Below are positions 1 to 64,000 of a DNA stretch of 64,000 nucleotides, piece by piece; positions within the stretch are counted from its first letter, which is position 1, and every line of letters begins with the position of its first letter. Origin of the DNA: Balneolales bacterium ANBcel1 (GTDB lineage Bacteria; Bacteroidota; Rhodothermia; Balneolales; Natronogracilivirgulaceae). Below the pieces are notes generated by a model. That model saw nothing but the letters and a program-made list of their open reading frames with translations, made no database searches and was not told the DNA's origin. The DNA lies in contig JARULB010000005.1 in NCBI GenBank assembly GCA_029688905.1, forward strand, positions 248,001 to 312,000. Direction: 5' to 3'. A program made the position numbers and the translations under genes.

Positions 1-22
1 ATCGGCAGTACGACAACAGTCA

Positions 23-541
23 TCAGCTGTCGGAGCGAAACCAGGTGCGAACGCGACTCACCAGCCTTGCAATTCCGGGCATCAGCCTGCGCGATCCGCT
101 TTTCGGTGTTTTTTCCTTCAGCGCCGGACCGTGTTTCTCCAGCAGCTTCATCACCTCCCACCGGCCGAACATGGCGGCAAAATGCACCGGTTTCATGCCG
201 GCTCCGTTATCGGCGTGCAAATCGGCCCCGGCGCGGATCAGAAGTTCGGCTACATCCGTATATCCCTTGAACGCCACGCCACCCAGCGGCGTCTGGCCGC
301 GGTCGTTGCGCCGATCCACATCCGCACCGTTACGTATCAGCATGGCGACCGTCTCTTCCTCCCCGTTATAGGCTGCGAGCATCAGCAGCGTATTGCCTTT
401 TTCATCGGCCAGGTTGACAGGCAGACCGGCTTCGATCATTTTCTCAAGTTGCTCCGGCTCCCCGCCTCTGGCGAAATCAAGCGCCATCCGCTGAAGTTCG
501 GCATACCGTTTCTCCTCATCTGAAGTAATGGTCATGTTCAT
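23..541 (-). CDS. Ankyrin-repeat protein, catalase-associated
   Basis: A 172-residue protein if read from the Met at 539-541. An upstream in-frame Met at 709 adds 56 residues rich in Cys and Pro that do not look like part of the fold, so I prefer the shorter start. About four ankyrin repeats are visible, with motifs such as GNTLLMLAAYNGEEETVAMLI, GQTPLGGVAFKGYTDVAELLI and MKPVHFAAMFGRWEVMKLL, followed by a basic tail. There is no signal peptide in the short form. It lies downstream of the catalase gene on the same strand, separated by a hairpin terminator. In Pseudomonas aeruginosa, AnkB next to KatB is needed for full catalase activity, so a catalase-supporting role is likely here. That role is inferred from position. 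Confidence 0.8.
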   Translation of the reverse strand: MNMTITSDEEKRYAELQRMALDFARGGEPEQLEKMIEAGLPVNLADEKGNTLLMLAAYNGEEETVAMLIRNGADVDRRNDRGQTPLGGVAFKGYTDVAELLIRAGADLHADNGAGMKPVHFAAMFGRWEVMKLLEKHGPALKEKTPKSGSRRLMPGIARLVSRVRTWFRSDS

Positions 542-729
542 GGGTAACCGCTCAGGGTTAAACTGTATGGACTGCAATAGCTCAGGGAGTCCCGGATCAG
601 CGCTGCAGGTCCGGGTAGTATCAAAACTGCGCGCATTGCAGCAAACCGTCGGGCAGGCTGACTCACAGACAGGCGCGCCGGCAAGACAGGGTTTCAGGAT
701 TATGTACAACCGGCCAGTGGGCCGGGTAT

Positions 730-773
730 AAAAAAGGGAACCGGTTCAGCATCTGCACGCGAACCGGCTCCCT
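730..773 (-). terminator. Rho-independent terminator downstream of catalase
   Basis: On the plus strand six A residues (730-735) precede GGGAACCGGTTC (736-747), a 13-nt loop and GAACCGGCTCCC (761-772). Read on the minus strand this is a 12-bp stem with one G-T pair followed by a U run. It lies between the catalase stop and the ankyrin gene start, so it probably limits read-through into the ankyrin gene. Confidence 0.75.
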
Positions 774-854
774 GTAAAGGTTATTTCTGGCAACCGATGC
801 CATTGATCTCCTCAGGCCGGCCTCGTTACGCCGGGATTACGGCATCGGGTGATC

Positions 855-882
855 ACGAAGCCGCCGGTTAACCGGATTCGTG
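855..882. repeat. Hairpin-forming palindrome after catalase
   Basis: CACGAA (855-860) and TTCGTG (877-882) flank a perfect 12-bp palindrome, CCGGTTAACCGG, at 864-875. It sits directly after the catalase stop codon and has no T run on either side. It may be an mRNA 3'-end structure or a protein-binding site; nothing distinguishes the two. Confidence 0.35.
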
Positions 883-913
883 CTTCAGGTCTTTGGAAAA
901 TCAGGTACGGTTG

Positions 914-2383
914 TCAGTCCGCCGACGGTGCTTTGTTCTCAACGCCAAGCGCCTTGGCAACACCTTCGGCATATTCCGGATCCGCTTTATGGAAATGCAC
1001 CAGCTGCCGCTGGACGATCTCTTCGGAAACTCCGCCCATCGCGTCGGCGATATTACTGAACAGGCGCTGCTTCTGTGCATCGTCAAACAGACGGAACAGA
1101 TTTCCGGCCTGGGTATAATCGTCGTTGCCCTCCCGGTGATTGTACCGGTCGGCATCGCCGGAAATACGCAGAGGCGGCTCCTTGAACGACGGGTCCTCTG
1201 CCGGGCCGTTAAAGCTGTTGGGCTCGTAATAGGCATCCGGATTTCCGGTATCGTTGGCAAAGAATCGCATCGTGCCATCCTTGTGGTAATGGTTCACTTC
1301 GGATTTCGGACGGTTTACCGGCAGGGCTTCGTAATGGGTCCCGAGACGATATCTGTGCGCATCGGCATAGGAGAAGATACGTGCCTGCAGCATTTTGTCC
1401 GGCGAAAATCCGATTCCCGGAACCACATTGGACGGCGAATACGCCGCGTTCTCAATGTCGGTGAAATAGTTGTCGGCATTGCGGTTCAGCTCCATCACAC
1501 CCACATCGATCAGCGGATAATCGCCATGCGGCCACACTTTGGTCAGGTCGAACGGGTTATACGGTGTTTTTTCCGCGTCGGCCTCCGGCATGATCTGTAC
1601 CTTGACGTCCCACTTCGGGAACTCACCGTTTTCAATAGCACCAAAAAGGGCCTCCTGATAGGACTCCCGGCTTTCTCCTATAACTTTTTTGGACTCTTCG
1701 TTGGTGTAATGTTTATGTCCCTGGCGGGTCTTGAAGTGAAACTTCACCCAAAACCGCTCTCCCTTGTCGTTCCAGAAACTGAACGTGTGGGATCCGTAAC
1801 CGTTCATAAACATCGGCGCCTGGGGAATTCCGCGGTCCGACATCAGGATGGTTACCTGGTGCAGGCTTTCCGGGCTAAGTGACCAGAAATCCCACATGGC
1901 CTCGGGTGAGCGCAGGTTGGTTCTCGGATGGCGTTTCTGGGTTCGGATGAAATCGGGAAACTTGAGCGCGTCGCGCACAAAGAAGACCGGCGTATTGTTG
2001 CCGACCATATCCCAGTTGCCTTCATCGGTATAGAACTTGACCGAAAAGCCTCGCACGTCCCGCTCGGCATCGGCAGCGCCCAGCTCGCCGGCAACCGTGG
2101 AAAAACGTGCAACCAGCTCCGTTTTCTTCCCGATTTCAGAAAAAATGGAGGCGCGGGTGTAGCGGGTGATGTCGTTGGTCACGGTAAAGGTGCCGAACGC
2201 TCCCCATCCCTTGGCATGAACCACGCGCTCGGGGATGCGCTCGCGGTTCTGATGCGCCAGTTTTTCGATTAGCTGATAATCCTCCAGAAGCACTGGTCCG
2301 CGCGGGCCGGCCGTCTTTGAGTTCTGATTATCAGACACCGGATTTCCACCGGTCGTGGTCAGTGTTTTCTTTTTTTTACTCAT
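914..2383 (-). CDS. katA: Monofunctional haem catalase (clade 3-like)
   Basis: A 489-residue catalase that disproportionates hydrogen peroxide in the cytoplasm. I chose the Met at 2381-2383 ([13 protein letters not shown]) because catalases of this size begin a short polar stretch before TGGNPV; the 21 residues upstream look like non-coding extension. The distal haem-pocket His lies in [13 protein letters not shown] (His56), the distal Asn in [10 protein letters not shown] (Asn129), and the proximal haem signature RIFSYADAH at 335-343 contains the Tyr339 ligand. Length and sequence fit the small-subunit class with no C-terminal flavodoxin domain. It is followed on the same strand by an ankyrin gene, a pairing known from other bacteria. 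The symbol is by family resemblance. Confidence 0.96.
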
Positions 2384-2611
2384 GAAATACTCGTTTGCTT
2401 TTAATGTTTTTAAGCCGGCAGGCATGCTCTTCGTACCGGTCAACAAAAAACTGCCGGTTGCAGTTCTCCGCGGGCAGAAATACCGGCGGGCAACGGGTCA
2501 CATTTCAAAATAGGATATTGCGGCCTAGTCCCAAAATGAAACCGGACGTACCGGGGTCTCATTGCGAAATCAGACCGTGCTGTATACCGGCAACCTTTGT
2601 CGCAGCAATGG

Positions 2612-3820
2612 TTACCAGCTGAAAAGCGTACCGTCCATTTTACGGTTGACCGGCAGGTATGCCGGTTCATACGGATACTTTGCCGCCAGTTTCTCATCGA
2701 TATCCACCCCAAGTCCGGGTGCGTCTCCCGGATAGAAATAGCCGTCTGAGAAACTGTAATGATGCGGGAACACCTCATCGGTTTCACGGGTATGCGGCAT
2801 ATGCTCCTGGATACCGAAGTTATTGATTGCAATGTCCAGGTGCAGTGCGGCGGCCATGGTGACCGGAGAGAGATCGGTGGCGCCATGACTTCCCGTCTGC
2901 ACATGATACATCTCGGCAAAAGCAGCCACTTTTTTCATGTGGGTGATGCCGCCTGCATGCAGTGTGGTCATCCGTATGTAATCGATCAGTTGTTCACGGA
3001 TCAGATCGTGCGCATCCCAGACGCTGTTGAATATTTCGCCGACAGCCAGAGGAGTGGTGGTATGCTGTCGAATGAGCCGGAACCCCTCCTGAAGCTCCGC
3101 CGGAACCGCATCCTCAATCCAGAATAGACGATATGGTTCCAGATCCTTTCCCACCCTGGCGGCCTCAATGGGTGTCAGCCGGTGGTGGCAATCATGCAGC
3201 AGATGCGGCTCCTCGCCATAGACATCGCGAATTCGCTTGAACAGCTGTGGGACATGCCTCATGTATTTTTCTGTGGACCAGGCATGCTCCTGGGGCAGTC
3301 CCTTCTCGGCGGGTTCGTAGTCGCCGTCTCCTTTCGGCACACCATAGGTGGTCGGCACGCCCGGGATCCCGCTCTGCGCACGCACCGCCTTGTAGCCCAT
3401 ATCAAGATGCCGTCCGACCTCATCCACCGTCTGCTCTATATCCTTGCCGTTGGCGTGGCTGTAGACCATCACTCCGGTACGACTCTTGCCGCCCAGCAGG
3501 TTGTATACCGGAGTGCCCAGCGCCTTGCCCTTGATATCCCAAAGCGCCATATCCACGGCGGCGATGGCGGTCATGGTAACCGGGCCCCTGCGCCAGTACG
3601 CCCCCTTGTACAGATACTGCCAAATATCTTCGATCTGTGAGGGGTCACGGCCGATAAGGCAGGGCGCCACATGATCCTCAAGATAAGAGGCCACCGCCAG
3701 CTCACGCCCGTTGAGTGTCGCATCACCTATTCCGTAGACCCCCTCGTCGGTCTCGATTTTCAATGTAACAAAATTCCTTCCGGGGCTGCAGACAATGACT
3801 TTGGTGCTGGTAATTTTCAT
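2612..3820 (-). CDS. manD: D-mannonate dehydratase (ManD, enolase superfamily)
   Basis: 402 residues starting at [11 protein letters not shown] Met four codons upstream (3832) is possible, but the family begins at this one. The protein follows the ManD type closely: [20 protein letters not shown] near the N-terminus, then the metal-binding residues Asp210 (LLHDCHH), Glu236 (WIEDAVP) and Glu262 (AVGEIFN), with Arg147, Tyr159 and His212 at positions equivalent to characterised ManD enzymes. It dehydrates D-mannonate to 2-keto-3-deoxygluconate in glucuronate catabolism. No fructuronate reductase (UxuB) or isomerase (UxaC) is next to it. Some paralogues act weakly or not at all on mannonate, so the precise activity is inferred. 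It is probably transcribed separately from the catalase gene, which starts 228 bp downstream of its stop. Confidence 0.93.
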
Positions 3821-4008
3821 AATGAATTTCAATAAAGGTAATAACTAATTGCGGCAAACAACTGCCATGGGATGTTGACTCACGTTCGCTTGTCAACAGA
3901 AACACCTGCTACCGATTTGTAACAAAGGAAATTAATGTGTCGGTTCGAAAGATAAAGCTATCCCCAAAAAAACACTGCATCCATGTCTGGATTGCTTTAC
4001 GGCCTCAC

Positions 4009-4045
4009 AAAAAAAAGCCGACAACCCTGATTTGGGCTGCCGGCT
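4009..4045 (-). terminator. Terminator after the multi-CBM secreted protein
   Basis: On the minus strand AGCCGGCAGCCC and GGGTTGTCGGCT form a 12-bp stem with two wobble pairs and a 6-nt loop, followed by eight T residues (A run at 4009-4016 on plus). It lies 91 bp beyond the stop of the gene at 4136 and separates it from the mannonate dehydratase gene. Confidence 0.8.
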
Positions 4046-4135
4046 CCAGTTCAATAAGATGATATTTCCAATCGAAAACATCAGTGGTTAATCTACTGTC
4101 CGAAAATGATCCCAAACAGTAAACATGGATAACTG

Positions 4136-6757
4136 TTATTTAACCAGCATCATCTTTCTGGTCAGGACAAAACTACCAGCTTGCATACGGTAGAGATATA
4201 CGCCTGATGAGAGATTACTGGCATCAAAGTTTACGGTATGCAACCCCTGCGATTGCTCCCCATCAACCAAAGTCATGACTTGCTGGCCGAGTGCATTAAA
4301 TACATCAATGCGGACATGTGAAGCCTGTGGAACTTCATAGGAGATGGTAGTTACAGGGTTGAACGGATTTGGATAATTTTGCCGCAAATCGAATTCAGTG
4401 GCAAGCTCGGTGTCAATTCCACCGGACGTTGGCTCTCGTTCCACCTTTTCGACACGGGCATTGGCGAGATAGATGACAATGTTGTCGTTCTCTTCGTGGT
4501 TGAGGCCCACAGCGAGACGCATTGTATTCTCTTCGTCGGTTGCACTTACTTCGTGATAGTAGACAACCTCGGTCCATTCCGACGTAATGTCGGCCATGGT
4601 TCCACCTCCACCGGTCGCACCACTGCCACTGGGGTAACGTGCCCAGTTACCACTGGCCGGCAGTCCCAGGTACATATTGGCAAGCCCCGGGTTTTCTTCA
4701 TCCACACCATCAGCTCTGAGCCAAACCGAGGCACGGATGTAATCGCCTTCTTCCGGATAGATGGGTTCATTGACAGCTTCGACATTCCAGTCATCGCCAG
4801 ATCCGTCCCAGTCGCCAAAATCAATTCTCAGCGCCCTTCCGTCATCATTAAATGCACCTTCCTGGATTTCCATGGAGGCTTGATCGGTAGTCGAAAGTGT
4901 CCATGCGTAGGTATCACCATCGACCACCCCTGCTTCACTGGATGAGAAGTCACCGTTATAGTTCAACAGGTCGCCGATGGCATGCGGAGGCTGGGGTATT
5001 GGAAGAACTTTTTCGACGCGGGCATTGGCGAGATAGATGACAATGTTGTCGTTCTCTTCGTGGTTGAGGCCCACAGCGAGGCGCATTGTACTCTCTTCGT
5101 CGGTGGCACTTACTTCGTGGTAGTAGACAACCTCGGTCCATTCCGACGTAATGTCGACCATGGTTCCACCTCCACCGGTGGCACCGCTACCACTGGGGTA
5201 ACGTGCCCAGTTACCACTGGCCGGCAGTCCCAGGTACATATTGGCAAGTCCCGGGTTTTCTTCATCCACACCATCAGCTCTGAGCCAAACCGAAGCACGG
5301 ATATAATCGCCTTCTTCCGGATAGATCGGTTCATTGACGGCTTCGACATTCCAGTCATCGCCAGATCCGTCCCAGTCGCCAAAATCAATTCTCAGCGCCC
5401 TTCCGTCATCATTAAATGCACCTTCCTGGATTTCCATGGAGGCTTGATCGGTAGTCGAAAGTGTCCATGCGTAGGTATCACCATCGACCACCCCTGCTTC
5501 ACTGGATGAGAAGTCACCGTTATAGTTCAACAGGTCGCCGATGGCATGCGGAGGCTGGGGTATTGGAAGAACATCATCACCATTATCGTCTTCAACCTCC
5601 TTAACGGCTGTCAGATTATCAAGCAGCAGTTTACCGGCAACCGTCGGATCATCAGAGCCAAGTGCAATTTGCATCTGGATTTCTGCAATCTGATCCAAAT
5701 TGGGATAATCGTCTTCTGTTTGTGTTTCCCAGGCTGGTACTGCAAATGCCTCAAATGGAAGTACCACTTCTATCCAATCACCAGAATCATCAGCCAGATT
5801 CAGATCCACTGCGATTACCCAGGGAATCCGGCCTTCGTCGTGCTGGGTAAACAGAACAGCGTTGAAATTGGCAGAGCCTCCATCGATCGGATCCACGATT
5901 TTGTAGCTAAGCCGTAGTTCTTCGTAATCGGAGAGGACGGGGAATTGGTCATTCGTCGGTTGCAGTTGAATATCACTACTTCCACCCCAACCTTCGCCTG
6001 CAATTACCTCGTAGGTCCATTCAATAGAGTGATCGCCCTGAACAGCATCGTCGGAGACTGCAAAGGTAGAGACTCCTCCACCGTTATCCCAGTGCCCGAA
6101 GTTGTCAAGATTTTCAAATCCCCAAACGAGCAGCTCATCAACGATCTCATCATCTTCGTCGTCATCGTCATCCTCTTCATGGTGCAAAACCCGGAGGTAG
6201 TCAACGTAAAAAACATCCTCATTGGCATTATTATCACTGCCCAGGTGGATGCCTACATTCTGATTATCTCCAGCATGCACGAAGTGGTTGATTTCGATCA
6301 TTTCCCATTCATTCACTGGTAAAGAGCCGCCCCAGATTTGATTCGCTCCCGGATCCAGGCTGAATGTCGGGTTTCCGCCTCCCTGGGGGTCAGCCATAAT
6401 TCGCATCTCAACCGAATAGGTGTTGCCATTTTCAAAGCCTACGTCCAAATAGAGCGGCTGGATATCCCATGGGTTTTCAACACTTTCAACTTGGGTAATT
6501 GTCACCTTTAGCAGTTTATTCTCGCTGTCATCCGGATCTTCAACAATCTCAAAAGTCGCATAATCATCATCTGCCCCCACAAAGGCCCAATTTGCAACAC
6601 CTGTGGCCTCACCAACTTCTGCATCGGTAAAGTCCGAATTATCGTTGATCACCGTTTGAGCCGATACATTCCCCGCAATAAAGGCGGAAATAAGGCAAAA
6701 CGCACCCACCCTCATTATCTGCTTCATCTGCTTCCATAGTATACTATCTGATTTCAT
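4136..6757 (-). CDS. T9SS-secreted multi-domain carbohydrate-binding protein
   Basis: An 873-residue exported protein with a signal peptide ending about residue 33 (FIAGNVSAQ). Module 1 (about 35-195) resembles a CBM4/9-type beta-sandwich. An Asp/Glu-rich linker (HHEEDDDDDEDDE) leads to a CBM11-like module (about 205-390). Two near-identical 188-residue CBM4/9-like modules follow (about 397-585 and 585-773), each starting VLPIPQPPHAIG. The C-terminus carries the T9SS sorting domain, with NYPNPFNP and an ending SFVLTRKMMLVK. No glycosidase domain is visible, so it is probably a surface or secreted adhesin that binds polysaccharide. The ligand cannot be read from the sequence. It has its own terminator and a long 5' intergenic region, so it is likely monocistronic. 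Confidence 0.85.
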   Translation of the reverse strand: MKSDSILWKQMKQIMRVGAFCLISAFIAGNVSAQTVINDNSDFTDAEVGEATGVANWAFVGADDDYATFEIVEDPDDSENKLLKVTITQVESVENPWDIQPLYLDVGFENGNTYSVEMRIMADPQGGGNPTFSLDPGANQIWGGSLPVNEWEMIEINHFVHAGDNQNVGIHLGSDNNANEDVFYVDYLRVLHHEEDDDDDEDDEIVDELLVWGFENLDNFGHWDNGGGVSTFAVSDDAVQGDHSIEWTYEVIAGEGWGGSSDIQLQPTNDQFPVLSDYEELRLSYKIVDPIDGGSANFNAVLFTQHDEGRIPWVIAVDLNLADDSGDWIEVVLPFEAFAVPAWETQTEDDYPNLDQIAEIQMQIALGSDDPTVAGKLLLDNLTAVKEVEDDNGDDVLPIPQPPHAIGDLLNYNGDFSSSEAGVVDGDTYAWTLSTTDQASMEIQEGAFNDDGRALRIDFGDWDGSGDDWNVEAVNEPIYPEEGDYIRASVWLRADGVDEENPGLANMYLGLPASGNWARYPSGSGATGGGGTMVDITSEWTEVVYYHEVSATDEESTMRLAVGLNHEENDNIVIYLANARVEKVLPIPQPPHAIGDLLNYNGDFSSSEAGVVDGDTYAWTLSTTDQASMEIQEGAFNDDGRALRIDFGDWDGSGDDWNVEAVNEPIYPEEGDYIRASVWLRADGVDEENPGLANMYLGLPASGNWARYPSGSGATGGGGTMADITSEWTEVVYYHEVSATDEENTMRLAVGLNHEENDNIVIYLANARVEKVEREPTSGGIDTELATEFDLRQNYPNPFNPVTTISYEVPQASHVRIDVFNALGQQVMTLVDGEQSQGLHTVNFDASNLSSGVYLYRMQAGSFVLTRKMMLVK
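4439..5566 (-). repeat. 564-bp tandem duplication inside the CBM gene
   Basis: Two head-to-tail units of 564 bp (4439-5002 and 5003-5566) encode consecutive 188-residue modules. By eye about 14 base differences fall in the part encoding the C-terminal two thirds of each module, most of them silent. Roughly the last 210 bp of each unit on the plus strand (4790-5002 against 5354-5566) look identical. The proteins differ at only two sites: MVDITS/MADITS and DEESTM/DEENTM. Confidence 0.95.
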
Positions 6758-7087
6758 ATAACACCCTCATTTTATTTGTAATTAACACATGCGAAACAAT
6801 TTTTTACTTATCGGTGTCATCATTCAGTTAATATCCCTGCAAAGCATTATGACACAAAGCCAAAAAACCGGTCGCTATGTGAGTAGAAATGAGCAACATT
6901 AGCTCAATCTGAGAAAATTATAGTTCTCCACCCCCTCAAAGTCAAATAAATTGTAACCGCTTTTCATAGTTTCTTTTCAACATTTAACGCCAGGCATTCA
7001 AAAAATGCTTTTGAACCGAACTTTCCCGTAAGCTACCAAAGAGGCGGGGCACAACACCCGCATAATATTATAAAAAGTGGAGTTACT

Positions 7088-7192
7088 ATGGTCGAAACAA
7101 GTAGTGGTCTGTCATCAGACCTCCAGGAACATGTGCATCAATACAAAACGCCTGCTTTCTTGACTATGCGCAAAGTTTTCACACTATTTTGA
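7088..7192 (+). CDS. Possible 34-residue small ORF
   Basis: ATG at 7088 is preceded by GTGGAG at a suitable distance for a ribosome binding site and the frame stays open for 34 codons to TGA at 7190-7192. The product would begin MVETSSGLSSDLQEHVHQY and has no recognisable domain. It sits between the divergent CBM gene and the aldo/keto reductase gene and could be a leader peptide or chance. Confidence 0.2.
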   Translation: MVETSSGLSSDLQEHVHQYKTPAFLTMRKVFTLF

Positions 7193-7229
7193 ACAACAAT
7201 TTCCTGCTTATCAAGCAATGCGCTAATGC

Positions 7230-7258
7230 TTGAACAGTACCCGTTTTATGGGTATAGT
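7230..7258 (+). promoter_or_regulatory. Sigma70-like promoter for aldo/keto reductase gene
   Basis: TTGAAC (7230-7235) and TATAGT (7253-7258) are separated by exactly 17 bp and lie 66 bp upstream of the start codon at 7324. This is a good match to the general bacterial -35/-10 pattern. Bacteroidota primary sigma factors usually prefer TTTG/TAnnTTTG, so the assignment depends on the host. Confidence 0.35.
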
Positions 7259-7323
7259 ACGATTGTGTAACCGCCAGATAACGCTTTCAATTATTTAGAC
7301 TTGAATACAAAACGGAGTATGCC

Positions 7324-8307
7324 ATGAAGAAAAGAAACCTGTCTCAAAACGGACCTGAAATTACGGAATGCGGACTGGGCTGCTGGCAGCTTGGCGGCGG
7401 ATGGGGCCAACCCTGGGACGACGCCGTTGCCCAGGACATCCTTGAAACGTCCTATCAGGAGGGTGTGCGCTTTTTTGATACCGCGGATGTCTACGGCGAC
7501 GGTAATGGCGAAAGCGAATCCTCCATCGGCCGCTTCCTGAAAAAGCGGCCGGATGTGTTTGTCGCCACAAAACTGGGCCGCAAAGAGATATACCCCGACG
7601 GCTACACCCGCCAATCCTTGCTTGACGCCACCCGGGAATCACTTGCACGACTGGGTGTGGACAAAATTGACCTGACCCAGCTGCACTGCGTCCCTATCGA
7701 GGTATTGCGAGATGGAAGCGTATTTGACTGGCTGCGCGAACAACGGGAAGCGGGATTGATCGAGCGGTTCGGTGCCAGTGTGGAAACCGTGGAGGAAGGC
7801 CTGATCTGCCTGGAACAGGAGGGGCTGACTTCCCTGCAGGTCATTTTCAACATCTTCCGCCAAAAACCTCTGGAAGAACTCCTTCCCAGGGCACATGACA
7901 AGGGAGTCGGCATCATTGTCAGACTGCCGCTGGCAAGCGGACTCCTGAGCGGAAAGATGAAACGTTCTACTACCTTCCGCGAAGGGGACCACCGGAATTT
8001 CAACCGCGACGGGGATGCGTTCAATGTGGGTGAAACCTTTGCCGGGCTACCATTTGAAACCGGCGTTGCCCTGGCCGACGAACTCCGGGAGCTGGTTCCC
8101 GACGGCATGACCATGGCCCAAATGGCCCTGCGCTGGATACTGGACCACAAGGAGGTTTCTGTCGTGATACCCGGAGCCAGCTCTCATGAACAAGCCAGGC
8201 AGAATGCCTCTGTTCCCGGACTCCCGCCACTACCGGCGGAACTGCACCGCCAACTCACTGATTTTTATAAACAAAAGGTGCACAATCAAATCCGGGGAGC
8301 ATACTAA
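7324..8307 (+). CDS. Aldo/keto reductase
   Basis: A 327-residue NAD(P)H-dependent oxidoreductase with the (beta/alpha)8 aldo/keto reductase fold. The catalytic tetrad is present: Asp52 and Tyr57 (FFDTADVYGDG), Lys83 (VATKLG) and His121 (LTQLHC). The C-terminal nucleotide-binding part carries VVIPGASSHEQARQN, as in the YajO/IolS-like group of bacterial AKRs. It is cytoplasmic, with no signal peptide. ACGGAG lies upstream of the ATG. It stands alone ahead of gdhA with a 94-bp gap, so it may or may not share a transcript. The substrate cannot be deduced; sugar or aldehyde reduction is usual for the family. Confidence 0.93.
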   Translation: MKKRNLSQNGPEITECGLGCWQLGGGWGQPWDDAVAQDILETSYQEGVRFFDTADVYGDGNGESESSIGRFLKKRPDVFVATKLGRKEIYPDGYTRQSLLDATRESLARLGVDKIDLTQLHCVPIEVLRDGSVFDWLREQREAGLIERFGASVETVEEGLICLEQEGLTSLQVIFNIFRQKPLEELLPRAHDKGVGIIVRLPLASGLLSGKMKRSTTFREGDHRNFNRDGDAFNVGETFAGLPFETGVALADELRELVPDGMTMAQMALRWILDHKEVSVVIPGASSHEQARQNASVPGLPPLPAELHRQLTDFYKQKVHNQIRGAY

Positions 8308-8401
8308 AACAAAAATAAATGCGGAAAAGGGAAAAAAATCGTAAACTAATTAGCCGTTATTATTAAACCTCCTGTTTTTATTATTGATCTAATCCCTTCT
8401 T

Positions 8402-9763
8402 ATGAAGAAAAAATATCACGCGCACATTGAAGCCTTCATGGACGAGGTGGAGTCGCGCAATCCGGGAGAACCGGAATTTCTGCAGTCGGTCAGAGAAGTT
8501 GCTGAAACGGTTATACCTTTTATTTCAGAGCATCCGAAATACAGCAAAGCCAATATCCTTCATCGCATGGTTGAACCCGAGCGGGTAATCATGTTCCGTG
8601 TCCCTTGGGTGGATGATGAGGGAAAAGTTCAGGTGAACCGGGGCTACCGGGTTCAATTTAATTCTGCAATCGGCCCGTACAAGGGCGGCCTGAGGTTTCA
8701 CCCGTCGGTGAACCTGAGCGTACTGAAGTTTCTCGGATTTGAGCAGATCTTCAAAAATGCGCTCACTACCCTGCCTCTTGGCGGCGCCAAGGGCGGATCC
8801 GAGTTCGACCCCAAAGGCAAGTCGAACCTGGAAGTAATGCGGTTCTGCCAGAGTTTTATGACCGAACTCCAGCGTCACATCAATAAATACACGGATGTTC
8901 CCGCAGGTGATATCGGTGTCGGCGCACGTGAAATCGGCTTTCTTTTCGGTCAGTATAAACGCCTTCAAAATGAATTTACCGGCGTTCTTACCGGTAAGGA
9001 TCTGAACTGGGGCGGCTCGTTCATCCGCCCGGAAGCCACCGGTTACGGAACCGTCTATTTTATCGCGGAAATTCTTGCCAAGCTGAACGACAGCTTCGAA
9101 GGAAAGTCGGTTGCGGTATCGGGCTCCGGAAATGTTGCCCAGTTTACGGTTGAAAAAGTGATAGAGCTGGGTGGAAAGGTGATCAGTGTGTCGGATTCGT
9201 CCGGTTGCATCATGGCCAAGGACGGCCTGACCCACGAGCATCTCGAGTTCATGAAAAGGCTGAAAAATGAAACGCGCGGGCGTATTCACGAAATGGCCGA
9301 TAAATTCAGCGAATTAAGCTTTCAGGACAGCGATTGCGTCTGGAACCTGCCGATAAACATCGACATCGCCATTCCCTGCGCCACCCAGAACGAGCTGGAC
9401 GCCGAACATGCCCGTCACCTGATTGACAAACGGGTCAAAATCGTGGGCGAAGGCGCCAACATGCCGTGTACCTCCGAGGCCGTTCACCTCTTCCAGGATG
9501 AAGGCGTAATTTTTGCCCCGGGCAAGGCCGTCAACGCCGGCGGTGTGGCCACATCCGGTCTGGAAATGGCACAAAACGCCCTCCGTCTGAGCTGGGATCG
9601 TGAAAAGGTGGACAGCAAGCTGCTGGGCATCATGAAGAACATCCACCAGCAGTGTGTCACCTACGGAGAGAACGAAGACGGCTCGGTGGACTATGTCCGT
9701 GGTGCCAACCTGGCCGGCTTTGTCAAAGTCGCCGATGCCATGATGGATCAGGGAGCGGTATAG
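8402..9763 (+). CDS. gdhA: NADP-type glutamate dehydrogenase
   Basis: 453 residues, the usual length of hexameric bacterial GdhA. It interconverts 2-oxoglutarate plus ammonium and glutamate, and serves ammonium assimilation in the cytoplasm. The glutamate-site lysines sit in GPYKGGLRFHP (Lys94), QIFKNA (Lys118) and LPLGGAKGG (catalytic Lys130). The cofactor domain contains VSGSGNVAQFTVEKV, and GEGANMPCTSEAV marks the C-terminal region. GSGN with a following Ser-rich loop (VSDSSG) fits the NADP-preferring group, but cofactor choice is inferred from overall similarity to GdhA. The spacer upstream is AT-rich with no clear Shine-Dalgarno sequence, which is common in this phylum. Confidence 0.96.
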   Translation: MKKKYHAHIEAFMDEVESRNPGEPEFLQSVREVAETVIPFISEHPKYSKANILHRMVEPERVIMFRVPWVDDEGKVQVNRGYRVQFNSAIGPYKGGLRFHPSVNLSVLKFLGFEQIFKNALTTLPLGGAKGGSEFDPKGKSNLEVMRFCQSFMTELQRHINKYTDVPAGDIGVGAREIGFLFGQYKRLQNEFTGVLTGKDLNWGGSFIRPEATGYGTVYFIAEILAKLNDSFEGKSVAVSGSGNVAQFTVEKVIELGGKVISVSDSSGCIMAKDGLTHEHLEFMKRLKNETRGRIHEMADKFSELSFQDSDCVWNLPINIDIAIPCATQNELDAEHARHLIDKRVKIVGEGANMPCTSEAVHLFQDEGVIFAPGKAVNAGGVATSGLEMAQNALRLSWDREKVDSKLLGIMKNIHQQCVTYGENEDGSVDYVRGANLAGFVKVADAMMDQGAV

Positions 9764-9811
9764 AACATCCACCGTTCCGCTTCCATTCTGCCCTCTATTA
9801 ATTTCCCCGCA

Positions 9812-9846
9812 ACTCCGGCTTTTCCCAATCAGGGAAGCGCCGGAGT
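9812..9846 (+). terminator. Strong hairpin after gdhA
   Basis: ACTCCGGC (9812-9819) pairs with GCCGGAGT (9839-9846), with a second inner stem TTCCC/GGGAA around an AATCA loop. It lies 48 bp after the gdhA stop. There is no T run, so it may stabilise the mRNA end rather than act as an intrinsic terminator. Confidence 0.4.
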
Positions 9847-9891
9847 GCGTCGCGGGTTTGTGCTTTCTCTGAATCTCCGCAATCGAAAATT

Positions 9892-9916
9892 GACGCCCGT
9901 TTTAAATGCAGGCGTC
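9892..9916 (-). terminator. Weak terminator for the C25/HEAT protein gene
   Basis: GACGCC (9892-9897) and GGCGTC (9911-9916) form a 6-bp stem. On the minus strand it lies just beyond the stop of the gene at 9928 and is followed by AATTTTC. The stem is short, so this is tentative. Confidence 0.35.
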
Positions 9917-9927
9917 TCCTGTTTTGG

Positions 9928-12303
9928 TCAGAGCGTAAAGGGATGGTTGGGGGGCTGGCTCAACCGGTTGATCGACCGGGTTATCTCCGCCGACAAGGCG
10001 CGGTATCGGTCAGCGTCGGGGTGATTATTTGATTCGGCGCTTTGTGCTCCTTCACCAGTCGAAGCGTTCTGCGGCAAATCGCTTCCCATGGCACTGCCGG
10101 ATTCGTCATGACTCCATCCGGCCTGTGCCAGATCGTCCCTGATATTTTTCAGCCCCTCCAGTATTTCTTCACGCTGATAGCTGAAAAGATACCATCCCAG
10201 TGTCTCGGCCGCGATGATCCGCAACTCTACATCGTCATCTTCACGCGTTACCAGCGCCAGTAGCGGCTCCACAACCTGCTGGTAGCGATACAGTCGGAAC
10301 ATGCGAATTGTTCGGCGGCGGTCGTTGAACGCCAGTGAAGTATCCCGAATGGCCGGAATCATCTCTTCTTCCAGTTGTCTTCCGGTGCGCTCGAAATTAT
10401 TCAGGGTGTGCGCAACCATCTGCTTCCCCTCTTCGTTTTCATCATGACGGTCCAGCACCACACGGCAGGCATCCGCAGCCCGGGGTGCATCCACTTTCTG
10501 GATGGCGGTACGCGCCTTGAACCTGACCCTCCGCGAGTGATCGTTTATCAGCGCCTCCGCTATCATATCCATATAATCGGAACGGCCAATGTCTCCCATC
10601 AGACCAATGCTCACGCGCCGGATGTATTCATACGGGTCATGTACGGCTATCGGCAGGATGTGATGAATATGATCGGTCAGGGAGTGCATCCGGGCCAGTG
10701 CCTTCAGTGCCTGCAGCCGCACGATATAGGCGGGATCGTTTTCGTACATCCGCTGCAGCGTATCGGCGACGGAAGCACCTTTCAACCGGGCGCTCATTTC
10801 TATCGCCAGGGCACGGTAGTTCGGATCCGGATCATTCAACATCTCCTCCCAGAATGACGGCTCTTTCGTTTTCTCTCTGAGGATGGAATTGATATCGCGA
10901 TCGGTGTCAGCGGCAAACCGGAAGGTGGGGTCTCCAATAATATGGGTCTCCAGGTGGTTTTTAAAATAGACAAGCCGGCCGGCCCGCATTCCATCGGTTA
11001 GCAATCCGAGAAACTGATTGGCATCGATATCCTGTAGAACGGATACGGAATGGGCAAGCGCCGCGACCGTCTGGCCATTGCCAAAGACATAACTGCCGGC
11101 AACATACGGCGCCTGGATGAACGCCCCGTTGAAACACTGGTCAAACATGATAAATTGGGGAGCCGGACTCAGACGCTCGACATCACCGACATGCATGTCC
11201 TGATTGGCGGATGTGATGGAGTCGGCGCGGATAACCTCCTCATCGAATGCTCCGTCAAACCAGCGGGCATCAATTCCGAATTCTTCATAGTACTGAGCTT
11301 TTACCTCTTCAAGCGGCTGGCCGCTTCTTTCGGCACGCCGCAGGCGGTTTCTGAGGAAAAGCTGGATGGCGTCCACCTGAGCCTGAACGGTTCTGTGCCG
11401 GGGCGATCCGACCAGCAGCTGACGCTCCGGGGTACCATGAGCGTGGAAAACCGCCAGGTTAAGCTCTGGTTTCTGCAGTTCCCGGTAGAGCTCAAATTTG
11501 AGGTCTTCTCCTTTGAAGTGGTAATAGTTGGTGAGGCTTCCTCCAGGAGTGAAAAATTGTGGAAACTGTTCTCTCAGTGAGGTGATCTCTCCCTCCCAGG
11601 ATGCCAGTGATTCGGAATGATATCCGTGTCCGGTGGTAAACAGTCCGTGTTGAAGAATCGGCGGGTTCGCTTTCTGCTTCGCCACCCGTAGTAGATACCG
11701 GTTGACCATCTCCCGGCCTTCGGCTCCTTCTGCAGGAGCCTTGATCCGGCCGCTGTACAGATCCATACTCAAAAACTGGGGCGCGTCCGGCAGCAACGAA
11801 TAATAGTGTTTAAGGGGATGGTTGTCATCCGGACCGATATAGGAAAACTCCAGGTCAAAATCATCATAAAAGCGGTCTGATGGGATCGAAGAGCGTGATT
11901 TGTCAAACCGCTCCTGATCCATTTTAAACGAAGAGGTCAGATGTTGCGCATCCCGTATCATGGGGATTGGCAGGTCACCGACGAGAACAAAACCCTCGAG
12001 GGAGGGGTTTTCTTCCGCCAGGCTGCGGATCAAATCACGCAGCGGATCGGGCCGCTCCCAATCCCCGATGATGGTATAGACATTCAGTTTGTCGTACTGC
12101 TCCAGTGCCCTGCGGTACGCTTCAATGCCATCGGAGGCCACCTTGCCTGTTTCCGAATCCACAATAATGGCAAACGCGGCGGAATGCCCGGTGGTCGGGG
12201 GAGTGATCTGTGGTCCCGCATACACGTTTCCGACACTCATTATAATGAACACCAGAGACAAAAGCAGGACGGAGAGGGACCGGAGGCGATATTGAATTAA
12301 CAT
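9928..12303 (-). CDS. Gingipain-like (C25) caspase-fold protein with HEAT-like repeats
   Basis: 791 residues with a signal peptide (cleavage near residue 29, NVYAG). Residues about 40-470 resemble the peptidase C25 (gingipain) fold. The candidate dyad is His289 in LAVFHAHGTPE and Cys390 in FIMFDQCFNGAF, and the domain ends with IIGDPTFRF, a motif typical of C25 proteins. Residues about 480-740 form alpha-helical repeats resembling HEAT or armadillo repeats (DPNYRALAIEMSARL, DPAYIVRLQALKALARM). A low-complexity Ser/Gly/Asn stretch lies near 735-770. There is no T9SS domain, unlike true gingipains, so it is probably periplasmic or otherwise surface-located. It is the last gene of a five-gene minus-strand run. 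Whether it is proteolytically active is unknown. Confidence 0.75.
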   Translation of the reverse strand: MLIQYRLRSLSVLLLSLVFIIMSVGNVYAGPQITPPTTGHSAAFAIIVDSETGKVASDGIEAYRRALEQYDKLNVYTIIGDWERPDPLRDLIRSLAEENPSLEGFVLVGDLPIPMIRDAQHLTSSFKMDQERFDKSRSSIPSDRFYDDFDLEFSYIGPDDNHPLKHYYSLLPDAPQFLSMDLYSGRIKAPAEGAEGREMVNRYLLRVAKQKANPPILQHGLFTTGHGYHSESLASWEGEITSLREQFPQFFTPGGSLTNYYHFKGEDLKFELYRELQKPELNLAVFHAHGTPERQLLVGSPRHRTVQAQVDAIQLFLRNRLRRAERSGQPLEEVKAQYYEEFGIDARWFDGAFDEEVIRADSITSANQDMHVGDVERLSPAPQFIMFDQCFNGAFIQAPYVAGSYVFGNGQTVAALAHSVSVLQDIDANQFLGLLTDGMRAGRLVYFKNHLETHIIGDPTFRFAADTDRDINSILREKTKEPSFWEEMLNDPDPNYRALAIEMSARLKGASVADTLQRMYENDPAYIVRLQALKALARMHSLTDHIHHILPIAVHDPYEYIRRVSIGLMGDIGRSDYMDMIAEALINDHSRRVRFKARTAIQKVDAPRAADACRVVLDRHDENEEGKQMVAHTLNNFERTGRQLEEEMIPAIRDTSLAFNDRRRTIRMFRLYRYQQVVEPLLALVTREDDDVELRIIAAETLGWYLFSYQREEILEGLKNIRDDLAQAGWSHDESGSAMGSDLPQNASTGEGAQSAESNNHPDADRYRALSAEITRSINRLSQPPNHPFTL

Positions 12304-12332
12304 GGAAATTCCGAGTAGGTAAGTGAATTAAT

Positions 12333-12378
12333 ACGGCACCAGAAGGTTTTATGGGGACTGACTTCCCTCTGGTGCCGT
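12333..12378 (-). terminator. Hairpin between the BNR and C25 genes
   Basis: ACGGCACCAGA (12333-12343) is exactly complementary to TCTGGTGCCGT (12368-12378). The 11-bp stem sits 18 bp after the stop of the gene at 12396. T-rich tails are weak on both strands, so it may only attenuate transcription into the C25-like gene downstream. Confidence 0.5.
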
Positions 12379-12395
12379 GTTGTGCCTGTTTTAAC

Positions 12396-14642
12396 TTATT
12401 TGATTAACATCATCTTTCGTGTCAGGGAGGTAGTCCCGGTAGAGAGCCGGTAGATATAGACACCGCTTGCCAGGTTCGCGGCATCAAACGCAACCTGATG
12501 CGTCCCTGCCTGGAGCGTCTCATCCACCAGTACCGCCACCTGCTGTCCGATCATGTTGTAGACGGACAGATGGACCCGCTGCTGGTCTGGTACGGCAAAC
12601 GAGATTTGTGTGGCCGGGTTGAACGGATTGGGATAGTTCTGATCGAGACGGATGTGTACGGGATGATCGATTCCGGCCAACCCGGTAGGAACATCATCTA
12701 TGTACTCTTCGCCGGCGACAATTTCACCAACGGTCGAGCCTATATATACCCGATTTCCGTTAAATGCTGCGGTTATGAAAATCCGCTCTCCGGCAAACGT
12801 ATCATCGGCAGTCCAGCTCTCACCACCGTCCTCCGTTTTTATGATATAGCCGCCGAAGGTCGCTGCATAGGCCACCTCTCCCTGTACCGCAAGGGCGTAA
12901 AAATTGGAGTCGATATCCGCCACGCCATGGTCTACCCACTGCCAGGTCTGACCGGCATCCTCGGTTTTTACGATAAATTTGTCGCCGACAGCCCAGGCCG
13001 TGGTTTCATCGACGACGACAGCACTGCGAAAATCGGCCGATTCACTAAATCCCTCGGGAAATCCGGCAGATAGCGTGTCCATTTCAACCGTTTCAAAAGC
13101 ATCACTGGTACGCATAATTACGCGGTTCGGCCCGGCGATAAACCCGTTATTATCGTCAAAGAACCGGATCTGTCCTATGACGTTGGCCGGACCTGTGAAC
13201 TGAAGGTGCTCGTTCCAGCTCTCTCCGCCGTCAGTGGTTTTGTAGATGTAGTAAGCCGCGCCGGTATTGAGGCTCATCCAGGCGTACCCGGTATCATCGT
13301 CCGTGAACGTGACTCCGCCCGAACGGTTATTGGCAATGTTCGGAACATCTTCCAGCACCGTTGACCAGGCAGCTCCGCCATCGGTGGTTTTCACTATCTG
13401 GCGGTTTCCTTTCTGGATGATTCCGGTAGATGCGTTTTGGAAAAACATGTTGTTCCCACGGCCCGGACTGTTATGCAGCGTGGATCCGTGATAGACAAAC
13501 TTTCCGCTTGATTCTTCATACACAAACAGGGAACTGGATGCGTTGACGGCAAATCCGGCACCGTCTTCGGTGAACTGAATCGCACGTATTTCCGAGTAGG
13601 GGTGTACCGGAAGCTGCGAAACGGTCTCTCCAAAATCTTCCGAGACAAATAGATTGCTGGACGACCCCTGGATGAACAATTTGCTGCCGGAAAGGGATGT
13701 TTTCTGGAAATTCGCGTTAAAATCGAGGAGTTCCGTTGACCAGCTTCGGCCGGCGTCCATGCTTCTGGCGATTACCGGACGTGTTGCCCTGTCATGCCCA
13801 ACGGCGATCACATGATCGGCATCAATCACCTGGAGGCCTGTAAAAACATCGACGGTCATGGCTTCATCAAATGCGGCGGGTTCAAATGTCGCGCCACCAT
13901 CCGTTGAATAATACACGGTCGTCGGCAAGTTTTGAAAGGAGTTTCCCTGACCCATGGCGACTACCGTGTTTTCATCCAGCCAGCGAACCGCGTTCAGTAA
14001 GGTCAGGTTGCTTATGGCCGGCAGGTTGTTGGCCTGCAGCCAGTTTTCACCTCCATCAACTGTGTGGAACTGTCCATCGGGATTGTTGCTCACCAATACC
14101 CCCCGATCGGTGTCATAAAAATCAAAATCGAGCCAGTTGGCCCCGATCAGTGAATCCTGGACGGCCCAGGTCTCGCCTCCGTCATCGGTCCGGAGCATGA
14201 AGTTGTTGTTGTGACGGCCGGTCAGCATAAATCCGGTTTCGGCATTCAGAAACTGAATTCTGCGCAACAGGTTAATATCGAGGTGTTCAATGACATCCTG
14301 AAAATCCGTCTGTACCCAGCTGTTGCCGCCGTCGATGGTTTTCAGCAGAAACGCCGAGCTTGATCCGATCCAGCCGGTTTCCTCATCTACAAAGAAAACC
14401 GATGTAAACGCATCGCCGGCGTATTCTGCCGTGGAGTGGTCGGTCCAGGTCAATCCACCGTCGTCGGTCCGCTTGATCGTGCCATTTGTGCCGACGGCCC
14501 ATCCTTCGGTTTCGGACAGAAAGTGGATATCGTTAATAAATCCCGGAAAATCTGCTTCCAGTACGGTTGTCCAGTTTTCCTGTGCCGTTGCGGCGGAGAA
14601 AAACAGGATCATTATGCTCATGAACTGTACTGCTTTTTTCAT
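12396..14642 (-). CDS. T9SS-secreted BNR-repeat (Ycf48-like) beta-propeller protein
   Basis: 748 residues with a signal peptide (MKKAVQFMSIMILFFSAATAQ). The body is a series of BNR/Asp-box repeats with the recurring pattern KTxDGGxxW (TDDGGLTW, TIDGGNSW, TTDGGAAW, TEDGGESW), as in Ycf48/Hcf136-like and sialidase-type propellers. The C-terminus is a T9SS sorting domain: NYPNPFNPATQISFAV, then LASGVYIYRL and an ending LTRKMMLIK. No catalytic residues stand out, so it is a structural or binding propeller exported to the surface or medium. It lies 42 bp downstream of the DUF6850-type barrel gene and is probably co-transcribed with it. Confidence 0.85.
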   Translation of the reverse strand: MKKAVQFMSIMILFFSAATAQENWTTVLEADFPGFINDIHFLSETEGWAVGTNGTIKRTDDGGLTWTDHSTAEYAGDAFTSVFFVDEETGWIGSSSAFLLKTIDGGNSWVQTDFQDVIEHLDINLLRRIQFLNAETGFMLTGRHNNNFMLRTDDGGETWAVQDSLIGANWLDFDFYDTDRGVLVSNNPDGQFHTVDGGENWLQANNLPAISNLTLLNAVRWLDENTVVAMGQGNSFQNLPTTVYYSTDGGATFEPAAFDEAMTVDVFTGLQVIDADHVIAVGHDRATRPVIARSMDAGRSWSTELLDFNANFQKTSLSGSKLFIQGSSSNLFVSEDFGETVSQLPVHPYSEIRAIQFTEDGAGFAVNASSSLFVYEESSGKFVYHGSTLHNSPGRGNNMFFQNASTGIIQKGNRQIVKTTDGGAAWSTVLEDVPNIANNRSGGVTFTDDDTGYAWMSLNTGAAYYIYKTTDGGESWNEHLQFTGPANVIGQIRFFDDNNGFIAGPNRVIMRTSDAFETVEMDTLSAGFPEGFSESADFRSAVVVDETTAWAVGDKFIVKTEDAGQTWQWVDHGVADIDSNFYALAVQGEVAYAATFGGYIIKTEDGGESWTADDTFAGERIFITAAFNGNRVYIGSTVGEIVAGEEYIDDVPTGLAGIDHPVHIRLDQNYPNPFNPATQISFAVPDQQRVHLSVYNMIGQQVAVLVDETLQAGTHQVAFDAANLASGVYIYRLSTGTTSLTRKMMLIK

Positions 14643-14684
14643 TTTGTACCTTTTTTGGGGTTGTGTGTTGATGTGCCGTTCGCC

Positions 14685-16265
14685 TCAGGGCAGCGGCACC
14701 CGATAGCTGATTTGCGAGGTAACCTGGCGCCGGCCGGCGCTGTTATTCATTTCAGAAAGATGACGCCCCCTCAGGTCCAGGCGGATTTCATGATCTCCAG
14801 GCAGCGCATATACTGCCCGAATTCCGGCATGGTGACCGGCGAAACCGGATATCTGAAAATCGATATCCCTTCGTCGATACTCATCGAAATACGGTGTTGT
14901 TGCATCTGCAGACAGGTCGTACCCGGACTTTTTGCGATGCTGATAGCCGTAGGTTACCGTCAGCGAAAGGTTGGTCACGGCTTCTGTTGTGAAGCCGGTG
15001 AGGAATCCCGCATCGAGATGTTCTGCCGACCAGTGAACCTGGCTGTAATAGTCGTCTTCGTGGAGATCGGTCAGGGCAAGTGACCCTTCCAGTGCCCACA
15101 TCCATCCGGGCGAAAACCTGTGGGAAAAACCGGTTACCCACTGATGGCTATAGCCGCCTGCTTCCAGAAAGAGAGCTTCAAATGGCTGATATTCCGCCCA
15201 GCGATTTCCTTCCCGGTAGCGATAGCCGGTGTTCACCGACCATGATCCGAAACTCCAGAGCAGGTCTGCCTCAAGGTGATGAGTCCGCGCCGAGGTATAC
15301 CCTTCGTCCCGAGGCCGGGTAAGGTCTTCTTCTATTCGCAGCGATGTGTGCGACCCGGTGTACTGAACGTGGAACAGAAGGCCTTCGGAGAGCTGCCATG
15401 ACAGGTGTGACCCGTAGCTCCACCGACTGCTGCGGGTAAGCCGGGTTTCGCGGTTTCGGTACTGGACAACCGGAAGATCGTAGCCGCGAAAAAAGATGAG
15501 CCGGGTTTCATCAAGTATGGATCCTTCATACTCGGTATATCGCAGCTCCTCTTCACGATCGGTGAAGCTCCCGTGGACTCCCCAGCGCAACGGTCCATGG
15601 TCCAGTGCGCCACCGGCCGTAATGCCGAACGAACGGTGCGTTGAAAGCGGCTTGGGTGCCACCTCCTTCATCCCTTCATCCACAGAATAATCCACTTGCG
15701 CGCCCACGGATCCGTAGTTATTGATGCGATACGTATAGGAGCCGGTGAGGTGAATTTCGTGATACCGCGACATTCCGCTGGTACTGTCACCTATCAAGAA
15801 AGGATGCGCGGCTTCATGCTCTCTTGTCGAGATCCATTGCCGGTCATGCAGTTCCAGGCGGCGAAAACCGAAGGAGCCGCTATAAAGCCGGCGGTCGCCT
15901 GTAGTTCGGCTTCCGTGCGCGTGAAGATCATACTGCACCTGATTTGCGGGGTCCACAAATCGCCGGTACCGGCCTCTTTCGTCCGAATATCCGCTTTCCA
16001 TTCGAAGGGCGTCGCCTCTGTGTGAGTACAACAGCAATGCCGGGTTACCGGTCTTTCCTGCCCAGTCGAAGGGCCGGTCGTGGCGCAGCAGTTGGTACTG
16101 GAAGTAATCCGGAGTGGTTGGCAGCCATTGTGTTGCGGCATGGGCAGGAACAAGAGATGCCAGACAGACGACAGGAATCAGAGCCGAAAGCAGCCGTATC
16201 CATCGGCGCCGTAAGAAGACACGGCGGGAGTTCAGATAAAATAGTATATGGCTCGGCAAGTTCAT
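14685..16265 (-). CDS. Outer-membrane beta-barrel protein, DUF6850-like
   Basis: 526 residues with an Arg-rich N-terminus, a hydrophobic signal segment and AHA cleavage near residue 43. The rest is alternating beta-strand sequence rich in aromatic residues (SYTYRINNYGSVGAQVDYSV, SWQLSEGLLFHVQYTGS) ending in RVPLP, as expected of an outer-membrane barrel. Its position after a TonB-dependent receptor and a DUF4876-type lipoprotein matches the co-occurrence I know for DUF6850 barrels in Bacteroidota; that family name is my recollection and should be checked. It is 40 bp from the upstream gene and 42 bp from the downstream one, consistent with one operon. Its role is not established. Confidence 0.7.
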   Translation of the reverse strand: MNLPSHILFYLNSRRVFLRRRWIRLLSALIPVVCLASLVPAHAATQWLPTTPDYFQYQLLRHDRPFDWAGKTGNPALLLYSHRGDALRMESGYSDERGRYRRFVDPANQVQYDLHAHGSRTTGDRRLYSGSFGFRRLELHDRQWISTREHEAAHPFLIGDSTSGMSRYHEIHLTGSYTYRINNYGSVGAQVDYSVDEGMKEVAPKPLSTHRSFGITAGGALDHGPLRWGVHGSFTDREEELRYTEYEGSILDETRLIFFRGYDLPVVQYRNRETRLTRSSRWSYGSHLSWQLSEGLLFHVQYTGSHTSLRIEEDLTRPRDEGYTSARTHHLEADLLWSFGSWSVNTGYRYREGNRWAEYQPFEALFLEAGGYSHQWVTGFSHRFSPGWMWALEGSLALTDLHEDDYYSQVHWSAEHLDAGFLTGFTTEAVTNLSLTVTYGYQHRKKSGYDLSADATTPYFDEYRRRDIDFQISGFAGHHAGIRAVYALPGDHEIRLDLRGRHLSEMNNSAGRRQVTSQISYRVPLP

Positions 16266-16305
16266 GGTGCGGTATAATTCTGAAAAGGGTGTGACCGGGT
16301 CGGCA

Positions 16306-17658
16306 TCAGTTGGTATCCTGGGTGCTGTCCCGGTTGGTTACCAGGCTGTTTCTCGGGGTGAAATCCGGATGATAGCCGGGGGTAGGCCGCTCATTGATCC
16401 GGAAGTCCACCGAGGAGTTGTTGGTATTTTGCAGCTGCGGCGTGCCTCCGTCATTTTCAGCCGGCCGGCGTTCCATGGAGCGTCCCGTATAAAAACTGAT
16501 GCCTCCGGCTGCTCCCGCGTCGATGGCGGGATTCAGTTTCTTCAGGGAGAGATTGGCGGGATTGTGGAGATACTCCACGCCGTCGATGACATCCACATAG
16601 GGTATGAGAATTCTGCCGTCCCGCCACTTCAGATCCTGGGTGTCGGTCCGCGCCAGCACTATGGCGTCGGCCTGCCCCCCTACCAGCCAATCCACACCAC
16701 TATCCTGATAAATCATCACCATATTTGGCACATTGGGGTTGTCGATATCGGGGGCATCCGGCTTGTAGAATTCAAAATCGGCACCGGACATATCGTGGCT
16801 CTCCGGTGCGTTGATCCTGTGGTCGATGGCATCCACAGCGCAGATCACGAACTGGCCCGGCCCGATCGGGTAATCTGTTCCCGAACCGGGAAACTTCCAG
16901 ACATTGGTGGAATGGATGAATTCGGGATCATCGATAAAGTTGAGGCCGAGCCAGGAACTGGCATAGACCCGAGCTACTACCAGTCCGTCGAGGTACAGGG
17001 TAGAATCGGTTTGATTGTAGAATTCGATGTAGCGGTCGAAGAAATAGAGGCCTGCGCCGGGCGGTCCCGACACATAAATTTCGCTGAACACGATGGGGGC
17101 ACCTCCGAAAACCAGTTCTAGTGGGATAGTGACCGATCCGTCGGAATCCCCCCGAATATCCACGGAGGGATGGCTTCGGTTCGCCAGCGAGTAGCTGTTG
17201 GCATGCATCAGGTCGGGCATCCGTTCAATTTCATTTCTGCGCAGCGGACGGTCAACACTTATGAAATAGCGATCGGAAACAAGTCCGGTCACCTCCACCC
17301 GGCCTTCCGAATCACTCCAGAAGAGGTGTTCGGTTCCATGTGTATTTGAACGCAGCTGCACCCGAGCGCTGTCGGCCAGGGTGCGGCCGTAAACGGTTTC
17401 CATGACACCCGATTCATCCACCAGCTCCAGGACGGTTGTACCGGCGCGTTCGGCTTGAGCGGGCTTGTCGCGTTGCGAAACGACATCATCACATCCAAAA
17501 ACAGCCGGCAGAATCATGAGCAGCATAACCGGAATCCGGCGACTCCACACAATTGATCGGGGTCGATCGAGTGCGGGATCGATCAGCAGCAGCGACATCA
17601 GGTCACGCCACAGTATCGTTATCGTTGAAATGGGACGACAAACACCTGGTAGTTTCAT
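16306..17658 (-). CDS. DUF4876-type lipoprotein
   Basis: Up to 450 residues. The real start may be the Met at 17596-17598, giving a basic stretch, a hydrophobic segment (IPVMLLMILPAVFGC) and a lipidated Cys. A carboxypeptidase-regulatory-like beta-sandwich follows (TTVLELVDESG, GRVEVTGLVSDRYFISV). Then comes the lamin-tail-like region typical of DUF4876: FSEIYVSGPPGAGLYFFDRYIEFYN in part, with LYLDGLVVARVY and GPGQFVICAVDAIDH. The C-terminus is disordered. It sits 80 bp downstream of the TonB-dependent receptor gene and is likely a surface lipoprotein partner of it. The ligand is unknown. Confidence 0.75.
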   Translation of the reverse strand: MKLPGVCRPISTITILWRDLMSLLLIDPALDRPRSIVWSRRIPVMLLMILPAVFGCDDVVSQRDKPAQAERAGTTVLELVDESGVMETVYGRTLADSARVQLRSNTHGTEHLFWSDSEGRVEVTGLVSDRYFISVDRPLRRNEIERMPDLMHANSYSLANRSHPSVDIRGDSDGSVTIPLELVFGGAPIVFSEIYVSGPPGAGLYFFDRYIEFYNQTDSTLYLDGLVVARVYASSWLGLNFIDDPEFIHSTNVWKFPGSGTDYPIGPGQFVICAVDAIDHRINAPESHDMSGADFEFYKPDAPDIDNPNVPNMVMIYQDSGVDWLVGGQADAIVLARTDTQDLKWRDGRILIPYVDVIDGVEYLHNPANLSLKKLNPAIDAGAAGGISFYTGRSMERRPAENDGGTPQLQNTNNSSVDFRINERPTPGYHPDFTPRNSLVTNRDSTQDTN

Positions 17659-17738
17659 GGCAGTGTTACGGTAATCCGTTAATGATCGATGACCGAGATC
17701 CCCTGAAATGGGGCAGCTCTCGGATCGACATGTTTCTG

Positions 17739-20411
17739 TTAAAACCGATAGCTGAACTCCACCCCGTAAAAAACGGGAGGATTTCTCCGTTCATAGCTAA
17801 GAGCGGCCTCGGCCCGTCGCCGAAGCTGGTACCTCGGCCGGTGATTGAAAATGTTGTTCACAAAGAAGGTCACTTCGGAGCCTTCAAAAAGGGACTTGCT
17901 CACATTCAGGTTCATGAGCCAAAGGTTGGGCCGTTCCTCATCCAGCAGCTGGAAGTCTTCGTATCGGCGCCGCAGCTCGATATAACGTTCGTCACCCCGC
18001 TCCTCTTCGGGAATAAACACGGTTTCCTGCGAGGGAGTATAGTAGCCGATGGCCAGGGTGTCGGACAGACCGTCGCGCCCGTCTATGTTGAACAATTGCT
18101 GCTGGACATGAATCGTAACCCAGAGACCCAGTGATCTGGATTGAATCTCCGCGCGGTAGTTGAAGAGCAGGTTGCGGTCATATCGCTCTTCGGTTGCGTA
18201 CACCGGCAGCACAAACCGGCCGAATTCATCACTGAAGCGGCGGCTGCCATATTGAATGCCGTTCTCGTTACCCCTGCGGTTGTCGATATAGGCGGCATCC
18301 ACCCTGAAGGCCGTGTTAATCCGGGTAAATCGCTGTGTCCTCAGACTCAATTCCAATCCGTGCGCATGATGCCATCCGTCGTTAATGTATGTGGGATAGC
18401 TTTCAAGAAGGGTATCACGAACCATCGCTCCGGATTCATCCGGCCAGTTGGGAAACGAGTGCTGATAGAAGGCCGTCGGTTCACTGAAGATCCGGAACAT
18501 GTCGTCGCTCCGATTCAGGAAAGCGGTAGCGCTGAGGCCCACTTTTCCGATTTGCTGATCGAGGCTAATTTCAAATTTCTGCTGTTTATACCCCTGCAGG
18601 TTGGGGTTTGCCTGTTGGCGGATGTGGGTTGTGACCAAAGCAAAATTCGCCTCCGGCCGGGACGGATCCACAACCGATACGGTATCAACGATATCGTAGT
18701 AGCGATCCTGGGCGAACACCATGCCCATGGGCGGCGATTTGCTGGTTACGCCATAACCCAGTCTGAGCCGGGTGTCGGCGGCGAGATGCAGTGACAGGTT
18801 GACACGAGGATTGAGGAAGGTGCCGTTGCGGGATTCGATGAGTGCGCCATCGCCGATCAGTGCGGAGGGATTGATCCCTGTGGGCCGGTAGGCTTCGTAA
18901 CGCACACCTGCCTGCAGGCGAAACGGGATTCCGATACGGCCGGAGATATGGTCCTGGATGTAGAGGCTGAGAATATTAAATGCGGGCAGGTCGTCGTAGG
19001 TTCGCAATCGGGGAGAGGGGTTGGTCAGTGATGGCGGATAGAGCGGATCGAACTCGATTCCGTCACCACGATTGAAATCCGATCGAAACGTGATGCCCCC
19101 CAGAAGCTGATGATAGAGTGCACCGGTTTCAAATTGCCAGCGATGGTTAACATCCGCGTATACATTCCAAACCGATCCGCGGATCCACTGCCGGCCCAGA
19201 TAACTTCCAAACACGATAGTCCCTTCGCGCGTCCCTTCCTTTTCGGCATTGCTCACGACCATATTGTCCCTGGAAATCAGTCGCTGCTCGTAGGAGTTTT
19301 GCCGGGTGTGGTTGACCGACCAGCTGGCTCTGGTTCTGTGGGAGCTGTTCAAGTCATAGTGCATTTCTCCGGAATAGCGAAGATTCACATCGCGGTTGTA
19401 CCAGGCCTGGCGAAGCGCGTAACCGGGCTGTTCCTGGCGCTCATCCAGTGCCCGGGTGGCGTACAGGCTCTGGCTGAAGTTCCAGTCGTCGGTACGGCGA
19501 CGAAGATTGATCTGGCCCGAAAAGCGGGTGTACCCGTCATCTTCGATGCGGATATCATTCCTCGCTGAGGCTATGTTGGCATTGGAATTAAGCACCCAGC
19601 CGGAACTCCCCAGACGAAAGCCGCCCGAGGCGTTGTATTCGGTGATGTTGGGATTATAGGAGATTTTTAGTCGAAGGGGTTCGGGCCGTGACCTGGTGCG
19701 CACTATGATGGCCCCGTCGGTCATGTCGCCATACTCGACCGAAGGAATTCCCCGGATCACCGACACTTCTTCGATATTCTCGGCGGTAAATTGTCTGAGA
19801 TCAAGGCCCCGGTTGGCAGTATTCGCCCCAATACCGATCTGCATGTTGGCATTATTGGTGATCGGAACGCCATCCACAAGTATCTGAGTGCCAAGCGCAT
19901 CTCCGCCGCGAATAACTCCCTGTTCCGGAGTGTTCAATGTCGGATTGGTGGTCTGCACGCCGGGCATCAGTTGCAAAACGGTTCCCAGACTGGCTGTTGC
20001 CATATGCTGAATTTCACCGGAGCTTATTACCGATCCGGTCTCCAGATCGCGCGACATCAGATCGTCCGGAGCCGTAACGGTGATTGCTCCGATTTCGAAG
20101 TAGGTCGGAACCATCCGGTACTCCCTGTAGACGTTCTGCCCGGCTGTGACTTGCACCGTATCGACCAGCCGCTCATAGCCCAGCATGGAAAATTGCAATG
20201 TATAGGTACCCGGCCTGACGGGAATATCATATCTGCCCGAGGATCCGGTCGACCGGCCTGTAGAGAGTTCCCTGACCAGTACGGATACATTTTCTAGTGG
20301 ATCGCCCTGCTCATCGAAGACCATTCCGGTGATTCGCGAACTGCCGGACTGACCGTGAACCTGCGATAAAGCCACGAAAATAAATAGCAGTAGGAGTCCT
20401 GCTGACCTCAT
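17739..20411 (-). CDS. TonB-dependent receptor
   Basis: 890 residues. A signal peptide (MRSAGLLLLFIFVALSQVHG) is followed by a carboxypeptidase-regulatory-like domain (about 25-105, ITGMVFDEQGDPLENVSVLV) and a plug domain (about 115-230: GVIRGGDALGTQILVDGVPI, SVEYGDMTDGAIIVRTRSR). A 22-strand-type barrel ends FYGVEFSYRF with the terminal Phe typical of outer-membrane proteins. It lacks SusC features and has no SusD partner; its neighbours are DUF4876 and DUF6850-type genes. It is the first gene of a five-gene run and is separated from the upstream GH2 gene by 369 bp, so it probably has its own promoter. The substrate is unknown. Confidence 0.92.
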   Translation of the reverse strand: MRSAGLLLLFIFVALSQVHGQSGSSRITGMVFDEQGDPLENVSVLVRELSTGRSTGSSGRYDIPVRPGTYTLQFSMLGYERLVDTVQVTAGQNVYREYRMVPTYFEIGAITVTAPDDLMSRDLETGSVISSGEIQHMATASLGTVLQLMPGVQTTNPTLNTPEQGVIRGGDALGTQILVDGVPITNNANMQIGIGANTANRGLDLRQFTAENIEEVSVIRGIPSVEYGDMTDGAIIVRTRSRPEPLRLKISYNPNITEYNASGGFRLGSSGWVLNSNANIASARNDIRIEDDGYTRFSGQINLRRRTDDWNFSQSLYATRALDERQEQPGYALRQAWYNRDVNLRYSGEMHYDLNSSHRTRASWSVNHTRQNSYEQRLISRDNMVVSNAEKEGTREGTIVFGSYLGRQWIRGSVWNVYADVNHRWQFETGALYHQLLGGITFRSDFNRGDGIEFDPLYPPSLTNPSPRLRTYDDLPAFNILSLYIQDHISGRIGIPFRLQAGVRYEAYRPTGINPSALIGDGALIESRNGTFLNPRVNLSLHLAADTRLRLGYGVTSKSPPMGMVFAQDRYYDIVDTVSVVDPSRPEANFALVTTHIRQQANPNLQGYKQQKFEISLDQQIGKVGLSATAFLNRSDDMFRIFSEPTAFYQHSFPNWPDESGAMVRDTLLESYPTYINDGWHHAHGLELSLRTQRFTRINTAFRVDAAYIDNRRGNENGIQYGSRRFSDEFGRFVLPVYATEERYDRNLLFNYRAEIQSRSLGLWVTIHVQQQLFNIDGRDGLSDTLAIGYYTPSQETVFIPEEERGDERYIELRRRYEDFQLLDEERPNLWLMNLNVSKSLFEGSEVTFFVNNIFNHRPRYQLRRRAEAALSYERRNPPVFYGVEFSYRF

Positions 20412-20780
20412 TCTTCAATTGTTTACACTTACTGCCCTGGAATACCAGAATCATTGAGCTGTATTGCCTGGAATCCGAAATAGTTTCAGGGGAGTGAGAA
20501 TTATTAATGATGGAACAATGCTTATTTAGACTTAATATAAATAATGTTCCGACTCATTGAAACCTCTTGTGAAATTATATAATTCGCACTCCTGATAAAT
20601 GCACGTATCTCATTGAAATAAAATACTTTCCGGCCATAAACCAGGGATATGCTTCTCCTGAAATCTCAACCTTCCAAGAGGGAAAAGCCCTTTTTTTTCA
20701 GCAATGTCTGGTTGATTATTTCTGAATATTTTTTTCAGGCCCGTCGGGAATCCCTGGTTATCACAGGTAACTTTGAGCGG
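20412..20780. other. AT-rich spacer between GH2 and TonB receptor genes
   Basis: 369 bp, noticeably more AT-rich than its surroundings. It should hold the promoter of the TonB-dependent receptor operon. I found no convincing TTTG/TAnnTTTG or -35/-10 pair on the minus strand. A small stem AGGG/CCCT followed by eight T residues near 20681-20698 is oriented to the plus strand, where there is no gene to terminate. Confidence 0.3.
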
Positions 20781-23297
20781 TCATTTGGCGGTAATCACGA
20801 TCCGGTCGCTCTGCAAGTCGCCGGATGCAGCCGTCAAAACGATCTCCCCGGATTCGCCGGCCGACTGCACAATCGCCAGAGCCTTGCCGTTGAACGCCTT
20901 GCGGTAATCAGCCTGAAACGGTTCGTGGCTGGTCGGGCTGCCGTTATCCACGGCAATAACCGAACCGGGTCCGTCGACATGAAACCGGATCAGATCATCG
21001 GCCCACGGCACCGGACGGCCTTTTTCATCAAGCACCTCCACCGTCACGAAGGATAGATCCCGTCCATCGGCTACAATCCTGTCCCTGTCTGCTGTCAGCC
21101 GCAGTTGCGCCGGGTCACCGGCCGTGTGGATTTCCACTATCCGCTCATGCGGCGCCGGACGGTTCCCGTTTTCGTCGGCGGAAGCTTGTCCGCCTGGCTG
21201 CGTTGCATCGGCTATTTCCGGCCCTCCGCTTTCAGATCCGCCTGGCTGATCGTATCTCCGGCCTACCGCACGAACCGTACCCGGCTCCCATGCAACCCGC
21301 CACATCAGGTGCATATCCCCCTCCACAAGCCGCTGCAGCCCCTGCGACTCATCATTGATGAACAGCTCAACTTCATCATAGTTTGTATATGCCCAGACAT
21401 CAATAATATCGCCATCCTCCCAGTTCCAATGCGGGAAAATGTGCAGCACCGGCTCTTCAGTCCAGACGCTCTTGTAGAGGTAGTAGGCATCCTTCGGAAA
21501 TCCGGCCAGATCCACAATACCGAAATAGGAGCTGCGTGACGGCCACCCGTACGGCGTCGGCTCACCCAGATAATCGAAACCGGTCCAGATAAACATCCCC
21601 GACAAGAAGTCGTGCTCCATGATCGGCCGGAGCGACTCCATATGGGTGGATCCCCAGGGGGTGCTCACGTTGTCGTAGGCGGATACGGTGTGATCCGGAT
21701 TCCCTCCGGTAAACGCCACCCGCCAGTCATAGGGCCATCGGCGGATGCTGTCGGAAGGCATGTCGTATTCACCGCGCGTAGCCAGCGCCGAGGTGGTTTC
21801 GGATGCGATAAACTTTTCGCCCGGAAAGGTTTTCGGAAAGTTTTCAAACTCCTCGTGTTCGTAGTTGTACCCGATCAGGTCCAGTTCGCCGGAGCGGATC
21901 ATATAGTTGTCAGGCTGCGGGTGATTGAGTCCGGCGGTAATCGGCCGCGTGTCATCCAGCTCCCGGACGATGCCGGCCAGATTGCGGGTGATTTCCACTC
22001 CGGTCGAATCCCACTGTTCCAGAATTTCGTTGCCGATGCTCCACATGATGACACTGGGGTGGTTCCGGTCACGCAGCACGAAATCGCGCAGGTCTCGCTC
22101 GTGCCACTCATCAAAATGGAGGTGATAGTCGTACTCGGCCTTTCCTTCGGCCCAGGCATCGAATATTTCATTTTGTATGATGAAGCCCATGCGATCGGCC
22201 AGCTCCAGCAGCTCCGGTGCCGGCGGGTTGTGTGCGGTTCGGATGGCGTTCACACCCATTCCCTGCATGATTTCCAGTTGCCGTTCGATGGCCCTGGTAT
22301 TGACCGCCGCTCCCAGTGCGCCAAGATCGTGGTGATTGCAGACCCCGCGAATCTTCACCGGCTCCCCGTTCAGGAAAAAGCCGTGTTCGGCGTCAAAGCG
22401 GAACTCCCGGATTCCGAAGGTTGTCTCGTACCGGTCCACAAGCGATTCCTCCAGATAGACTTCGGTCACGGCGGTGTATAAATTCGGCTCGGTATCCGAC
22501 CAGAGCCTGGGTTGCGGCACACGGATGTCCTGCATGGCGACTCCGGTTGCACCGGCATCCACCCGAAATGGTTCACCGGAGTAGTAAGCCGCCTGGCGGC
22601 CATCCGCATCCAGAATCCGTGTTGTGACCGACACGGACCCGGGGGCATCTCCCGCATTGCGGACGGTTGTCTCCTTGGCAACCAGCGCCTCAGCGGCGGC
22701 TATCTCCGGTGTGGTGATCCAGGTTCCCCGGTAATCCACGTGTACAGGTTCGGTTTGCACGAGCCGCACATTTCGGTAGATTCCCGATCCGCTGTACCAC
22801 CGGCTGTTGGGCTGGAGGGAGTTATCCACCCGCACCGCTACGACGTTTTCCCCTTCCCCGTAATTCAGATGGGGGGTCAGTTCATACCGGAATGAGATGT
22901 AGCCGTTCGGCCGGTTGCCCAGGTGCTCTCCGTTGATCCAGACATCGCTGTCCTGGTAGACCCCGTCAAACTCGATGAATACGGGTTTGCCGCGCCGGTT
23001 CTCATCCACGGTAAAGGTCTTGCGGTACCAGCCCACGCCACCCGGGAGTGCGCCTCCGCCCACCCCGGCCGGATGATCGGGACTAAACTCCCCCTCGATG
23101 CTCCAGTCGTGGGGCAGGTTCAGCCTGCGCCAGTCGCCGTCATCATAATCAGGCAGTTCGGCCCGGTCGGAGTCACCCAACTGAAACTTCCAGTCGTCAT
23201 TGAAATCCAGCACATGACGGCCGGGTTCCGGTTGGGAGCAGCCGGCATGCAGGATGACGGCGCTGCAGAGAAGCATCAGTAACAGAGGAGTGCGCAT
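20781..23297 (-). CDS. GH2 beta-galactosidase-type lipoprotein (PUL enzyme)
   Basis: 838 residues. A signal sequence with a likely lipidated Cys20 (ILHAGC) is followed by a jelly-roll sugar-binding domain (GVYQDSDVWINGEHLGN), an immunoglobulin-like domain and the (beta/alpha)8 barrel. The acid/base Glu424 is in SIGNEILEQ and the nucleophile Glu500 in FIASETTSA. DUF4982-like and bacterial Ig-like domains form the C-terminus. Residues about 683-717 are a Gly/Ser/Glu/Pro-rich stretch unlike the rest. In a xyloglucan locus the expected role is removing beta-galactose from xyloglucan oligosaccharides in the periplasm or at the membrane. GH2 also includes glucuronidases and mannosidases, so substrate is inferred from context. 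It is the last gene of the minus-strand PUL. Confidence 0.9.
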   Translation of the reverse strand: MRTPLLLMLLCSAVILHAGCSQPEPGRHVLDFNDDWKFQLGDSDRAELPDYDDGDWRRLNLPHDWSIEGEFSPDHPAGVGGGALPGGVGWYRKTFTVDENRRGKPVFIEFDGVYQDSDVWINGEHLGNRPNGYISFRYELTPHLNYGEGENVVAVRVDNSLQPNSRWYSGSGIYRNVRLVQTEPVHVDYRGTWITTPEIAAAEALVAKETTVRNAGDAPGSVSVTTRILDADGRQAAYYSGEPFRVDAGATGVAMQDIRVPQPRLWSDTEPNLYTAVTEVYLEESLVDRYETTFGIREFRFDAEHGFFLNGEPVKIRGVCNHHDLGALGAAVNTRAIERQLEIMQGMGVNAIRTAHNPPAPELLELADRMGFIIQNEIFDAWAEGKAEYDYHLHFDEWHERDLRDFVLRDRNHPSVIMWSIGNEILEQWDSTGVEITRNLAGIVRELDDTRPITAGLNHPQPDNYMIRSGELDLIGYNYEHEEFENFPKTFPGEKFIASETTSALATRGEYDMPSDSIRRWPYDWRVAFTGGNPDHTVSAYDNVSTPWGSTHMESLRPIMEHDFLSGMFIWTGFDYLGEPTPYGWPSRSSYFGIVDLAGFPKDAYYLYKSVWTEEPVLHIFPHWNWEDGDIIDVWAYTNYDEVELFINDESQGLQRLVEGDMHLMWRVAWEPGTVRAVGRRYDQPGGSESGGPEIADATQPGGQASADENGNRPAPHERIVEIHTAGDPAQLRLTADRDRIVADGRDLSFVTVEVLDEKGRPVPWADDLIRFHVDGPGSVIAVDNGSPTSHEPFQADYRKAFNGKALAIVQSAGESGEIVLTAASGDLQSDRIVITAK

Positions 23298-23340
23298 AGC
23301 GGACGGGGTATGGTCAGAGTGGGTTGATTGCCGGGCCGTT

Positions 23341-23399
23341 CCTGGGGTAAACGGGGTCGATCAGGTCGTTTTTCCCCAGGCCGTTCCTATTAAGAACGG
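23341..23399. repeat. Adjacent hairpins in the GH31-GH2 spacer
   Basis: CCTGGGG (23341-23347) can pair with CCCCAGG (23374-23380), and immediately after it CCGTTC (23381-23386) pairs with GAACGG (23394-23399). The short direct repeat GGCCGTTCCT occurs twice here. The 147-bp spacer between the GH31 stop-proximal end and the GH2 start could therefore fold in the mRNA and affect relative expression. Confidence 0.35.
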
Positions 23400-23444
23400 G
23401 GCCCGCCAGGTCGATTTATCGGGTCATTTCTGTGGCGGATGGAG

Positions 23445-25850
23445 TCAGAATGTGGTGATCTGCCACTGGACACGGCCTTCCAGCGGATCGGCTGCCAGCT
23501 CGAACCGATCCGTTTCCGTGCGGTTCAGCTGTATCGGGTGCAGCACATTATCCTCCGGCAGGCAGATGCGGCCTTCCACGGTGTCACCGTCTGCAGAAAA
23601 CACCACCAGCTCGATATCGGACCAATCGAGGTCGCGGGTGTGTTGTGCCAGGCCGATGTGCGGGATAACGGCTCCGTCGCGAACCAGCATGACCACCGGC
23701 AGGTCGCCCGCTTCTATATGATGCCATCCACCCTTGTACACGCTGCCTGTCTGATAGTCGATCCAGGCACCGGGCGGCAGGTAGACGTTGCGGGATTCGG
23801 CCTCGTCCTGCATCATGGGCGCAACCAGGATATCCGATCCGAACAGGTACTGATCCTCAACCAGCCAGGAACCGGGATCCTCCGGATATTCGATGAAGAG
23901 GGTCCGCAGCATGGGCAGCCCTTTTTCCGAACTCTCTTTGGCCTGCGCGTAGATATAGGGCATCAGGCGGTATCGCATTTCGGTAGCGGAACGGTAGAGG
24001 TTCAGGAAATCGTCACTGAACAGCCAGGGCTCTTTGGGCGCGTGGCCGTGGGAGCGGCTGTGTGAGGAGAGCATGCCAAAGGGCGTCCAGCGGCGGTACA
24101 GCTCTTCCGGGGTTTCCACCGGGAATCCGCCGATATCATGACTCCAGAAGGAGAAGCCGCTCAGACCGAACGAAAGTCCGCCCCGCAAGCTGGCCTCCAT
24201 CGCCGAGCTGCTGTTTCCAGCGTCGCCACCCCAGTGCACCGGATAGCGCTGGCTCCCGGCCCAGGTACTGCGGGCCCAGATAATATCCTCCCCGGAAATC
24301 TCCCGCGTGAGATCTCCCACGATTTTGTTGTACCGCAGCGGGTAGAGATTGTGCTCATACAAACCGGTGCGGCCGTTATGGTAGACACCCCACAGCGGTG
24401 CCGCTTCCCCAAAATCCACCTTGATAGCCCCAACGCCCATCTTGAGCAGGTCTGCAATTTTCTCCTCGTACCATGCAATCGCGTCGGGATTGGTGAAATC
24501 GAGGATGGCGTCCTCAAACGGCACATTCCCCTTGCCGTCCTTGATGTGCAGCCCTTTTTCGACGATCTCCTGATAGAGCAGGTTTTGAGGCACAAAATAG
24601 GGGAGCTGCCAGATGGAGGTCTTGAAGCCCATGTCATCCAGATCGGTGATCATGGCCGCGGGATCATCAAACCGGGATTCTGCAAAGATGAAGTCGTTGC
24701 GCCAGTCGGTCTCGAACCAGCCTGTATCCAGGTGAATCACATCACTGGGGATGCGATGCCGGCGCAGGTTGTCGGCTACTTCCCTGACTTCCTGCTCGGA
24801 AAAATAGGTGATCCGGCTCATCCAGAGGCCAAATGACCAAAGCGGAGGCATCGGAGATTTGCCGGTGAGCTCGGTGTACCCGTCCAGGATTTCCTTCGGC
24901 GATCCCATGAAGACGAACAGGTCCAGTTCATCGTCGGCGATCATCATGTTGTTGGTGGAGTGGTAGGAGTCGCCGATGTCGAAGGTCATCGGAGTGGACG
25001 AGTGGACAAACAGGCCGTAGCCCCGGTTGCTCATCAGAAACGGAATCGGCTTGTGCATATCCTTGTTCTGGCTGCCGTGTGAGTCATTGACCCAAAGGTT
25101 GAGTTTTTGTCCCCGTTTGTTCAGGCGCGTGAACGACTCTCCACCGCCGTAGATACGTTCGCCGGGCTCCAGATTGAAAACGGCCGCTACGCTGCGCGAG
25201 TAATCGTGGGCGCGGCGCACGAAAGAGAATGGGAGCACCGGGTTCAGTGTCGTCTCATTGTCCACCTGATGATTGGTTCCGGTGAGCAGCCGGCCGGCGG
25301 CATCGTGGAATTCCACCTTCCAGGGGTGTTCGTAGATAGTTACGCTGCCGAATTCGCTGCTGTAGCGATGTCCGCCCTCAATCGCCGAATAGCTCCAGGA
25401 GTTATCTGAGGGCGCTTCGCCATCCACCAGCATCAGAGATGGTTCCGGTGTGGCGACCTGTGGTCCGGTAGCCATGCGCAGGCGTACCGCACGCGGTGAC
25501 ACGAAATCGATTTTGAATGGATAGACCGGATCCACCGCATACTCTCCCAACGGGAATTCATTGGCTTCGCTTCGGCGCAGAACCGTGAGCATGTTGTTGA
25601 AGGCCTTTGCGGTACCATAATGGTGACGCAGCCATTCCACTTCACCTTTCCCGGTTTCCGGATCAAAACTCACCAGTCGATCGGCCAGGAAATAGTTGTT
25701 GGTGAAATCCTTGAAATCCCCGGAGATGTCGACGGTTTCGTTGAGGACGTTAGGCAGGGACTGGCTCATTGCGCGTTCGGTTGAAGTAGTTATGATACCC
25801 ATGAGCAGAAGTGCCGGTATCAGCAGAAAAGCGGTTTTTTGTACAGGCAT
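23445..25850 (-). CDS. GH31 alpha-xylosidase-type glycosidase (PUL enzyme)
   Basis: 801 residues from the Met at 25848-25850, which starts a clear signal peptide (MPVQKTAFLLIPALLLMGII); an upstream Met at 25937 adds an unlikely 29-residue extension. The N-terminal beta-sandwich of GH31 is followed by the barrel. The nucleophile Asp479 is in AIKVDFGE and the acid/base Asp543 in HWGGDAG. KVDFGE and RWTPFGMLSSHSRSHG resemble the YicI-type alpha-xylosidase group more than alpha-glucosidases. Expected function: release of xylose from the non-reducing end of xyloglucan oligosaccharides. It lies 116 bp downstream of the GH74 gene and upstream of GH2, and is likely co-transcribed with both. Confidence 0.9.
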   Translation of the reverse strand: MPVQKTAFLLIPALLLMGIITTSTERAMSQSLPNVLNETVDISGDFKDFTNNYFLADRLVSFDPETGKGEVEWLRHHYGTAKAFNNMLTVLRRSEANEFPLGEYAVDPVYPFKIDFVSPRAVRLRMATGPQVATPEPSLMLVDGEAPSDNSWSYSAIEGGHRYSSEFGSVTIYEHPWKVEFHDAAGRLLTGTNHQVDNETTLNPVLPFSFVRRAHDYSRSVAAVFNLEPGERIYGGGESFTRLNKRGQKLNLWVNDSHGSQNKDMHKPIPFLMSNRGYGLFVHSSTPMTFDIGDSYHSTNNMMIADDELDLFVFMGSPKEILDGYTELTGKSPMPPLWSFGLWMSRITYFSEQEVREVADNLRRHRIPSDVIHLDTGWFETDWRNDFIFAESRFDDPAAMITDLDDMGFKTSIWQLPYFVPQNLLYQEIVEKGLHIKDGKGNVPFEDAILDFTNPDAIAWYEEKIADLLKMGVGAIKVDFGEAAPLWGVYHNGRTGLYEHNLYPLRYNKIVGDLTREISGEDIIWARSTWAGSQRYPVHWGGDAGNSSSAMEASLRGGLSFGLSGFSFWSHDIGGFPVETPEELYRRWTPFGMLSSHSRSHGHAPKEPWLFSDDFLNLYRSATEMRYRLMPYIYAQAKESSEKGLPMLRTLFIEYPEDPGSWLVEDQYLFGSDILVAPMMQDEAESRNVYLPPGAWIDYQTGSVYKGGWHHIEAGDLPVVMLVRDGAVIPHIGLAQHTRDLDWSDIELVVFSADGDTVEGRICLPEDNVLHPIQLNRTETDRFELAADPLEGRVQWQITTF

Positions 25851-25966
25851 GGTTATGGCGTTGAAGGTTAATAGTTTTGGCGTCTTAAATGGTAAAAAAA
25901 ATAGATTCTCATGTGGATTGATACCCATTGCGATCATGGTTCCGTACCCTGTCGGCCTGCAGGGTA

Positions 25967-28516
25967 CTATTTAATATACATCATACTTCGAAACTTTCTG
26001 GCCGGACCCGCCTGCAGAACGCATATGTATACACCGCTTGACAAGCCGGTGGCGTCAAAAACGGAATGATGCAGCCCCGCGTCCTGCCTCTGGTCTACCA
26101 ACACACGGACCTGGCGTCCGAGCACGTCGAATACGCGGATCGTCACATGGGTTTCTGCCGGGAGCTCATAGGAAATCAAGGTGGACGGGTTGAACGGGTT
26201 GGGGTAATTTTGCCTCAAGCGGACGGCGGAGGCCACCGCCTCCGGCTGATCTGCCGAGACCACTTCATTTTCAAGGGCACCATAGACAATGCCCCGGCCG
26301 GCGGTACTCATGTAGACACGACCGAAGATGTTTGGATCCCCAATCACAAAATTGCCGTTACCGGGTCCGCCGTACTGATGCGCATCGTCATTGATCCTCA
26401 CCCAGCTGCTCCCCTCATCCACCGATCGGAAAAGACCGGTAATACCGCCCACTGTTCCCCAGATATAAACGGACGGGTAGTCATGGTCCGGTGCCGCACG
26501 TCCAAATCCAACCGCGGCGGCACGATCCACGCCGGCGACAGGCTCAAATTCCGCATCCGGGCCGGCGGATCGAACCAGGCCATTTGCCTCCAACGCAATC
26601 CACACATCCCCCTCGCGCTGTGGTGCGGTGCGAATCAGTGCGGAGCCGCCGGACGGCAGGGAAGATTTCACTGAAAACGAACTGCCGGCATCGCGGCTGA
26701 TCATCACATTCCCGTTAGACGGATTGTAGGCGTAGAAAATGGAGCCGTTGGCAGGATCCGATACCGGTATGGTTCGTGTGGATGCAAATCCGTCGGCCTG
26801 GGTCCAGGTCCTCCCCCGGTCGGTTGTACGGAAAATCCGGTTGCTGTTGGACGGCCTCCAGAGCACGGTTTCCCCGTCAGCTGCAACCGCCACCCTGCCC
26901 TGGTAGTAGGTCTGACCGTCTGGGAGTGATGCGAATGGGCTCCAACTCCGGCCCAAATCCGTTGAATAGTATATCGGGAAGTTGCTCCCGTTGCTGGTTC
27001 CACCGACCCTCACAACCATATTGCCACGTTTTTCGGCATGGTCCACCCCGGTTGAGGTGCCGATCTGCGGCTCGTGAATCGGGCTGTATTCGGTGACATC
27101 ATGATGCACAAACCCGTCATAGTCGCCGATTACCGATATAAGCGGACCGTTATAGATATTGGTGATATCCAGTGGAACCGTCTCCTCGATGCCCCTGACC
27201 GTAAACTTCCACGGATGTTCGCCCGGGGCGGCCGGATCGATATTTCCGGTCATAAAAATCCCGTTTCCGGAAGTGACCAGCACGCGATCGGTATTGCCGG
27301 GATCGAACTCGATGCTGCCCGCCCAGTGGATGGAATGGCCCTGAATCCAGGAAATGCCCTGGTCATCTTTTTGCAGGTCGACGCTGGTCCAGCCGGCACC
27401 GCGATCCTCCGAATAAAAAACCCGGTCACCCCAGGTGCCGTCGCCCTGGTCCATCCAGGTGTTTATGGTGGAGGCGACCATCCTGTCCGGGTTGGCCGGA
27501 TCCATGCTTATGCCGCCAAAGGCCCTTGATAATCCTGCCGGTGTGATGTCGCTCCAGCTGCGATCGTCGATATTCCAACTCCATATGCCACCGCTTTCAA
27601 CGGGCTCGGGAACATTCCAGTGGCCATGCGGACCGGCGCCGTCCCCGTAGGTAATCACCAGGTCTCCGTCTCCGCTCAAAGCTGCGCGTTGCGGCATGAA
27701 GCGGGTCGGGCGACCTTCCACCAGCTCCCAGCTCTCCCCGGCATCCTCCGATATATAGAGATTGTTGCCATGATAGCGGGTTCCACCGGCTTCCAGTTCC
27801 GCTACCGAAACACCCGCTATTATGCGCTGTGACCGCCCGTTTTCCTCCGTGCGTCCGTCGATCACCACAAAACTAATTCCGTTGTCGTTTGGTGTTTGTG
27901 ATACTTCCAGTGCGGACACATGCTCCCAGGAATCACCACGGTCCGTAGTCACAAACAGGCCGTCGCGCCGGGTTCCGGCATAGAGAATGTCTCCATTGTT
28001 CGGATCCACTGCCAGGCGTTCTCCGTTTTGCCTCCCCATCCCGTTACCGTGGGCCTTGAACTGTTGGGTCACATTGATTACGTCAAAGGTGTCGCCGAAG
28101 TTGTCGGAGCGCAGAAAAGCGGTATTGCCGTTGTTGAAGTAATCGATACCGGCCATCATGTAAACCCTGTTTGGGGATGACGGATCGATCGTCAGCGACT
28201 CGATTCCAAGCAGGCCTGTCTGATCCTCGGAAACCCAGTCGTTCAGGGGAATCCAGGTTTCGTCGCGGGGATTCCAGCGATAGGCCCCGCCGACATCGGT
28301 TCGTGCATACATGACACCATCGCCTTCGTGGGAGGTGACGATCGCCGTGACATAGCCCCCCCCTCCGATAGCCACACTGTTCCAGTGATAGACCTCTTCC
28401 GCGGGCAGGTCCGATGCCACCGACACCGCGGCAGTAAACGGCAGCGTCACAAACAGGAGAGGCAGCATCAAAAAACCAACTCGCAAAACATGTCCAAACA
28501 TAGAATAAAAGCTCAT
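25967..28516 (-). CDS. GH74 endo-xyloglucanase with T9SS sorting domain
   Basis: 849 residues: signal peptide to about residue 35, then tandem seven-bladed propellers of the GH74 type. The start YHWNSVAIGGGGYVTAIV followed by YARTDVGGAYRWN and WIPLNDW is the classical GH74 opening. Asp74 matches the general base; Asp465 in SVIGDYDGFVHHD is the candidate general acid. BNR motifs (STDLGRSW, TTDRGRTW) recur. The last 80 residues are a T9SS domain: LRQNYPNPFNPSTLISYEL, with LSSGVYICVL near the end. The predicted role is cutting the beta-1,4-glucan backbone of xyloglucan outside the cell. It is the first gene after the terminator that follows the SusCD-SGBP group. Confidence 0.93.
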   Translation of the reverse strand: MSFYSMFGHVLRVGFLMLPLLFVTLPFTAAVSVASDLPAEEVYHWNSVAIGGGGYVTAIVTSHEGDGVMYARTDVGGAYRWNPRDETWIPLNDWVSEDQTGLLGIESLTIDPSSPNRVYMMAGIDYFNNGNTAFLRSDNFGDTFDVINVTQQFKAHGNGMGRQNGERLAVDPNNGDILYAGTRRDGLFVTTDRGDSWEHVSALEVSQTPNDNGISFVVIDGRTEENGRSQRIIAGVSVAELEAGGTRYHGNNLYISEDAGESWELVEGRPTRFMPQRAALSGDGDLVITYGDGAGPHGHWNVPEPVESGGIWSWNIDDRSWSDITPAGLSRAFGGISMDPANPDRMVASTINTWMDQGDGTWGDRVFYSEDRGAGWTSVDLQKDDQGISWIQGHSIHWAGSIEFDPGNTDRVLVTSGNGIFMTGNIDPAAPGEHPWKFTVRGIEETVPLDITNIYNGPLISVIGDYDGFVHHDVTEYSPIHEPQIGTSTGVDHAEKRGNMVVRVGGTSNGSNFPIYYSTDLGRSWSPFASLPDGQTYYQGRVAVAADGETVLWRPSNSNRIFRTTDRGRTWTQADGFASTRTIPVSDPANGSIFYAYNPSNGNVMISRDAGSSFSVKSSLPSGGSALIRTAPQREGDVWIALEANGLVRSAGPDAEFEPVAGVDRAAAVGFGRAAPDHDYPSVYIWGTVGGITGLFRSVDEGSSWVRINDDAHQYGGPGNGNFVIGDPNIFGRVYMSTAGRGIVYGALENEVVSADQPEAVASAVRLRQNYPNPFNPSTLISYELPAETHVTIRVFDVLGRQVRVLVDQRQDAGLHHSVFDATGLSSGVYICVLQAGPARKFRSMMYIK

Positions 28517-28576
28517 TTACTGCGGTAATTATTCCGCCCGGAGTTCGGGCAGCTTGAAACAGACAACACCAAGATC

Positions 28577-28619
28577 AAAAAAAACCGGTGTCTCCGGAAC
28601 TTTCAAAAACACCGGTTTT
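28577..28619 (-). terminator. Intra-PUL terminator between SGBP and GH74
   Basis: AAAACCGGTGT (28581-28591) pairs perfectly with ACACCGGTTTT (28609-28619) over 11 bp. On the minus strand the stem is followed by a run of eight T residues (A run 28577-28584 on plus, partly in the stem). It lies between the SGBP stop and the GH74 start, so binding and transport genes should be transcribed more than the hydrolases unless GH74 has its own promoter. Confidence 0.82.
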
Positions 28620-28671
28620 GCGGAGGTCATACATGCCATGAATCATTCTGTCTGAAAACGGATCGGTGAAA

Positions 28672-29901
28672 TTAATCGGCTATGCGGACGATCCTCATGT
28701 GGTCGAACGCCACCAAAAGGCTCTCGACAAGATCATCTTCGCCCTCATTATCGTTGACAAACATTATGCCCATGGACTCGTCTGGAGTGTGCAGATCCCG
28801 GATACTTGCCGCCGATTGTCCGTAGCCGTTGTCTGTTCGGAACATGGACAGCGGGATGGTCACGGTAACCCATCCATCGGTAGTATACGCTCCTCCTGTA
28901 TCTTCCCAGGGCTCATAGCGGGCGATATAGTCCCAGTCGTCATGAATCCTAATCAAAAACGTGCCGTATGCCAGCGGATCCTTAATATATATGTCAAACT
29001 TGAGCGCCCAGTCTTGAAGCGGGTCATCCAGGTGCTCTTCTTCCATCCAGCGGAGCGAAACCAGGTTCACCGAGCGGGTATCCTCCCACCACGCCCAGTT
29101 GCCAGGTGTGATATTCCCTGTCTGCATATAGCCGTAGGACCCGATACTTCCGGGAAACAGGTCCGGGTCATCGCTGACGAGGGCGCCCCACTCGTAGTTG
29201 TTCACATCATCAAAATCATTCAGCATGCCTGTGTAATCATTAAACGGGCTGGATGGGGGCGTCGCCACCTCTTCATTCACCGTTTCCACCGTTATCGCGC
29301 CACCTTCGGTGACTCCGTCCGGAACCACCAGGTCGACCCAGCTCCCGTTGTCGGACGGAGTAAAGTCCGCGGCGGAGATGCCGCCGGGAAAACGTACATC
29401 CAGGATCAGGAACAGTGACTGACCGTACAGCCGGATTTGATCGCCTGCCTGGCCAAACTCCCTGGTCAGATGCGACAGGGACGGCGGGGGCGGCACAATG
29501 GGAAAATCAAAGACGAATTCCCCTTTATCCGAAACCACTTTAATGGTATTCATCTCATCAGACTCCGGATCAAGTTCCATGAAATTGATATCCGGGACGG
29601 TGATGATCATGTTCGTTTTGGTCACAAACACCGGATTGAAAGAGGCGCCCACACCGTTGAAGAACACGGCTTCCACGCGATCCAGGTTATTTCCCTGAAT
29701 CACGAAGATTTCGCCCGGACCCAGTTGCTCAAGCTGGCGAACCGCGGCGGTATCCGGGTGCATGTACCTCACACTGGTAATTTCCGGGATACGATCGTCG
29801 TCGCTACCGAACAACCCGCACGAAGTACTCAGCAGGCCCAGCAAAACGGCCATCGCAATGGCGATCGGCGAATGGCAGGAAATGTTTTTCTTTGAATTCA
29901 T
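28672..29901 (-). CDS. Surface glycan-binding lipoprotein (SGBP, IPT domain)
   Basis: 409 residues. The lipoprotein signal ends at about Cys28 (LLSTSCGLFG). Two IPT/TIG-type immunoglobulin-like domains follow (about 38-120 and 120-205; GPGEIFVIQGNNLDRVEAVFF, GQAGDQIRLYGQSLF). The C-terminal half (about 215-409) is an aromatic-rich beta-sandwich with NWAWWEDTRSVNLVSLRW and WDYIARYEPWEDTGGAY, like the xyloglucan-binding domain of SGBP-B proteins. It occupies the SusE/F-like position after susD. The expected role is holding polysaccharide at the cell surface for the SusCD pair. Xyloglucan as ligand comes from the neighbouring enzymes and from my recollection of the family. Confidence 0.85.
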   Translation of the reverse strand: MNSKKNISCHSPIAIAMAVLLGLLSTSCGLFGSDDDRIPEITSVRYMHPDTAAVRQLEQLGPGEIFVIQGNNLDRVEAVFFNGVGASFNPVFVTKTNMIITVPDINFMELDPESDEMNTIKVVSDKGEFVFDFPIVPPPPSLSHLTREFGQAGDQIRLYGQSLFLILDVRFPGGISAADFTPSDNGSWVDLVVPDGVTEGGAITVETVNEEVATPPSSPFNDYTGMLNDFDDVNNYEWGALVSDDPDLFPGSIGSYGYMQTGNITPGNWAWWEDTRSVNLVSLRWMEEEHLDDPLQDWALKFDIYIKDPLAYGTFLIRIHDDWDYIARYEPWEDTGGAYTTDGWVTVTIPLSMFRTDNGYGQSAASIRDLHTPDESMGIMFVNDNEGEDDLVESLLVAFDHMRIVRIAD

Positions 29902-29963
29902 ACATTCAGGGGGTTAGCGGGATAACTGTTAAACGTTGCCGTCCGAGCCGCATACTCTATTCA

Positions 29964-31559
29964 TCAGAAGTTAAATGGGACAGGCTCATCCATGAAGATC
30001 GGGTTGGCCGTCATTTCTGCTTCGGGGTAATGAAGCCTGAAGTCGCTTTCGTTGGGAATCACCGGTGCGGCAGGCGGTTCCTCCTCATATCCGTCTGCCC
30101 GGGTGAAGGTGAAATTGGCATTGCGCCGCTGCTCCTCTACAATCGAAATGGCTTTCTGGGGCTGCCAGTTAAACAATCTCACCAGCTCGTACCAGTTCTG
30201 GCCCTCAAACGCGAGCTCTTTCCACTTTTCCTCGAACAGATCCATGTAACTGAAAGAAGAGACGGGATCCAGTCCGGCCCGCTCCCTCACCTTGTTGAAG
30301 AGGCTTACGGCCCTGGCATCGCTGGTGGAAGCGTTGTTACCGAGGGTCGCCTGGGCGTACGTCAGGTACACTTCCGCCAGCCGCAGCATATAGGTATTGA
30401 TATCTGTTTCCATGAAGCCCACATTACCGTTATTGTCACCTGCGGTACCGATCACATATTTTTTGATGGGTGCCATGCTGCCCTGATAGGTGTAGCCCCC
30501 TTCCGCCTGCAGCAGTTCGGGATAGTGATCTCCATCCAGCATAAAAGAGGCCTTTCGCCGTTCGTCTGCGGAATCCGCTCCGCCATAGAGCTCAAACAGC
30601 CAGGCCGAAGCGCTGGTGCCGCCTCCCCATCCGTCACCGGCACCTGTGAGTCGCGCTTCAACGGCATAATAGGCCTGGGTGCTGTTATGGGTACCCCATT
30701 CACTTGCGCCATAAACCCACTGCAGGGCAAACAGGCTCTCGGAATTGTTGTTGTTGGCGCGGAAAAAGAGCTGGGCGTAGTCATCCATCAGCCGTACGCC
30801 GCTGTTGTCGATTACCTCCAGGGCATACTGACGGGCCAGCTCCAGATCGCTTTCCACCAGTGCGCCGCCACCGCTGTCGAAATGGGCGCGGGTGAGATAC
30901 AGCCGGGCGAGCATTCCTTTTGCGGCCCATTCATCCACCCGTCCTGCCGGATCGTTGAGCTGCAGGTTTTCGGCGGCAAACTCCAGGTCGTTGATGGCGA
31001 ACTGCAGGACATCCTCCCTGTGATTACGGTTCTGATTGGGCTGTTCCAGCAGATCACGGGTACTTGTGATGATGGGTACCTCGCCCCAGAGCGAGGCCAG
31101 GTAATAGTAGGCGACACCCCGCATGAAGCGGGCCTCGGCAATACGATGATCCCTGACGACTTCCGGGATATCATCGGACGCCTTTTCGGTGATGTTGGCG
31201 ATCTGGATATTGGCGTTGGTAACTACCAGATAGAGAGACCGCCAGAGTTCGTTGAGCCGGGTATTGGCGGAGTTGGTGCTGAAGATAACGAACTGTTCGC
31301 GTCCCCCGTCGTTGGTGATCATGTTTCCGGCCCGTGCATCTCCGATCTCCATTTTGGCCTTGTCGTTGAAGTCAAACCAGACGATGTTGTAGAGTGGCCC
31401 GGTAGCCATGGCCAGATCTTGTTCCGTCTGGTAGAAGTTGTCTTCAACGATCTGATCCTGCGGTGGCCGATCGAAAAAACTCTCGCCGCAACCGTACAGC
31501 ACCGGCATGCTTACAAGTAATCCTGCCAGCAGATAGCGAATAGATCTTTGCTTAGTCAT
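29964..31559 (-). CDS. susD: SusD/RagB-type glycan-binding lipoprotein
   Basis: 531 residues from MTKQRSIRYLLAGLL; the Met at 31604 would overlap susC and break the lipoprotein signal, so I reject it. The signal ends at Cys24 (VLYGCGESFFD), followed by the usual SusD start DRPPQDQIVEDNFYQTEQD. TPR-like helices (ARFMRGVAYYYLASLWGEVPI, EWAAKGMLARLYL) and the C-terminal RagB region (LNEL, KVRERAGLDP, ELAFEGQNWYELVRLF) are clear. It forms the lid of the SusC transporter and binds oligosaccharide at the cell surface. It starts 25 bp after the susC stop, so the two are co-transcribed. The symbol denotes family, not the starch substrate. Confidence 0.95.
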   Translation of the reverse strand: MTKQRSIRYLLAGLLVSMPVLYGCGESFFDRPPQDQIVEDNFYQTEQDLAMATGPLYNIVWFDFNDKAKMEIGDARAGNMITNDGGREQFVIFSTNSANTRLNELWRSLYLVVTNANIQIANITEKASDDIPEVVRDHRIAEARFMRGVAYYYLASLWGEVPIITSTRDLLEQPNQNRNHREDVLQFAINDLEFAAENLQLNDPAGRVDEWAAKGMLARLYLTRAHFDSGGGALVESDLELARQYALEVIDNSGVRLMDDYAQLFFRANNNNSESLFALQWVYGASEWGTHNSTQAYYAVEARLTGAGDGWGGGTSASAWLFELYGGADSADERRKASFMLDGDHYPELLQAEGGYTYQGSMAPIKKYVIGTAGDNNGNVGFMETDINTYMLRLAEVYLTYAQATLGNNASTSDARAVSLFNKVRERAGLDPVSSFSYMDLFEEKWKELAFEGQNWYELVRLFNWQPQKAISIVEEQRRNANFTFTRADGYEEEPPAAPVIPNESDFRLHYPEAEMTANPIFMDEPVPFNF

Positions 31560-31584
31560 AATTAATTTATTTCGAATACACGGG

Positions 31585-34500
31585 TTACAAGCCAACACTG
31601 ACACCTACGGTGAATATGCGTGGTGAAGGATATCTTCCACGATCCACGCCGAGCAGCAGAGGATCGGGGTTGTTCATTTGAGCGCCGATTTCCGGATCAT
31701 AACCGGAGTATTTTGTAAATGTATAGAGGTTTTGCACGCTGCCATAGACCCTCATGGTGCGCATTCCCAGACTGTTCAGAACACTTTGCGGCATGCGGTA
31801 CCCAATGGTTACATTCTGAATTCTGAGATAGCTTCCATCTTCCACGAACCGGTCGGAGATACGCTGGTTGTTGTTCGGGTCGGAGGATGTGATTCGCGGG
31901 ACATCGGTATCGGGATTGGATACATAGACGTTGTCGACATCATTGATATCGCCCTCGGGGTCGATCATCTCCACCCGTGCGTGGTCATTGATGGTTGCCA
32001 GGAGTCCGAAGTTGCTGGCAGGGTCTTCATTAATCCTGCGGAGCTGATTAAAGACATCGTTTCCGTAGGTACCGTTGATGAAAATGGAGAGATCGAAATT
32101 CCGGTAATAGAAATCGTTGGTAATACCAAACTGGAAATCGGGATTGGGATCTCCGATAATGGTACGGTCGTTTTCATCGATAACGCCATCGCCGTTGAGA
32201 TCCTTGAACTTCAGATCTCCGGGCCACACGCCGTTGGTCCGGCTGATATTGGCATGCTGGGTCGCGTGATTGCGGATATCGTCGGCATCCTCAAATACGC
32301 CTTCCACCACATATCCGTAGAACGTGCCGACGGGCTGACCTACGATGGTACGTGAGACCGGATCGAAGAAATCGATGTTCCTTTCGATGAAGCTCGTCTC
32401 CTGGTCCATGGCGGTAACCTGGTTCCGGTTTCTGGTGTAGATGAACCGGGACTCCCAGCGCAGTGACCGGTCGATATTGACCGTACTCAGGGCCACTTCA
32501 ATGCCCCTGTTTTCCAGAGACCCGATATTCACCATCGGAGCACCGATGGAGCCGATTCCCGAGGTTCCCGAGTAGAGCGGCAACGGCTGCTGAAGCAGCA
32601 GATCGCGGGTCCATTGCATATACGTGTCCGCCGTCAGACTGATGCGCTGGTTGAAAATACTCAGATCCAGGCCGACGTTGATGGATTCGGTCGATTCCCA
32701 TTTCAGATCCGGATTGGCTAGATTACCCGGTCGCACTCCGCTTCCCCAGGCGGTGGCGGTCACCAGCAGTGCGGAACCAAACAGGTAGTTACCGATCTCC
32801 TGGTTTCCCACGAAACCGTAGCCGACTCGAAGCTTCAGCTCATCTACGGAATCAAGCGTAAAGAACCGTTCGCTTGATATGCGCCATGCCCCGGCAAAAG
32901 AGGGGAACACGCCCCAGCGGTTATCCGCCCCGAATCGGGATGAGCCGTCCACGCGTATGGAGCCGGTCAACAGGTAGCGGTTATCGTAATCCAGGTTAAC
33001 TCTTGAGAACACTGATTGAATGGAGTTGGAGCCGGCCCAGCTGTTGTTGGCCATGGTTTCGGCATCGCCTGCGGCCAGTTCAGGTACATTGTTGCCCGGA
33101 AAATTCTGACGGCTGCCGCTCAGTCCGTCAAACTCAAACACCTCTGCCTCGTATCCGGCCATGACATCCATGCGGACCACATCGGCAAACGTGTCGTTAT
33201 AGTCCACAAAGCCGCGTGCCTGCCAAAACTTCCCAACGCTTTTTGACCGGGAGGAGGAGTTGATCTGGTTGACACGGGCGTTGAACTCATACGTTGGCGT
33301 AAACTGGGCCTGATTGGCCAGGTTGTACGCGCCGCTGAACTCCGTGCGGACGGACAGGCTTCTGCTCAGCCGGATTCTTGCAAAAACATTTCCCTGCATT
33401 TCGGCTCGCTCCTGTGTGTTATCCATGATTCGGGCCATGGCCACGGGGTTTTCAAGGGTGAACTCCGACTGATCCGGACCTCCCCAGGATCCGTCGGGTG
33501 ACCGCACCGGAATATCGGGCGATTGTCTGATGGCGAGATTGACCAGGTCGGCATCCGAAACGGTCAGTCGCTCATCCGTACGGCTGACATTGAGACTGGT
33601 GCCGACATCCAGCCATTCCACCGGGGTGTTGTCCAGGTTCAGGCGCACCGAGTATCTGTTGAAGCGGGATCCTACCGCGATGCCGTCCTGGTCGAAGTAC
33701 CCCAGAGACAACCGGTACCGGGTAATTTCATCTCCGCCGCTCACAGAAAGGTTGTGTTCGTGCATGGGCGCGAAGCCGAAAAGCTCGTCCTGCCAGTTGG
33801 TTCCTTCCCCGAGGATGGATGGATCCATGAACTCGGCCCGGTGCCCGAATCCGGCAATATCGGCGCGCAGGTTATGAAACTCCGCGTATTCTCTCAGATT
33901 GAGCACACTAACCGAACCGGGAAGATGCTGCACGCCATAACTGCCGTCATAGTCCACGTTGGTTTCTCCCGCACGTCCGCGTTTGGTAGTAACGAGAATG
34001 ACCCCATTTGCCGCACGTGCGCCGTAAATAGCTGCAGCAGATGCGTCTTTGAGCACATCAATGGACTCAATATCCGACGGGTTCAGCGTTGCAAGCGGGT
34101 TGGTCGAGTTGCTGGCCTCTCCGGAAAGCGGCACGCCGTCTACCACATAAAGCGGCTCTGCCCCGCCTGTAAGAGTATTGGTACCCCGAATACGCACCGA
34201 GGTGCCCCCGCCAGGCTGACCGGAATTGGAAAGCACCATGACGCCGGCTGCCCGTCCCTGAAGTGCTCTTTCAAACAATCCGCTCCGCGACACCTGAAGA
34301 TCTTCGGAGCTGATGGAGGCCACCGAACCGGTTAAATCCCGGCGCCGCGCATCTCCATAGCCGATAAGCACAATTTCATCTCCAACCAGAAAGCTGTAGG
34401 TCATTTCCACATCGATCTCGCTGCGCCCCAGCACGGGAATTTCCAGTCTGTCAAAACCCAAATAGGAAAAAACGAGCGTATCTTCCGGGGATGGCACGTT

Positions 34501-35079
34501 CACAGAATAACGCCCCTGCATATCTGTGACATCACCGGTGGATGTGCCCTTCACCACCACATTGACGCCCGGAAGCGCTTCCCTGCGTTCGCTGTCAACA
34601 ACCTGACCGGTTACGGTTATGCCCTGCCGGGCTTGAACCGTCTCTTCTGCGGTATGGGCAATCGGACGAATAATGATTTGTCCGTTCGCCGATGCCAGCG
34701 CCTCGACCTGATACTCACTCATCAGGGATTGCAGTAAATCCACTACCTTGACATTGGTTTTGGCCATGGTAATCCGGGCATAGGGAAGCTGATCCCTGTC
34801 GTAGGTCAGGCGGGCCGAAGATTTTTCACTGATCCTTGTCAGCAGTTCATCCATGGAAGCGTTTTGAACAAATATGTCGATCCGCTCTTCATAGATGTCA
34901 TTGACCTCCGGATCGTATGCAAACCATTCCAGGGGTACGTAGTTTTGCGCCGTATGGCCGGTTGTGGCAAAGCTTTGTGCGTGAACCTGCACCGGCAGTA
35001 CACATAACAAGACGCCTGCCATACACCCGATTACACCCCACACCCACCTGCCGCGCCTGATTCTGGTATCATTATGCAT
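31585..35079 (-). CDS. susC: SusC/RagA-type TonB-dependent transporter with STN domain
   Basis: 1164 residues. A signal peptide to about residue 35 is followed by a secretin/TonB short N-terminal (STN) domain (about 50-115), then a carboxypeptidase-regulatory-like domain (about 150-235, ITVTGQVVDSERREALPGVNVVV). The SusC-type plug follows (about 245-370, RIRGTNTLTGGAEPLYVVDGV, KDASAAAIYGARAANGVILVTTKR). The long barrel ends RIFTVGVSVGL. It imports oligosaccharides across the outer membrane with SusD. The STN domain is the part that contacts FecR-type anti-sigma factors, and fecR lies only 31 bp upstream, which supports signalling from substrate occupancy to the sigma factor. The symbol denotes family only. 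Confidence 0.96.
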   Translation of the reverse strand: MHNDTRIRRGRWVWGVIGCMAGVLLCVLPVQVHAQSFATTGHTAQNYVPLEWFAYDPEVNDIYEERIDIFVQNASMDELLTRISEKSSARLTYDRDQLPYARITMAKTNVKVVDLLQSLMSEYQVEALASANGQIIIRPIAHTAEETVQARQGITVTGQVVDSERREALPGVNVVVKGTSTGDVTDMQGRYSVNVPSPEDTLVFSYLGFDRLEIPVLGRSEIDVEMTYSFLVGDEIVLIGYGDARRRDLTGSVASISSEDLQVSRSGLFERALQGRAAGVMVLSNSGQPGGGTSVRIRGTNTLTGGAEPLYVVDGVPLSGEASNSTNPLATLNPSDIESIDVLKDASAAAIYGARAANGVILVTTKRGRAGETNVDYDGSYGVQHLPGSVSVLNLREYAEFHNLRADIAGFGHRAEFMDPSILGEGTNWQDELFGFAPMHEHNLSVSGGDEITRYRLSLGYFDQDGIAVGSRFNRYSVRLNLDNTPVEWLDVGTSLNVSRTDERLTVSDADLVNLAIRQSPDIPVRSPDGSWGGPDQSEFTLENPVAMARIMDNTQERAEMQGNVFARIRLSRSLSVRTEFSGAYNLANQAQFTPTYEFNARVNQINSSSRSKSVGKFWQARGFVDYNDTFADVVRMDVMAGYEAEVFEFDGLSGSRQNFPGNNVPELAAGDAETMANNSWAGSNSIQSVFSRVNLDYDNRYLLTGSIRVDGSSRFGADNRWGVFPSFAGAWRISSERFFTLDSVDELKLRVGYGFVGNQEIGNYLFGSALLVTATAWGSGVRPGNLANPDLKWESTESINVGLDLSIFNQRISLTADTYMQWTRDLLLQQPLPLYSGTSGIGSIGAPMVNIGSLENRGIEVALSTVNIDRSLRWESRFIYTRNRNQVTAMDQETSFIERNIDFFDPVSRTIVGQPVGTFYGYVVEGVFEDADDIRNHATQHANISRTNGVWPGDLKFKDLNGDGVIDENDRTIIGDPNPDFQFGITNDFYYRNFDLSIFINGTYGNDVFNQLRRINEDPASNFGLLATINDHARVEMIDPEGDINDVDNVYVSNPDTDVPRITSSDPNNNQRISDRFVEDGSYLRIQNVTIGYRMPQSVLNSLGMRTMRVYGSVQNLYTFTKYSGYDPEIGAQMNNPDPLLLGVDRGRYPSPRIFTVGVSVGL

Positions 35080-35110
35080 AGTTATGGTCGTTCATTTACA
35101 GTTGGACAAA

Positions 35111-36172
35111 TTATTCGGTAAAGTAAAATGATCCGTTTTTCTCGGTAAAACTTATGTTGAGGGTCAGGCTAACCGCCTCAATCACCTCTCTGACCGGCTG
35201 GTTTTGCCGGAAAGACGATGTCAGCTTTTTTTCATACAGCTCCGGCTTTTCAGGGTCTATCTCTATGCTGATGTTGTACCAGCGCTGCAACTCCAGGGCT
35301 ACCCGGTCCAGCGGCTCCTGCTGAAATACCAGCTCCCCCTCAATCCAGCCAAGATATTTCGACATATCGGAGAGTTCGCTTACTTCGACAACACCCTCGG
35401 GCGTGTATATCCCCAGATGATTTCCGGAAATTCTGGCCGGTACTGCTGCATCATCCCTTCTGCCCTCAAGCGATACGACGCCGGAAATTACCGCCACGGA
35501 GACAAAGTCGTCTTCGGGATAGGAAGAGACGTTAAATCGGGTACCCAGTACACGTGTGATGGTTTTTTCCGTTTTTACGATAAAGGTTTTGCCGGGCTCC
35601 GGCTCCACCTCAAAAAAGGCTTCCCCCTCGAGTTCCACCACCCGATCTTCCAGACCGCGGAAGGATTCCGGCAGAACCAGGCGGCTGCCCGGTTTCAGTA
35701 TAGCCCGGCTGCCATCGGAAAGGGTCAGCCTGGTACGGCTCCCCGGCTGCGCAAAAAACTCCTTGTAGGTGACCTCCGTGACTTCTTCGCGGACGGGCTC
35801 GTCTTCCACATTGTATAGAAACAAAGCGGCCATGGCAACGAAGAGAATGGAGGCGGCCGCAGCAATCCAGCGGTAGCGACTGTTCCCGGCCCTCAGCCTC
35901 CTGCTCAAAAGCTCACTGCTCGTGCCGATGAGGGGCTTTCGCCGGGTATCGACCTCCGGGTGCTTTTTCCTGAAGCGCTCCCACGCCGCATCGGCGTCCC
36001 ACTCTCCCCTCTCTTCAGCCGGCAGGGCATAAATTCGTTTCACAAATGCGAGGCGTTCACTGTTCTCCGGATCCTTCTGAATCCACTCCTCCGTTTTCCG
36101 GAGCTCTTCACCGGACATTTCACCGTTGACGTAGCGGATCAGGTCATTCCAATGGATGTCTTTTTCGTTCAT
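35111..36172 (-). CDS. FecR-type anti-sigma factor
   Basis: 353 residues. A cytoplasmic N-terminal part (LIRYVNGEMSGEELRKTEEW) is followed by one transmembrane helix at about 102-121 (WIAAAASILFVAMAALFLYN), a periplasmic FecR domain (TRLTLSDGSRAILKPGSRL, VELEGEAFFEVEP, GTRFNVSSYPED) and a DUF4974-type STN-like C-terminal domain (LELQRWYNISIEI). It would hold the ECF sigma factor inactive and release it when the SusC STN domain signals. It lies between the sigma gene and susC on the same strand. Confidence 0.93.
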   Translation of the reverse strand: MNEKDIHWNDLIRYVNGEMSGEELRKTEEWIQKDPENSERLAFVKRIYALPAEERGEWDADAAWERFRKKHPEVDTRRKPLIGTSSELLSRRLRAGNSRYRWIAAAASILFVAMAALFLYNVEDEPVREEVTEVTYKEFFAQPGSRTRLTLSDGSRAILKPGSRLVLPESFRGLEDRVVELEGEAFFEVEPEPGKTFIVKTEKTITRVLGTRFNVSSYPEDDFVSVAVISGVVSLEGRRDDAAVPARISGNHLGIYTPEGVVEVSELSDMSKYLGWIEGELVFQQEPLDRVALELQRWYNISIEIDPEKPELYEKKLTSSFRQNQPVREVIEAVSLTLNISFTEKNGSFYFTE

Positions 36173-36493
36173 TTCGTTGTATTAATGTTCTGTCTACTAT
36201 TCACTACCATGAAAGGGTCCGGTACCCCTACACGCTTTCCATATCTTTGGAAAAACAGCGAAGCCATGGGCCACTCGGAAGTTTTACGACAATCCCCGGC
36301 ATCCATCAGCAACCCCGCCCATGTACGGGACCAATCCTGTGCCGAAGCGTGCAACACTTTGATTATCCGTCAATTCCGATGCTGTTGCGTGTTGCGCTGA
36401 AACCGCATTGGCCATTTACCCTTCGGATTTCTGTCATATTCCTTCGGCATGACTATAGATTACCCTGAATGCCCAATTCATTTGTAATACCGG
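36173..36493. other. Spacer between sigma and fecR genes
   Basis: 321 bp with no supported gene. A 62-codon minus-strand frame within it has no recognisable features and low plausibility. The spacer is unusually long for an ECF sigma/anti-sigma pair and could hold a separate promoter for fecR-susC-susD. I found no clear consensus element. Confidence 0.3.
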
Positions 36494-37063
36494 TTATTTA
36501 AAATGGGCCAGTTTTTTGTGCAGAAACTTCAGAGTCCGGCTCATCTGGGTCTCTACGGTTTTAATGGAGATGCCGAGTGTCTCCGCAATTTCACGATAGG
36601 TCAGCTGATCTTCCCGGTGCATCAGAAAAATATTTCGCCGCTGCTCGGGAATCAGCGCAAGTGCATTCCGGACCGCCTCGCGAAATTCGACGAACTCAAT
36701 GTCCTCATCCCGGTAATCGGGATTGTGCTCTATTTCAGGGTGATCAACCACATCCACATGCAAATGCCCTTTTTCCTTTTTTAAATATTTCAGGGCCTGA
36801 TTGCGGACCGCAGTGTATAAATAGGACCGCAGGGTGCCACGCGCCTCAAGCCGGTTGCGATTCTTCCAGATTTCATACAGTACATTGTGGATGATATCTT
36901 CTGCAACCTGCTTTTCCTGTACATATCGCAACAAAAATCGACCCAATTGCGGATAATAATGCTTGTAAAGTGCTTCAAATGACGATGCATCACCGTTGTT
37001 GATACCCTCAACCCAGCTGTTATCCCTCCTTATCCGGTCTTCTATCTGCTGCGCATATTCCAT
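36494..37063 (-). CDS. ECF RNA polymerase sigma factor (Bacteroidota PUL type)
   Basis: 189 residues from the Met at 37061-37063 (MEYAQQIEDRI); an upstream Met at 37093 adds ten residues without a plausible function. Region 2 is visible in FEALYKHYYPQLGRFLLRYV and VAEDIIHNVLYEIWKNR with RSYLYTAVRNQALKYLKK. Region 4 is LIPEQRRNIFLMHREDQLTYREIAETLGISIKTVETQMSR in part, with its helix-turn-helix. It would direct RNA polymerase to the PUL promoters once released from FecR. It is the furthest-upstream gene of the minus-strand PUL. Confidence 0.95.
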   Translation of the reverse strand: MEYAQQIEDRIRRDNSWVEGINNGDASSFEALYKHYYPQLGRFLLRYVQEKQVAEDIIHNVLYEIWKNRNRLEARGTLRSYLYTAVRNQALKYLKKEKGHLHVDVVDHPEIEHNPDYRDEDIEFVEFREAVRNALALIPEQRRNIFLMHREDQLTYREIAETLGISIKTVETQMSRTLKFLHKKLAHFK

Positions 37064-37249
37064 TTCGATTACAACAAAGGTGCACCCCGACAAATGTGTA
37101 AGCTGCTATTACCCTCCGAACAGACAATTTTCGGATCATCCCAAGTAAAATCAAGTTAAATTGAACCGGACTTGTAAACATTTCATCAGGTGTCTGAACA
37201 GTGCATTCCGGCAACGGACAGCGACAGCGGTTGTGAAATCTTTTCGACA

Positions 37250-37286
37250 AGAAAAAACCGGCACGGACATCACATCCGTACCGGTT
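37250..37286 (-). terminator. Terminator-like hairpin upstream of the sigma gene
   Basis: AACCGGCACGGA (37256-37267) and TCCGTACCGGTT (37275-37286) form a 12-bp stem with one mismatch around a 7-nt loop. On the minus strand it is followed by a T run (A residues 37252-37257). It points toward the sigma gene, which starts 187 bp further on, and no minus-strand gene lies upstream of it. It may be an attenuator in the sigma-gene leader or a relic. Confidence 0.6.
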
Positions 37287-37479
37287 GGCTCTGTGTATGG
37301 TACATGCGAATCGGAGGTGCTTTTGCGCTACCAACCTGCTTTTGCCTGTTCATCCTCCCGAGCGACCCGGCCCCCGGTTTCCTGCAGTTATTTTCTGTAC
37401 CCCGTTTTTGCCGAACACCCCCACAATGTTTTTTATTTGAATATCAGAAACCCTTAATATCGTTGAACTACAACAATTT

Positions 37480-37543
37480 GGGAAAATTTTCCCGTCAGAG
37501 AACCGCCCAGTGATTTGTGCTTTTGCATCTTGTTCGTAATTTG
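37480..37543 (+). promoter_or_regulatory. Putative promoter and palindromic site for GH95 gene
   Basis: A perfect 14-bp palindrome GGGAAAATTTTCCC (37480-37493) precedes TTTG (37514-37517), a 19-bp spacer and TAATTTG (37537-37543). This resembles the Bacteroidota TTTG/TAnnTTTG promoter except for one missing base in the -7 box. It lies about 155 bp before the GH95 start. Confidence 0.35.
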
Positions 37544-37697
37544 ACTGGCGGTACTCCGGTCATGTCCGGGGCGGGTTTATCAAGCCGGGGTACCATTACC
37601 GAATCGGTCCGGGACGGGATCGTGCAGTTCAGATATTATCCGCCGGAAAGACCTCTTCACCCCGGGGATCGCCGGGCGTTTTCCACTACCTAAACTG

Positions 37698-40091
37698 ATG
37701 ATCATGCCGAATGAAAAGCTTGTTCCAGTCAGCGCCATCGTGTGTTCCTTTTTTTCTCTTTGCCTCTTTGCCTCCTGCGGTCATATCTCTGCCAGGGAAG
37801 CGGATCCTCTGCCCCTGAAGCTGTGGTATGACCAACCGGCCGCCGACTGGAATGAAGCGCTCCCGGTGGGCAACGGGCGGTTGGGTGCGATGGTTTTCGG
37901 GCGGATCGGATTGGAACGGATTCAGGTCAATGAAGAGTCGCTCTGGGGCGGCAGCAACGTAAACAACAACAATCCCGGAGCTTCTGAAAACCTGCCTGAG
38001 ATACGCCGCCTGATCCTGGACGGTGACATCCCGAAAGCCAAGATACTGGCCGAAGAACATCTGCTGGGCGATCCCTGGGTGGACAACTCCTACCGCACCC
38101 TTGGGGATATTTTTATCGATTTCGGCCACGACGACACCACCGCCGTAACCGCGTATCATCGGGAACTTGACCTGAGAAAAGGTGTCGCCAGCGTATCCTA
38201 CGAAACCCCGCAGGGCGTGTATGCCTACGAAATGTTCTCCTCCGCCCCGGATGATGTGATGGTCCTCCATATGACAACCACGGCACCGGACGGATTCCAG
38301 AATACCACCATTGCCCTGACCAGGGTCGAACACACATTCGTTGATGCCATGAGTGGCGGCCTTACAATGATAGGGCGAATAATTGACGATGAGGCCTCCG
38401 GTCACGGTCCGGCGGGCGCCCACATGCGGTTTGCCTCCCGGCTGGAGGTGTCCGGCTACGACGGCATCCTCACGCAGAACAGCAACACGCTGGTTCTGAA
38501 CGGCGGGCATTCCGCCACACTGCTTTTCAGCGCCGCCACCAACTACGACCTGCCGTCTATGGATTTCGATCGCGGCATAGACCCCCACCAGCGGTCCATG
38601 GATCTTGTCGCCAAAGCCTCTGAGTACAGCTACCAGGAACTCAAATCACGGCATGTAGACGATCATCTGCCGATAATGGATCGGGTCACCATTGACCTGG
38701 GCGGACACGAACGCGACTCCATTCCAACCGGCCGGCGTCTTTCCGAACTTCAGCAAGGTGCCAGCGACCCCGCCCTCAAAGCGCTCTATTTCCAGTTCGG
38801 CCGCTACCTGCTGATGGGCAGCTCCCGGGCTCCCGGTGTTCTTCCGGCCAATCTTCAGGGTATCTGGAACGAGCACATCTGGGCTCCATGGGGGTCCGAT
38901 TACCACGTGAACATTAACATCCAGATGAACTACTGGCCCGCCAATGTCACCAACCTGGACGAAACGGTGTCCCCGCTGGGTGATTTCATGTCGGCGATAA
39001 CGGTGCCCGGCGCAGTGACCGCCCGCGACATGTACGGTGCCGGCGGATGGGCCATGCACCACACCACCGATGTCTTCGGCAAAACCGGTGTCATGGACGG
39101 AATCCACTGGGGGATGTTTCCCCTGGGCGGGGCATGGATGATGTTTCCCCTGTACCGGCATTATGAGTACACGCTGGACACCGACTGGCTTCTCAACCGG
39201 GCCTACCCCGTCATGCGCGGCAGCGCGGAGTTCATCCTGGATTTTCTTGTGGAGGACGACGAAGGCCGACTGGTAACCGTGCCCTCATATTCCCCCGAAA
39301 ACAGCTATATCCTGCCTGAAACCGGAGAAGAGTACCGCATCACCTACGGTCCCACCATGGATATCCAGATCATCCGTGAACTGTTCGGCTACATCCTGGA
39401 TGTGGCCGACAACACCGGAGAAGAGGACGCGTTCCTGGACCGGCTGCGATCTGCCCTGGAGCGCCTGCCGGAGGTACGGATCGGTGCCAATGGCACCATA
39501 ATGGAGTGGATTGAGGATTATGACGAAGCCGAACCCGGTCATCGCCACATATCCCATCTGCTCGGACTTCATCCCGGCACCCATATCACCCGCGATACCC
39601 CGGAGATGTTCGAAGCCGCACGCCGAACCATCGAACGGCGCTTTGAACACGGCGGTGGTCATACCGGATGGAGCATGGCCTGGATCATCAACTTCTACGC
39701 CCGCCTCCTGGATGCGGAAGCCGCGCATCACCATTTCCGCCTGCTGCTGGAACAGTCCACTTTGCCCAACCTGTTCGATACGCATCCACCTTTCCAGATA
39801 GACGGCAATTTCGGCGGTACAGCTGCCGTTGCCGAAATGCTCCTTCAAAGCCACCTGGGGTACATTCAGTTGCTCCCCGCGCTGCCGGAAGCCTGGAGCA
39901 CCGGCCGGGTCACCGGACTCAAGGCCCGGGGCAACTTCGAGATTGACATCGCCTGGGAAGAGCAGCAACTGACCGAAGTGCGCGTCATCTCCCATTCCGG
40001 CCGGCCACTCACCCTGGAATACAACGGACAGCGAGTTGAGCAGGAAACCACCACCGGTGAAATCCTTATTTTTGGCCCCGGACTGCGATGA
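37698..40091 (+). CDS. GH95 alpha-L-fucosidase-type lipoprotein
   Basis: 797 residues. A signal sequence ends near Cys27 (LFASCGHI), suggesting a lipoprotein. The GH95 N-terminal domain is clear: LKLWYDQPAADWNEALPVGNGRLGAMVFG and IQVNEESLWGG in part. The (alpha/alpha)6 barrel carries NIQMNYWPANVTNL near residue 407, PSYSPENSY near residue 534 (the Glu is the candidate general acid) and IDGNFGGTAAVAEML near the C-terminal side. The family comprises alpha-1,2-L-fucosidases and a few alpha-galactosidases. Next to GH74/GH31/GH2 it most likely removes fucose from xyloglucan side chains. It is divergent from the PUL operon, with 634 bp between the starts. Confidence 0.9.
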   Translation: MIMPNEKLVPVSAIVCSFFSLCLFASCGHISAREADPLPLKLWYDQPAADWNEALPVGNGRLGAMVFGRIGLERIQVNEESLWGGSNVNNNNPGASENLPEIRRLILDGDIPKAKILAEEHLLGDPWVDNSYRTLGDIFIDFGHDDTTAVTAYHRELDLRKGVASVSYETPQGVYAYEMFSSAPDDVMVLHMTTTAPDGFQNTTIALTRVEHTFVDAMSGGLTMIGRIIDDEASGHGPAGAHMRFASRLEVSGYDGILTQNSNTLVLNGGHSATLLFSAATNYDLPSMDFDRGIDPHQRSMDLVAKASEYSYQELKSRHVDDHLPIMDRVTIDLGGHERDSIPTGRRLSELQQGASDPALKALYFQFGRYLLMGSSRAPGVLPANLQGIWNEHIWAPWGSDYHVNINIQMNYWPANVTNLDETVSPLGDFMSAITVPGAVTARDMYGAGGWAMHHTTDVFGKTGVMDGIHWGMFPLGGAWMMFPLYRHYEYTLDTDWLLNRAYPVMRGSAEFILDFLVEDDEGRLVTVPSYSPENSYILPETGEEYRITYGPTMDIQIIRELFGYILDVADNTGEEDAFLDRLRSALERLPEVRIGANGTIMEWIEDYDEAEPGHRHISHLLGLHPGTHITRDTPEMFEAARRTIERRFEHGGGHTGWSMAWIINFYARLLDAEAAHHHFRLLLEQSTLPNLFDTHPPFQIDGNFGGTAAVAEMLLQSHLGYIQLLPALPEAWSTGRVTGLKARGNFEIDIAWEEQQLTEVRVISHSGRPLTLEYNGQRVEQETTTGEILIFGPGLR

Positions 40092-40146
40092 GCCGCCAAT
40101 TCACCAGATGCTATGTCACTTATGACAGGCATCGAAATTTCAGACC

Positions 40147-40938
40147 ATGCGGGATAATCCCCTTTTCATCGCTCACGGACCAACACCCGACCTTGTATCA
40201 CCACATAAACACCTGGAACAATTCCCGTACCCGGACAATCCACCCGAATCCGTAATCCAAACCCGTATCAACTCCATGCTTCCTGTTGAGAATTTACTCC
40301 GGGACCGAATTCACATCGGTTTCATCACGGCCGACGGCATCGATCCGTCTGCCTCCCATCCCGAGCTGGAGAAACGCATTTCCGGACTCCTGGCACAGCG
40401 CGTGGAGGCAATCACCGACCACGATGACCGCTTTCGCAAGGCCTGCCGCGACATGATGCGCATCGGCGCCTACAAGCCGACAGGCAGGGGCAAACCCGCC
40501 TCCGAGTACCTGCTGCGGACCGCAGGGGAGGGCCACTTCCCGCGAATCAATCTGGCCGCCGACATCAACAACTACATCTCCCTGAAATTCCTGGTGCCCA
40601 TATCACTTTGGGACCGCGACCGGATTGAAGCCGAATCCTGGCTGTTTCGCCCGGGCTCCGACGGGGAGCAGTTCATCTTCAATCCGTCCGGACAGGCTAT
40701 CGGCCTGAAGGATCTGGTCACCGGCTACGCCATTTCGAAAAAGCAGCAGGAACCGATCGTAACCCCGGTAAAGGACTGCCAGAAAACAAAAACGGATCCA
40801 TCCACCCGAAACATCGCCGCAGCCGTCTATTACCCCGCCGGCTGGCAGGAGTCCCCCGATCTGCAAGACATCCTCAACGAATTCTCGGAACTGCTGGAGG
40901 CCGCCTCGACATCCGTCGAAAGCACCATAGTCCGTTAA
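40147..40938 (+). CDS. Free-standing B3/B4 tRNA-editing-type domain protein
   Basis: 263 residues, no signal peptide. The B3/B4 domain pattern is present: a helical segment ending RMGAYKPTGRGKPASEYLLR in modified form (IGAYKPTGRGKPASEYLLR), then HFPRINLAADINNYISLKFLVPISL, then a beta region with GSDGEQFIFNPSGQ. This fold is the editing domain of the phenylalanyl-tRNA synthetase beta subunit. Free-standing versions occur in bacteria and may edit or bind tRNA, but the role of this one is not known. It begins 55 bp after the GH95 stop on the same strand, so it could share a transcript, although it has no evident link to polysaccharide use. Confidence 0.75.
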   Translation: MRDNPLFIAHGPTPDLVSPHKHLEQFPYPDNPPESVIQTRINSMLPVENLLRDRIHIGFITADGIDPSASHPELEKRISGLLAQRVEAITDHDDRFRKACRDMMRIGAYKPTGRGKPASEYLLRTAGEGHFPRINLAADINNYISLKFLVPISLWDRDRIEAESWLFRPGSDGEQFIFNPSGQAIGLKDLVTGYAISKKQQEPIVTPVKDCQKTKTDPSTRNIAAAVYYPAGWQESPDLQDILNEFSELLEAASTSVESTIVR

Positions 40939-41062
40939 ACCATTGCAGGAAAAATACCTGGCCTGCGCCTTGCGGCTCTGGTTCTAAGGAAGACTCCTCC
41001 AGGTCCGCCTGTGCAGGAGGCTTTCCCGATCCGGTCGCCCTCTTGATCCTGCGGCATCAGAA

Positions 41063-41084
41063 CAAGCCCTTTCAGGCGGGCTTG
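41063..41084. terminator. Weak hairpin between convergent genes
   Basis: CAAGCCC (41063-41069) pairs with GGGCTTG (41078-41084) around an 8-nt loop in the convergent gap between the B3/B4 gene and the attH-like gene. Downstream T content is low on both strands, so its terminator role is tentative. Confidence 0.3.
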
Positions 41085-41100
41085 CTGCTTTCGTCCGCCG

Positions 41101-42411
41101 CTACAGGCGGCCGCTGCCGGTCTCATAGCCTGTCATCTCAACATATCCGTAGCCTTCCACCGGTGCGCCATGGTGGGTCCCGGAGATCCGAATCGCACCT
41201 TCATAGTATTGAAAAGAGACGTTCATCTCCTGATCACGGAACAGGGTGGATAGTTCCAGTTCAAGGGAATGTCCGGGTACCGACAGGCGCCAGGCCACCG
41301 GATACTCCGCTCCGCTATGCGGACTCTTCCAGGTATCGAGAGTCTTCAGAGCCGCGTCGCCGTGTCCGACAGACAGCACGTCGCCCTTCGGGGTTACCAG
41401 ACTTCCCGTTGTGAATGGGCTCAGGGTTCCGTCTTCCTTCCTCAGCTGATAATACATGAGCTCATACCCGTTGGACAGCTGCAGCGAGAACCAGTCCCAG
41501 CCGGTCTGGCCCTCTTCCAGAGCCGAAGTGCTCCATTCATGATCCATCCAGCTGTATCCGGCCACCTCGTGCCGGTCCCCGTCCAGGGTGATGCTGCCCC
41601 ATGTATCCATTCGGGTGAATGAGATATAGTAGGACGCGTTTCCGGGTTCTGAGCCTTTTCGATCGTATCCGCGATCGCCGTGGAAGACCGGTGGCTTCAG
41701 CGGGTCCAGCGAGAGGTCTATGGCCACGCCATCCGTCTCGGCCTCAATACGAACCGGCAATTTTCCGTCACCGCGATCATCTTTCTGATAGTGGTTCAAT
41801 ACTTCCGCATCCGGAAGTAGTTCCTCCACCCTCCAGTTTTCCAGCCAAACAAGAAAGGGTGCCGCCCGGGCTCCGGCCAGACCGGCAGCTCCCCGGCTGA
41901 ACCGTTCCTCATAGATATGCCGCCCTGTCTTCATGTCGGCGACGGCAAAATGCGCCAGGTAGAGCTGGTCTGTCGCCCATCCTCCCGAGGTATCCCCCTG
42001 ATGTTCAATTCCCTCGGCAGGCGGAGCATCGCCGGGGGAATCCGGAGTGAGATCCGGGCCATGTTCACGAGAACCAGTTGCCGGGTCACCTGCAGTTTCA
42101 GGCGGCCTGAGCTGATTCCGGAAGATGGTGAACTGATAGCCAAAATGGCGTCCCTCCTCTGTAAAGAGGTTGCCGGTGTAATACCACCATTCGGTTCGGA
42201 AGCCGGGATGCGGGCCATGGTCTTCGGGAAAAACAAACGTTCGGGGACCGTCGGCGCGTAAAAAGCCCCTGGCATCGCCTTCTCCGGCCAGTGCCTCCAC
42301 GGCTGAAAGGGAAGCCCGGATCTGCGACTCGTCGGAATCCGTAATCCAGCGAACGCCGGCGATCAGGATCAAAACAGCGGCAAGAACCATAAACAGGGAG
42401 CGGTAGCGCAT
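41101..42411 (-). CDS. AttH/CrtC-like lipocalin-type protein of an ABC exporter set
   Basis: 436 residues with an N-terminal membrane-anchor or signal segment (SLFMVLAAVLILIAGV). The body matches the AttH/CrtC (carotenoid 1,2-hydratase-like) double-lipocalin family: FVFPEDHGPHPGFRTEWWYYTGNL, FGYQFTIFR, YLAHFAVAD and AGYSWMDHEWSTS. Residues about 104-144 are a Pro/Gly/Asp/Glu-rich stretch that interrupts the first lipocalin domain. The family name derives from attEFGH in Agrobacterium, where this protein is coded beside an ABC exporter. The gene order here is the same. It starts 28 bp after the permease stop. Substrate and reaction are unknown. Confidence 0.85.
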   Translation of the reverse strand: MRYRSLFMVLAAVLILIAGVRWITDSDESQIRASLSAVEALAGEGDARGFLRADGPRTFVFPEDHGPHPGFRTEWWYYTGNLFTEEGRHFGYQFTIFRNQLRPPETAGDPATGSREHGPDLTPDSPGDAPPAEGIEHQGDTSGGWATDQLYLAHFAVADMKTGRHIYEERFSRGAAGLAGARAAPFLVWLENWRVEELLPDAEVLNHYQKDDRGDGKLPVRIEAETDGVAIDLSLDPLKPPVFHGDRGYDRKGSEPGNASYYISFTRMDTWGSITLDGDRHEVAGYSWMDHEWSTSALEEGQTGWDWFSLQLSNGYELMYYQLRKEDGTLSPFTTGSLVTPKGDVLSVGHGDAALKTLDTWKSPHSGAEYPVAWRLSVPGHSLELELSTLFRDQEMNVSFQYYEGAIRISGTHHGAPVEGYGYVEMTGYETGSGRL

Positions 42412-42439
42412 GGCAGCAACAGGTTTTTGAGATCGATTC

Positions 42440-45004
42440 TTATTCGTTTTTCAGGGCATCCGCGGGGTTGGCACGCGACATTTTAAATGAGGGGTATATG
42501 CCGGCCAGCAGTGCGGCCAGGAAAGCCAGGAGTACGGCCTGCAGGAGAATTTCCGGGGCGATATTCATCTCGAGGGTCCACCCGAAAGAACGCAGATTGA
42601 TGATATGGACCAGCACCGTTGCCATAAGCAGACCGACGGGAACCGAAAGGAGTCCCGCCATGGCTCCCATCACCCCGGTTTGTGTGGTCACATATCTCCA
42701 GAGCTGCGAAGGCGTCATTCCATTGGCGCGCAGAACGGCGAATTCTTTGGAGCGCTCGAGCTGAAGGGCCATCAGTGCGGTGAGCACCCCGACGAAGGCC
42801 ACCAGAATTGCCAGCAGCCGAAGCACCCAGGTGATGGTAAAGGTTCGGTCAAAGATATCAAGTGACGCTTCCCGCAGTCCCCGGTTCGACCTGATGTATA
42901 CTTCCTGGATATCTGCGGCCATGACTCGAAGATCCTGAACGAGCTGTTCCGGATCGACTTCGTCGGAGGTATACAGAGCCAGGCCCGAAACGGCATCATC
43001 CTCAAAAAAGCGATTATAGATGGTTCGGTCGATGGATACGACGCCAAGATCGGAGGTAAAATCAACATACACCCCCGAGATCCGAAAAGGCTGATCGCCG
43101 CTGTCGGTCCGGATCCGAAGCGTATCTCCGGTGCCGGCGGAGTGGCGGGAGGCGAATGCTTCGGATACCATAACGGGTGGGAGTGACACGTTCGCGGCAT
43201 CCGGATCGGTGTCAAAAATCGACCGGCCGAATCGCATGCGGTAGGATTCCCGCGAGGAGGGGCCCGGCTCCACTGCGACGAGGTTGACGGTTCCGAACGG
43301 TGTCTGTGCCGTGGTATTCCTGACGGAATGAGCCCCGGCAACGCCTTCGAATCCGGAAAGTTGCCGAATCAGTTCAGGCTTCAGGGAGGCGGTTGCCTGG
43401 CGGGCCGCATTTCCCGGAGGCTGTACATAGATATCCGCCCGGAGCTGTGCCTCTAGCCATGACGCGACGGTTCCGCGGAAACTGTCCACCATAACCCCCA
43501 CCCCGACGGTCGCCGCAACGGCAATGGTCAGTGCCGAAACCGCAACGGATGTTCGACTCAGGTCGGTCACAACCCCGGTAACGGACATTTTAGCGATCAT
43601 CCCTCCGATGCGGGCCATCACCGGCCGCAAGCCTGCGGCCATGAATGTGACAAGAATGGGGGCCAGCAGGGCAAAACCCGCGATCATGAGCAGCAGTCCC
43701 AGGTAACCGGCCGCAACACTTTGACCCGGAAGCAGCAGCACCAGACCCCCGGCGGCAAAGAGTGAGAGTCCGGCGGCAGCCAACTTGCCTGCGGCCTGGC
43801 GGATCCATGTATCACGGCCGGATCGTTGCAGAACGGTATTAACCTGCGCGCCGGCCGCCTCGCGCGCCGGGACAATTGCGGCAACAAGCGTGGCTCCAAT
43901 GCCGAGTGCCAGGCCCTTGACCAGGGTAAAAAGATCCAACTGAAGTTGCCGGACGGTCAGCACAAAATAGAGGTCGTTGATGGTCTGCGTGACCATTTGA
44001 AGCAGAAAACCGGAAAGGATGATCCCTGCCAGCAACCCTGCCGCGGTACCTGTCGCGCCGAGCAGCAGCGCTTCGCCAAGTATCAGTGTCCGGATCTCCC
44101 TGCCGGTGACACCCGATGCCCGTAATCGTCCGATAAGCGGCCGGCGCTGGAGAACCGAAAACGTCATGGTATTATAGATCAGAAATACGCCTATCAGCAG
44201 AGCCAGCAGGCTAAGTGCCTGCAGGTTGCGCTCAAAAGCGCTGGTCATCTGCGCCATGCTGTCCGTTCGCGACCCGGATCGGACGATTTCGGCGCCAGCG
44301 GGCAACAGGTCCCGCAGCCGCGCCATCCCGGCGGTATCGTCCTCCTCCAAAATCAAGTCGATACGGGTGAGCGATCCCGCCATATCAAAAAGCTGTTGTG
44401 CGGTTCCGATATCCACGATCAGCAAGTTCTCGAGGGCCTGCCTGCTGCGGGAGTCGTCGGCAGCGGCCAGATCACTGATGCGCACATTGTGAGCCACACC
44501 ATCGATGCTCAGGGCTAGGGTATCACCGATCGACAGGTTCAGGGATGCAGCCGTTTCCTCCGAGATAAGTGCCGCGCCCTCCTCTGCCATGAAATCTGCG
44601 AGATTGATGCCGGCATCCTGCGATGCAAAGGAGCGGAATGGTGCTTCGGCGACCGGATCGACTCCCAGTACACGGGCTGTGTTTCCGGATCCGGGAAGCG
44701 TGGCAAAGCCTTCGATTACGGGAGCTGCCAGGCGCATTCCGGCCCGAACCCGGATATCGCGGTAAAGCTGGTCACCAAGCTGGTCCGATGCTCCGGTGAT
44801 CTGATGCGTTGCCGGTCCTGTCACCGCCTCCGACGATAGCCGGAATGCCCGCTGGGCGCTGTTGTTGGCAAGGTCGATGGCCACAACGATGGTAACTCCA
44901 AGCGCGATCCCGGTCACCGACAAGGCAAAGAGCCACGGGTGCCGATACAGGAACCTGAGACCTGATTTCCAGAGTAGCGGTGGGGGGAGAAAGGTCCGCA
45001 TCAT
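42440..45004 (-). CDS. FtsX-family ABC transporter permease (AttFG-like)
   Basis: 854 residues. One N-terminal transmembrane helix (LFALSVTGIALGVTIVVAI) precedes a large periplasmic domain. A first FtsX core has three helices (about 255-400, LALLIGVFLIYNTMTF, GTAAGLLAGIILSGF). Two further helices lie in the centre (GGLVLLLPG, LLLMIAGFALLAPILV), then a second periplasmic domain and a second FtsX core at the C-terminus (LLAILVAFVGVLTALMAL, PVGLLMATVLVHI). The duplicated architecture is that of YbbP/LolCE-type mechanotransmission or export permeases. The start codon overlaps the ATPase stop by 4 bp, indicating translational coupling. Confidence 0.93.
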   Translation of the reverse strand: MMRTFLPPPLLWKSGLRFLYRHPWLFALSVTGIALGVTIVVAIDLANNSAQRAFRLSSEAVTGPATHQITGASDQLGDQLYRDIRVRAGMRLAAPVIEGFATLPGSGNTARVLGVDPVAEAPFRSFASQDAGINLADFMAEEGAALISEETAASLNLSIGDTLALSIDGVAHNVRISDLAAADDSRSRQALENLLIVDIGTAQQLFDMAGSLTRIDLILEEDDTAGMARLRDLLPAGAEIVRSGSRTDSMAQMTSAFERNLQALSLLALLIGVFLIYNTMTFSVLQRRPLIGRLRASGVTGREIRTLILGEALLLGATGTAAGLLAGIILSGFLLQMVTQTINDLYFVLTVRQLQLDLFTLVKGLALGIGATLVAAIVPAREAAGAQVNTVLQRSGRDTWIRQAAGKLAAAGLSLFAAGGLVLLLPGQSVAAGYLGLLLMIAGFALLAPILVTFMAAGLRPVMARIGGMIAKMSVTGVVTDLSRTSVAVSALTIAVAATVGVGVMVDSFRGTVASWLEAQLRADIYVQPPGNAARQATASLKPELIRQLSGFEGVAGAHSVRNTTAQTPFGTVNLVAVEPGPSSRESYRMRFGRSIFDTDPDAANVSLPPVMVSEAFASRHSAGTGDTLRIRTDSGDQPFRISGVYVDFTSDLGVVSIDRTIYNRFFEDDAVSGLALYTSDEVDPEQLVQDLRVMAADIQEVYIRSNRGLREASLDIFDRTFTITWVLRLLAILVAFVGVLTALMALQLERSKEFAVLRANGMTPSQLWRYVTTQTGVMGAMAGLLSVPVGLLMATVLVHIINLRSFGWTLEMNIAPEILLQAVLLAFLAALLAGIYPSFKMSRANPADALKNE

Positions 45005-45732
45005 TCCTCCTGCGTAACGGTATGGCGGGGGGATGGCAGAAACACAGGTCGCCCCGATTCAAGCTGCAGTACGCGGTCTGCCAGACGGCAGAGGTCTTCA
45101 TCATGCGTGGCAATAAGTATGGTCTGGTTATTCTCTCTTGCGAGGCCGGTCATCAACCGGATGACATGTTCGGCGGTGCGATGATCCAGGTTGCCGGTGG
45201 GCTCGTCTGCCAGAATCAGCAGGGGGCGATGAATCATCGCCCTGGCGATCGCTACCCGCTGTTGTTCACCGCCGGATAGACGGTCGGGAAAACTGACTGC
45301 ACGATCAGCCAGACCGACCTCCTCCAGAAACTGCATGGCCTTTTCCGTATTAACCGCGCTCTCCTCGCCTTTCAGCGACAGGGGGAGCAAGACATTTTCC
45401 ATCACGGTCAGTGTCGGAATAAGATTAAACGACTGGAAGACAAACCCGATATAATTCCTGCGAAACAGGGTTCGCTCGTGTTCGCTCATGGCCGTAATAT
45501 TTTCGCCGCCAATGGTAACGCGGCCGCCGTCGGGATGATCAATGCCGCTGAGAATATTCAGCAGGGTGCTTTTCCCGGAGCCGGATTTCCCAAGCAGCAC
45601 AATCAGTTCGGCCTGCTTTATTTCAAGGTCGAGCCGGTCGAGAACAAGGTTGGTCTTATCCCCTTCGGTATACTTCTTGGTAACATGTTTCAGGGACGCG
45701 ATGAAAGAGGCCTGGATGGTTTCTGTATTCAT
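45001..45732 (-). CDS. ABC transporter ATP-binding protein (AttE/LolD-like)
   Basis: 243 residues from the Met at 45730-45732 (MNTETIQASF); the frame is open a further 207 bp upstream, but that part does not look like protein. Walker A is GKSGSGKST, the signature is LSGGEQQRVAIARA and Walker B is LLILADEPTGNLD, followed by the switch His in IATHDED. The sequence is of the LolD/MacB-type ATPase class that partners FtsX-fold permeases. It overlaps the permease gene by four bases and is the first gene of a three-gene operon with the permease and AttH-like protein. Confidence 0.95.
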   Translation of the reverse strand: MNTETIQASFIASLKHVTKKYTEGDKTNLVLDRLDLEIKQAELIVLLGKSGSGKSTLLNILSGIDHPDGGRVTIGGENITAMSEHERTLFRRNYIGFVFQSFNLIPTLTVMENVLLPLSLKGEESAVNTEKAMQFLEEVGLADRAVSFPDRLSGGEQQRVAIARAMIHRPLLILADEPTGNLDHRTAEHVIRLMTGLARENNQTILIATHDEDLCRLADRVLQLESGRPVFLPSPRHTVTQEE

Positions 45733-46044
45733 GTAGCGGGTCTGATAGGACGTGGGGTTGATATGCTGAACTGCTTCAGCCGGTAAAAACGGCCGTTCCC
45801 GGCAGTTAAATGGGAGTGATAATATCACGCGAAGCAGAACAAAGCTTCTTTCCTTTTTGTTCCACCTTGCGGTGGGGGTTGCCTGCGGAACCGATGGCAC
45901 CAGGGTACAGCAAGAGACGAGCTGCGGATGAATGAGCAAACCGTAAAAGAGAACCGATGATACCAGGGATGCAGCTAAAGGCCTGGGAATCGTTCCTGCG
46001 ACGCATCACAATTCTGAGTATTTTTCCACCTTTACCTCCAACTG
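45733..46044. other. Divergent intergenic region
   Basis: 312 bp between divergently transcribed ABC ATPase and unknown membrane protein genes. It should hold both promoters. I see no clear promoter consensus, operator palindrome or small gene in it. Confidence 0.3.
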
Positions 46045-47916
46045 ATGGCCACATTGTCACGAAAACGGACAGAACGAATAACGCTCGACAGGGAGAACAA
46101 CGAGCACAGCCGGCGGCTCCGCAAAAGCCTGAACAAAATCCGCTGGTCCCATACCCTGATGCAAATCTTCTGGACGGCCGGCCCGGTCACCGGTCTGGGC
46201 CTGATCGGTGGGTACTACATCGGGTACGGACAGCTGCCATCGGTACAGTTGCTGGTGTACTTCATCAGTTTCACGGTCTTGTCCGGCCTGATCGGCCTGA
46301 TTGCCAAAATTGTCCTGGAAACAACACGCGGCCCTCTCAAAGAACAGGGGGAACGTGACATTCTCGATGTGACCGACAAGTTGGGTGACCTGATTCTTGC
46401 CGCACGTGATATGATCGTGCAGGGCTACGAAGGGGAGATGAGAAAGCGGGAAGCCGCCCTGCAGCTGCTGCGCCGGGTGGATCTGTCGCCGTATGGCGTA
46501 TCCATAGCGTTCACCGATTTGACGGGCAATGCCGAAATCGGCGAAATCATGGGCCGGATCTACACCTATCGCCGCATCGGCCTTCACTCCAGGGTGCGGG
46601 AAATCCATACCGAATATCATCAGCAGGTGGACGAGATCATCAAAGGTATCGAACTGGAATCGCCGGATGCCGCCCGTGAAATCCGCGACTGGTTCACCGG
46701 AAGCACATTCGGCATGTCGAAACTCGGCGCTCCAAGAGAACCCTTCTTCCTGCAGCGGGTGATGTCCTCCATCGAAAATAACAATCCGCTGCTGATGACC
46801 TTTCGGGATGTCGAAGAGATGATCATTTTGGCTTTCGAGCTCATCAACGGCCGGGAGATTCCATCCCTGGTATTTCAGTATACCGGCCGGTGGAAATTCG
46901 CACGGGCTCTGGATGAGCTGGAAATTAAACGCAGCCAGTTCCGGGTATCCCAGGCGCGCAGCGGAAACCGGATCCGCGCCCTCTCATCCTATCTTATCGA
47001 AACCGGTTTTTCCTCAATGGAGGAGTTGCCGGAGGGCCTGACCATCAACCAGCTTGTGAAACAGGTTAACAAAGAAATCACTCGTCTCGCCGGCGAACTG
47101 AATCGCAGCATGAATAACCCGTCCGTCTCTGCGGAAGAGTTAAAGCGACTCACCGGCATCATGAAAACCGCGCTCGAACTTTACCAAATGGCCCACAAGG
47201 CCTATGTAGAGACCGGAAAAATTCACACTCAGCTTATTGAAGCCTCCGGCAAATGGGACGCCATCACCTCTGAGGCCTACGGAAACCCCGCGCTTCTGCG
47301 GCTGAAATCCGGTAGAAGAGGTATCCAGATACAGGAAAACACCATCCACCTTGACGATGAGGCACGCCTGGAAGTCTGTCGGCACCTATCATGGTATTTC
47401 GCGAAACAGGATACCAGGAACATCAGCTCCGCTTTCTTCACTTCGACAGATAGCAGCGGAGCTCTGGCCGCCAGAAGACTGGCCATTGAAATCGCCTTGG
47501 CCCTCGAACCGCATATCCGCATTTCCAAACCCGAGATCCAGCGTAATATCAACGCGACCAAAGCCACCTATCTTGGCGAGCTGGCGCCGAACATGAACGC
47601 GACTCAAAAAGCGGAAATTGGCCGGCGTATGGCGGATGTAGCCGACGACCGCCTCGATGTGGCCGCCGAACAGCTGGCCGAGACGCTGGTCAGGTTGTAC
47701 CATGTGGACCTTACCAAAGAAGCCAGAGATTTTCTCCATTACACCTACGGTGCACGGCCGGAAGCCCTGGAGCTGCTGGAGGCTCGTGAAAAAGCCACGG
47801 AACATCCGGTCAGCTACCTGAGTGAACGCCCGCCGGCTGTCGACCCGCCGGATCCCTTCTGGATCAAAACCCAGATTGCGGCAAAAAAAGCACTCTCGAG
47901 GAGAAAAAACCACTGA
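46045..47916 (+). CDS. Two-TM, mostly helical protein of unknown function
   Basis: 623 residues that I do not recognise. A basic N-terminus (about 1-35) precedes two hydrophobic helices at about 39-62 (FWTAGPVTGLGLIGGYYIGY) and 68-90 (LLVYFISFTVLSGLIGLIAK), which would form a hairpin in the inner membrane with both ends in the cytoplasm. The remaining 530 residues are soluble and almost entirely helical, with charged heptad-like stretches, and contain no enzyme motif that I can identify. The C-terminus is basic (AAKKALSRRKNH). It stands alone, divergent from the ABC exporter and upstream of a 690-bp gene-free stretch. The codon pattern and open frame leave no doubt that it is a gene. Confidence 0.85.
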   Translation: MATLSRKRTERITLDRENNEHSRRLRKSLNKIRWSHTLMQIFWTAGPVTGLGLIGGYYIGYGQLPSVQLLVYFISFTVLSGLIGLIAKIVLETTRGPLKEQGERDILDVTDKLGDLILAARDMIVQGYEGEMRKREAALQLLRRVDLSPYGVSIAFTDLTGNAEIGEIMGRIYTYRRIGLHSRVREIHTEYHQQVDEIIKGIELESPDAAREIRDWFTGSTFGMSKLGAPREPFFLQRVMSSIENNNPLLMTFRDVEEMIILAFELINGREIPSLVFQYTGRWKFARALDELEIKRSQFRVSQARSGNRIRALSSYLIETGFSSMEELPEGLTINQLVKQVNKEITRLAGELNRSMNNPSVSAEELKRLTGIMKTALELYQMAHKAYVETGKIHTQLIEASGKWDAITSEAYGNPALLRLKSGRRGIQIQENTIHLDDEARLEVCRHLSWYFAKQDTRNISSAFFTSTDSSGALAARRLAIEIALALEPHIRISKPEIQRNINATKATYLGELAPNMNATQKAEIGRRMADVADDRLDVAAEQLAETLVRLYHVDLTKEARDFLHYTYGARPEALELLEAREKATEHPVSYLSERPPAVDPPDPFWIKTQIAAKKALSRRKNH

Positions 47917-48607
47917 TACCGCCTCACTGCGGCATGACCCTTATTCATCAACGGCCTGCAGGTTACGGTTTTTTCGCACAAGACCCCCATCCCTTCACCG
48001 ATTACTATACTGCCCCGCACCTCTGGCACAATGTTTGTTATGAAAGAAAATGTCGTGCGGAAAACATGTCTGCATTCCATCACTTTAAAAAGATGGCAAT
48101 AAAGATCATGCAACCGCTTTCAACCATTTTCATTGCCTAAAGTTAAAAAAGCTTAAGGCTTGCAAAAAAGAACCGATAAGAGTGAATGAAACAGACGCTT
48201 TCTATCCGTTTCATTCGAGGTCTGCACTGGATAACACATTTTCAGCTGGTCAACCCGGTAAATGCCGACAACCTGCAGGGGTATGAGGGTTGCCCGATGA
48301 AAGGCATACGGGATATGCCGGCACCAGGTTTTAGTAACGGTCTTTAAATCTCACGCAGTTTTAGCAAGGCTGGAAGCTCTGTTTTTCACACCGCCAATTT
48401 GAAGATGCCGGTTGTGAAACCGGTGTTGCCGGTCAACTTAGGTCTCCGCGTTTCCTTTACGGGTATAAAGGGAATAACGAAACCGGATTTGCAGTAAACG
48501 GCCATCGTTGCAAGCCCGCCTCTAGCGTATTGCACTATCGGCCAACGCCATTGATGAAGCATCATCAGGTCTTATACATAGAATCAATCAACCAAACACA
48601 ATCACGC
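47917..48607 (+). other. Long gene-free leader with hairpins ahead of porin
   Basis: 691 bp with no supported gene. The half nearest the porin start can form several hairpins: CAACC/GGTTG (48269-48273 with 48288-48292), GGCATA/TATGCC (48303-48308 with 48314-48319) and CCGGTT-GTGA-AACCGG (48408-48423), the last with a GNRA-type loop and extendable by wobble pairs. I could not match it to a cobalamin, c-di-GMP or other riboswitch consensus. It may be a structured 5' leader of the porin operon. Confidence 0.35.
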
Positions 48608-49720
48608 ATGAAAACAACCACAATTACAATGGCCATCCTGCTGATGGCAGCTATTGGCAGTGCTCAATCACAAAGCTACTGGGAGCCCTACACCAACATT
48701 ACCGGCTACATCTCCACAGAATTCAATTGGTTCGATAACCTGGAAGGTTTCGATTACGATTATGGTGCCGCCGTATCGGAAGCGGGGCTATTAATGTCAT
48801 ACCGGCCGACTTCCCAGCTCACCATCCGCGGTGTATTTGTATACCGTCCGGGTTACGAGTTCGACAAAATGCTGAACGAAGCGTACGGTGAGTATGCGTT
48901 GACTCCCTATCTCAATGTAAGAGCAGGCCGTTTTCTCCAGTCGCTCAGCCCGACCAACACCTATTACTACGCACCGGTAAACACCAGCGCGACACTGCCC
49001 ATCCTGGTCAGTAACAACGAGTTCTTCCCGTTGAACATCGATGGTGTTTCTGTGAACGGACAGTTCGGCAACGACTTCCGCTTCAATTATGATGTATTTG
49101 CCGGAGGGTACCGCAACGACATGTCGTCACGAACCGGCGCCCTGGGCTTCTTTGGCGGCGAAGTAAATTATTTCAATTCTTTACTTGGAGCTGACCCCAT
49201 CGACCTTCCCGATTACAACAACGTGGCTATTGCCGGTACCGCCGGGGTTTCCTACAAAAACTACGTCGATGTCGGGTTCGGAGTATTCAACCCGAGGAAT
49301 GAGATCGTCACCCTGGGTTTCCAATTTGAGGAAGACGAGCTGTTCCCGGGTTCACCCGCGGAATATATGGAATTCACCATGGAGTTCGAGAAAATCGCCT
49401 ACGGAGTGAATGCCCGTCTGCAATACGGTAACACCCAGATCAAGGCTGAATATTGGGAAGCGGAGATTTCAACCGAAGGTTTCACCAGCGATTATGATGC
49501 CTACTATGTTGAGCTGAGCCAGCGAATCAACACGATTACACCCTATGTCCGGTACGAAAAACAGAATGCAGGCGATCTTTCGTATTCCCGCTACACAGGC
49601 GGTGTGAACTTCAAACCGACGTTCGCGACAACCCTGAAACTCGAGTACCTCCTCTACACGCAGGATGACGTCGATGATAATCTTCACGGATTTGTCGGAT
49701 CCTTCATTTACTCATTCTAA
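48608..49720 (+). CDS. Porin-like outer-membrane beta-barrel
   Basis: 370 residues from the Met at 48608, which begins a signal peptide (MKTTTITMAILLMAAIGSAQSQ). The upstream in-frame Met at 48530 adds 26 residues ahead of that signal and is unlikely. The mature part is alternating beta-strand sequence with many Tyr/Phe residues (SYRPTSQLTIRGVFVYRPGYEF, LTPYLNVRAGRFLQS) ending VGSFIYSF, the usual outer-membrane C-terminal Phe. It resembles phosphate-selective-porin-like barrels in general form. It precedes a periplasmic binding protein gene by 13 bp, so the two are probably co-expressed and handle the same small solute. The solute is unknown. Confidence 0.8.
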   Translation: MKTTTITMAILLMAAIGSAQSQSYWEPYTNITGYISTEFNWFDNLEGFDYDYGAAVSEAGLLMSYRPTSQLTIRGVFVYRPGYEFDKMLNEAYGEYALTPYLNVRAGRFLQSLSPTNTYYYAPVNTSATLPILVSNNEFFPLNIDGVSVNGQFGNDFRFNYDVFAGGYRNDMSSRTGALGFFGGEVNYFNSLLGADPIDLPDYNNVAIAGTAGVSYKNYVDVGFGVFNPRNEIVTLGFQFEEDELFPGSPAEYMEFTMEFEKIAYGVNARLQYGNTQIKAEYWEAEISTEGFTSDYDAYYVELSQRINTITPYVRYEKQNAGDLSYSRYTGGVNFKPTFATTLKLEYLLYTQDDVDDNLHGFVGSFIYSF

Positions 49721-49733
49721 CTCTGGTAAAGCC

Positions 49734-50156
49734 ATGAAAAATATTTTGATCATTCTCTCTTTTTTATTGCTTGCCACGGCTATGCAGGCATCCGGACAAT
49801 CCTTCAAGGTGATTGTCAATAACGACAATTCGGTAGCCTCCATTTCCAAAAGCGATTTGTCGGCCATCTTTCTGAAGACCAACACCCGCTGGGCTGACGG
49901 TTCCACCATTGAACCGGTCGATCAAAGTGCGCGCTCGGCGGTTCGTGAAGTGTTTTCACAGGAAGTTCACGGACGAAATGTCGGTGCCATCCGGAGTCAC
50001 TGGCAGCAGGCCGCGTTCTCGGGCGCTGGAACTGCACCCCTCGAGCGTGGCAGCGACGCAGACGTTGTACAATTCGTGCAATCCAACCCCGGAGCTATCG
50101 GGTATGTTTCCGCCGATGCAAATGTCTCCGGTGTAAAAACCATAAGCGTGCAGTAA
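49734..50156 (+). CDS. Short PstS-like periplasmic binding protein
   Basis: 140 residues from the Met at 49734, with a signal peptide ending at about residue 22 (MQASGQS). The mature part resembles one lobe of the PstS-type phosphate-binding fold: FKVIVNNDNSVASISKSDLSAIFLK, then TRWADGSTIEPVDQ and NPGAIGYVSAD near the end. It is about half the length of ordinary PstS, as in small PBP-like proteins coded beside porins and sensory proteins. No ABC permease is nearby, so transport is unlikely and sensing or carrier functions are more plausible. A long hairpin follows its stop. Confidence 0.8.
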   Translation: MKNILIILSFLLLATAMQASGQSFKVIVNNDNSVASISKSDLSAIFLKTNTRWADGSTIEPVDQSARSAVREVFSQEVHGRNVGAIRSHWQQAAFSGAGTAPLERGSDADVVQFVQSNPGAIGYVSADANVSGVKTISVQ

Positions 50157-50169
50157 GCAAAACCTCCAG

Positions 50170-50230
50170 ATGCGGGCCATCGCCGTTCTGTTTGACAAAA
50201 CAACGGCATGGTCCGCATTCTCTCTCTTTT
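50170..50230 (+). terminator. Long-stem terminator after porin/PBP operon
   Basis: A stem of about 20 bp with small bulges is formed by ATGCGGGCCATCGCCGTTC-type sequence (from 50170) and its complement ending at 50218, around a GACA loop. It is followed by TCTCTCTCTTTT. It begins 13 bp after the PBP stop and separates that gene from the chemoreceptor gene. Confidence 0.65.
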
Positions 50231-50378
50231 CGGATCAGCAGTTTACCAACGGCACCCGGAGACCCGGCATTAAAACGTAAGGAATCCGTTTCTATCCTCA
50301 CGCACCCGGATTTCCCCACATGGAGCACACACGCATGCAGTACCCTAACGGTATCGGCAACCCAAGACCCTCCACAGA

Positions 50379-51989
50379 ATGAATATTTTCAATAACATAA
50401 AACTCAGATACAAGATCCTTGTCTTCCCGGCCATTTTTGTGCTGGTGGTGGGTGTGATCTACTATACCACCCAATGGAGCAACGAGTCCGTTGGAAGGGA
50501 ATTGGATACGGTTCAGTATTCGCACATTCCATACAATGATCTGACCAATCGCATGACGGCCACGCAAAGGGCGGTTCAGCAATCGTTTCAGGACGGAGTC
50601 GCCGCCCAGGACATCAACCTGATCGACAACACGGCTGCACTGGCACAGGAGTTTCGCCAGCTTGCCGACAGTGCCCGCGCAATCAGGGCCGATAACAACT
50701 ACGAGTTGCTGGATCGCACCGTAGAGTCGTTCAACCGCTATTATCGGCACGGTGTAAATTCGTCAACATTGATGATCGAGGACGACTACTCGGAGAATGT
50801 CAGCGAAAGCGTCCAGGCGATGATCGGTGAACTGGAAGTGCTCCGGGATCTGCTCGAGCAAATTTCGAGCGTTGAAATGCATCAGGCGTTTGAAAACGCC
50901 CGTGGCCATCTGGCGGAATTGCGTCAAACGATCAATATGGTGCTGTTCGTAAGTCTGGGTTTGTTTGTCGTCATCTCACTGCTGTTGTCGCAGGCCATCT
51001 CCGGAGCCTTGAAGAAAATGGTAGATAACATCCTGAGGCTGTCCGACGGACATCTGGACATCAAGGTGCCGCAAAAGTTTCTCCACCGGAAGGATGAGAT
51101 CGGCGATATTTCCCGTGCGGTGGATGACCTGGTCTCCAAACTCACGGAAGTGATCGTCGGGGTGCAAAATGAGTCCAACCACATCAATGAGATCAGTCGT
51201 CGACTCGAAGAGACATCCTCCCAGATGGCAAAAGGGTCGGGTGAACAGGCTTCTTTTGTGGAAGAGATTTCGAGCACCATGGAGCAGGTTTCTGCCAACA
51301 TCAACCAGAATGCAAGAAACGCCCAGGAGACCAACAGCTTGTCTTCGGAAGCCAACACCAAGCTGAAAGATGTCGGCAGCAGGTCGCAGGACGCGATTAA
51401 CGCCAACAGAACCATAACAGAGCGGATCAACCAGATCAGCGATATTGCGTTCCAGACCAACGTCCTGGCGTTGAACGCGGCTATTGAAGCCGCGAGGGCA
51501 GGTGATGCCGGCAAAGGGTTTGCCGTTGTGGCCGAAGAAGTTCAGATGCTTGCGGAAAAGAGCAAAACGGCGGCCGACGAGATTGTGGAACTCACCAAAA
51601 CCGCCTACAACCTGGCCAACCGCGCCGGCGAGGTGATGTTCGAAACCATTCCGAAAATCGACAAAACCTCTACGCTCGTACAGGAGATCTCCATGTCGAG
51701 TGATGAGCAAAGCAAAGGCGCCGACCAGGTCAACCAGTCGATTCAGCAGCTCAGCACACTCTCGCAGCAGAGCGCTGCCTCGAGCCAGGAGCTTGCCGCA
51801 TCCGCGGAAGACCTGATGAACCAGGCCGAGCGTCTGAAACAGTCTATTGCCTATTACAAACTGGGCGGACTCGCCCGGCAGCAGAACGGACACAAGCCAT
51901 TACAGGTTCAAAAACCGCAACCAAAAGGGATGAACGGCCACTCCAAAAAGCCGTCGCCTGAAAAGGAAATTGCTTTTGAATTGAACTGA
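50379..51989 (+). CDS. Methyl-accepting chemotaxis protein with HAMP domain
   Basis: 536 residues. TM1 is at about 12-30 ([17 protein letters not shown]), a helical periplasmic sensor at about 31-185 and TM2 at about 188-208 ([18 protein letters not shown]). A HAMP domain follows ([21 protein letters not shown]). The signalling domain has the conserved hairpin tip [20 protein letters not shown] and [15 protein letters not shown]. The tail lacks a CheR-binding pentapeptide. It senses a periplasmic signal and controls the CheA-CheW pathway or a similar one. The adjacent PBP-like protein may deliver the ligand, but the terminator between them suggests separate transcription. No che or flagellar gene is in the window. 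Confidence 0.94.
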
Positions 51990-52220
51990 CCAAACGGGAA
52001 ATCTCTCCCACCGATCTGAATAACAGGCGCGGCGGGCCGGGTATATGTTCCATTACCGGCTCGTCCCTCTCCTGCCGAAAAGCAGCCGGTCGAGGAATGA
52101 TTTCCTGCAACCCGGGACAGGATCTCCCTCAATAGCCGGATGTTCTATTGGAAGCGTGATGCCCTCTTCGATACATGTCTGCATGGTCGTTGGGGGCATC
52201 GTCGTTTTAGAGACCCTGTA

Positions 52221-52253
52221 AAAGCCTGATTTGCCGCACCCGGCAGGCTTTTC
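52221..52253. terminator. Symmetric terminator-type hairpin
   Basis: AAAAGCCTG (52221-52229) and CAGGCTTTT (52245-52253) form a 9-bp stem that reads as A-rich on one side and T-rich on the other, so it could terminate on both strands. It sits in the 398-bp stretch (51990-52387) between the chemoreceptor and the dehydrogenase genes. I see no gene in the rest of that stretch. Confidence 0.6.
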
Positions 52254-52387
52254 CGAAATGGTTTTTTGGTGATTCCGCTCAAGAGAAAGCCCGCCCCCCT
52301 TGAACCATTCCGGATTCATCGGTATTCTTTGCAAAGAAAACCAAAACCGGTAGCGCGGTTAATCCTCCATCATCAAATTGTACCTGT

Positions 52388-53149
52388 ATGGCCTCTGACT
52401 TTTCCCGAATCGCCATAGTAACCGGTACCACTTCCGGTATCGGTGAAGCGGTGATGCGCTCCTTAATTGCCAACGGCTACGGTGTTGTGGGCAACGGCCG
52501 GACTGTCGAAAAACTGAACCAACTCGAGGCGGAACTGGGTGCCGCGTTTCACGGGGTTGCCGGAGATGCGTCCGACAGCACCGTCATCCAACAACTTTTT
52601 GAGGCGGCCGAACAGCATTTCGGCCGGCCGGCCGACACGGTGGTCGCCAATGCCGGACGGGGCATGGGAGGGTCGGTCAAGGACGCCGACCTCTCGGAGT
52701 TTGACGAAGTTCTCAACATCAATGTCAGGGGCACCACGCACCTGCTGCAACAGGCGGCGCGAAAGCTGGTTGATCTGCAAAAGGATCGGTACCCGGACGC
52801 TGCAGCCGATATTGTCATCATCGGATCAACGGTCGGGCGGCTTATCTCCCCGTTCAGCAGTGTTTACGGAGCGACCAAGTTCGCGGTTCATGCCCTGGCC
52901 GAAGGCCTTCGCCGAGAGATCGGCCCGAGTGGGGTACGTGTAACCCTGGTGGAACCGGCTATCGTGATCAGCGGCTTTCAATCCGCTGCGGGATACAGCG
53001 ACGAGCTGGTCCGTACGTTCCATGACAAATTCGGCCCGTTGCTGCAGAGCGGAGACATTGCCAACGCAATTCAATATGTGGTCGATCAGCCGCCGCATGT
53101 GCATGTCAGCGACATTATGGTCAGACCGACACGGCAGGATTACCCCTGA
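52388..53149 (+). CDS. Short-chain dehydrogenase/reductase
   Basis: 253 residues, classical SDR. The cofactor loop is TGTTSGIG (about 12-19), the structural motif is NAGRG (about 88-92), and the catalytic Ser147 (IIGSTVG), Tyr160 and Lys164 (SVYGATK) are present. It lacks a signal peptide and is cytoplasmic. It resembles the YdfG-like group acting on 3-hydroxy acids or ketones, but the substrate cannot be assigned. It stands alone, preceded by a hairpin and followed by 244 bp before ppc. Confidence 0.93.
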   Translation: MASDFSRIAIVTGTTSGIGEAVMRSLIANGYGVVGNGRTVEKLNQLEAELGAAFHGVAGDASDSTVIQQLFEAAEQHFGRPADTVVANAGRGMGGSVKDADLSEFDEVLNINVRGTTHLLQQAARKLVDLQKDRYPDAAADIVIIGSTVGRLISPFSSVYGATKFAVHALAEGLRREIGPSGVRVTLVEPAIVISGFQSAAGYSDELVRTFHDKFGPLLQSGDIANAIQYVVDQPPHVHVSDIMVRPTRQDYP

Positions 53150-53253
53150 CAAGAAGCTGCCTATCTTTGCCGTTTATACAGAACGACCACTTGCAAATGA
53201 CCGGCACACCGCATCTGACCATAACAAAAGAATCCGTAAATTATCTGCCATTA

Positions 53254-53267
53254 ACCGGCATGCCGGT
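53254..53267. repeat. Perfect 14-bp palindrome upstream of ppc
   Basis: ACCGGCATGCCGGT is an exact inverted repeat lying 127 bp before the ppc start codon and 105 bp after the SDR stop. It may be a regulator-binding site or the end of the SDR transcript; there is no T run. Confidence 0.35.
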
Positions 53268-53393
53268 GTAATCGATGACATGTAGCAAACGGACGTTTGT
53301 TTACGCTGATTTTGTAGCAGTTTTTACGGTCAGGCTCTGTGGCCCGCCGCTCCCGGACTTTCCTGCTATTCACCTCATAACATACTCCCGACC

Positions 53394-56375
53394 ATGTACT
53401 TCAGCACAACCGACGACAGCATAGACCTGCAAAAAATCCAGGACGACATCGGTTTTTTACACGACTGTTACACCGGGATGCTCCGGGATCTGGGAGAAGA
53501 GGAGGTCATTCGCCATCTCGAGGGGGATCATTCAGCAGAAGCGGACCCCGACAAGGTCAGCAAAGCGTTTTCCCTCTATTTTCAGCTCATCACCATCGTT
53601 GAGGAGAACGCGGCCGCCCAGCTTCGCCGAAAGCTGGAAGACCAGCACGGAATTTCACGCATCTCCGGACTGTGGGGCCGCATCCTTCCGGATCTCGAAA
53701 AAAGGGGACTCCCACCCGAGACCATTGCCGGAGAGCTTCGCAATGTGCGCATCGAACCGGTTATGACCGCCCATCCAACCGAATCGAAACGGTCGACGGT
53801 CATTGACCAGCTCCGCGCCATCTACCTGCTGATGGTGAAGCGCGAAAACCAGGTCTGGACGGAAAACGAGAAACTTCAAATAGCCGAGGATGTAAAGGTG
53901 GCCCTGGAGCGCCTGTGGCAGACCGGTCAGGTTTTTCTGCAAAAACCTGCCATCCAGGACGAGTTGCGCAACGTTATGCACTATCTGAAGAATGTGTTTC
54001 CGGTGGTGCTGCCTCTGCTCGACCAGCGGTTGAGAGACGCCTGGAGTGCTACCGGTTTTGATCCTAAACTCATCGAGAACAGAAATCAGCTTCCCCGTGT
54101 GTCGTTCGGGAACTGGGTAGGAGGCGACCGTGACGGCCACCCCTTCGTCACCAGTGATGTAACCGCACATACGCTTCTTGAGTTGCGCAGAAACGCGCTC
54201 CGCATGATTAAATCCGACCTGGTTGACCTGGCCCGGAAAATCAGTATTTCCTCTCGCGAAGCACCCGCTCCATCCGCTTTCAAAAACCATCTGGAGATCC
54301 TGGCCGACCTGTGCGGGGAAGCGGGCCAAAAAGCCATGGATCGCAATCCGGAGGAGCCCTGGCGACAGTTCGTCAACCTGCTGATCACCCGGCTTCCGCT
54401 GGATGATGACGATGAGCCGCTGCTTGAACTCGATCACCCCCGTTATTATACCAGAACCGAAGAGCTGCTGGAGAATCTTGACCAACTGACGGATTCTCTC
54501 CGTGAAATCAATGCCGGTCGCATCGCCAACTCGGATGTTGACCCGATCGCGCGGAAAGTTTCAACGTTCGGATTCCACCTGGCATCGCTGGACATCCGCC
54601 AGAACAGCCGGTTTCATGATGCCGCACTTTCACAGCTGATGGAGGCCGCCGGTATCCCCGACGCCGAACATTTCGCCGACTGGCCGGAGGAGAAGCGGCT
54701 TGAGTTATTGAATCGTGAACTCGAAACATCACGGCCGTTTCTGCGGCACCGGCACGGTATCGGCAAGGAGGCCGACGCAGTGCTGGCCTGCTACCGGGTT
54801 CTCTACCGGCACGTGCGGCGATTCGGCACACGCGGCATCGGCGCCCTAATCGTCAGCATGACCCGCAGTCTTTCCGACCTGCTGGTAGTATATCTGCTGG
54901 CCCGGGAAGCCGGACTCCTGGTCACCGGCGAAAACGGTCTGGCCTGCCTGTTTTCCGTCGTACCCCTGTTTGAAACTATCAATGATCTTGAACGGGGCCC
55001 GGATATCCTGGACTCGTTTCTGCAACACCCGGTCACACGCCAGAGCCTGTATCTCCAGAGAACCCTCTCCGACGGGCGTCCCATTACCAGAGAGATGCTC
55101 ACTCTTTCTACCCGGACGAAAAGCAGCGATTCAGACAAGACCATTCAGGCCGACAGGCAGCTCGAAGAAGCAGGAGAATCAGGTGAATCGAAAACCGGTC
55201 AGCCTGATCTCTACCAACAGGTGATGGTGGGTTACAGCGACAGCAACAAGGACGGCGGTATACTTGCCAGCCTGTGGAGCCTCAATGTCGCCCAGCGCCG
55301 CCTTGCCGAAGCCGGCCGCAAACACGGAATACGCATCCGGTTTTTCCATGGCCGGGGCGGAACCATCAGCCGGGGCGCCGGTCCGACCCATCGTTTTATC
55401 GCCGGGCTCCCCTCCGAAACCATCCGGGGGGATATGCGGCTGACCGAGCAGGGGGAAGTCATCTCCCAGAAATATGCCAACAAGCTGACCGCGCTCTATA
55501 ATCTGGAGCTGCTGCAAGCCGGTACGGCCGGACTCACACTTGGTGCCTTTGACATCGGCGAAAACCCGGAGCGGCCCGGACATCACGAAACGGGACAAAA
55601 CGGCGAGGGTTCCTCTTCCGGAAATGCTGCCAGCGTGCGCCGGGGCAGCTCCTGCAACGACCTCTACCAGACCCTTGAGCCCATAATCAAACGCCTGTAC
55701 GACAGCAGTCTCGAACGCTATCAAAGCCTGGTGCGCTCCGACGGGTTTGTCTCGTTCTTCTCGCAGGTCACGCCCATCGACATCATCGAATCGAGCAGCA
55801 TCGGGTCCAGGCCCGCGCGCAGAACCGGCAAACGAAGCTTTGAAGATCTCCGGGCCATACCGTGGGTATTCAGCTGGAGCCAGTCGCGTTTTTTCCTGAC
55901 CGGCTGGTACGGGGTGGGCCACGCGCTCGAAATCCTGCAGAAAGAGGACGCCGAGTCGTTCGAAACCCTCAAAAACCATGCGGTTGATTTCATGCCGTTC
56001 CGCTACATCATCACCAATGCCTCATCGGCAATTGCGCTGACCGACACCGAAATCATGCAGTGGTATGCAAACCTGATGGCCGATCGCGATACCGCAGAGC
56101 ACTATCTGAAACGGATCACGGACGAGTACCACCGCACCCGCCGAATGCTGGAGATTCTCTACGGCCATGAGCTTCATGAACGCCGGCCCCGGATGTACAC
56201 CATGATCGGCTTCCGGAACGAGCGGCTGAAACCGCTGCACCGGCTGCAGATAGATCAGCTCAAAACCTGGCGGGAACTCAAGCGGAACGGGGAGAATGAA
56301 AAAGCCGACGTGATGCTCGAAGACATGCTTCTGGTGCTGAATGCCATTGCCGGGGGACTCGGAACCACCGGGTGA
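53394..56375 (+). CDS. ppc: Phosphoenolpyruvate carboxylase
   Basis: 993 residues. It carboxylates phosphoenolpyruvate to oxaloacetate, the anaplerotic step feeding the TCA cycle. Catalytic signatures are VMTAHPTESKR (His127), FGNWVGGDRDGHPFVT, VMVGYSDSNKDGG and FFHGRGGTISRGAGP. RPARR and FSWSQSRFFLTGWYG follow, and the C-terminus ends with NAIAGGLGTTG, close to the family's conserved end. It is about 100 residues longer than E. coli Ppc, largely because of two low-complexity stretches at about 571-607 and 719-755. The first Met at 53394 fits the family N-terminus. It is probably monocistronic. Confidence 0.97.
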   Translation: MYFSTTDDSIDLQKIQDDIGFLHDCYTGMLRDLGEEEVIRHLEGDHSAEADPDKVSKAFSLYFQLITIVEENAAAQLRRKLEDQHGISRISGLWGRILPDLEKRGLPPETIAGELRNVRIEPVMTAHPTESKRSTVIDQLRAIYLLMVKRENQVWTENEKLQIAEDVKVALERLWQTGQVFLQKPAIQDELRNVMHYLKNVFPVVLPLLDQRLRDAWSATGFDPKLIENRNQLPRVSFGNWVGGDRDGHPFVTSDVTAHTLLELRRNALRMIKSDLVDLARKISISSREAPAPSAFKNHLEILADLCGEAGQKAMDRNPEEPWRQFVNLLITRLPLDDDDEPLLELDHPRYYTRTEELLENLDQLTDSLREINAGRIANSDVDPIARKVSTFGFHLASLDIRQNSRFHDAALSQLMEAAGIPDAEHFADWPEEKRLELLNRELETSRPFLRHRHGIGKEADAVLACYRVLYRHVRRFGTRGIGALIVSMTRSLSDLLVVYLLAREAGLLVTGENGLACLFSVVPLFETINDLERGPDILDSFLQHPVTRQSLYLQRTLSDGRPITREMLTLSTRTKSSDSDKTIQADRQLEEAGESGESKTGQPDLYQQVMVGYSDSNKDGGILASLWSLNVAQRRLAEAGRKHGIRIRFFHGRGGTISRGAGPTHRFIAGLPSETIRGDMRLTEQGEVISQKYANKLTALYNLELLQAGTAGLTLGAFDIGENPERPGHHETGQNGEGSSSGNAASVRRGSSCNDLYQTLEPIIKRLYDSSLERYQSLVRSDGFVSFFSQVTPIDIIESSSIGSRPARRTGKRSFEDLRAIPWVFSWSQSRFFLTGWYGVGHALEILQKEDAESFETLKNHAVDFMPFRYIITNASSAIALTDTEIMQWYANLMADRDTAEHYLKRITDEYHRTRRMLEILYGHELHERRPRMYTMIGFRNERLKPLHRLQIDQLKTWRELKRNGENEKADVMLEDMLLVLNAIAGGLGTTG

Positions 56376-56579
56376 CGCCGGCATTATTTCTGTAATCAGC
56401 TTTTTTTTATATTAACGAGATGGGCAAACATTTGTCGGCGCGACCTCTTCGTCAAGCTATTCAGACAGATCCTGCCCGGCCAATAATCCCGCTGGGAGCA
56501 TCACAATATGTGGCCGGAGTCTACACTTATTTCTGTGGAGGCCTCCCTCCTCTGATTGATCCCTTTAAAAATCATACCC

Positions 56580-58790
56580 ATGAAAATCGTTTTGTCGACC
56601 CTCCTCACACTGCTGATGATTACCGCTTGCAAGCAGCAGGATGCCATACAGGCAGATTCCGGCACCGACCCGGAAGCCGCACAACAGGTAACAAAAGAGA
56701 CCGCACGGCTCCTCGCCTATCCCCATACGCGTCAAAGTGACACCGTAGATCACTATTTCGGCACTGCGGTGCCCGACCCCTATCGATGGCTGGAAGATGA
56801 CCTGTCGGATGAAACCGCCGCATGGGTCAAGGCACAGAACGAAGTGACGTTTGACTACCTCGAGCAAATTCCTTTCCGCGAGCAAATCCGGCAGCAACTC
56901 ACAGAAGACTGGAACTACGAACGTCAAAGCGCACCAACGAAGTACGGGGATTACTACTTCTTTTCGCATAACGACGGACTCCAAAACCACTCCGTAATCT
57001 ACCGAATTGCCGATCTCTCGGATCTTGAAGACGGCGACATCCAAAGCCGTGCGGAAGTATTCCTGGATCCCAACACGTTTTCGGATGATGGGACCACTTC
57101 GCTGGCCGGACTCAGTTTCACCAACGACGGCTCACTGGCTGCTTATGCCATATCGGAGGGAGGCTCCGACTGGCGGAAGGTTATTGTCCGCAACACCGCC
57201 ACCATGGAACAGATTGGCGACACCCTTGTTGATGTCAAATTCTCCGGTATCTCCTGGTATAAAAACGAGGGCTTCTACTATAGCAGTTATGAAAACCCCG
57301 ACGGAAGTCAGCTTTCCGCAATGACCGACCAGCACAAGCTCTACTTTCACCGGATCGGCACTCCCCAAAGTGAGGACGAGCTGGTTTTCGGCGGCGAGGA
57401 AACCCCGAGACGCTATGTTGGCGGGGGAATCACCGAAGATCAGCGGTATCTGGTGATTTGGGCGGCTGAAAGCACCACCGGCAACGAGCTCTACGTAAAG
57501 GATCTGGAAGCCGGATCCGGTGAACTCATCCCGATCATCGACAATTTCGACAGCAATTACACGGTGATTGATACCGATGGCGACCGGCTGCTGATCCACA
57601 CCAACCGTGAAGCCCCTAACTACCGCCTCGTAGCTGCCGATATCAACAATCCGGCCCCGGAGAACTGGGTGGATATCATTCCGGAAACCGATCATGTGCT
57701 TACGGTTAGCACAGCCGGCGGATACCTGTTTGCCAGCTACCTGATTGACGTCCAGACGGAAGTTCGCCAGCTGGACTACGACGGCAACCTGGTTCGTGTG
57801 GTGGAGCTCCCCTCGATCGGTACCGCCGGTGGCTTTTCCGCCAGAAAGGAGGAGCGAACGCTCTACTATGTGTTCACCTCTTTTACCTACCCCTCAACCA
57901 TTTACAAGTACGATACCGAAACCGGGGCCTCCGAAATGTACTGGATGCCCGACATCGATTTTAATCCGGAGGAGTACGTTACCGAGCAGGTGTTTTACGA
58001 AAGTCCGGACGGCACCGAAATTCCGATGTTCATCACCTACAAAAAGGGGCTGGAGCTGGACGGCACCAACCCCACCTACCTGTTCGGATACGGTGGATTC
58101 AATGTGAGCCTGCGGCCTTCCTTCAGCATCAGCCGGCTGATCTGGCTTGAGAACGGCGGCATTTACGCCCAACCCAACATCCGTGGCGGCGGCGAATACG
58201 GTGAACGCTGGCATCATGCCGGGATCCGCACCAACCGGCAAAACGTGTTTGACGATTTCATTGCCGCCGGTGAGTACCTGATCGACAACGGATACACCTC
58301 CAGCGAGCGGCTGGCCATTGCCGGAGGTTCCAACGGGGGCCTTCTGGTGGGAGCGGTGATGACGCAGCGTCCCGATCTGGCGGCCGTTGCGTTTCCGGCT
58401 GTCGGTGTGCTCGATATGCTCCGTTACCACACCTTTACCGCCGGTGCGGGCTGGGCGTTCGACTACGGCACCTCCGAAGAGAGCGAGGAGATGTTCCAGT
58501 ATCTGCTTGGCTATTCCCCTGTGCATAATGTGAGGGAAGGCACCGTTTATCCGTCAACCATGATTACTACAGCCGACCATGACGACCGTGTGGTGCCGGC
58601 GCACTCCTACAAATTTGCCGCTGAGCTTCAGGCAAAACACGCCGGCGACAATCCGGTAATCATCCGGATCGAGACCCGCGCCGGACATGGCGCCGGGCGC
58701 TCCACCGAGTCGGTGATCCGCGAGTGGGCTGATCGCTACGCTTTCGCCTGGTTCTCAATGGGAATCCATCCTTTCGCAGAGACACCCTGA
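56580..58790 (+). CDS. S9A prolyl oligopeptidase lipoprotein
   Basis: 736 residues from the Met at 56580, which starts a lipoprotein signal (MKIVLSTLLTLLMITACKQ, Cys17); an upstream Met at 56556 is less likely. The N-terminal beta-propeller begins with DPYRWLEDDLSDETAAWV, typical of prolyl oligopeptidase. The C-terminal alpha/beta hydrolase carries Ser584 in AGGSNGG, the catalytic Asp in TADHDDRVVP and the His in RAGHGAGR. NIRGGGEYGERWH is the family signature before the nucleophile. It cleaves short peptides after proline, probably in the periplasm. It stands alone on the plus strand after ppc. Confidence 0.95.
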   Translation: MKIVLSTLLTLLMITACKQQDAIQADSGTDPEAAQQVTKETARLLAYPHTRQSDTVDHYFGTAVPDPYRWLEDDLSDETAAWVKAQNEVTFDYLEQIPFREQIRQQLTEDWNYERQSAPTKYGDYYFFSHNDGLQNHSVIYRIADLSDLEDGDIQSRAEVFLDPNTFSDDGTTSLAGLSFTNDGSLAAYAISEGGSDWRKVIVRNTATMEQIGDTLVDVKFSGISWYKNEGFYYSSYENPDGSQLSAMTDQHKLYFHRIGTPQSEDELVFGGEETPRRYVGGGITEDQRYLVIWAAESTTGNELYVKDLEAGSGELIPIIDNFDSNYTVIDTDGDRLLIHTNREAPNYRLVAADINNPAPENWVDIIPETDHVLTVSTAGGYLFASYLIDVQTEVRQLDYDGNLVRVVELPSIGTAGGFSARKEERTLYYVFTSFTYPSTIYKYDTETGASEMYWMPDIDFNPEEYVTEQVFYESPDGTEIPMFITYKKGLELDGTNPTYLFGYGGFNVSLRPSFSISRLIWLENGGIYAQPNIRGGGEYGERWHHAGIRTNRQNVFDDFIAAGEYLIDNGYTSSERLAIAGGSNGGLLVGAVMTQRPDLAAVAFPAVGVLDMLRYHTFTAGAGWAFDYGTSEESEEMFQYLLGYSPVHNVREGTVYPSTMITTADHDDRVVPAHSYKFAAELQAKHAGDNPVIIRIETRAGHGAGRSTESVIREWADRYAFAWFSMGIHPFAETP

Positions 58791-58828
58791 GAACCGAAGC
58801 ACCACTATTACAATCTGAAAAGATGCCT

Positions 58829-59010
58829 TCAAAACCGGGCAGGCAGGTGATCTGAGTTACCTCCTCCATCTTCAATAAAGTACCACCGGTTGGGAGCTCC
58901 GCCGAGGATGAAATCCACCCGGGGCTTTTCTTCCCGCAGCTCGTCCAGCCGATGTTATAGCGTGCCATCAGGCGGGCGTGATTCAGGGTTTTCGTATGCC
59001 CCTACCGGCG
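58829..59010 (-). pseudogene. Possible gene remnant in 610-bp gap
   Basis: Read on the minus strand, this stretch gives GHTKTLNHARLMARYN and then, after a frameshift of two bases, RLDELREEKPRVDFILGG with APNRWYFIEDGGG, ending at a stop at 58829-58831. The composition looks protein-like in both pieces, but each is interrupted by a stop or lacks a start, so I read it as a decayed gene. I do not recognise the family. The rest of the 58791-59401 gap shows no coding signal. Confidence 0.22.
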
Positions 59011-59143
59011 GTGCCGCGCCGCTCATTACGAACGGTGCCACCAAAACTGTCCGTATGTGAAAAAAATCGCTGCAGCTGTTTTATCTGAAACATACGGTCA
59101 TTCCTGGCAATCGTTGATTATTTGTAAGAATGATGCCGTTTTG

Positions 59144-59175
59144 ACCGATGAGCCGCACTACCGATGAGCCGCACT
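59144..59175. repeat. Perfect 16-bp tandem duplication
   Basis: ACCGATGAGCCGCACT occurs twice in direct succession (59144-59159 and 59160-59175), just upstream of the cupin gene and followed by a run of T residues. It looks like a recent slippage event. Confidence 0.9.
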
Positions 59176-59401
59176 TTTTTTTGCACGTTGTCCTCCACAC
59201 AAACCAATACCTGACAGCGATCCCCTCTGCCGATACAATCTCGGAGGGGCTGGTTACGTCATAAACACAGGGTACACGGTACGAAGGGATATGCCTCCCG
59301 TCTGTTCCGTGCCCTGGTTTCTGCAGCACGAACGGCTGTGGTACACATATTCAAACGGTCCGCGAACTCAACCGGAACCATTTTTAATCACCAACACTCT
59401 T

Positions 59402-59812
59402 ATGGATGAAGCTCAACCCGTAATAACCCAGGAAGGTCTCTATACCAATGGATGGAACGACGAGATCCATGGCGAGGTGTACTGGCGAACCCTGTTCAGT
59501 GCCGGCCGTTCCCCGACAAAGAACCTGACTGCCGGCATGGCGGAAATCCCTCCCGGCAGGGAATTCAAGGCACACCGGCACAAACAGACGGAAATCTATC
59601 ACATTACCGGCGGCAACGGCGAAATTACTATCGACGGATTTGTCCAGAAGGTAGCTCCAGGATGTGCCGTATACATTCCCGGAAATGCCGTCCACTGTTT
59701 AAAAAACACCGGAACAGAACCCCTCCGGTTTTTCTATACCTTTGCTGCGGATTCCATCGAAGAGGTGAAATACCATTTTATCGCCGAACATGATGCCGGG
59801 GAAGCTTTGTGA
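59402..59812 (+). CDS. Small cupin-domain protein
   Basis: 136 residues from the Met at 59402 (MDEAQPVITQEG). An upstream Met at 59291 would add 37 residues without cupin character. Cupin motif 1 is GREFKAHRHKQTEIYHITGG with its His-x-His...Glu metal ligands; motif 2 is GCAVYIPGNAVHCLKNTG with the last His ligand. Such single-domain cupins bind a divalent metal and act as isomerases, oxygenases or sugar-binding proteins; the specific reaction cannot be told. It is cytoplasmic and convergent with the mannanase gene. Confidence 0.88.
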   Translation: MDEAQPVITQEGLYTNGWNDEIHGEVYWRTLFSAGRSPTKNLTAGMAEIPPGREFKAHRHKQTEIYHITGGNGEITIDGFVQKVAPGCAVYIPGNAVHCLKNTGTEPLRFFYTFAADSIEEVKYHFIAEHDAGEAL

Positions 59813-59817
59813 TACCG

Positions 59818-59838
59818 TGCATCCGTTATATGGGTGCA
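59818..59838 (+). terminator. Short hairpin after the cupin gene
   Basis: TGCATCC (59818-59824) and GGGTGCA (59832-59838) form a 7-bp stem with one wobble pair, followed by TAATTTGT. It lies in the 48-bp convergent gap before the mannanase gene. Confidence 0.35.
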
Positions 59839-59860
59839 TAATTTGTAACGAACGGAGTGA

Positions 59861-61045
59861 TCAGGGCAAAAGTCGTGGCTGTACCGGCTCATCGGATATC
59901 GTATACATATCGGGCAACCGGTCGAGGAATATGATTTCATCCTTCTCATAAAACCGGATAAAGTCCTGTTCGGCCGGATGTCCGGGGTAGGGGGTATAAT
60001 AGTGATCGACACGGTCTGTGGCCTCGTGAGCGTTTCTCCAGACCAGCACGTAGGAGATACGGGCGGCAACTTCGTCAGCCATCAGGAGGGGATAAAGCGT
60101 CTCGGTGAACCAGGTTTCATTGCGCAGCGCCTCGTTTCCAGTCTCGGTGAAAGCGGTAATCATCCCGCGCTCTTCGGCATATTCCACCAGTGCCCGCATG
60201 CTTTCAATATATTTTTCCCGGTCGAGGCTATACATGTCAAACCCGACCAGATCCACGTAATCGTCACCCGGGTAGCGCTCCAGAAACTCATCCATACCGG
60301 TAAAATCGCCCGGCGAGTGGGCCCAGATCAGATGATGCAGCCCTTTTTCATCACGCAGGTATTCGACCGTATACCGCCACAGCTCGATGTATTCCTCCGG
60401 GGTGCAGTGGTCGGCGCCCCACCAGAACCAGCTGCCGTTATGCTCATGCCAGGGCCTGAAAATTATGGGGATAAACCGTTCCTCGCCATCAACAACTGCC
60501 GTCAAATCGTTTGCAAAATCCGCAAACGTATCCAGCCATTCGTTGAACATGTCGTGATTCTCACCACCGGGAAGGATGGTGGCGACGGGACGTCCGTCGG
60601 TATCCCAGGCATCACCTCCCGTAGCCGGATTGTTCACATGCCAGCTGATGGTGTTGATCCCGCCGAGTTCAAGCGCTTCACGAATCCACCCTTTCAGGTT
60701 TTCGAAATTGACCGCATCCAGATTCTCCTCTGCGCCCAATTCAAGGTCACCGAGTTCCCAGCCGAACACTGCAGGATAGGATCCGGTCACTTCCTTGACA
60801 TCCGAGCGTCCCGGCTCATTTTTCCAGTGAACCCCATAGGCCAGATCATCCTGATGTCCGAATAAAATATGGTTCTCCCCGATATCTCTGAGGTTGAGAA
60901 ACAGCGCCTTAGTTTCAGCAGTTGCGTCAGGATCAACCATCGCAAGCGGTTGAAACGGAGGGGGCTCCGATTCGGGTTCACAAGCCGTCAGCCCCGTCAA
61001 TAGAATACCCGTGATAAGGATTACAGCCCATCTGATTATTGCCAT
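59861..61045 (-). CDS. GH26 endo-beta-1,4-mannanase lipoprotein
   Basis: 394 residues from the Met at 61043-61045 (MAIIRWAVILITGILLTG), which starts a lipoprotein signal with Cys22 (GLTACEPES). A Met further upstream at 61141 would extend the protein by 32 residues and bury the signal. The GH26 barrel is evident: ENHILFGHQDDLAYGVHW, the acid/base Glu201 in FRPWHEHNGSWFWWG, and the nucleophile Glu301 in AFTETGNE. The enzyme hydrolyses beta-mannan or glucomannan. It is not in a PUL, having no SusCD neighbours, and is convergent with a cupin gene. Confidence 0.95.
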   Translation of the reverse strand: MAIIRWAVILITGILLTGLTACEPESEPPPFQPLAMVDPDATAETKALFLNLRDIGENHILFGHQDDLAYGVHWKNEPGRSDVKEVTGSYPAVFGWELGDLELGAEENLDAVNFENLKGWIREALELGGINTISWHVNNPATGGDAWDTDGRPVATILPGGENHDMFNEWLDTFADFANDLTAVVDGEERFIPIIFRPWHEHNGSWFWWGADHCTPEEYIELWRYTVEYLRDEKGLHHLIWAHSPGDFTGMDEFLERYPGDDYVDLVGFDMYSLDREKYIESMRALVEYAEERGMITAFTETGNEALRNETWFTETLYPLLMADEVAARISYVLVWRNAHEATDRVDHYYTPYPGHPAEQDFIRFYEKDEIIFLDRLPDMYTISDEPVQPRLLP

Positions 61046-61668
61046 CTTTAGCCTCACATATTTGAAATTGACAGAAAACAGGTCCGGCCCGGCACGCCAG
61101 GCAGCCGGTAGGAATAGTCGCATACACTCTGAATTAATCAATATGATTGAATAAATTCAAGGAAAAGATTTCCGGATTGCAAGTAGCGACTCCGGGACAG
61201 ATCGCGAAAAAAAGTCTCCGGCAGTCATCATCCGAAAAAAAAAGCGGGGCGTGAAAAAAAGCTGCAAATGGGGGCCGCGGACTGCCATCCATCCAATATA
61301 AATGCGAAACCGGCACTGCGAGTGTCATAAAAACACTTAAGCAACACTTCTGTGCGCCCGATAACAGGGTAGATTGCAGTGAATCGAAAATAAAACCAGG
61401 GTCACGAGCCTCTTTCGAGTGGCATGGTTTTTGAAACTTATGGGGTTGTTTCGTTGCCCTGTGGGGCACACGCTGTTCTTTTTTGGATATCAGGTATGAA
61501 GCAGGATGTCAGGCTGCTCTGTTTTTTTTGCCGCACGGTTAAGTGAGCTTCGGAAAGAGTCGGGGGGATACCACCATTCCGTGGTTTTATTCACTTCAGG
61601 CGGTTTAACAGGGCCGATAAATCCTGTAGCCGGTATATCTAATCCTGTACATTATCAAAATCACGTTT
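61046..61668. other. Divergent intergenic region
   Basis: 623 bp between the divergent GH26 and chemoreceptor genes. No supported gene is present. There are several A- or T-rich runs but no convincing promoter, hairpin or operator that I can point to. Confidence 0.3.
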
Positions 61669-63405
61669 ATGAGAAAAAAAGACAATGGAACCTTTTCCGG
61701 TATTACGGAATGGGGCAGTAACTGGACAATCAGGAAAAAACTGATGGCCGCATTCAGTGGAGTGGCGGTTATCACACTTATTGTGGGTTTTATCGGGCTG
61801 TATGGGGCATATCAGGCCGATCGGAGCATCGATAACATCGGAACAGAACAATTGCCGGCGGTAGAACAGTTGCTGCGTATGGAGGTAGCTCTGGAGCAGT
61901 TGGTGGGTATCACTCGGACTCTGCTTACCCCGTACAATAGCCGTGAGGAGCGTCGGGCTTATTATGAAGAGTTTGCCCGGCTGCGCCAAACCTATCAAGC
62001 GGCACTGGGCAGATACGAATCCTTGCCAAGAACGGCAGAAATGGAACGGGAGTGGCAGGGTTTCAACCGCTACATCCCGGAGTGGGCGCGGGTCAACGAT
62101 GACATTTTGCGTCTGCACCGGCAACTGGACGACATAAGCAACGAAGACCAGGCAGAGGAGTTACGAAGCAGAATTGCACAAATGACGCTAGAAGACTCCT
62201 ACGGGCTTCAAACGCAGGCTACCGGCCATCTGGCAAATCTGGTTCGCATCAATACTGCTGTGGCAGATGAAGTGACCAGCCGCGCCGTTCGTTTATCCAA
62301 TATTATCCGTACTCTTACCCTGGCCGCCCTGATTGCGGGTTTTGCCATCGCGCTGCTTCTCGGTGGCTATATCAGCCGTGCCATCAACAATGCCCTGCAA
62401 AAGATCATCGACGGACTCAGCAGCGGCGCCGAGCAGGTTACGGCCTCATCTACACAATTGTCATCTGCCAGCCAGCAGCTCTCGGAGGGAGCCAGCGAAC
62501 AGGCTGCCAGCCTGGAGCAGACTACCTCCTCCATGGAAGAGATGGCCTCCCAGACAAAGCACACCTCCAGTAATGCCAATGAAGCGGAACGGGCAATGAA
62601 AGAGGCCCAGCCTATTATTGAGAACGGCGTACAGGCGATGAAGCGGATGTCGGAGACGATGGAAGAGATCCAGACTTCCTCCATGGAAACTACCCGCATC
62701 ATAAAAACCATCGACGATATCGCTTTTCAGACCAATTTGCTGGCGTTGAACGCCGCTGTGGAAGCGGCGCGTGCCGGTGAGGCGGGCAAAGGGTTCGCGG
62801 TAGTCGCCGAAGAGGTACGGAATCTGGCTCAGCGAAGTGCCGAAGCGGCCAGAAACACATCGGAACTCATTGAAAAGTCGCAGTCCAGTTCCCACAGGGG
62901 ATCGGAGGTCGCGACGGAAGTTTCGGATAACCTGGTGCGAATCAAGGAGAGCATCGACAATGTCAGTACCCTGATTATTGAAATCTCCGCGGCCAGCAAG
63001 GAACAGGCAACCGGCATCTCGGAAATGAACAGTGTGATGGCGGAAATGGACAAGGTGGTACAGACGAATGCCTCGAACTCCGAAGAGACGGCCAGCTCCG
63101 CCGAAGAGCTTTCATCCCAGGCCAGTGAGCTTAATCAAATGGTGGACATGCTTGTAGCCCTGGTCGGGTCGAAGAACGGAAACAGCTACAACGGACACCA
63201 TACGGGTAAATCGACCGGCAACGGTTACTCTCGCGGCAATTCCTCCGGTTCAAACGCTCACACATTGCTTCGTCCACAGCCATCCGCTGGTCAGGGTTTC
63301 CGTGAGCCGTACGGACGAAACGGAGGTAACGGCACTCGCAAAAAGAATCAAAAAGAAGCCAGGGAGCTGATTCCCCTGGACGATGGCGATTTGAGTGATT
63401 TCTAA
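61669..63405 (+). CDS. Methyl-accepting chemotaxis protein, long polar tail
   Basis: 578 residues. TM1 is at about 25-46 ([20 protein letters not shown]), a four-helix-bundle-type periplasmic sensor spans about 47-205, and TM2 lies at about 207-230 ([19 protein letters not shown]). The signalling domain follows almost directly, with no clear HAMP domain, and contains [20 protein letters not shown] and [18 protein letters not shown]. The last 70 residues are Gly/Asn/Ser/Arg-rich and end in acidic DDGDLSDF. It senses a periplasmic ligand and signals to a CheA-type kinase elsewhere. It is about 11 kb from the other chemoreceptor and not closely related outside the signalling core. Confidence 0.93.
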
Positions 63406-63537
63406 TCCTCAGGCCGAACCGGCACATCGCGGTTACGAACGGGCTTGAAGAGGCGCTCGCGTTTCGGCGTACGCCACTGGATTGATCAAAAAAATTGCGA
63501 ACACATGTCCGGGTTTTCGGGCGGGTTCGTCATGCTG

Positions 63538-64000
63538 TCAGAAGTTGTATTTCAACGAAGCCATCACCAGGTTGCCCGCATTCGCGAATGCCGAGTCGTC
63601 GCTGCCGGCAAAAAACTGGGCCAGAAGCTGCATGTCCAGGTTCTGGAGAACCGACCATGTCAGTGATGGTGACAGGAATACGGAGGATTCGTCAGGATAA
63701 AAAATCGCGGCAAGCGATCCGTCCAGCAGTGGATGAACGGGGTAGGTTGCCTGTGCGGTGAATTGATAGCGGGAGAAGGAAGGGTTGTCGGGAGTAAGCG
63801 GCTCGGCCAGCAGCGAGAATGTATCCATCCCCCCATCCTTGTTGTACAGCGCTTCGGTCACAAGAAACAGGCTGTTCGAGAACATGTAGTCGATGGAGGC
63901 CGAGGCGATGAGATTGGTTGCCCGTGAGCCGTCCGTCTCGTTGATGTCGGCATAAAACATCACCTCTCCCTTGAACCCGGCATCCCTCAGGTTACCCGCC
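63538..64000 (-). CDS. Outer-membrane beta-barrel protein, 3' end only
   Basis: The frame is open to the window edge, reading AGNLRDAGFKGEVMFYADINE in its first visible part, so a GTG at 63961 is not the real start and the gene continues outside. At least 153 residues are visible. They show beta-strand repeats with aromatic girdles (YMFSNSLFLVTEALYN, QLLAQFFAG) and end in NLVMASLKYNF, the outer-membrane terminal Phe. The type of barrel cannot be assigned from this part. It is convergent with the second chemoreceptor gene. Confidence 0.75.
   Translation of the reverse strand, partial: AGNLRDAGFKGEVMFYADINETDGSRATNLIASASIDYMFSNSLFLVTEALYNKDGGMDTFSLLAEPLTPDNPSFSRYQFTAQATYPVHPLLDGSLAAIFYPDESSVFLSPSLTWSVLQNLDMQLLAQFFAGSDDSAFANAGNLVMASLKYNF

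Follow-up and report, generated by a model that had tools for sequence, protein, structure and literature searches.

A predicted gingipain-like cysteine protease with HEAT repeats, encoded in a conserved TonB-dependent receptor operon

Introduction

What does a protein that the database labels only "HEAT repeat protein" do in an operon with a TonB-dependent receptor (TBDR)? We address this question for a gene of Balneolales bacterium ANBcel1, located in a window of 64,000 nucleotides that constitutes the whole stretch of DNA analyzed (contig JARULB010000005.1, positions 248,001 to 312,000). The original prediction described a caspase-fold domain resembling peptidase family C25, fused to helical repeats, and proposed that the protein, here called HEAT-C25, processes or inspects exported proteins encoded nearby. 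The fold and the conservation of the catalytic dyad had both been set beforehand as tests that could refute it, and both were passed.

Results

Layout of the HEAT-C25 protein

The HEAT-C25 protease gene occupies positions 9928–12303 of the minus strand, as do all features of the protein given below within these limits, and encodes 791 amino acids from an ATG start, as judged from the open reading frame, the AlphaFold model, and the relatives. A predicted Sec-type signal peptide (residues 1–29, 12217–12303; cleavage site placed by eye) precedes the gingipain/C25-like catalytic domain (residues ~40–465, 10909–12186) and a set of HEAT repeats (residues ~480–727, 10123–10866), which match Pfam HEAT_2 (PF13646) with an E value of 2.4e-21 and are modeled as a helical solenoid. 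C-terminal to the repeats come a linker of low confidence and a single helix. Both the profile and the α-solenoid typical of HEAT-repeat proteins are thus present, and 66 of 66 family members match HEAT at E ≤1. A Pfam search found no T9SS tail (Por_Secre_tail) in the 791 residues, so the C-terminal sorting domain of gingipains proper is missing; the protein has helical repeats instead of a T9SS domain, just as had been predicted.

A hydrophobic N-terminal stretch is present in 138 of 140 copies from relatives. By eye, about nine of the relatives have lipoprotein-like N termini, with convincing signals at the starts in loci L022, L025, L030, L042, L044, L050, L071, and L079 and in the L026 copy at 7584. 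From these sequences, membrane anchoring is predicted to differ among members, with lipoprotein signals in some and plain signal peptides in others, and the lipoprotein-like relatives make the outer leaflet a possible location. The HEAT-C25 protein is probably periplasmic.

The predicted fold is that of gingipains

AlphaFold modeled the mature protein with a pLDDT of 92.4 and a pTM of 0.91 from an alignment of 66 rows, and the catalytic part alone with a pLDDT of 91.5 from 39 rows. The main alignments, including that of the 66-member Pfam tally, draw on 65 of the 79 loci fetched for comparison, and a smaller alignment draws on 38 of the 79. The 14 loci left out of the main alignments were truncated, redundant, or oversized (L027, L033, L039, L040, L047, L048, L051, L058, L065, L066, L070, L074, L076, and L077). 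L077, absent from the alignments behind the structure prediction, holds an ORF of 1419 residues at 2433–6689, roughly double the normal size, which resembles a fusion of two HEAT-C25 copies.

Upon realignment to solved structures, the domain model matches gingipain RgpB (1cvr) with a Z score of 30.2; 291 residues align with an RMSD of 2.5 Å and 16% identity, and the alignment spans model residues 1–426. For Kgp (4rbm), the Z score is 29.3. Scores are lower for separase (16.0), for Craspase TPR-CHAT and Csx29 (~14), for a C11 protease (7.2), and for caspases (~5). The model contains both an N-terminal pseudo-caspase subdomain and a catalytic subdomain, as expected of the C25 fold. The ranking of gingipains over separase, and of separase over caspases, indicates a caspase-like fold in its gingipain form, complete with the N-terminal subdomain, and bears out the caspase/gingipain-like topology that had been proposed. 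We consider it very probable that the protein has a gingipain fold with a conserved His–Cys dyad.

A direct sequence search of solved structures returned designed HEAT-like proteins and chance-level rows and nothing else, and a search of them with the domain profile gave no credible match. Plain Foldseek placed the gingipains outside its best 50 rows; they ranked first after the Foldseek candidates were realigned. As the direct sequence searches yielded no gingipain match, the relation to gingipains emerged only with structure.

Active site and relation to peptidase family C25

The candidate dyad of the original prediction, His289 in HAHG (11437–11439) and Cys390 in DQCFNG (11134–11136), is found at the residues named there and is retained in all 141 near-full-length sequences, namely the window protein and 140 copies from the fetched loci. 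A wider set of 145 rows, which includes the window gene twice, has the His in 144 rows and the Cys in 143, with gaps in the remaining one and two rows, respectively. Asp425 is invariant wherever the rows cover its position; from that position, we take it to be a possible match for the Asp that sets the basic-residue specificity of Kgp.

When the HEAT-C25 domain profile was aligned to a set of 31 same-phylum C25 sequences, hhalign gave a probability of 96.1% and an E value of 3.4e-9 over 323 columns. In this alignment, the Cys residues coincide, as do the GDP motifs, and PSDRFYDDFD falls on the matching part of C25. An invariant SIPSDRFYDDFDLEF stretch of the N-terminal subdomain (residues 139–153, 11845–11889) aligns to the equivalent C25 stretch, and the invariant GDP motif (residues 457–459, 10927–10935) opens the GDPTFRF sequence that closes the catalytic domain, which agrees with the proposal that this end is gingipain-like. 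An insertion kept hhalign from pairing the catalytic His with that of C25, and the two are equated on the basis of the HG motif and topology. A C25 profile built from PorU alone gave a weak match, with a probability of 28.6% (0.1% for a HEAT control and 0.5% for a column-shuffled control) and likewise weak HMM scores; addition of 20 more diverse C25 sequences raised the probability from 28.6% to 96.1%.

The insertion is helical and specific to the family. The spacing between His and Cys has a median of 101 residues among 143 HEAT-C25 sequences; it could be measured in 18 of the 31 C25 sequences and is 34 in 13 of these. Spacing and model helices together point to 60–70 additional residues, located at residues ~300–368 (11200–11406; limits approximate), within which Arg318 and Asp361-Ser362 are conserved. 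At 14587–16704 of L066, a third tandem copy lacks the insertion (spacing 38) and carries an RGHG motif, like classical C25 peptidases; no Pfam family was found in it, and it may connect the family to ordinary C25 peptidases.

The window protein has no match to Pfam C25 (PF01364) up to an E value of 1. At this threshold the C25 model hits 5 of the 66 members, and the L028 relative exceeds the cut-off with 27.2 bits against 23. Because the Pfam model is blind to the window protein yet passes the L028 relative, the family is a divergent C25-like branch rather than a canonical C25 member. Weak Pfam hits to DUF655, an immunity protein, and the like were dismissed as chance.

A conserved TonB-dependent receptor operon

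The operon in the window lies entirely on the minus strand, with gaps of 40–92 nt. It begins with the TBDR (CarboxypepD_reg and Plug domains by Pfam, 17739–20411), followed by a DUF4876 protein with an LTD-like stretch (Pfam E 2.3e-30, 16306–17658), a DUF6850 outer-membrane β-barrel protein (Pfam E 2.3e-35, 14685–16265), and a BNR/Ycf48-type repeat protein with a T9SS sorting tail by Pfam (12396–14642), which is part of the same operon in this lineage; the protease comes last. By eye, the DUF4876 protein has the lipobox AVFGC if an internal Met is the start.

Across the 79 loci, the TBDR is present in 67, DUF4876 in 68, DUF6850 in 71, and all three in 66. Eight of the 11 loci without DUF4876 start no more than ~1.6 kb from the end of the available stretch; L013, L026, and L069 lack it without being near such an end. 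The protease follows the DUF6850 ORF directly and on the same strand in 52 of 74 cases, with a median gap of 17.5 nt, and a BNR gene separates the two in 10 more of these 74. The HEAT-C25 gene is part of a conserved operon of TBDR, DUF4876 lipoprotein, DUF6850 β-barrel, and protease. Promoter and terminator consensus scans were uninformative.

Distribution and tandem copies

A scan of genome contigs found relatives encoded in 248 of 262 pattern-matching stretches, from which 79 distinct loci were fetched. The relatives occur in Balneolales, Ignavibacteria, Calditrichia, Neomarinimicrobiota, many Bacteroidales, and relatives of Chitinophaga and Sphingobacterium. A single copy is present in 41 of the 79 loci, with two copies in 16, three in 19, four in 2, and five in 1. 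Copies located just downstream of the operon, second downstream, or upstream of it fall, with exceptions, into largely separate clades, which suggests old duplications with distinct tasks that have been kept; the dyad is intact in all tandem copies.

In a sample of 148 genomes from the phylum, the protease is found in 3, DUF4876 in 14, and DUF6850 in 18 (13 over the cut-off). All three protease genomes also carry DUF4876 and DUF6850, and the protease is missing from 11 of the 14 DUF4876 genomes, so transport itself does not need it. No match to the protein was found in phage records, and a search for anti-phage defence gave a chance-level hit only.

A link to iron

Published expression data connect similar gene clusters to iron. 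In iron depletion, BT1933-39 of B. thetaiotaomicron are up 3.5–7.4-fold and PG1019-22 of P. gingivalis 20.8–214.5-fold (PMC10434189). The products are given as an IS256 transposase, hypothetical proteins, a HEAT repeat protein, a DUF4876 protein, and a TonB-dependent receptor for the former, and as a DUF4876 protein, a TonB-dependent receptor, and hypothetical proteins for the latter; the legend of Figure 1 sets PG1019-21 against the BT_1938-9 loci (PMC10434189). The BT gene is named there only as HEAT repeat domain-containing, and the main text of that paper uses "C25" 0 times. A DUF4876 gene is also reported among those most changed with haemin supply (PMC10470040). Like the window operon, both clusters include DUF4876 and TBDR genes and the BT cluster a HEAT-repeat gene (PMC10434189); by product names and order, rather than by sequence, they look equivalent to the HEAT-C25 operon. 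A Fur-box scan showed no enrichment upstream of 72 receptor genes (mean chance score 0.60).

Discussion

A proposed role in cargo digestion

We favor, with a probability of roughly 40%, the view that HEAT-C25 is an exported gingipain-like cysteine endopeptidase that cuts the imported cargo of a TonB-dependent metal-uptake system. The protease would be made together with the metal-uptake receptor and exported, likely to the periplasm, where the HEAT solenoid would position a bound protein, either a partner or the cargo, at the active site. Once imported, a protein or peptide carrying iron or haem would be cleaved and its metal freed, and the tandem copies may serve different cargoes.

The idea of cargo digestion comes by analogy with the protease of ferredoxin piracy, in which the Fus system pairs the TBDR FusA with FusC, an M16 metalloprotease. 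The two systems share a TBDR and an exported protease encoded together, as well as a connection to iron; a TBDR lies in the same operon in 66 of 79 HEAT-C25 loci. Since the protease here has a caspase/gingipain fold and is not of the M16 type, the analogy with Fus is only functional, and we know of no Fus counterpart for DUF4876 and DUF6850. Ferredoxin uptake in Pectobacterium provides a precedent for digestion of an imported cargo (PMC7593965). A bolder extension, which we regard as doubtful, is a widespread uptake system in which Bacteroidota of the gut, the mouth, and the environment, together with related phyla, use TBDRs to import intact proteins or peptides that carry iron or haem and digest them with dedicated, tandemly diversified, HEAT-guided periplasmic proteases of gingipain fold. 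This would amount to ferredoxin-type iron piracy achieved a second time by unrelated means.

Alternative explanations

The protease might instead mature or quality-control its own operon, trimming or activating the DUF4876 lipoprotein, the DUF6850 barrel, or the receptor, with the HEAT repeats recognizing a folded client. A C25 peptidase that acts in maturation is already known in PorU of the T9SS, the coupling to the same two or three partners is tight, and the invariance of the catalytic residues in widely differing hosts suggests a constant client made by the cell itself. We nevertheless judge this reading rather unlikely, since the protease is absent from 11 of 14 DUF4876/DUF6850 genomes in the phylum sample, and loci with as many as five protease copies but mostly one of each partner gene fit variable substrates better. 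Less likely still is a surface or secreted protease that degrades host or environmental proteins and so supplies peptides, haem, or iron to the receptor. Gingipains do degrade proteins to such ends, and some relatives look like lipoproteins, but neither a T9SS tail nor any other export tail is present and most copies, which look like plain Sec substrates, should stay in the periplasm.

Even less can be said for an inactive pseudoprotease serving as a binding scaffold. HEAT repeats are binding modules and the inserted helices might shield the active site, but His and Cys persist in 141 of 141 copies, paralogues included, which makes loss of activity very improbable. We give as little weight to the last alternative, inspection or processing by the protease of the BNR protein or of T9SS C-terminal domains. 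It draws on the BNR/T9SS gene just upstream here and on a T9SS-type C25 peptidase elsewhere in the source genome; Pfam detects Por_Secre_tail in the neighbors at 12396–14642 and 4136–6757. However, such a BNR neighbor occurs in only 12 of the 79 loci. Among 12 carrier genomes hand-picked from the 79 for spread, with completeness not given, seven have no C25 peptidase recognizable by Pfam and hence no detectable PorU-type sortase, and in an eighth (that of L028) the single C25 match is as long, and scores as weakly, as the HEAT protein itself would. Por_Secre_tail matches number zero in four of these genomes, one in three, and 3, 4, 13, 150, and 70 in one each; dyad and operon are kept even though nine of the 12 have no more than four tails. 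The C25-like domain and HEAT architecture of the original prediction therefore stand, whereas processing or inspection of T9SS-exported neighbors is not supported as the general role of the family; local action on the BNR protein in this lineage is conceivable. The T9SS-tailed protein at 4136–6757 (minus strand) also contains a nearly identical internal tandem duplication of ~180 residues.

Comparison with known proteases

HEAT-C25 shares with RgpB and Kgp the whole catalytic fold, including the N-terminal subdomain, the His-then-Cys order of the dyad, and the GDP ending. It differs from these gingipains in an identity of only 13–16%, in the 60–70-residue insertion, and in having HEAT repeats and a transport operon in place of a prodomain, IgSF domain, and T9SS tail. 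With PorU, the T9SS sortase, it has the C25 fold and profile similarity in the N-terminal subdomain in common; PorU-like genes, however, are separate and encode ~1,300 amino acids, and HEAT-C25 also occurs in genomes without a recognizable C25 sortase. Separase and Csx29/TPR-CHAT of clan CD similarly join a caspase-like protease to an α-helical repeat module, but they are cytosolic, use another repeat type and order, and match the fold less well (Z scores of 16 and 14).

In what was accessible of the literature on DUF4876, on HEAT repeats with TBDRs, and on C25 with HEAT, we found no published description of the HEAT-C25 protein as a protease, and a literature search found no paper naming DUF6850. 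Gingipain folds and HEAT repeats are each already known; their fusion, the insertion, and the apparently iron-linked import operon are not described in the accessible literature searched. Proteins labeled only "HEAT repeat" would become a recognized protease family with an import operon that is reportedly induced by iron starvation, and the gingipain fold would be placed outside T9SS export. The operon would also gain an enzyme that can be assayed, raising the question of whether Bacteroidota import and digest metal-bearing proteins.

Related operons and the surrounding locus

Two operons without a HEAT-C25 gene encode a di-haem cytochrome c peroxidase (CCP_MauG) near DUF6850, in L112 directly after it (9800–10948) and in L114 one small gene further on (9486–10616); peroxidase and protease may be interchangeable partners of the metal system. 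Other DUF4876 operons are followed by an ABC-transporter-type gene in L121 (6985–8661, by eye) and by a near-cut-off ABC_tran match in L123 (10130–11510), and ECF-sigma/FecR-like genes were seen by eye before those in L118, L120, L121, L123, and L124. In the window itself, positions 20781–40091 encode GH2, GH31, a BNR-T9SS protein, SGBP_B, SusD, a SusC-like receptor, FecR, and GH95, which suggests a xyloglucan-type glycan-utilization locus just upstream of the operon.

Follow-up and report, generated by a model that had tools for sequence, protein, structure and literature searches.

According to the initial annotation, the xyloglucan utilization locus (XyGUL) of Bacteroides ovatus is controlled by a hybrid two-component system. 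Like the locus reported here, it encodes SusC, SusD/SGBP-A, SGBP-B, GH31, and GH2 proteins, but it differs by its GH5 and GH9 endo-enzymes, by the GH3 and GH43 genes that it includes, and by its PA14-type GH31 (PMC4967831). In Xanthomonas citri, GH74, GH31, and GH95 genes are gathered in one XyGUL with TonB-dependent transporters (TBDTs), as in our locus; however, this XyGUL also comprises a GH35, a CE20 esterase, and two TBDTs (PMC8245568), it is devoid of SusD (XusD; PMC11892949), and its GH31 possesses an accessory domain with W328 that is missing from ours (PMC8245568). The Xanthomonas study reported no similar organization among the Bacteroidetes in PULDB (PMC8245568). The Cellvibrio japonicus cluster shares with our locus GH95, GH31, β-galactosidase, and TBDT genes, as well as a β-glucosidase encoded elsewhere, but has a GH35 instead of a GH2 and endo-enzymes outside the locus (PMC5816542), and it also lacks SusD (PMC11892949). 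The "XyGUL-like" clusters of Flavobacterium (PMC11892949; L059 and L151 in our set) carry related SusCD and SGBP-B genes (SusD 42% identical) contiguous with GH74 and GH2 genes. Unlike our locus, they contain GH5, a LacZ-type GH2, GH29, and GH97, their SusC has no N-terminal extension, and GH31 and GH95 were absent from the stretch read. One Flavobacterium cluster with GH74 was not induced by xyloglucan (PMC11892949), which weighs against a xyloglucan reading of our locus. A genome of our phylum set (G025) shares 92% identity with F. johnsoniae CI04 across 5 kb, which indirectly places the window genome in the Bacteroidota.

The nine genes found at positions 20781–40091 of the window, the 64,000-nt stretch of Balneolales bacterium ANBcel1 DNA analyzed here, very probably constitute a xyloglucan utilization locus, judging from their predicted products. 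This interval encloses precisely nine intact ORFs. They were identified by Pfam, NCBIfam, and PDB sequence searches, and the predicted family identities are far beyond chance. The minus strand encodes, in this order, an ECF sigma factor of the Bacteroidota family TIGR02985 (36494–37093; Pfam and NCBIfam), a FecR-type anti-sigma factor (35111–36172; PF04773, PF16344), a SusC TBDT with an N-terminal STN-like extension (31585–35079; TIGR04056 at 884 bits, Plug, CarbopepD_reg_2), a SusD/SGBP-A lipoprotein (29964–31604; PF14322/PF07980), an SGBP-B surface glycan-binding lipoprotein (28672–29901; PF18329, E = 2e-26; PDB 3orj, 5e7g), a GH74 with a T9SS C-terminal sorting domain (25967–28516; Por_Secre_tail), a GH31 (23445–25937; PF01055, E = 8e-88), and a GH2 (20781–23297; PF18565/PF02836/PF02837, DUF4982 and C5 domains; PDB 7cwd, E = 4e-209). 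A GH95, predicted to be an α-1,2-L-fucosidase, is encoded divergently on the plus strand (37698–40091; PF22124, E = 2e-167). The gaps from FecR to GH2 do not exceed 155 bases, whereas 321 bases separate ECF from FecR and 604 bases ECF from GH95, a spacing consistent with a single operon and a divergent GH95 gene. Translations read by eye show lipobox-like ends on SusD, SGBP-B, GH2, and GH95. Each of the genes named in the initial annotation (SusC, SusD, glycan-binding lipoprotein, GH74, GH31, GH2, divergent GH95, ECF sigma, and FecR) was thus found in its place and confirmed by these searches. Elsewhere in the window, a GH26 family protein, probably a β-mannanase, is encoded outside the xyloglucan locus (59861–61141, minus strand; PF02156, E = 3e-50), two methyl-accepting chemotaxis proteins are encoded on the plus strand (50379–51989 and 61669–63405), and two long plus-strand ORFs (893–1882 and 46045–47916) gave no Pfam hit, even with E values as high as 1 allowed.

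All nine genes recur in G400, a genome that belongs to the same GTDB family but to a different genus, which argues that their grouping is not due to chance. Together with the family matches, this recurrence supports the coherent xyloglucan set, with GH74 as endo-enzyme, that had been proposed from the sequence. In the G400 locus (L017), the order from ECF to GH2 is the same as in the window, the ECF gene being truncated at the edge of the fetched stretch. Identities between the two loci are lowest for FecR (36%) and highest for GH31 (80%), with 54% for GH74 and 69% for GH95. The L017 GH95 gene lies at the GH2 end, in convergent orientation, next to a glutamate dehydrogenase gene whose product is 74% identical to the one encoded at 8402–9763 of the window. 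In the simplest reading, the set would have been inherited at a single chromosomal place and GH95 relocated, with 11 kb of other genes between the dehydrogenase and GH2 genes in the window. A TonB receptor, a DUF4876 protein, a DUF6850 protein, and a BNR/T9SS protein are encoded there in a row (12396–20411, minus strand) and are missing from this place in L017.

GH74 is the strongest pointer to xyloglucan as the substrate. Its best PDB matches form the GH74 set that includes characterized endo-xyloglucanases, with 6p2l at the top (E = 8.5e-169). Residues D74 and D465, presumably the catalytic Asp pair, are invariant in the alignment. No long insert was seen by eye at the exo-loop site in the alignment with 6p2l, the GH74 of N. 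koreensis (PMC8245568). The processive Trp pair at subsites +3/+5 corresponds to W347-W348 in PoXEG74 (PMC10317168); at the putative Trp-pair region, located by eye, the window GH74 has a single Trp (INTWMD) followed by Met. Alongside the T9SS C-terminal signal of GH74, the genome encodes SprA. GH74 was found in 5 of the 395 phylum genomes and in 2 of the 147 relatives. In the GH74 phylogeny, the window and G400 proteins form a pair with a support of 100 on a branch of their own, the deeper placement of which is weakly supported. The tree therefore does not support GH74 as a recent acquisition from a named genus, and separate acquisitions by the two loci were rejected on the same grounds, despite the lower identity of GH74 (54%) compared with GH31 (80%).

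SusD, whose likely start is the ATG at 31559, is closest among PDB proteins to the B. ovatus xyloglucan SGBP-A BACOVA_02651 (E = 1.5e-103 vs. 9e-26 for the next protein). The BoSGBP-A numbering was assigned by matching the expected Trp positions to the sequence. W306, which we take to be a binding residue of BoSGBP-A, is kept in the window SusD. Among the binding residues W82 and W283 of BoSGBP-A (PMC9599597), W283 is kept and W82 is lost. SGBP-B carries the Pfam xyloglucan-binding domain PF18329. However, SGBP-Bs encoded elsewhere, among them those of GH9/GH5 loci, match this domain as well, and the domain name was rejected as proof of substrate. The window SGBP-B displays the motif YEPW, and YxPW is also present in 3orj. 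This aromatic motif is kept in the SGBP-Bs of the window, L017, L059, L020, and L022; the position reads NPF in L018, L024, L025, and L027. The N-terminal segment of the window SusC has no match to the STN domain, which exceeds the cut-off only in the SusC homolog of L019.

A search with the window SusD identified homologs in 10 of the 147 relatives. Within the order, the partners of the SusCD/SGBP-B core are GH9 and GH5 (L024) or GH9 (L022), and no glycosidase was identified among the neighbors scanned in L018. Across the phylum, the related cores of L146 and L147 adjoin GH9 and GH31 genes along with one for a hybrid two-component regulator, and L146 additionally encodes a GH2 that is 54% identical to that of the window. 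The core of L150, whose SusD is 41% identical, adjoins a GH10 and probably belongs to a xylan locus; SusD similarity was for this reason also rejected as proof of substrate. As related cores are joined to GH74, GH9, or GH5, the substrate cannot be read from the core by itself. A literature search on Balneolaceae and SusD returned nothing. Proteins of 592–618 aa without Pfam match, possibly glycan-binding, are encoded beside SGBP-B in L018 (16067–17920), L022 (15963–17738), and L147 (11989–13764). In L020, several FG-GAP/ASPIC-UnbV proteins are encoded in a row, together with a 3-keto-disaccharide hydrolase, by the SusCD core (3994–15669), and in L009 (genome G211), otherwise a close relative (71%), one in-frame TAA interrupts the SusD match.

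The ECF and FecR genes adjoin the SusC gene, as expected from the proposed ECF sigma/FecR control. However, among the stretches from the order, all six that extend over the upstream flank (L019, L021, L023, L024, L026, and L028) contain FecR, and four of them an ECF. This type of control is therefore a trait of the lineage and not a mark of the GH74 design, as it had been taken to be.

GH31, in which a signal peptide was read by eye, matches 5f7c (439 bits), which we take to be BT_0339, then YicI (391 bits) and BoGH31A (143 bits). The YicI residues that we take to be C307-F308 read T-G in the window enzyme. Its score with the NCBIfam α-xylosidase model PRK10658 is below the cut-off (523 vs. 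606 bits), and Pfam detects no PA14 domain. The "α-xylosidase-like motifs" noticed initially are thus those of the YicI/BT_0339 branch, to which GH31 belongs on sequence grounds, and not those of the PA14-containing type that characterizes the B. ovatus and Cellvibrio xyloglucan enzymes (PMC4967831). An α-xylosidase activity is likely for this predicted enzyme.

GH2 exceeds the NCBIfam GalB cut-off, ends its signal with a lipobox-like LHAGC, and is predicted to remove β-1,2-linked galactose. GH95, whose signal ends with LFASC, has as nearest structure 7kmq, which we take to be XacAfc95, the X. citri xyloglucan fucosidase; the catalytic NIN, SPEN, and QIDGNFGG motifs are kept in the alignment to 7kmq and 4ufc. 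The residue (His) at the −1 subsite was considered as a test of fucose versus L-galactose specificity and dropped, as the T395H variant of XacAfc95 indicates that this polymorphic residue is not diagnostic (PMC8245568). The genome encodes a xylose isomerase and GH5 and GH9 enzymes. As initially noted, GH3 and GH43 are missing from the window genes scanned, yet seven GH3 matches are found in the whole genome. No fucose isomerase that would account for fucose use was found by the genome search, which counts against the xyloglucan reading. The MR/MLE enzyme encoded at 2612–3832 is of the ManD type, and its assignment as a fuconate dehydratase is unsupported.

From these identities and retained residues, we infer the following substrate, localization, order of steps, and signaling. 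GH74 would leave the cell through the type IX system and cut the xyloglucan backbone outside. The SGBP-B and SusD lipoproteins would hold chains and oligosaccharides, which SusC would import. GH95 would take off fucose, GH2 galactose, and GH31 the xylose of the non-reducing end, these steps being probably membrane-associated or periplasmic. The backbone glucan might be finished by the GH3 β-glucosidases encoded elsewhere, and xylose would be directed to the xylose isomerase. Passage of the ligand through SusC may, via the STN-like extension, free the ECF sigma factor from FecR and turn the operon on.

This xyloglucan reading is weakened by the occurrence of SusCD/SGBP-B of the same type with GH9/GH5 and of a 41% identical SusD by a GH10, as well as by the non-PA14 GH31 scoring below the PRK10658 cut-off, with T-G at YicI C307-F308, and by the SusD without W82. 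The locus might instead serve wider β-1,4-glucans, such as cellulose fragments or mixed-linkage glucan, GH74 being one endo-glucanase and the debranching enzymes acting on mixed oligosaccharides. Some GH74 enzymes, like Xgh74A of R. cellulolyticum, are indeed also active on soluble cellulose (PMC4780118), and the same SusCD-SGBP-B-FecR core has GH9 and GH5 instead in other members of the order. However, Pfam detects neither GH9 nor GH5 in the window locus, GH95 and GH2 best suit a chain whose decorations include galactose and possibly fucose, and SGBP-B reads YEPW where that of the GH9/GH5 locus L024 reads NPF; we consider this broader specificity very improbable.

Alternatives that retain xyloglucan as the substrate concern single enzymes. 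GH31 could be an α-glucosidase or another housekeeping enzyme recruited into the operon, as 5f7c is labeled an α-glucosidase and GH31 orthologs stand alone in several members of the order and of the class. This is unlikely, since GH31 lies inside the operon, is the best-kept protein between the two loci, and has an ortholog adjoining a GH2 (55%) in G143 (L129); in addition, the pathway needs the removal of xylose and the locus has no second GH31. It is equally unlikely that the locus is devoted to non-fucosylated (galacto)xyloglucan, with GH95 acting on L-galactose or another glycan. GH95 is kept in both genomes and is nearest to a presumed xyloglucan fucosidase, but its divergent orientation here and its position at the other end in L017 make it less tied to the operon, and the missing fucose isomerase points the same way.

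The initial annotation viewed the locus as distinct in design from the B. ovatus XyGUL, though aimed at the same substrate. The xyloglucan locus is in fact known as a kind, since GH74, GH31, and GH95 are united in Xanthomonas (PMC8245568) and GH74 occurs in SusCD clusters of Flavobacterium (PMC11892949); what makes this one a variant is how its genes are arranged, along with its deep-branching GH74 and its type of GH31. With slightly less than even confidence, we suggest a family-restricted locus in which a GH74-GH31-GH2-GH95 set was joined to a SusCD/FecR core associated with GH9/GH5 in other members of the order, with GH74 branching deeply and a YicI/BT_0339-type GH31 taking over the debranching that the PA14 type performs in other loci. 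It adds a Bacteroidota SusCD locus uniting GH74, GH31, GH2, and GH95, an organization for which the PULDB search of the 2021 Xanthomonas study returned no example (PMC8245568). Its GH31 provides a test case for whether the debranching of xyloglucan oligosaccharides needs PA14, and the comparison of loci indicates that related SusCD/SGBP-B cores combine with different endo-enzymes, namely GH74, GH9, and GH5.
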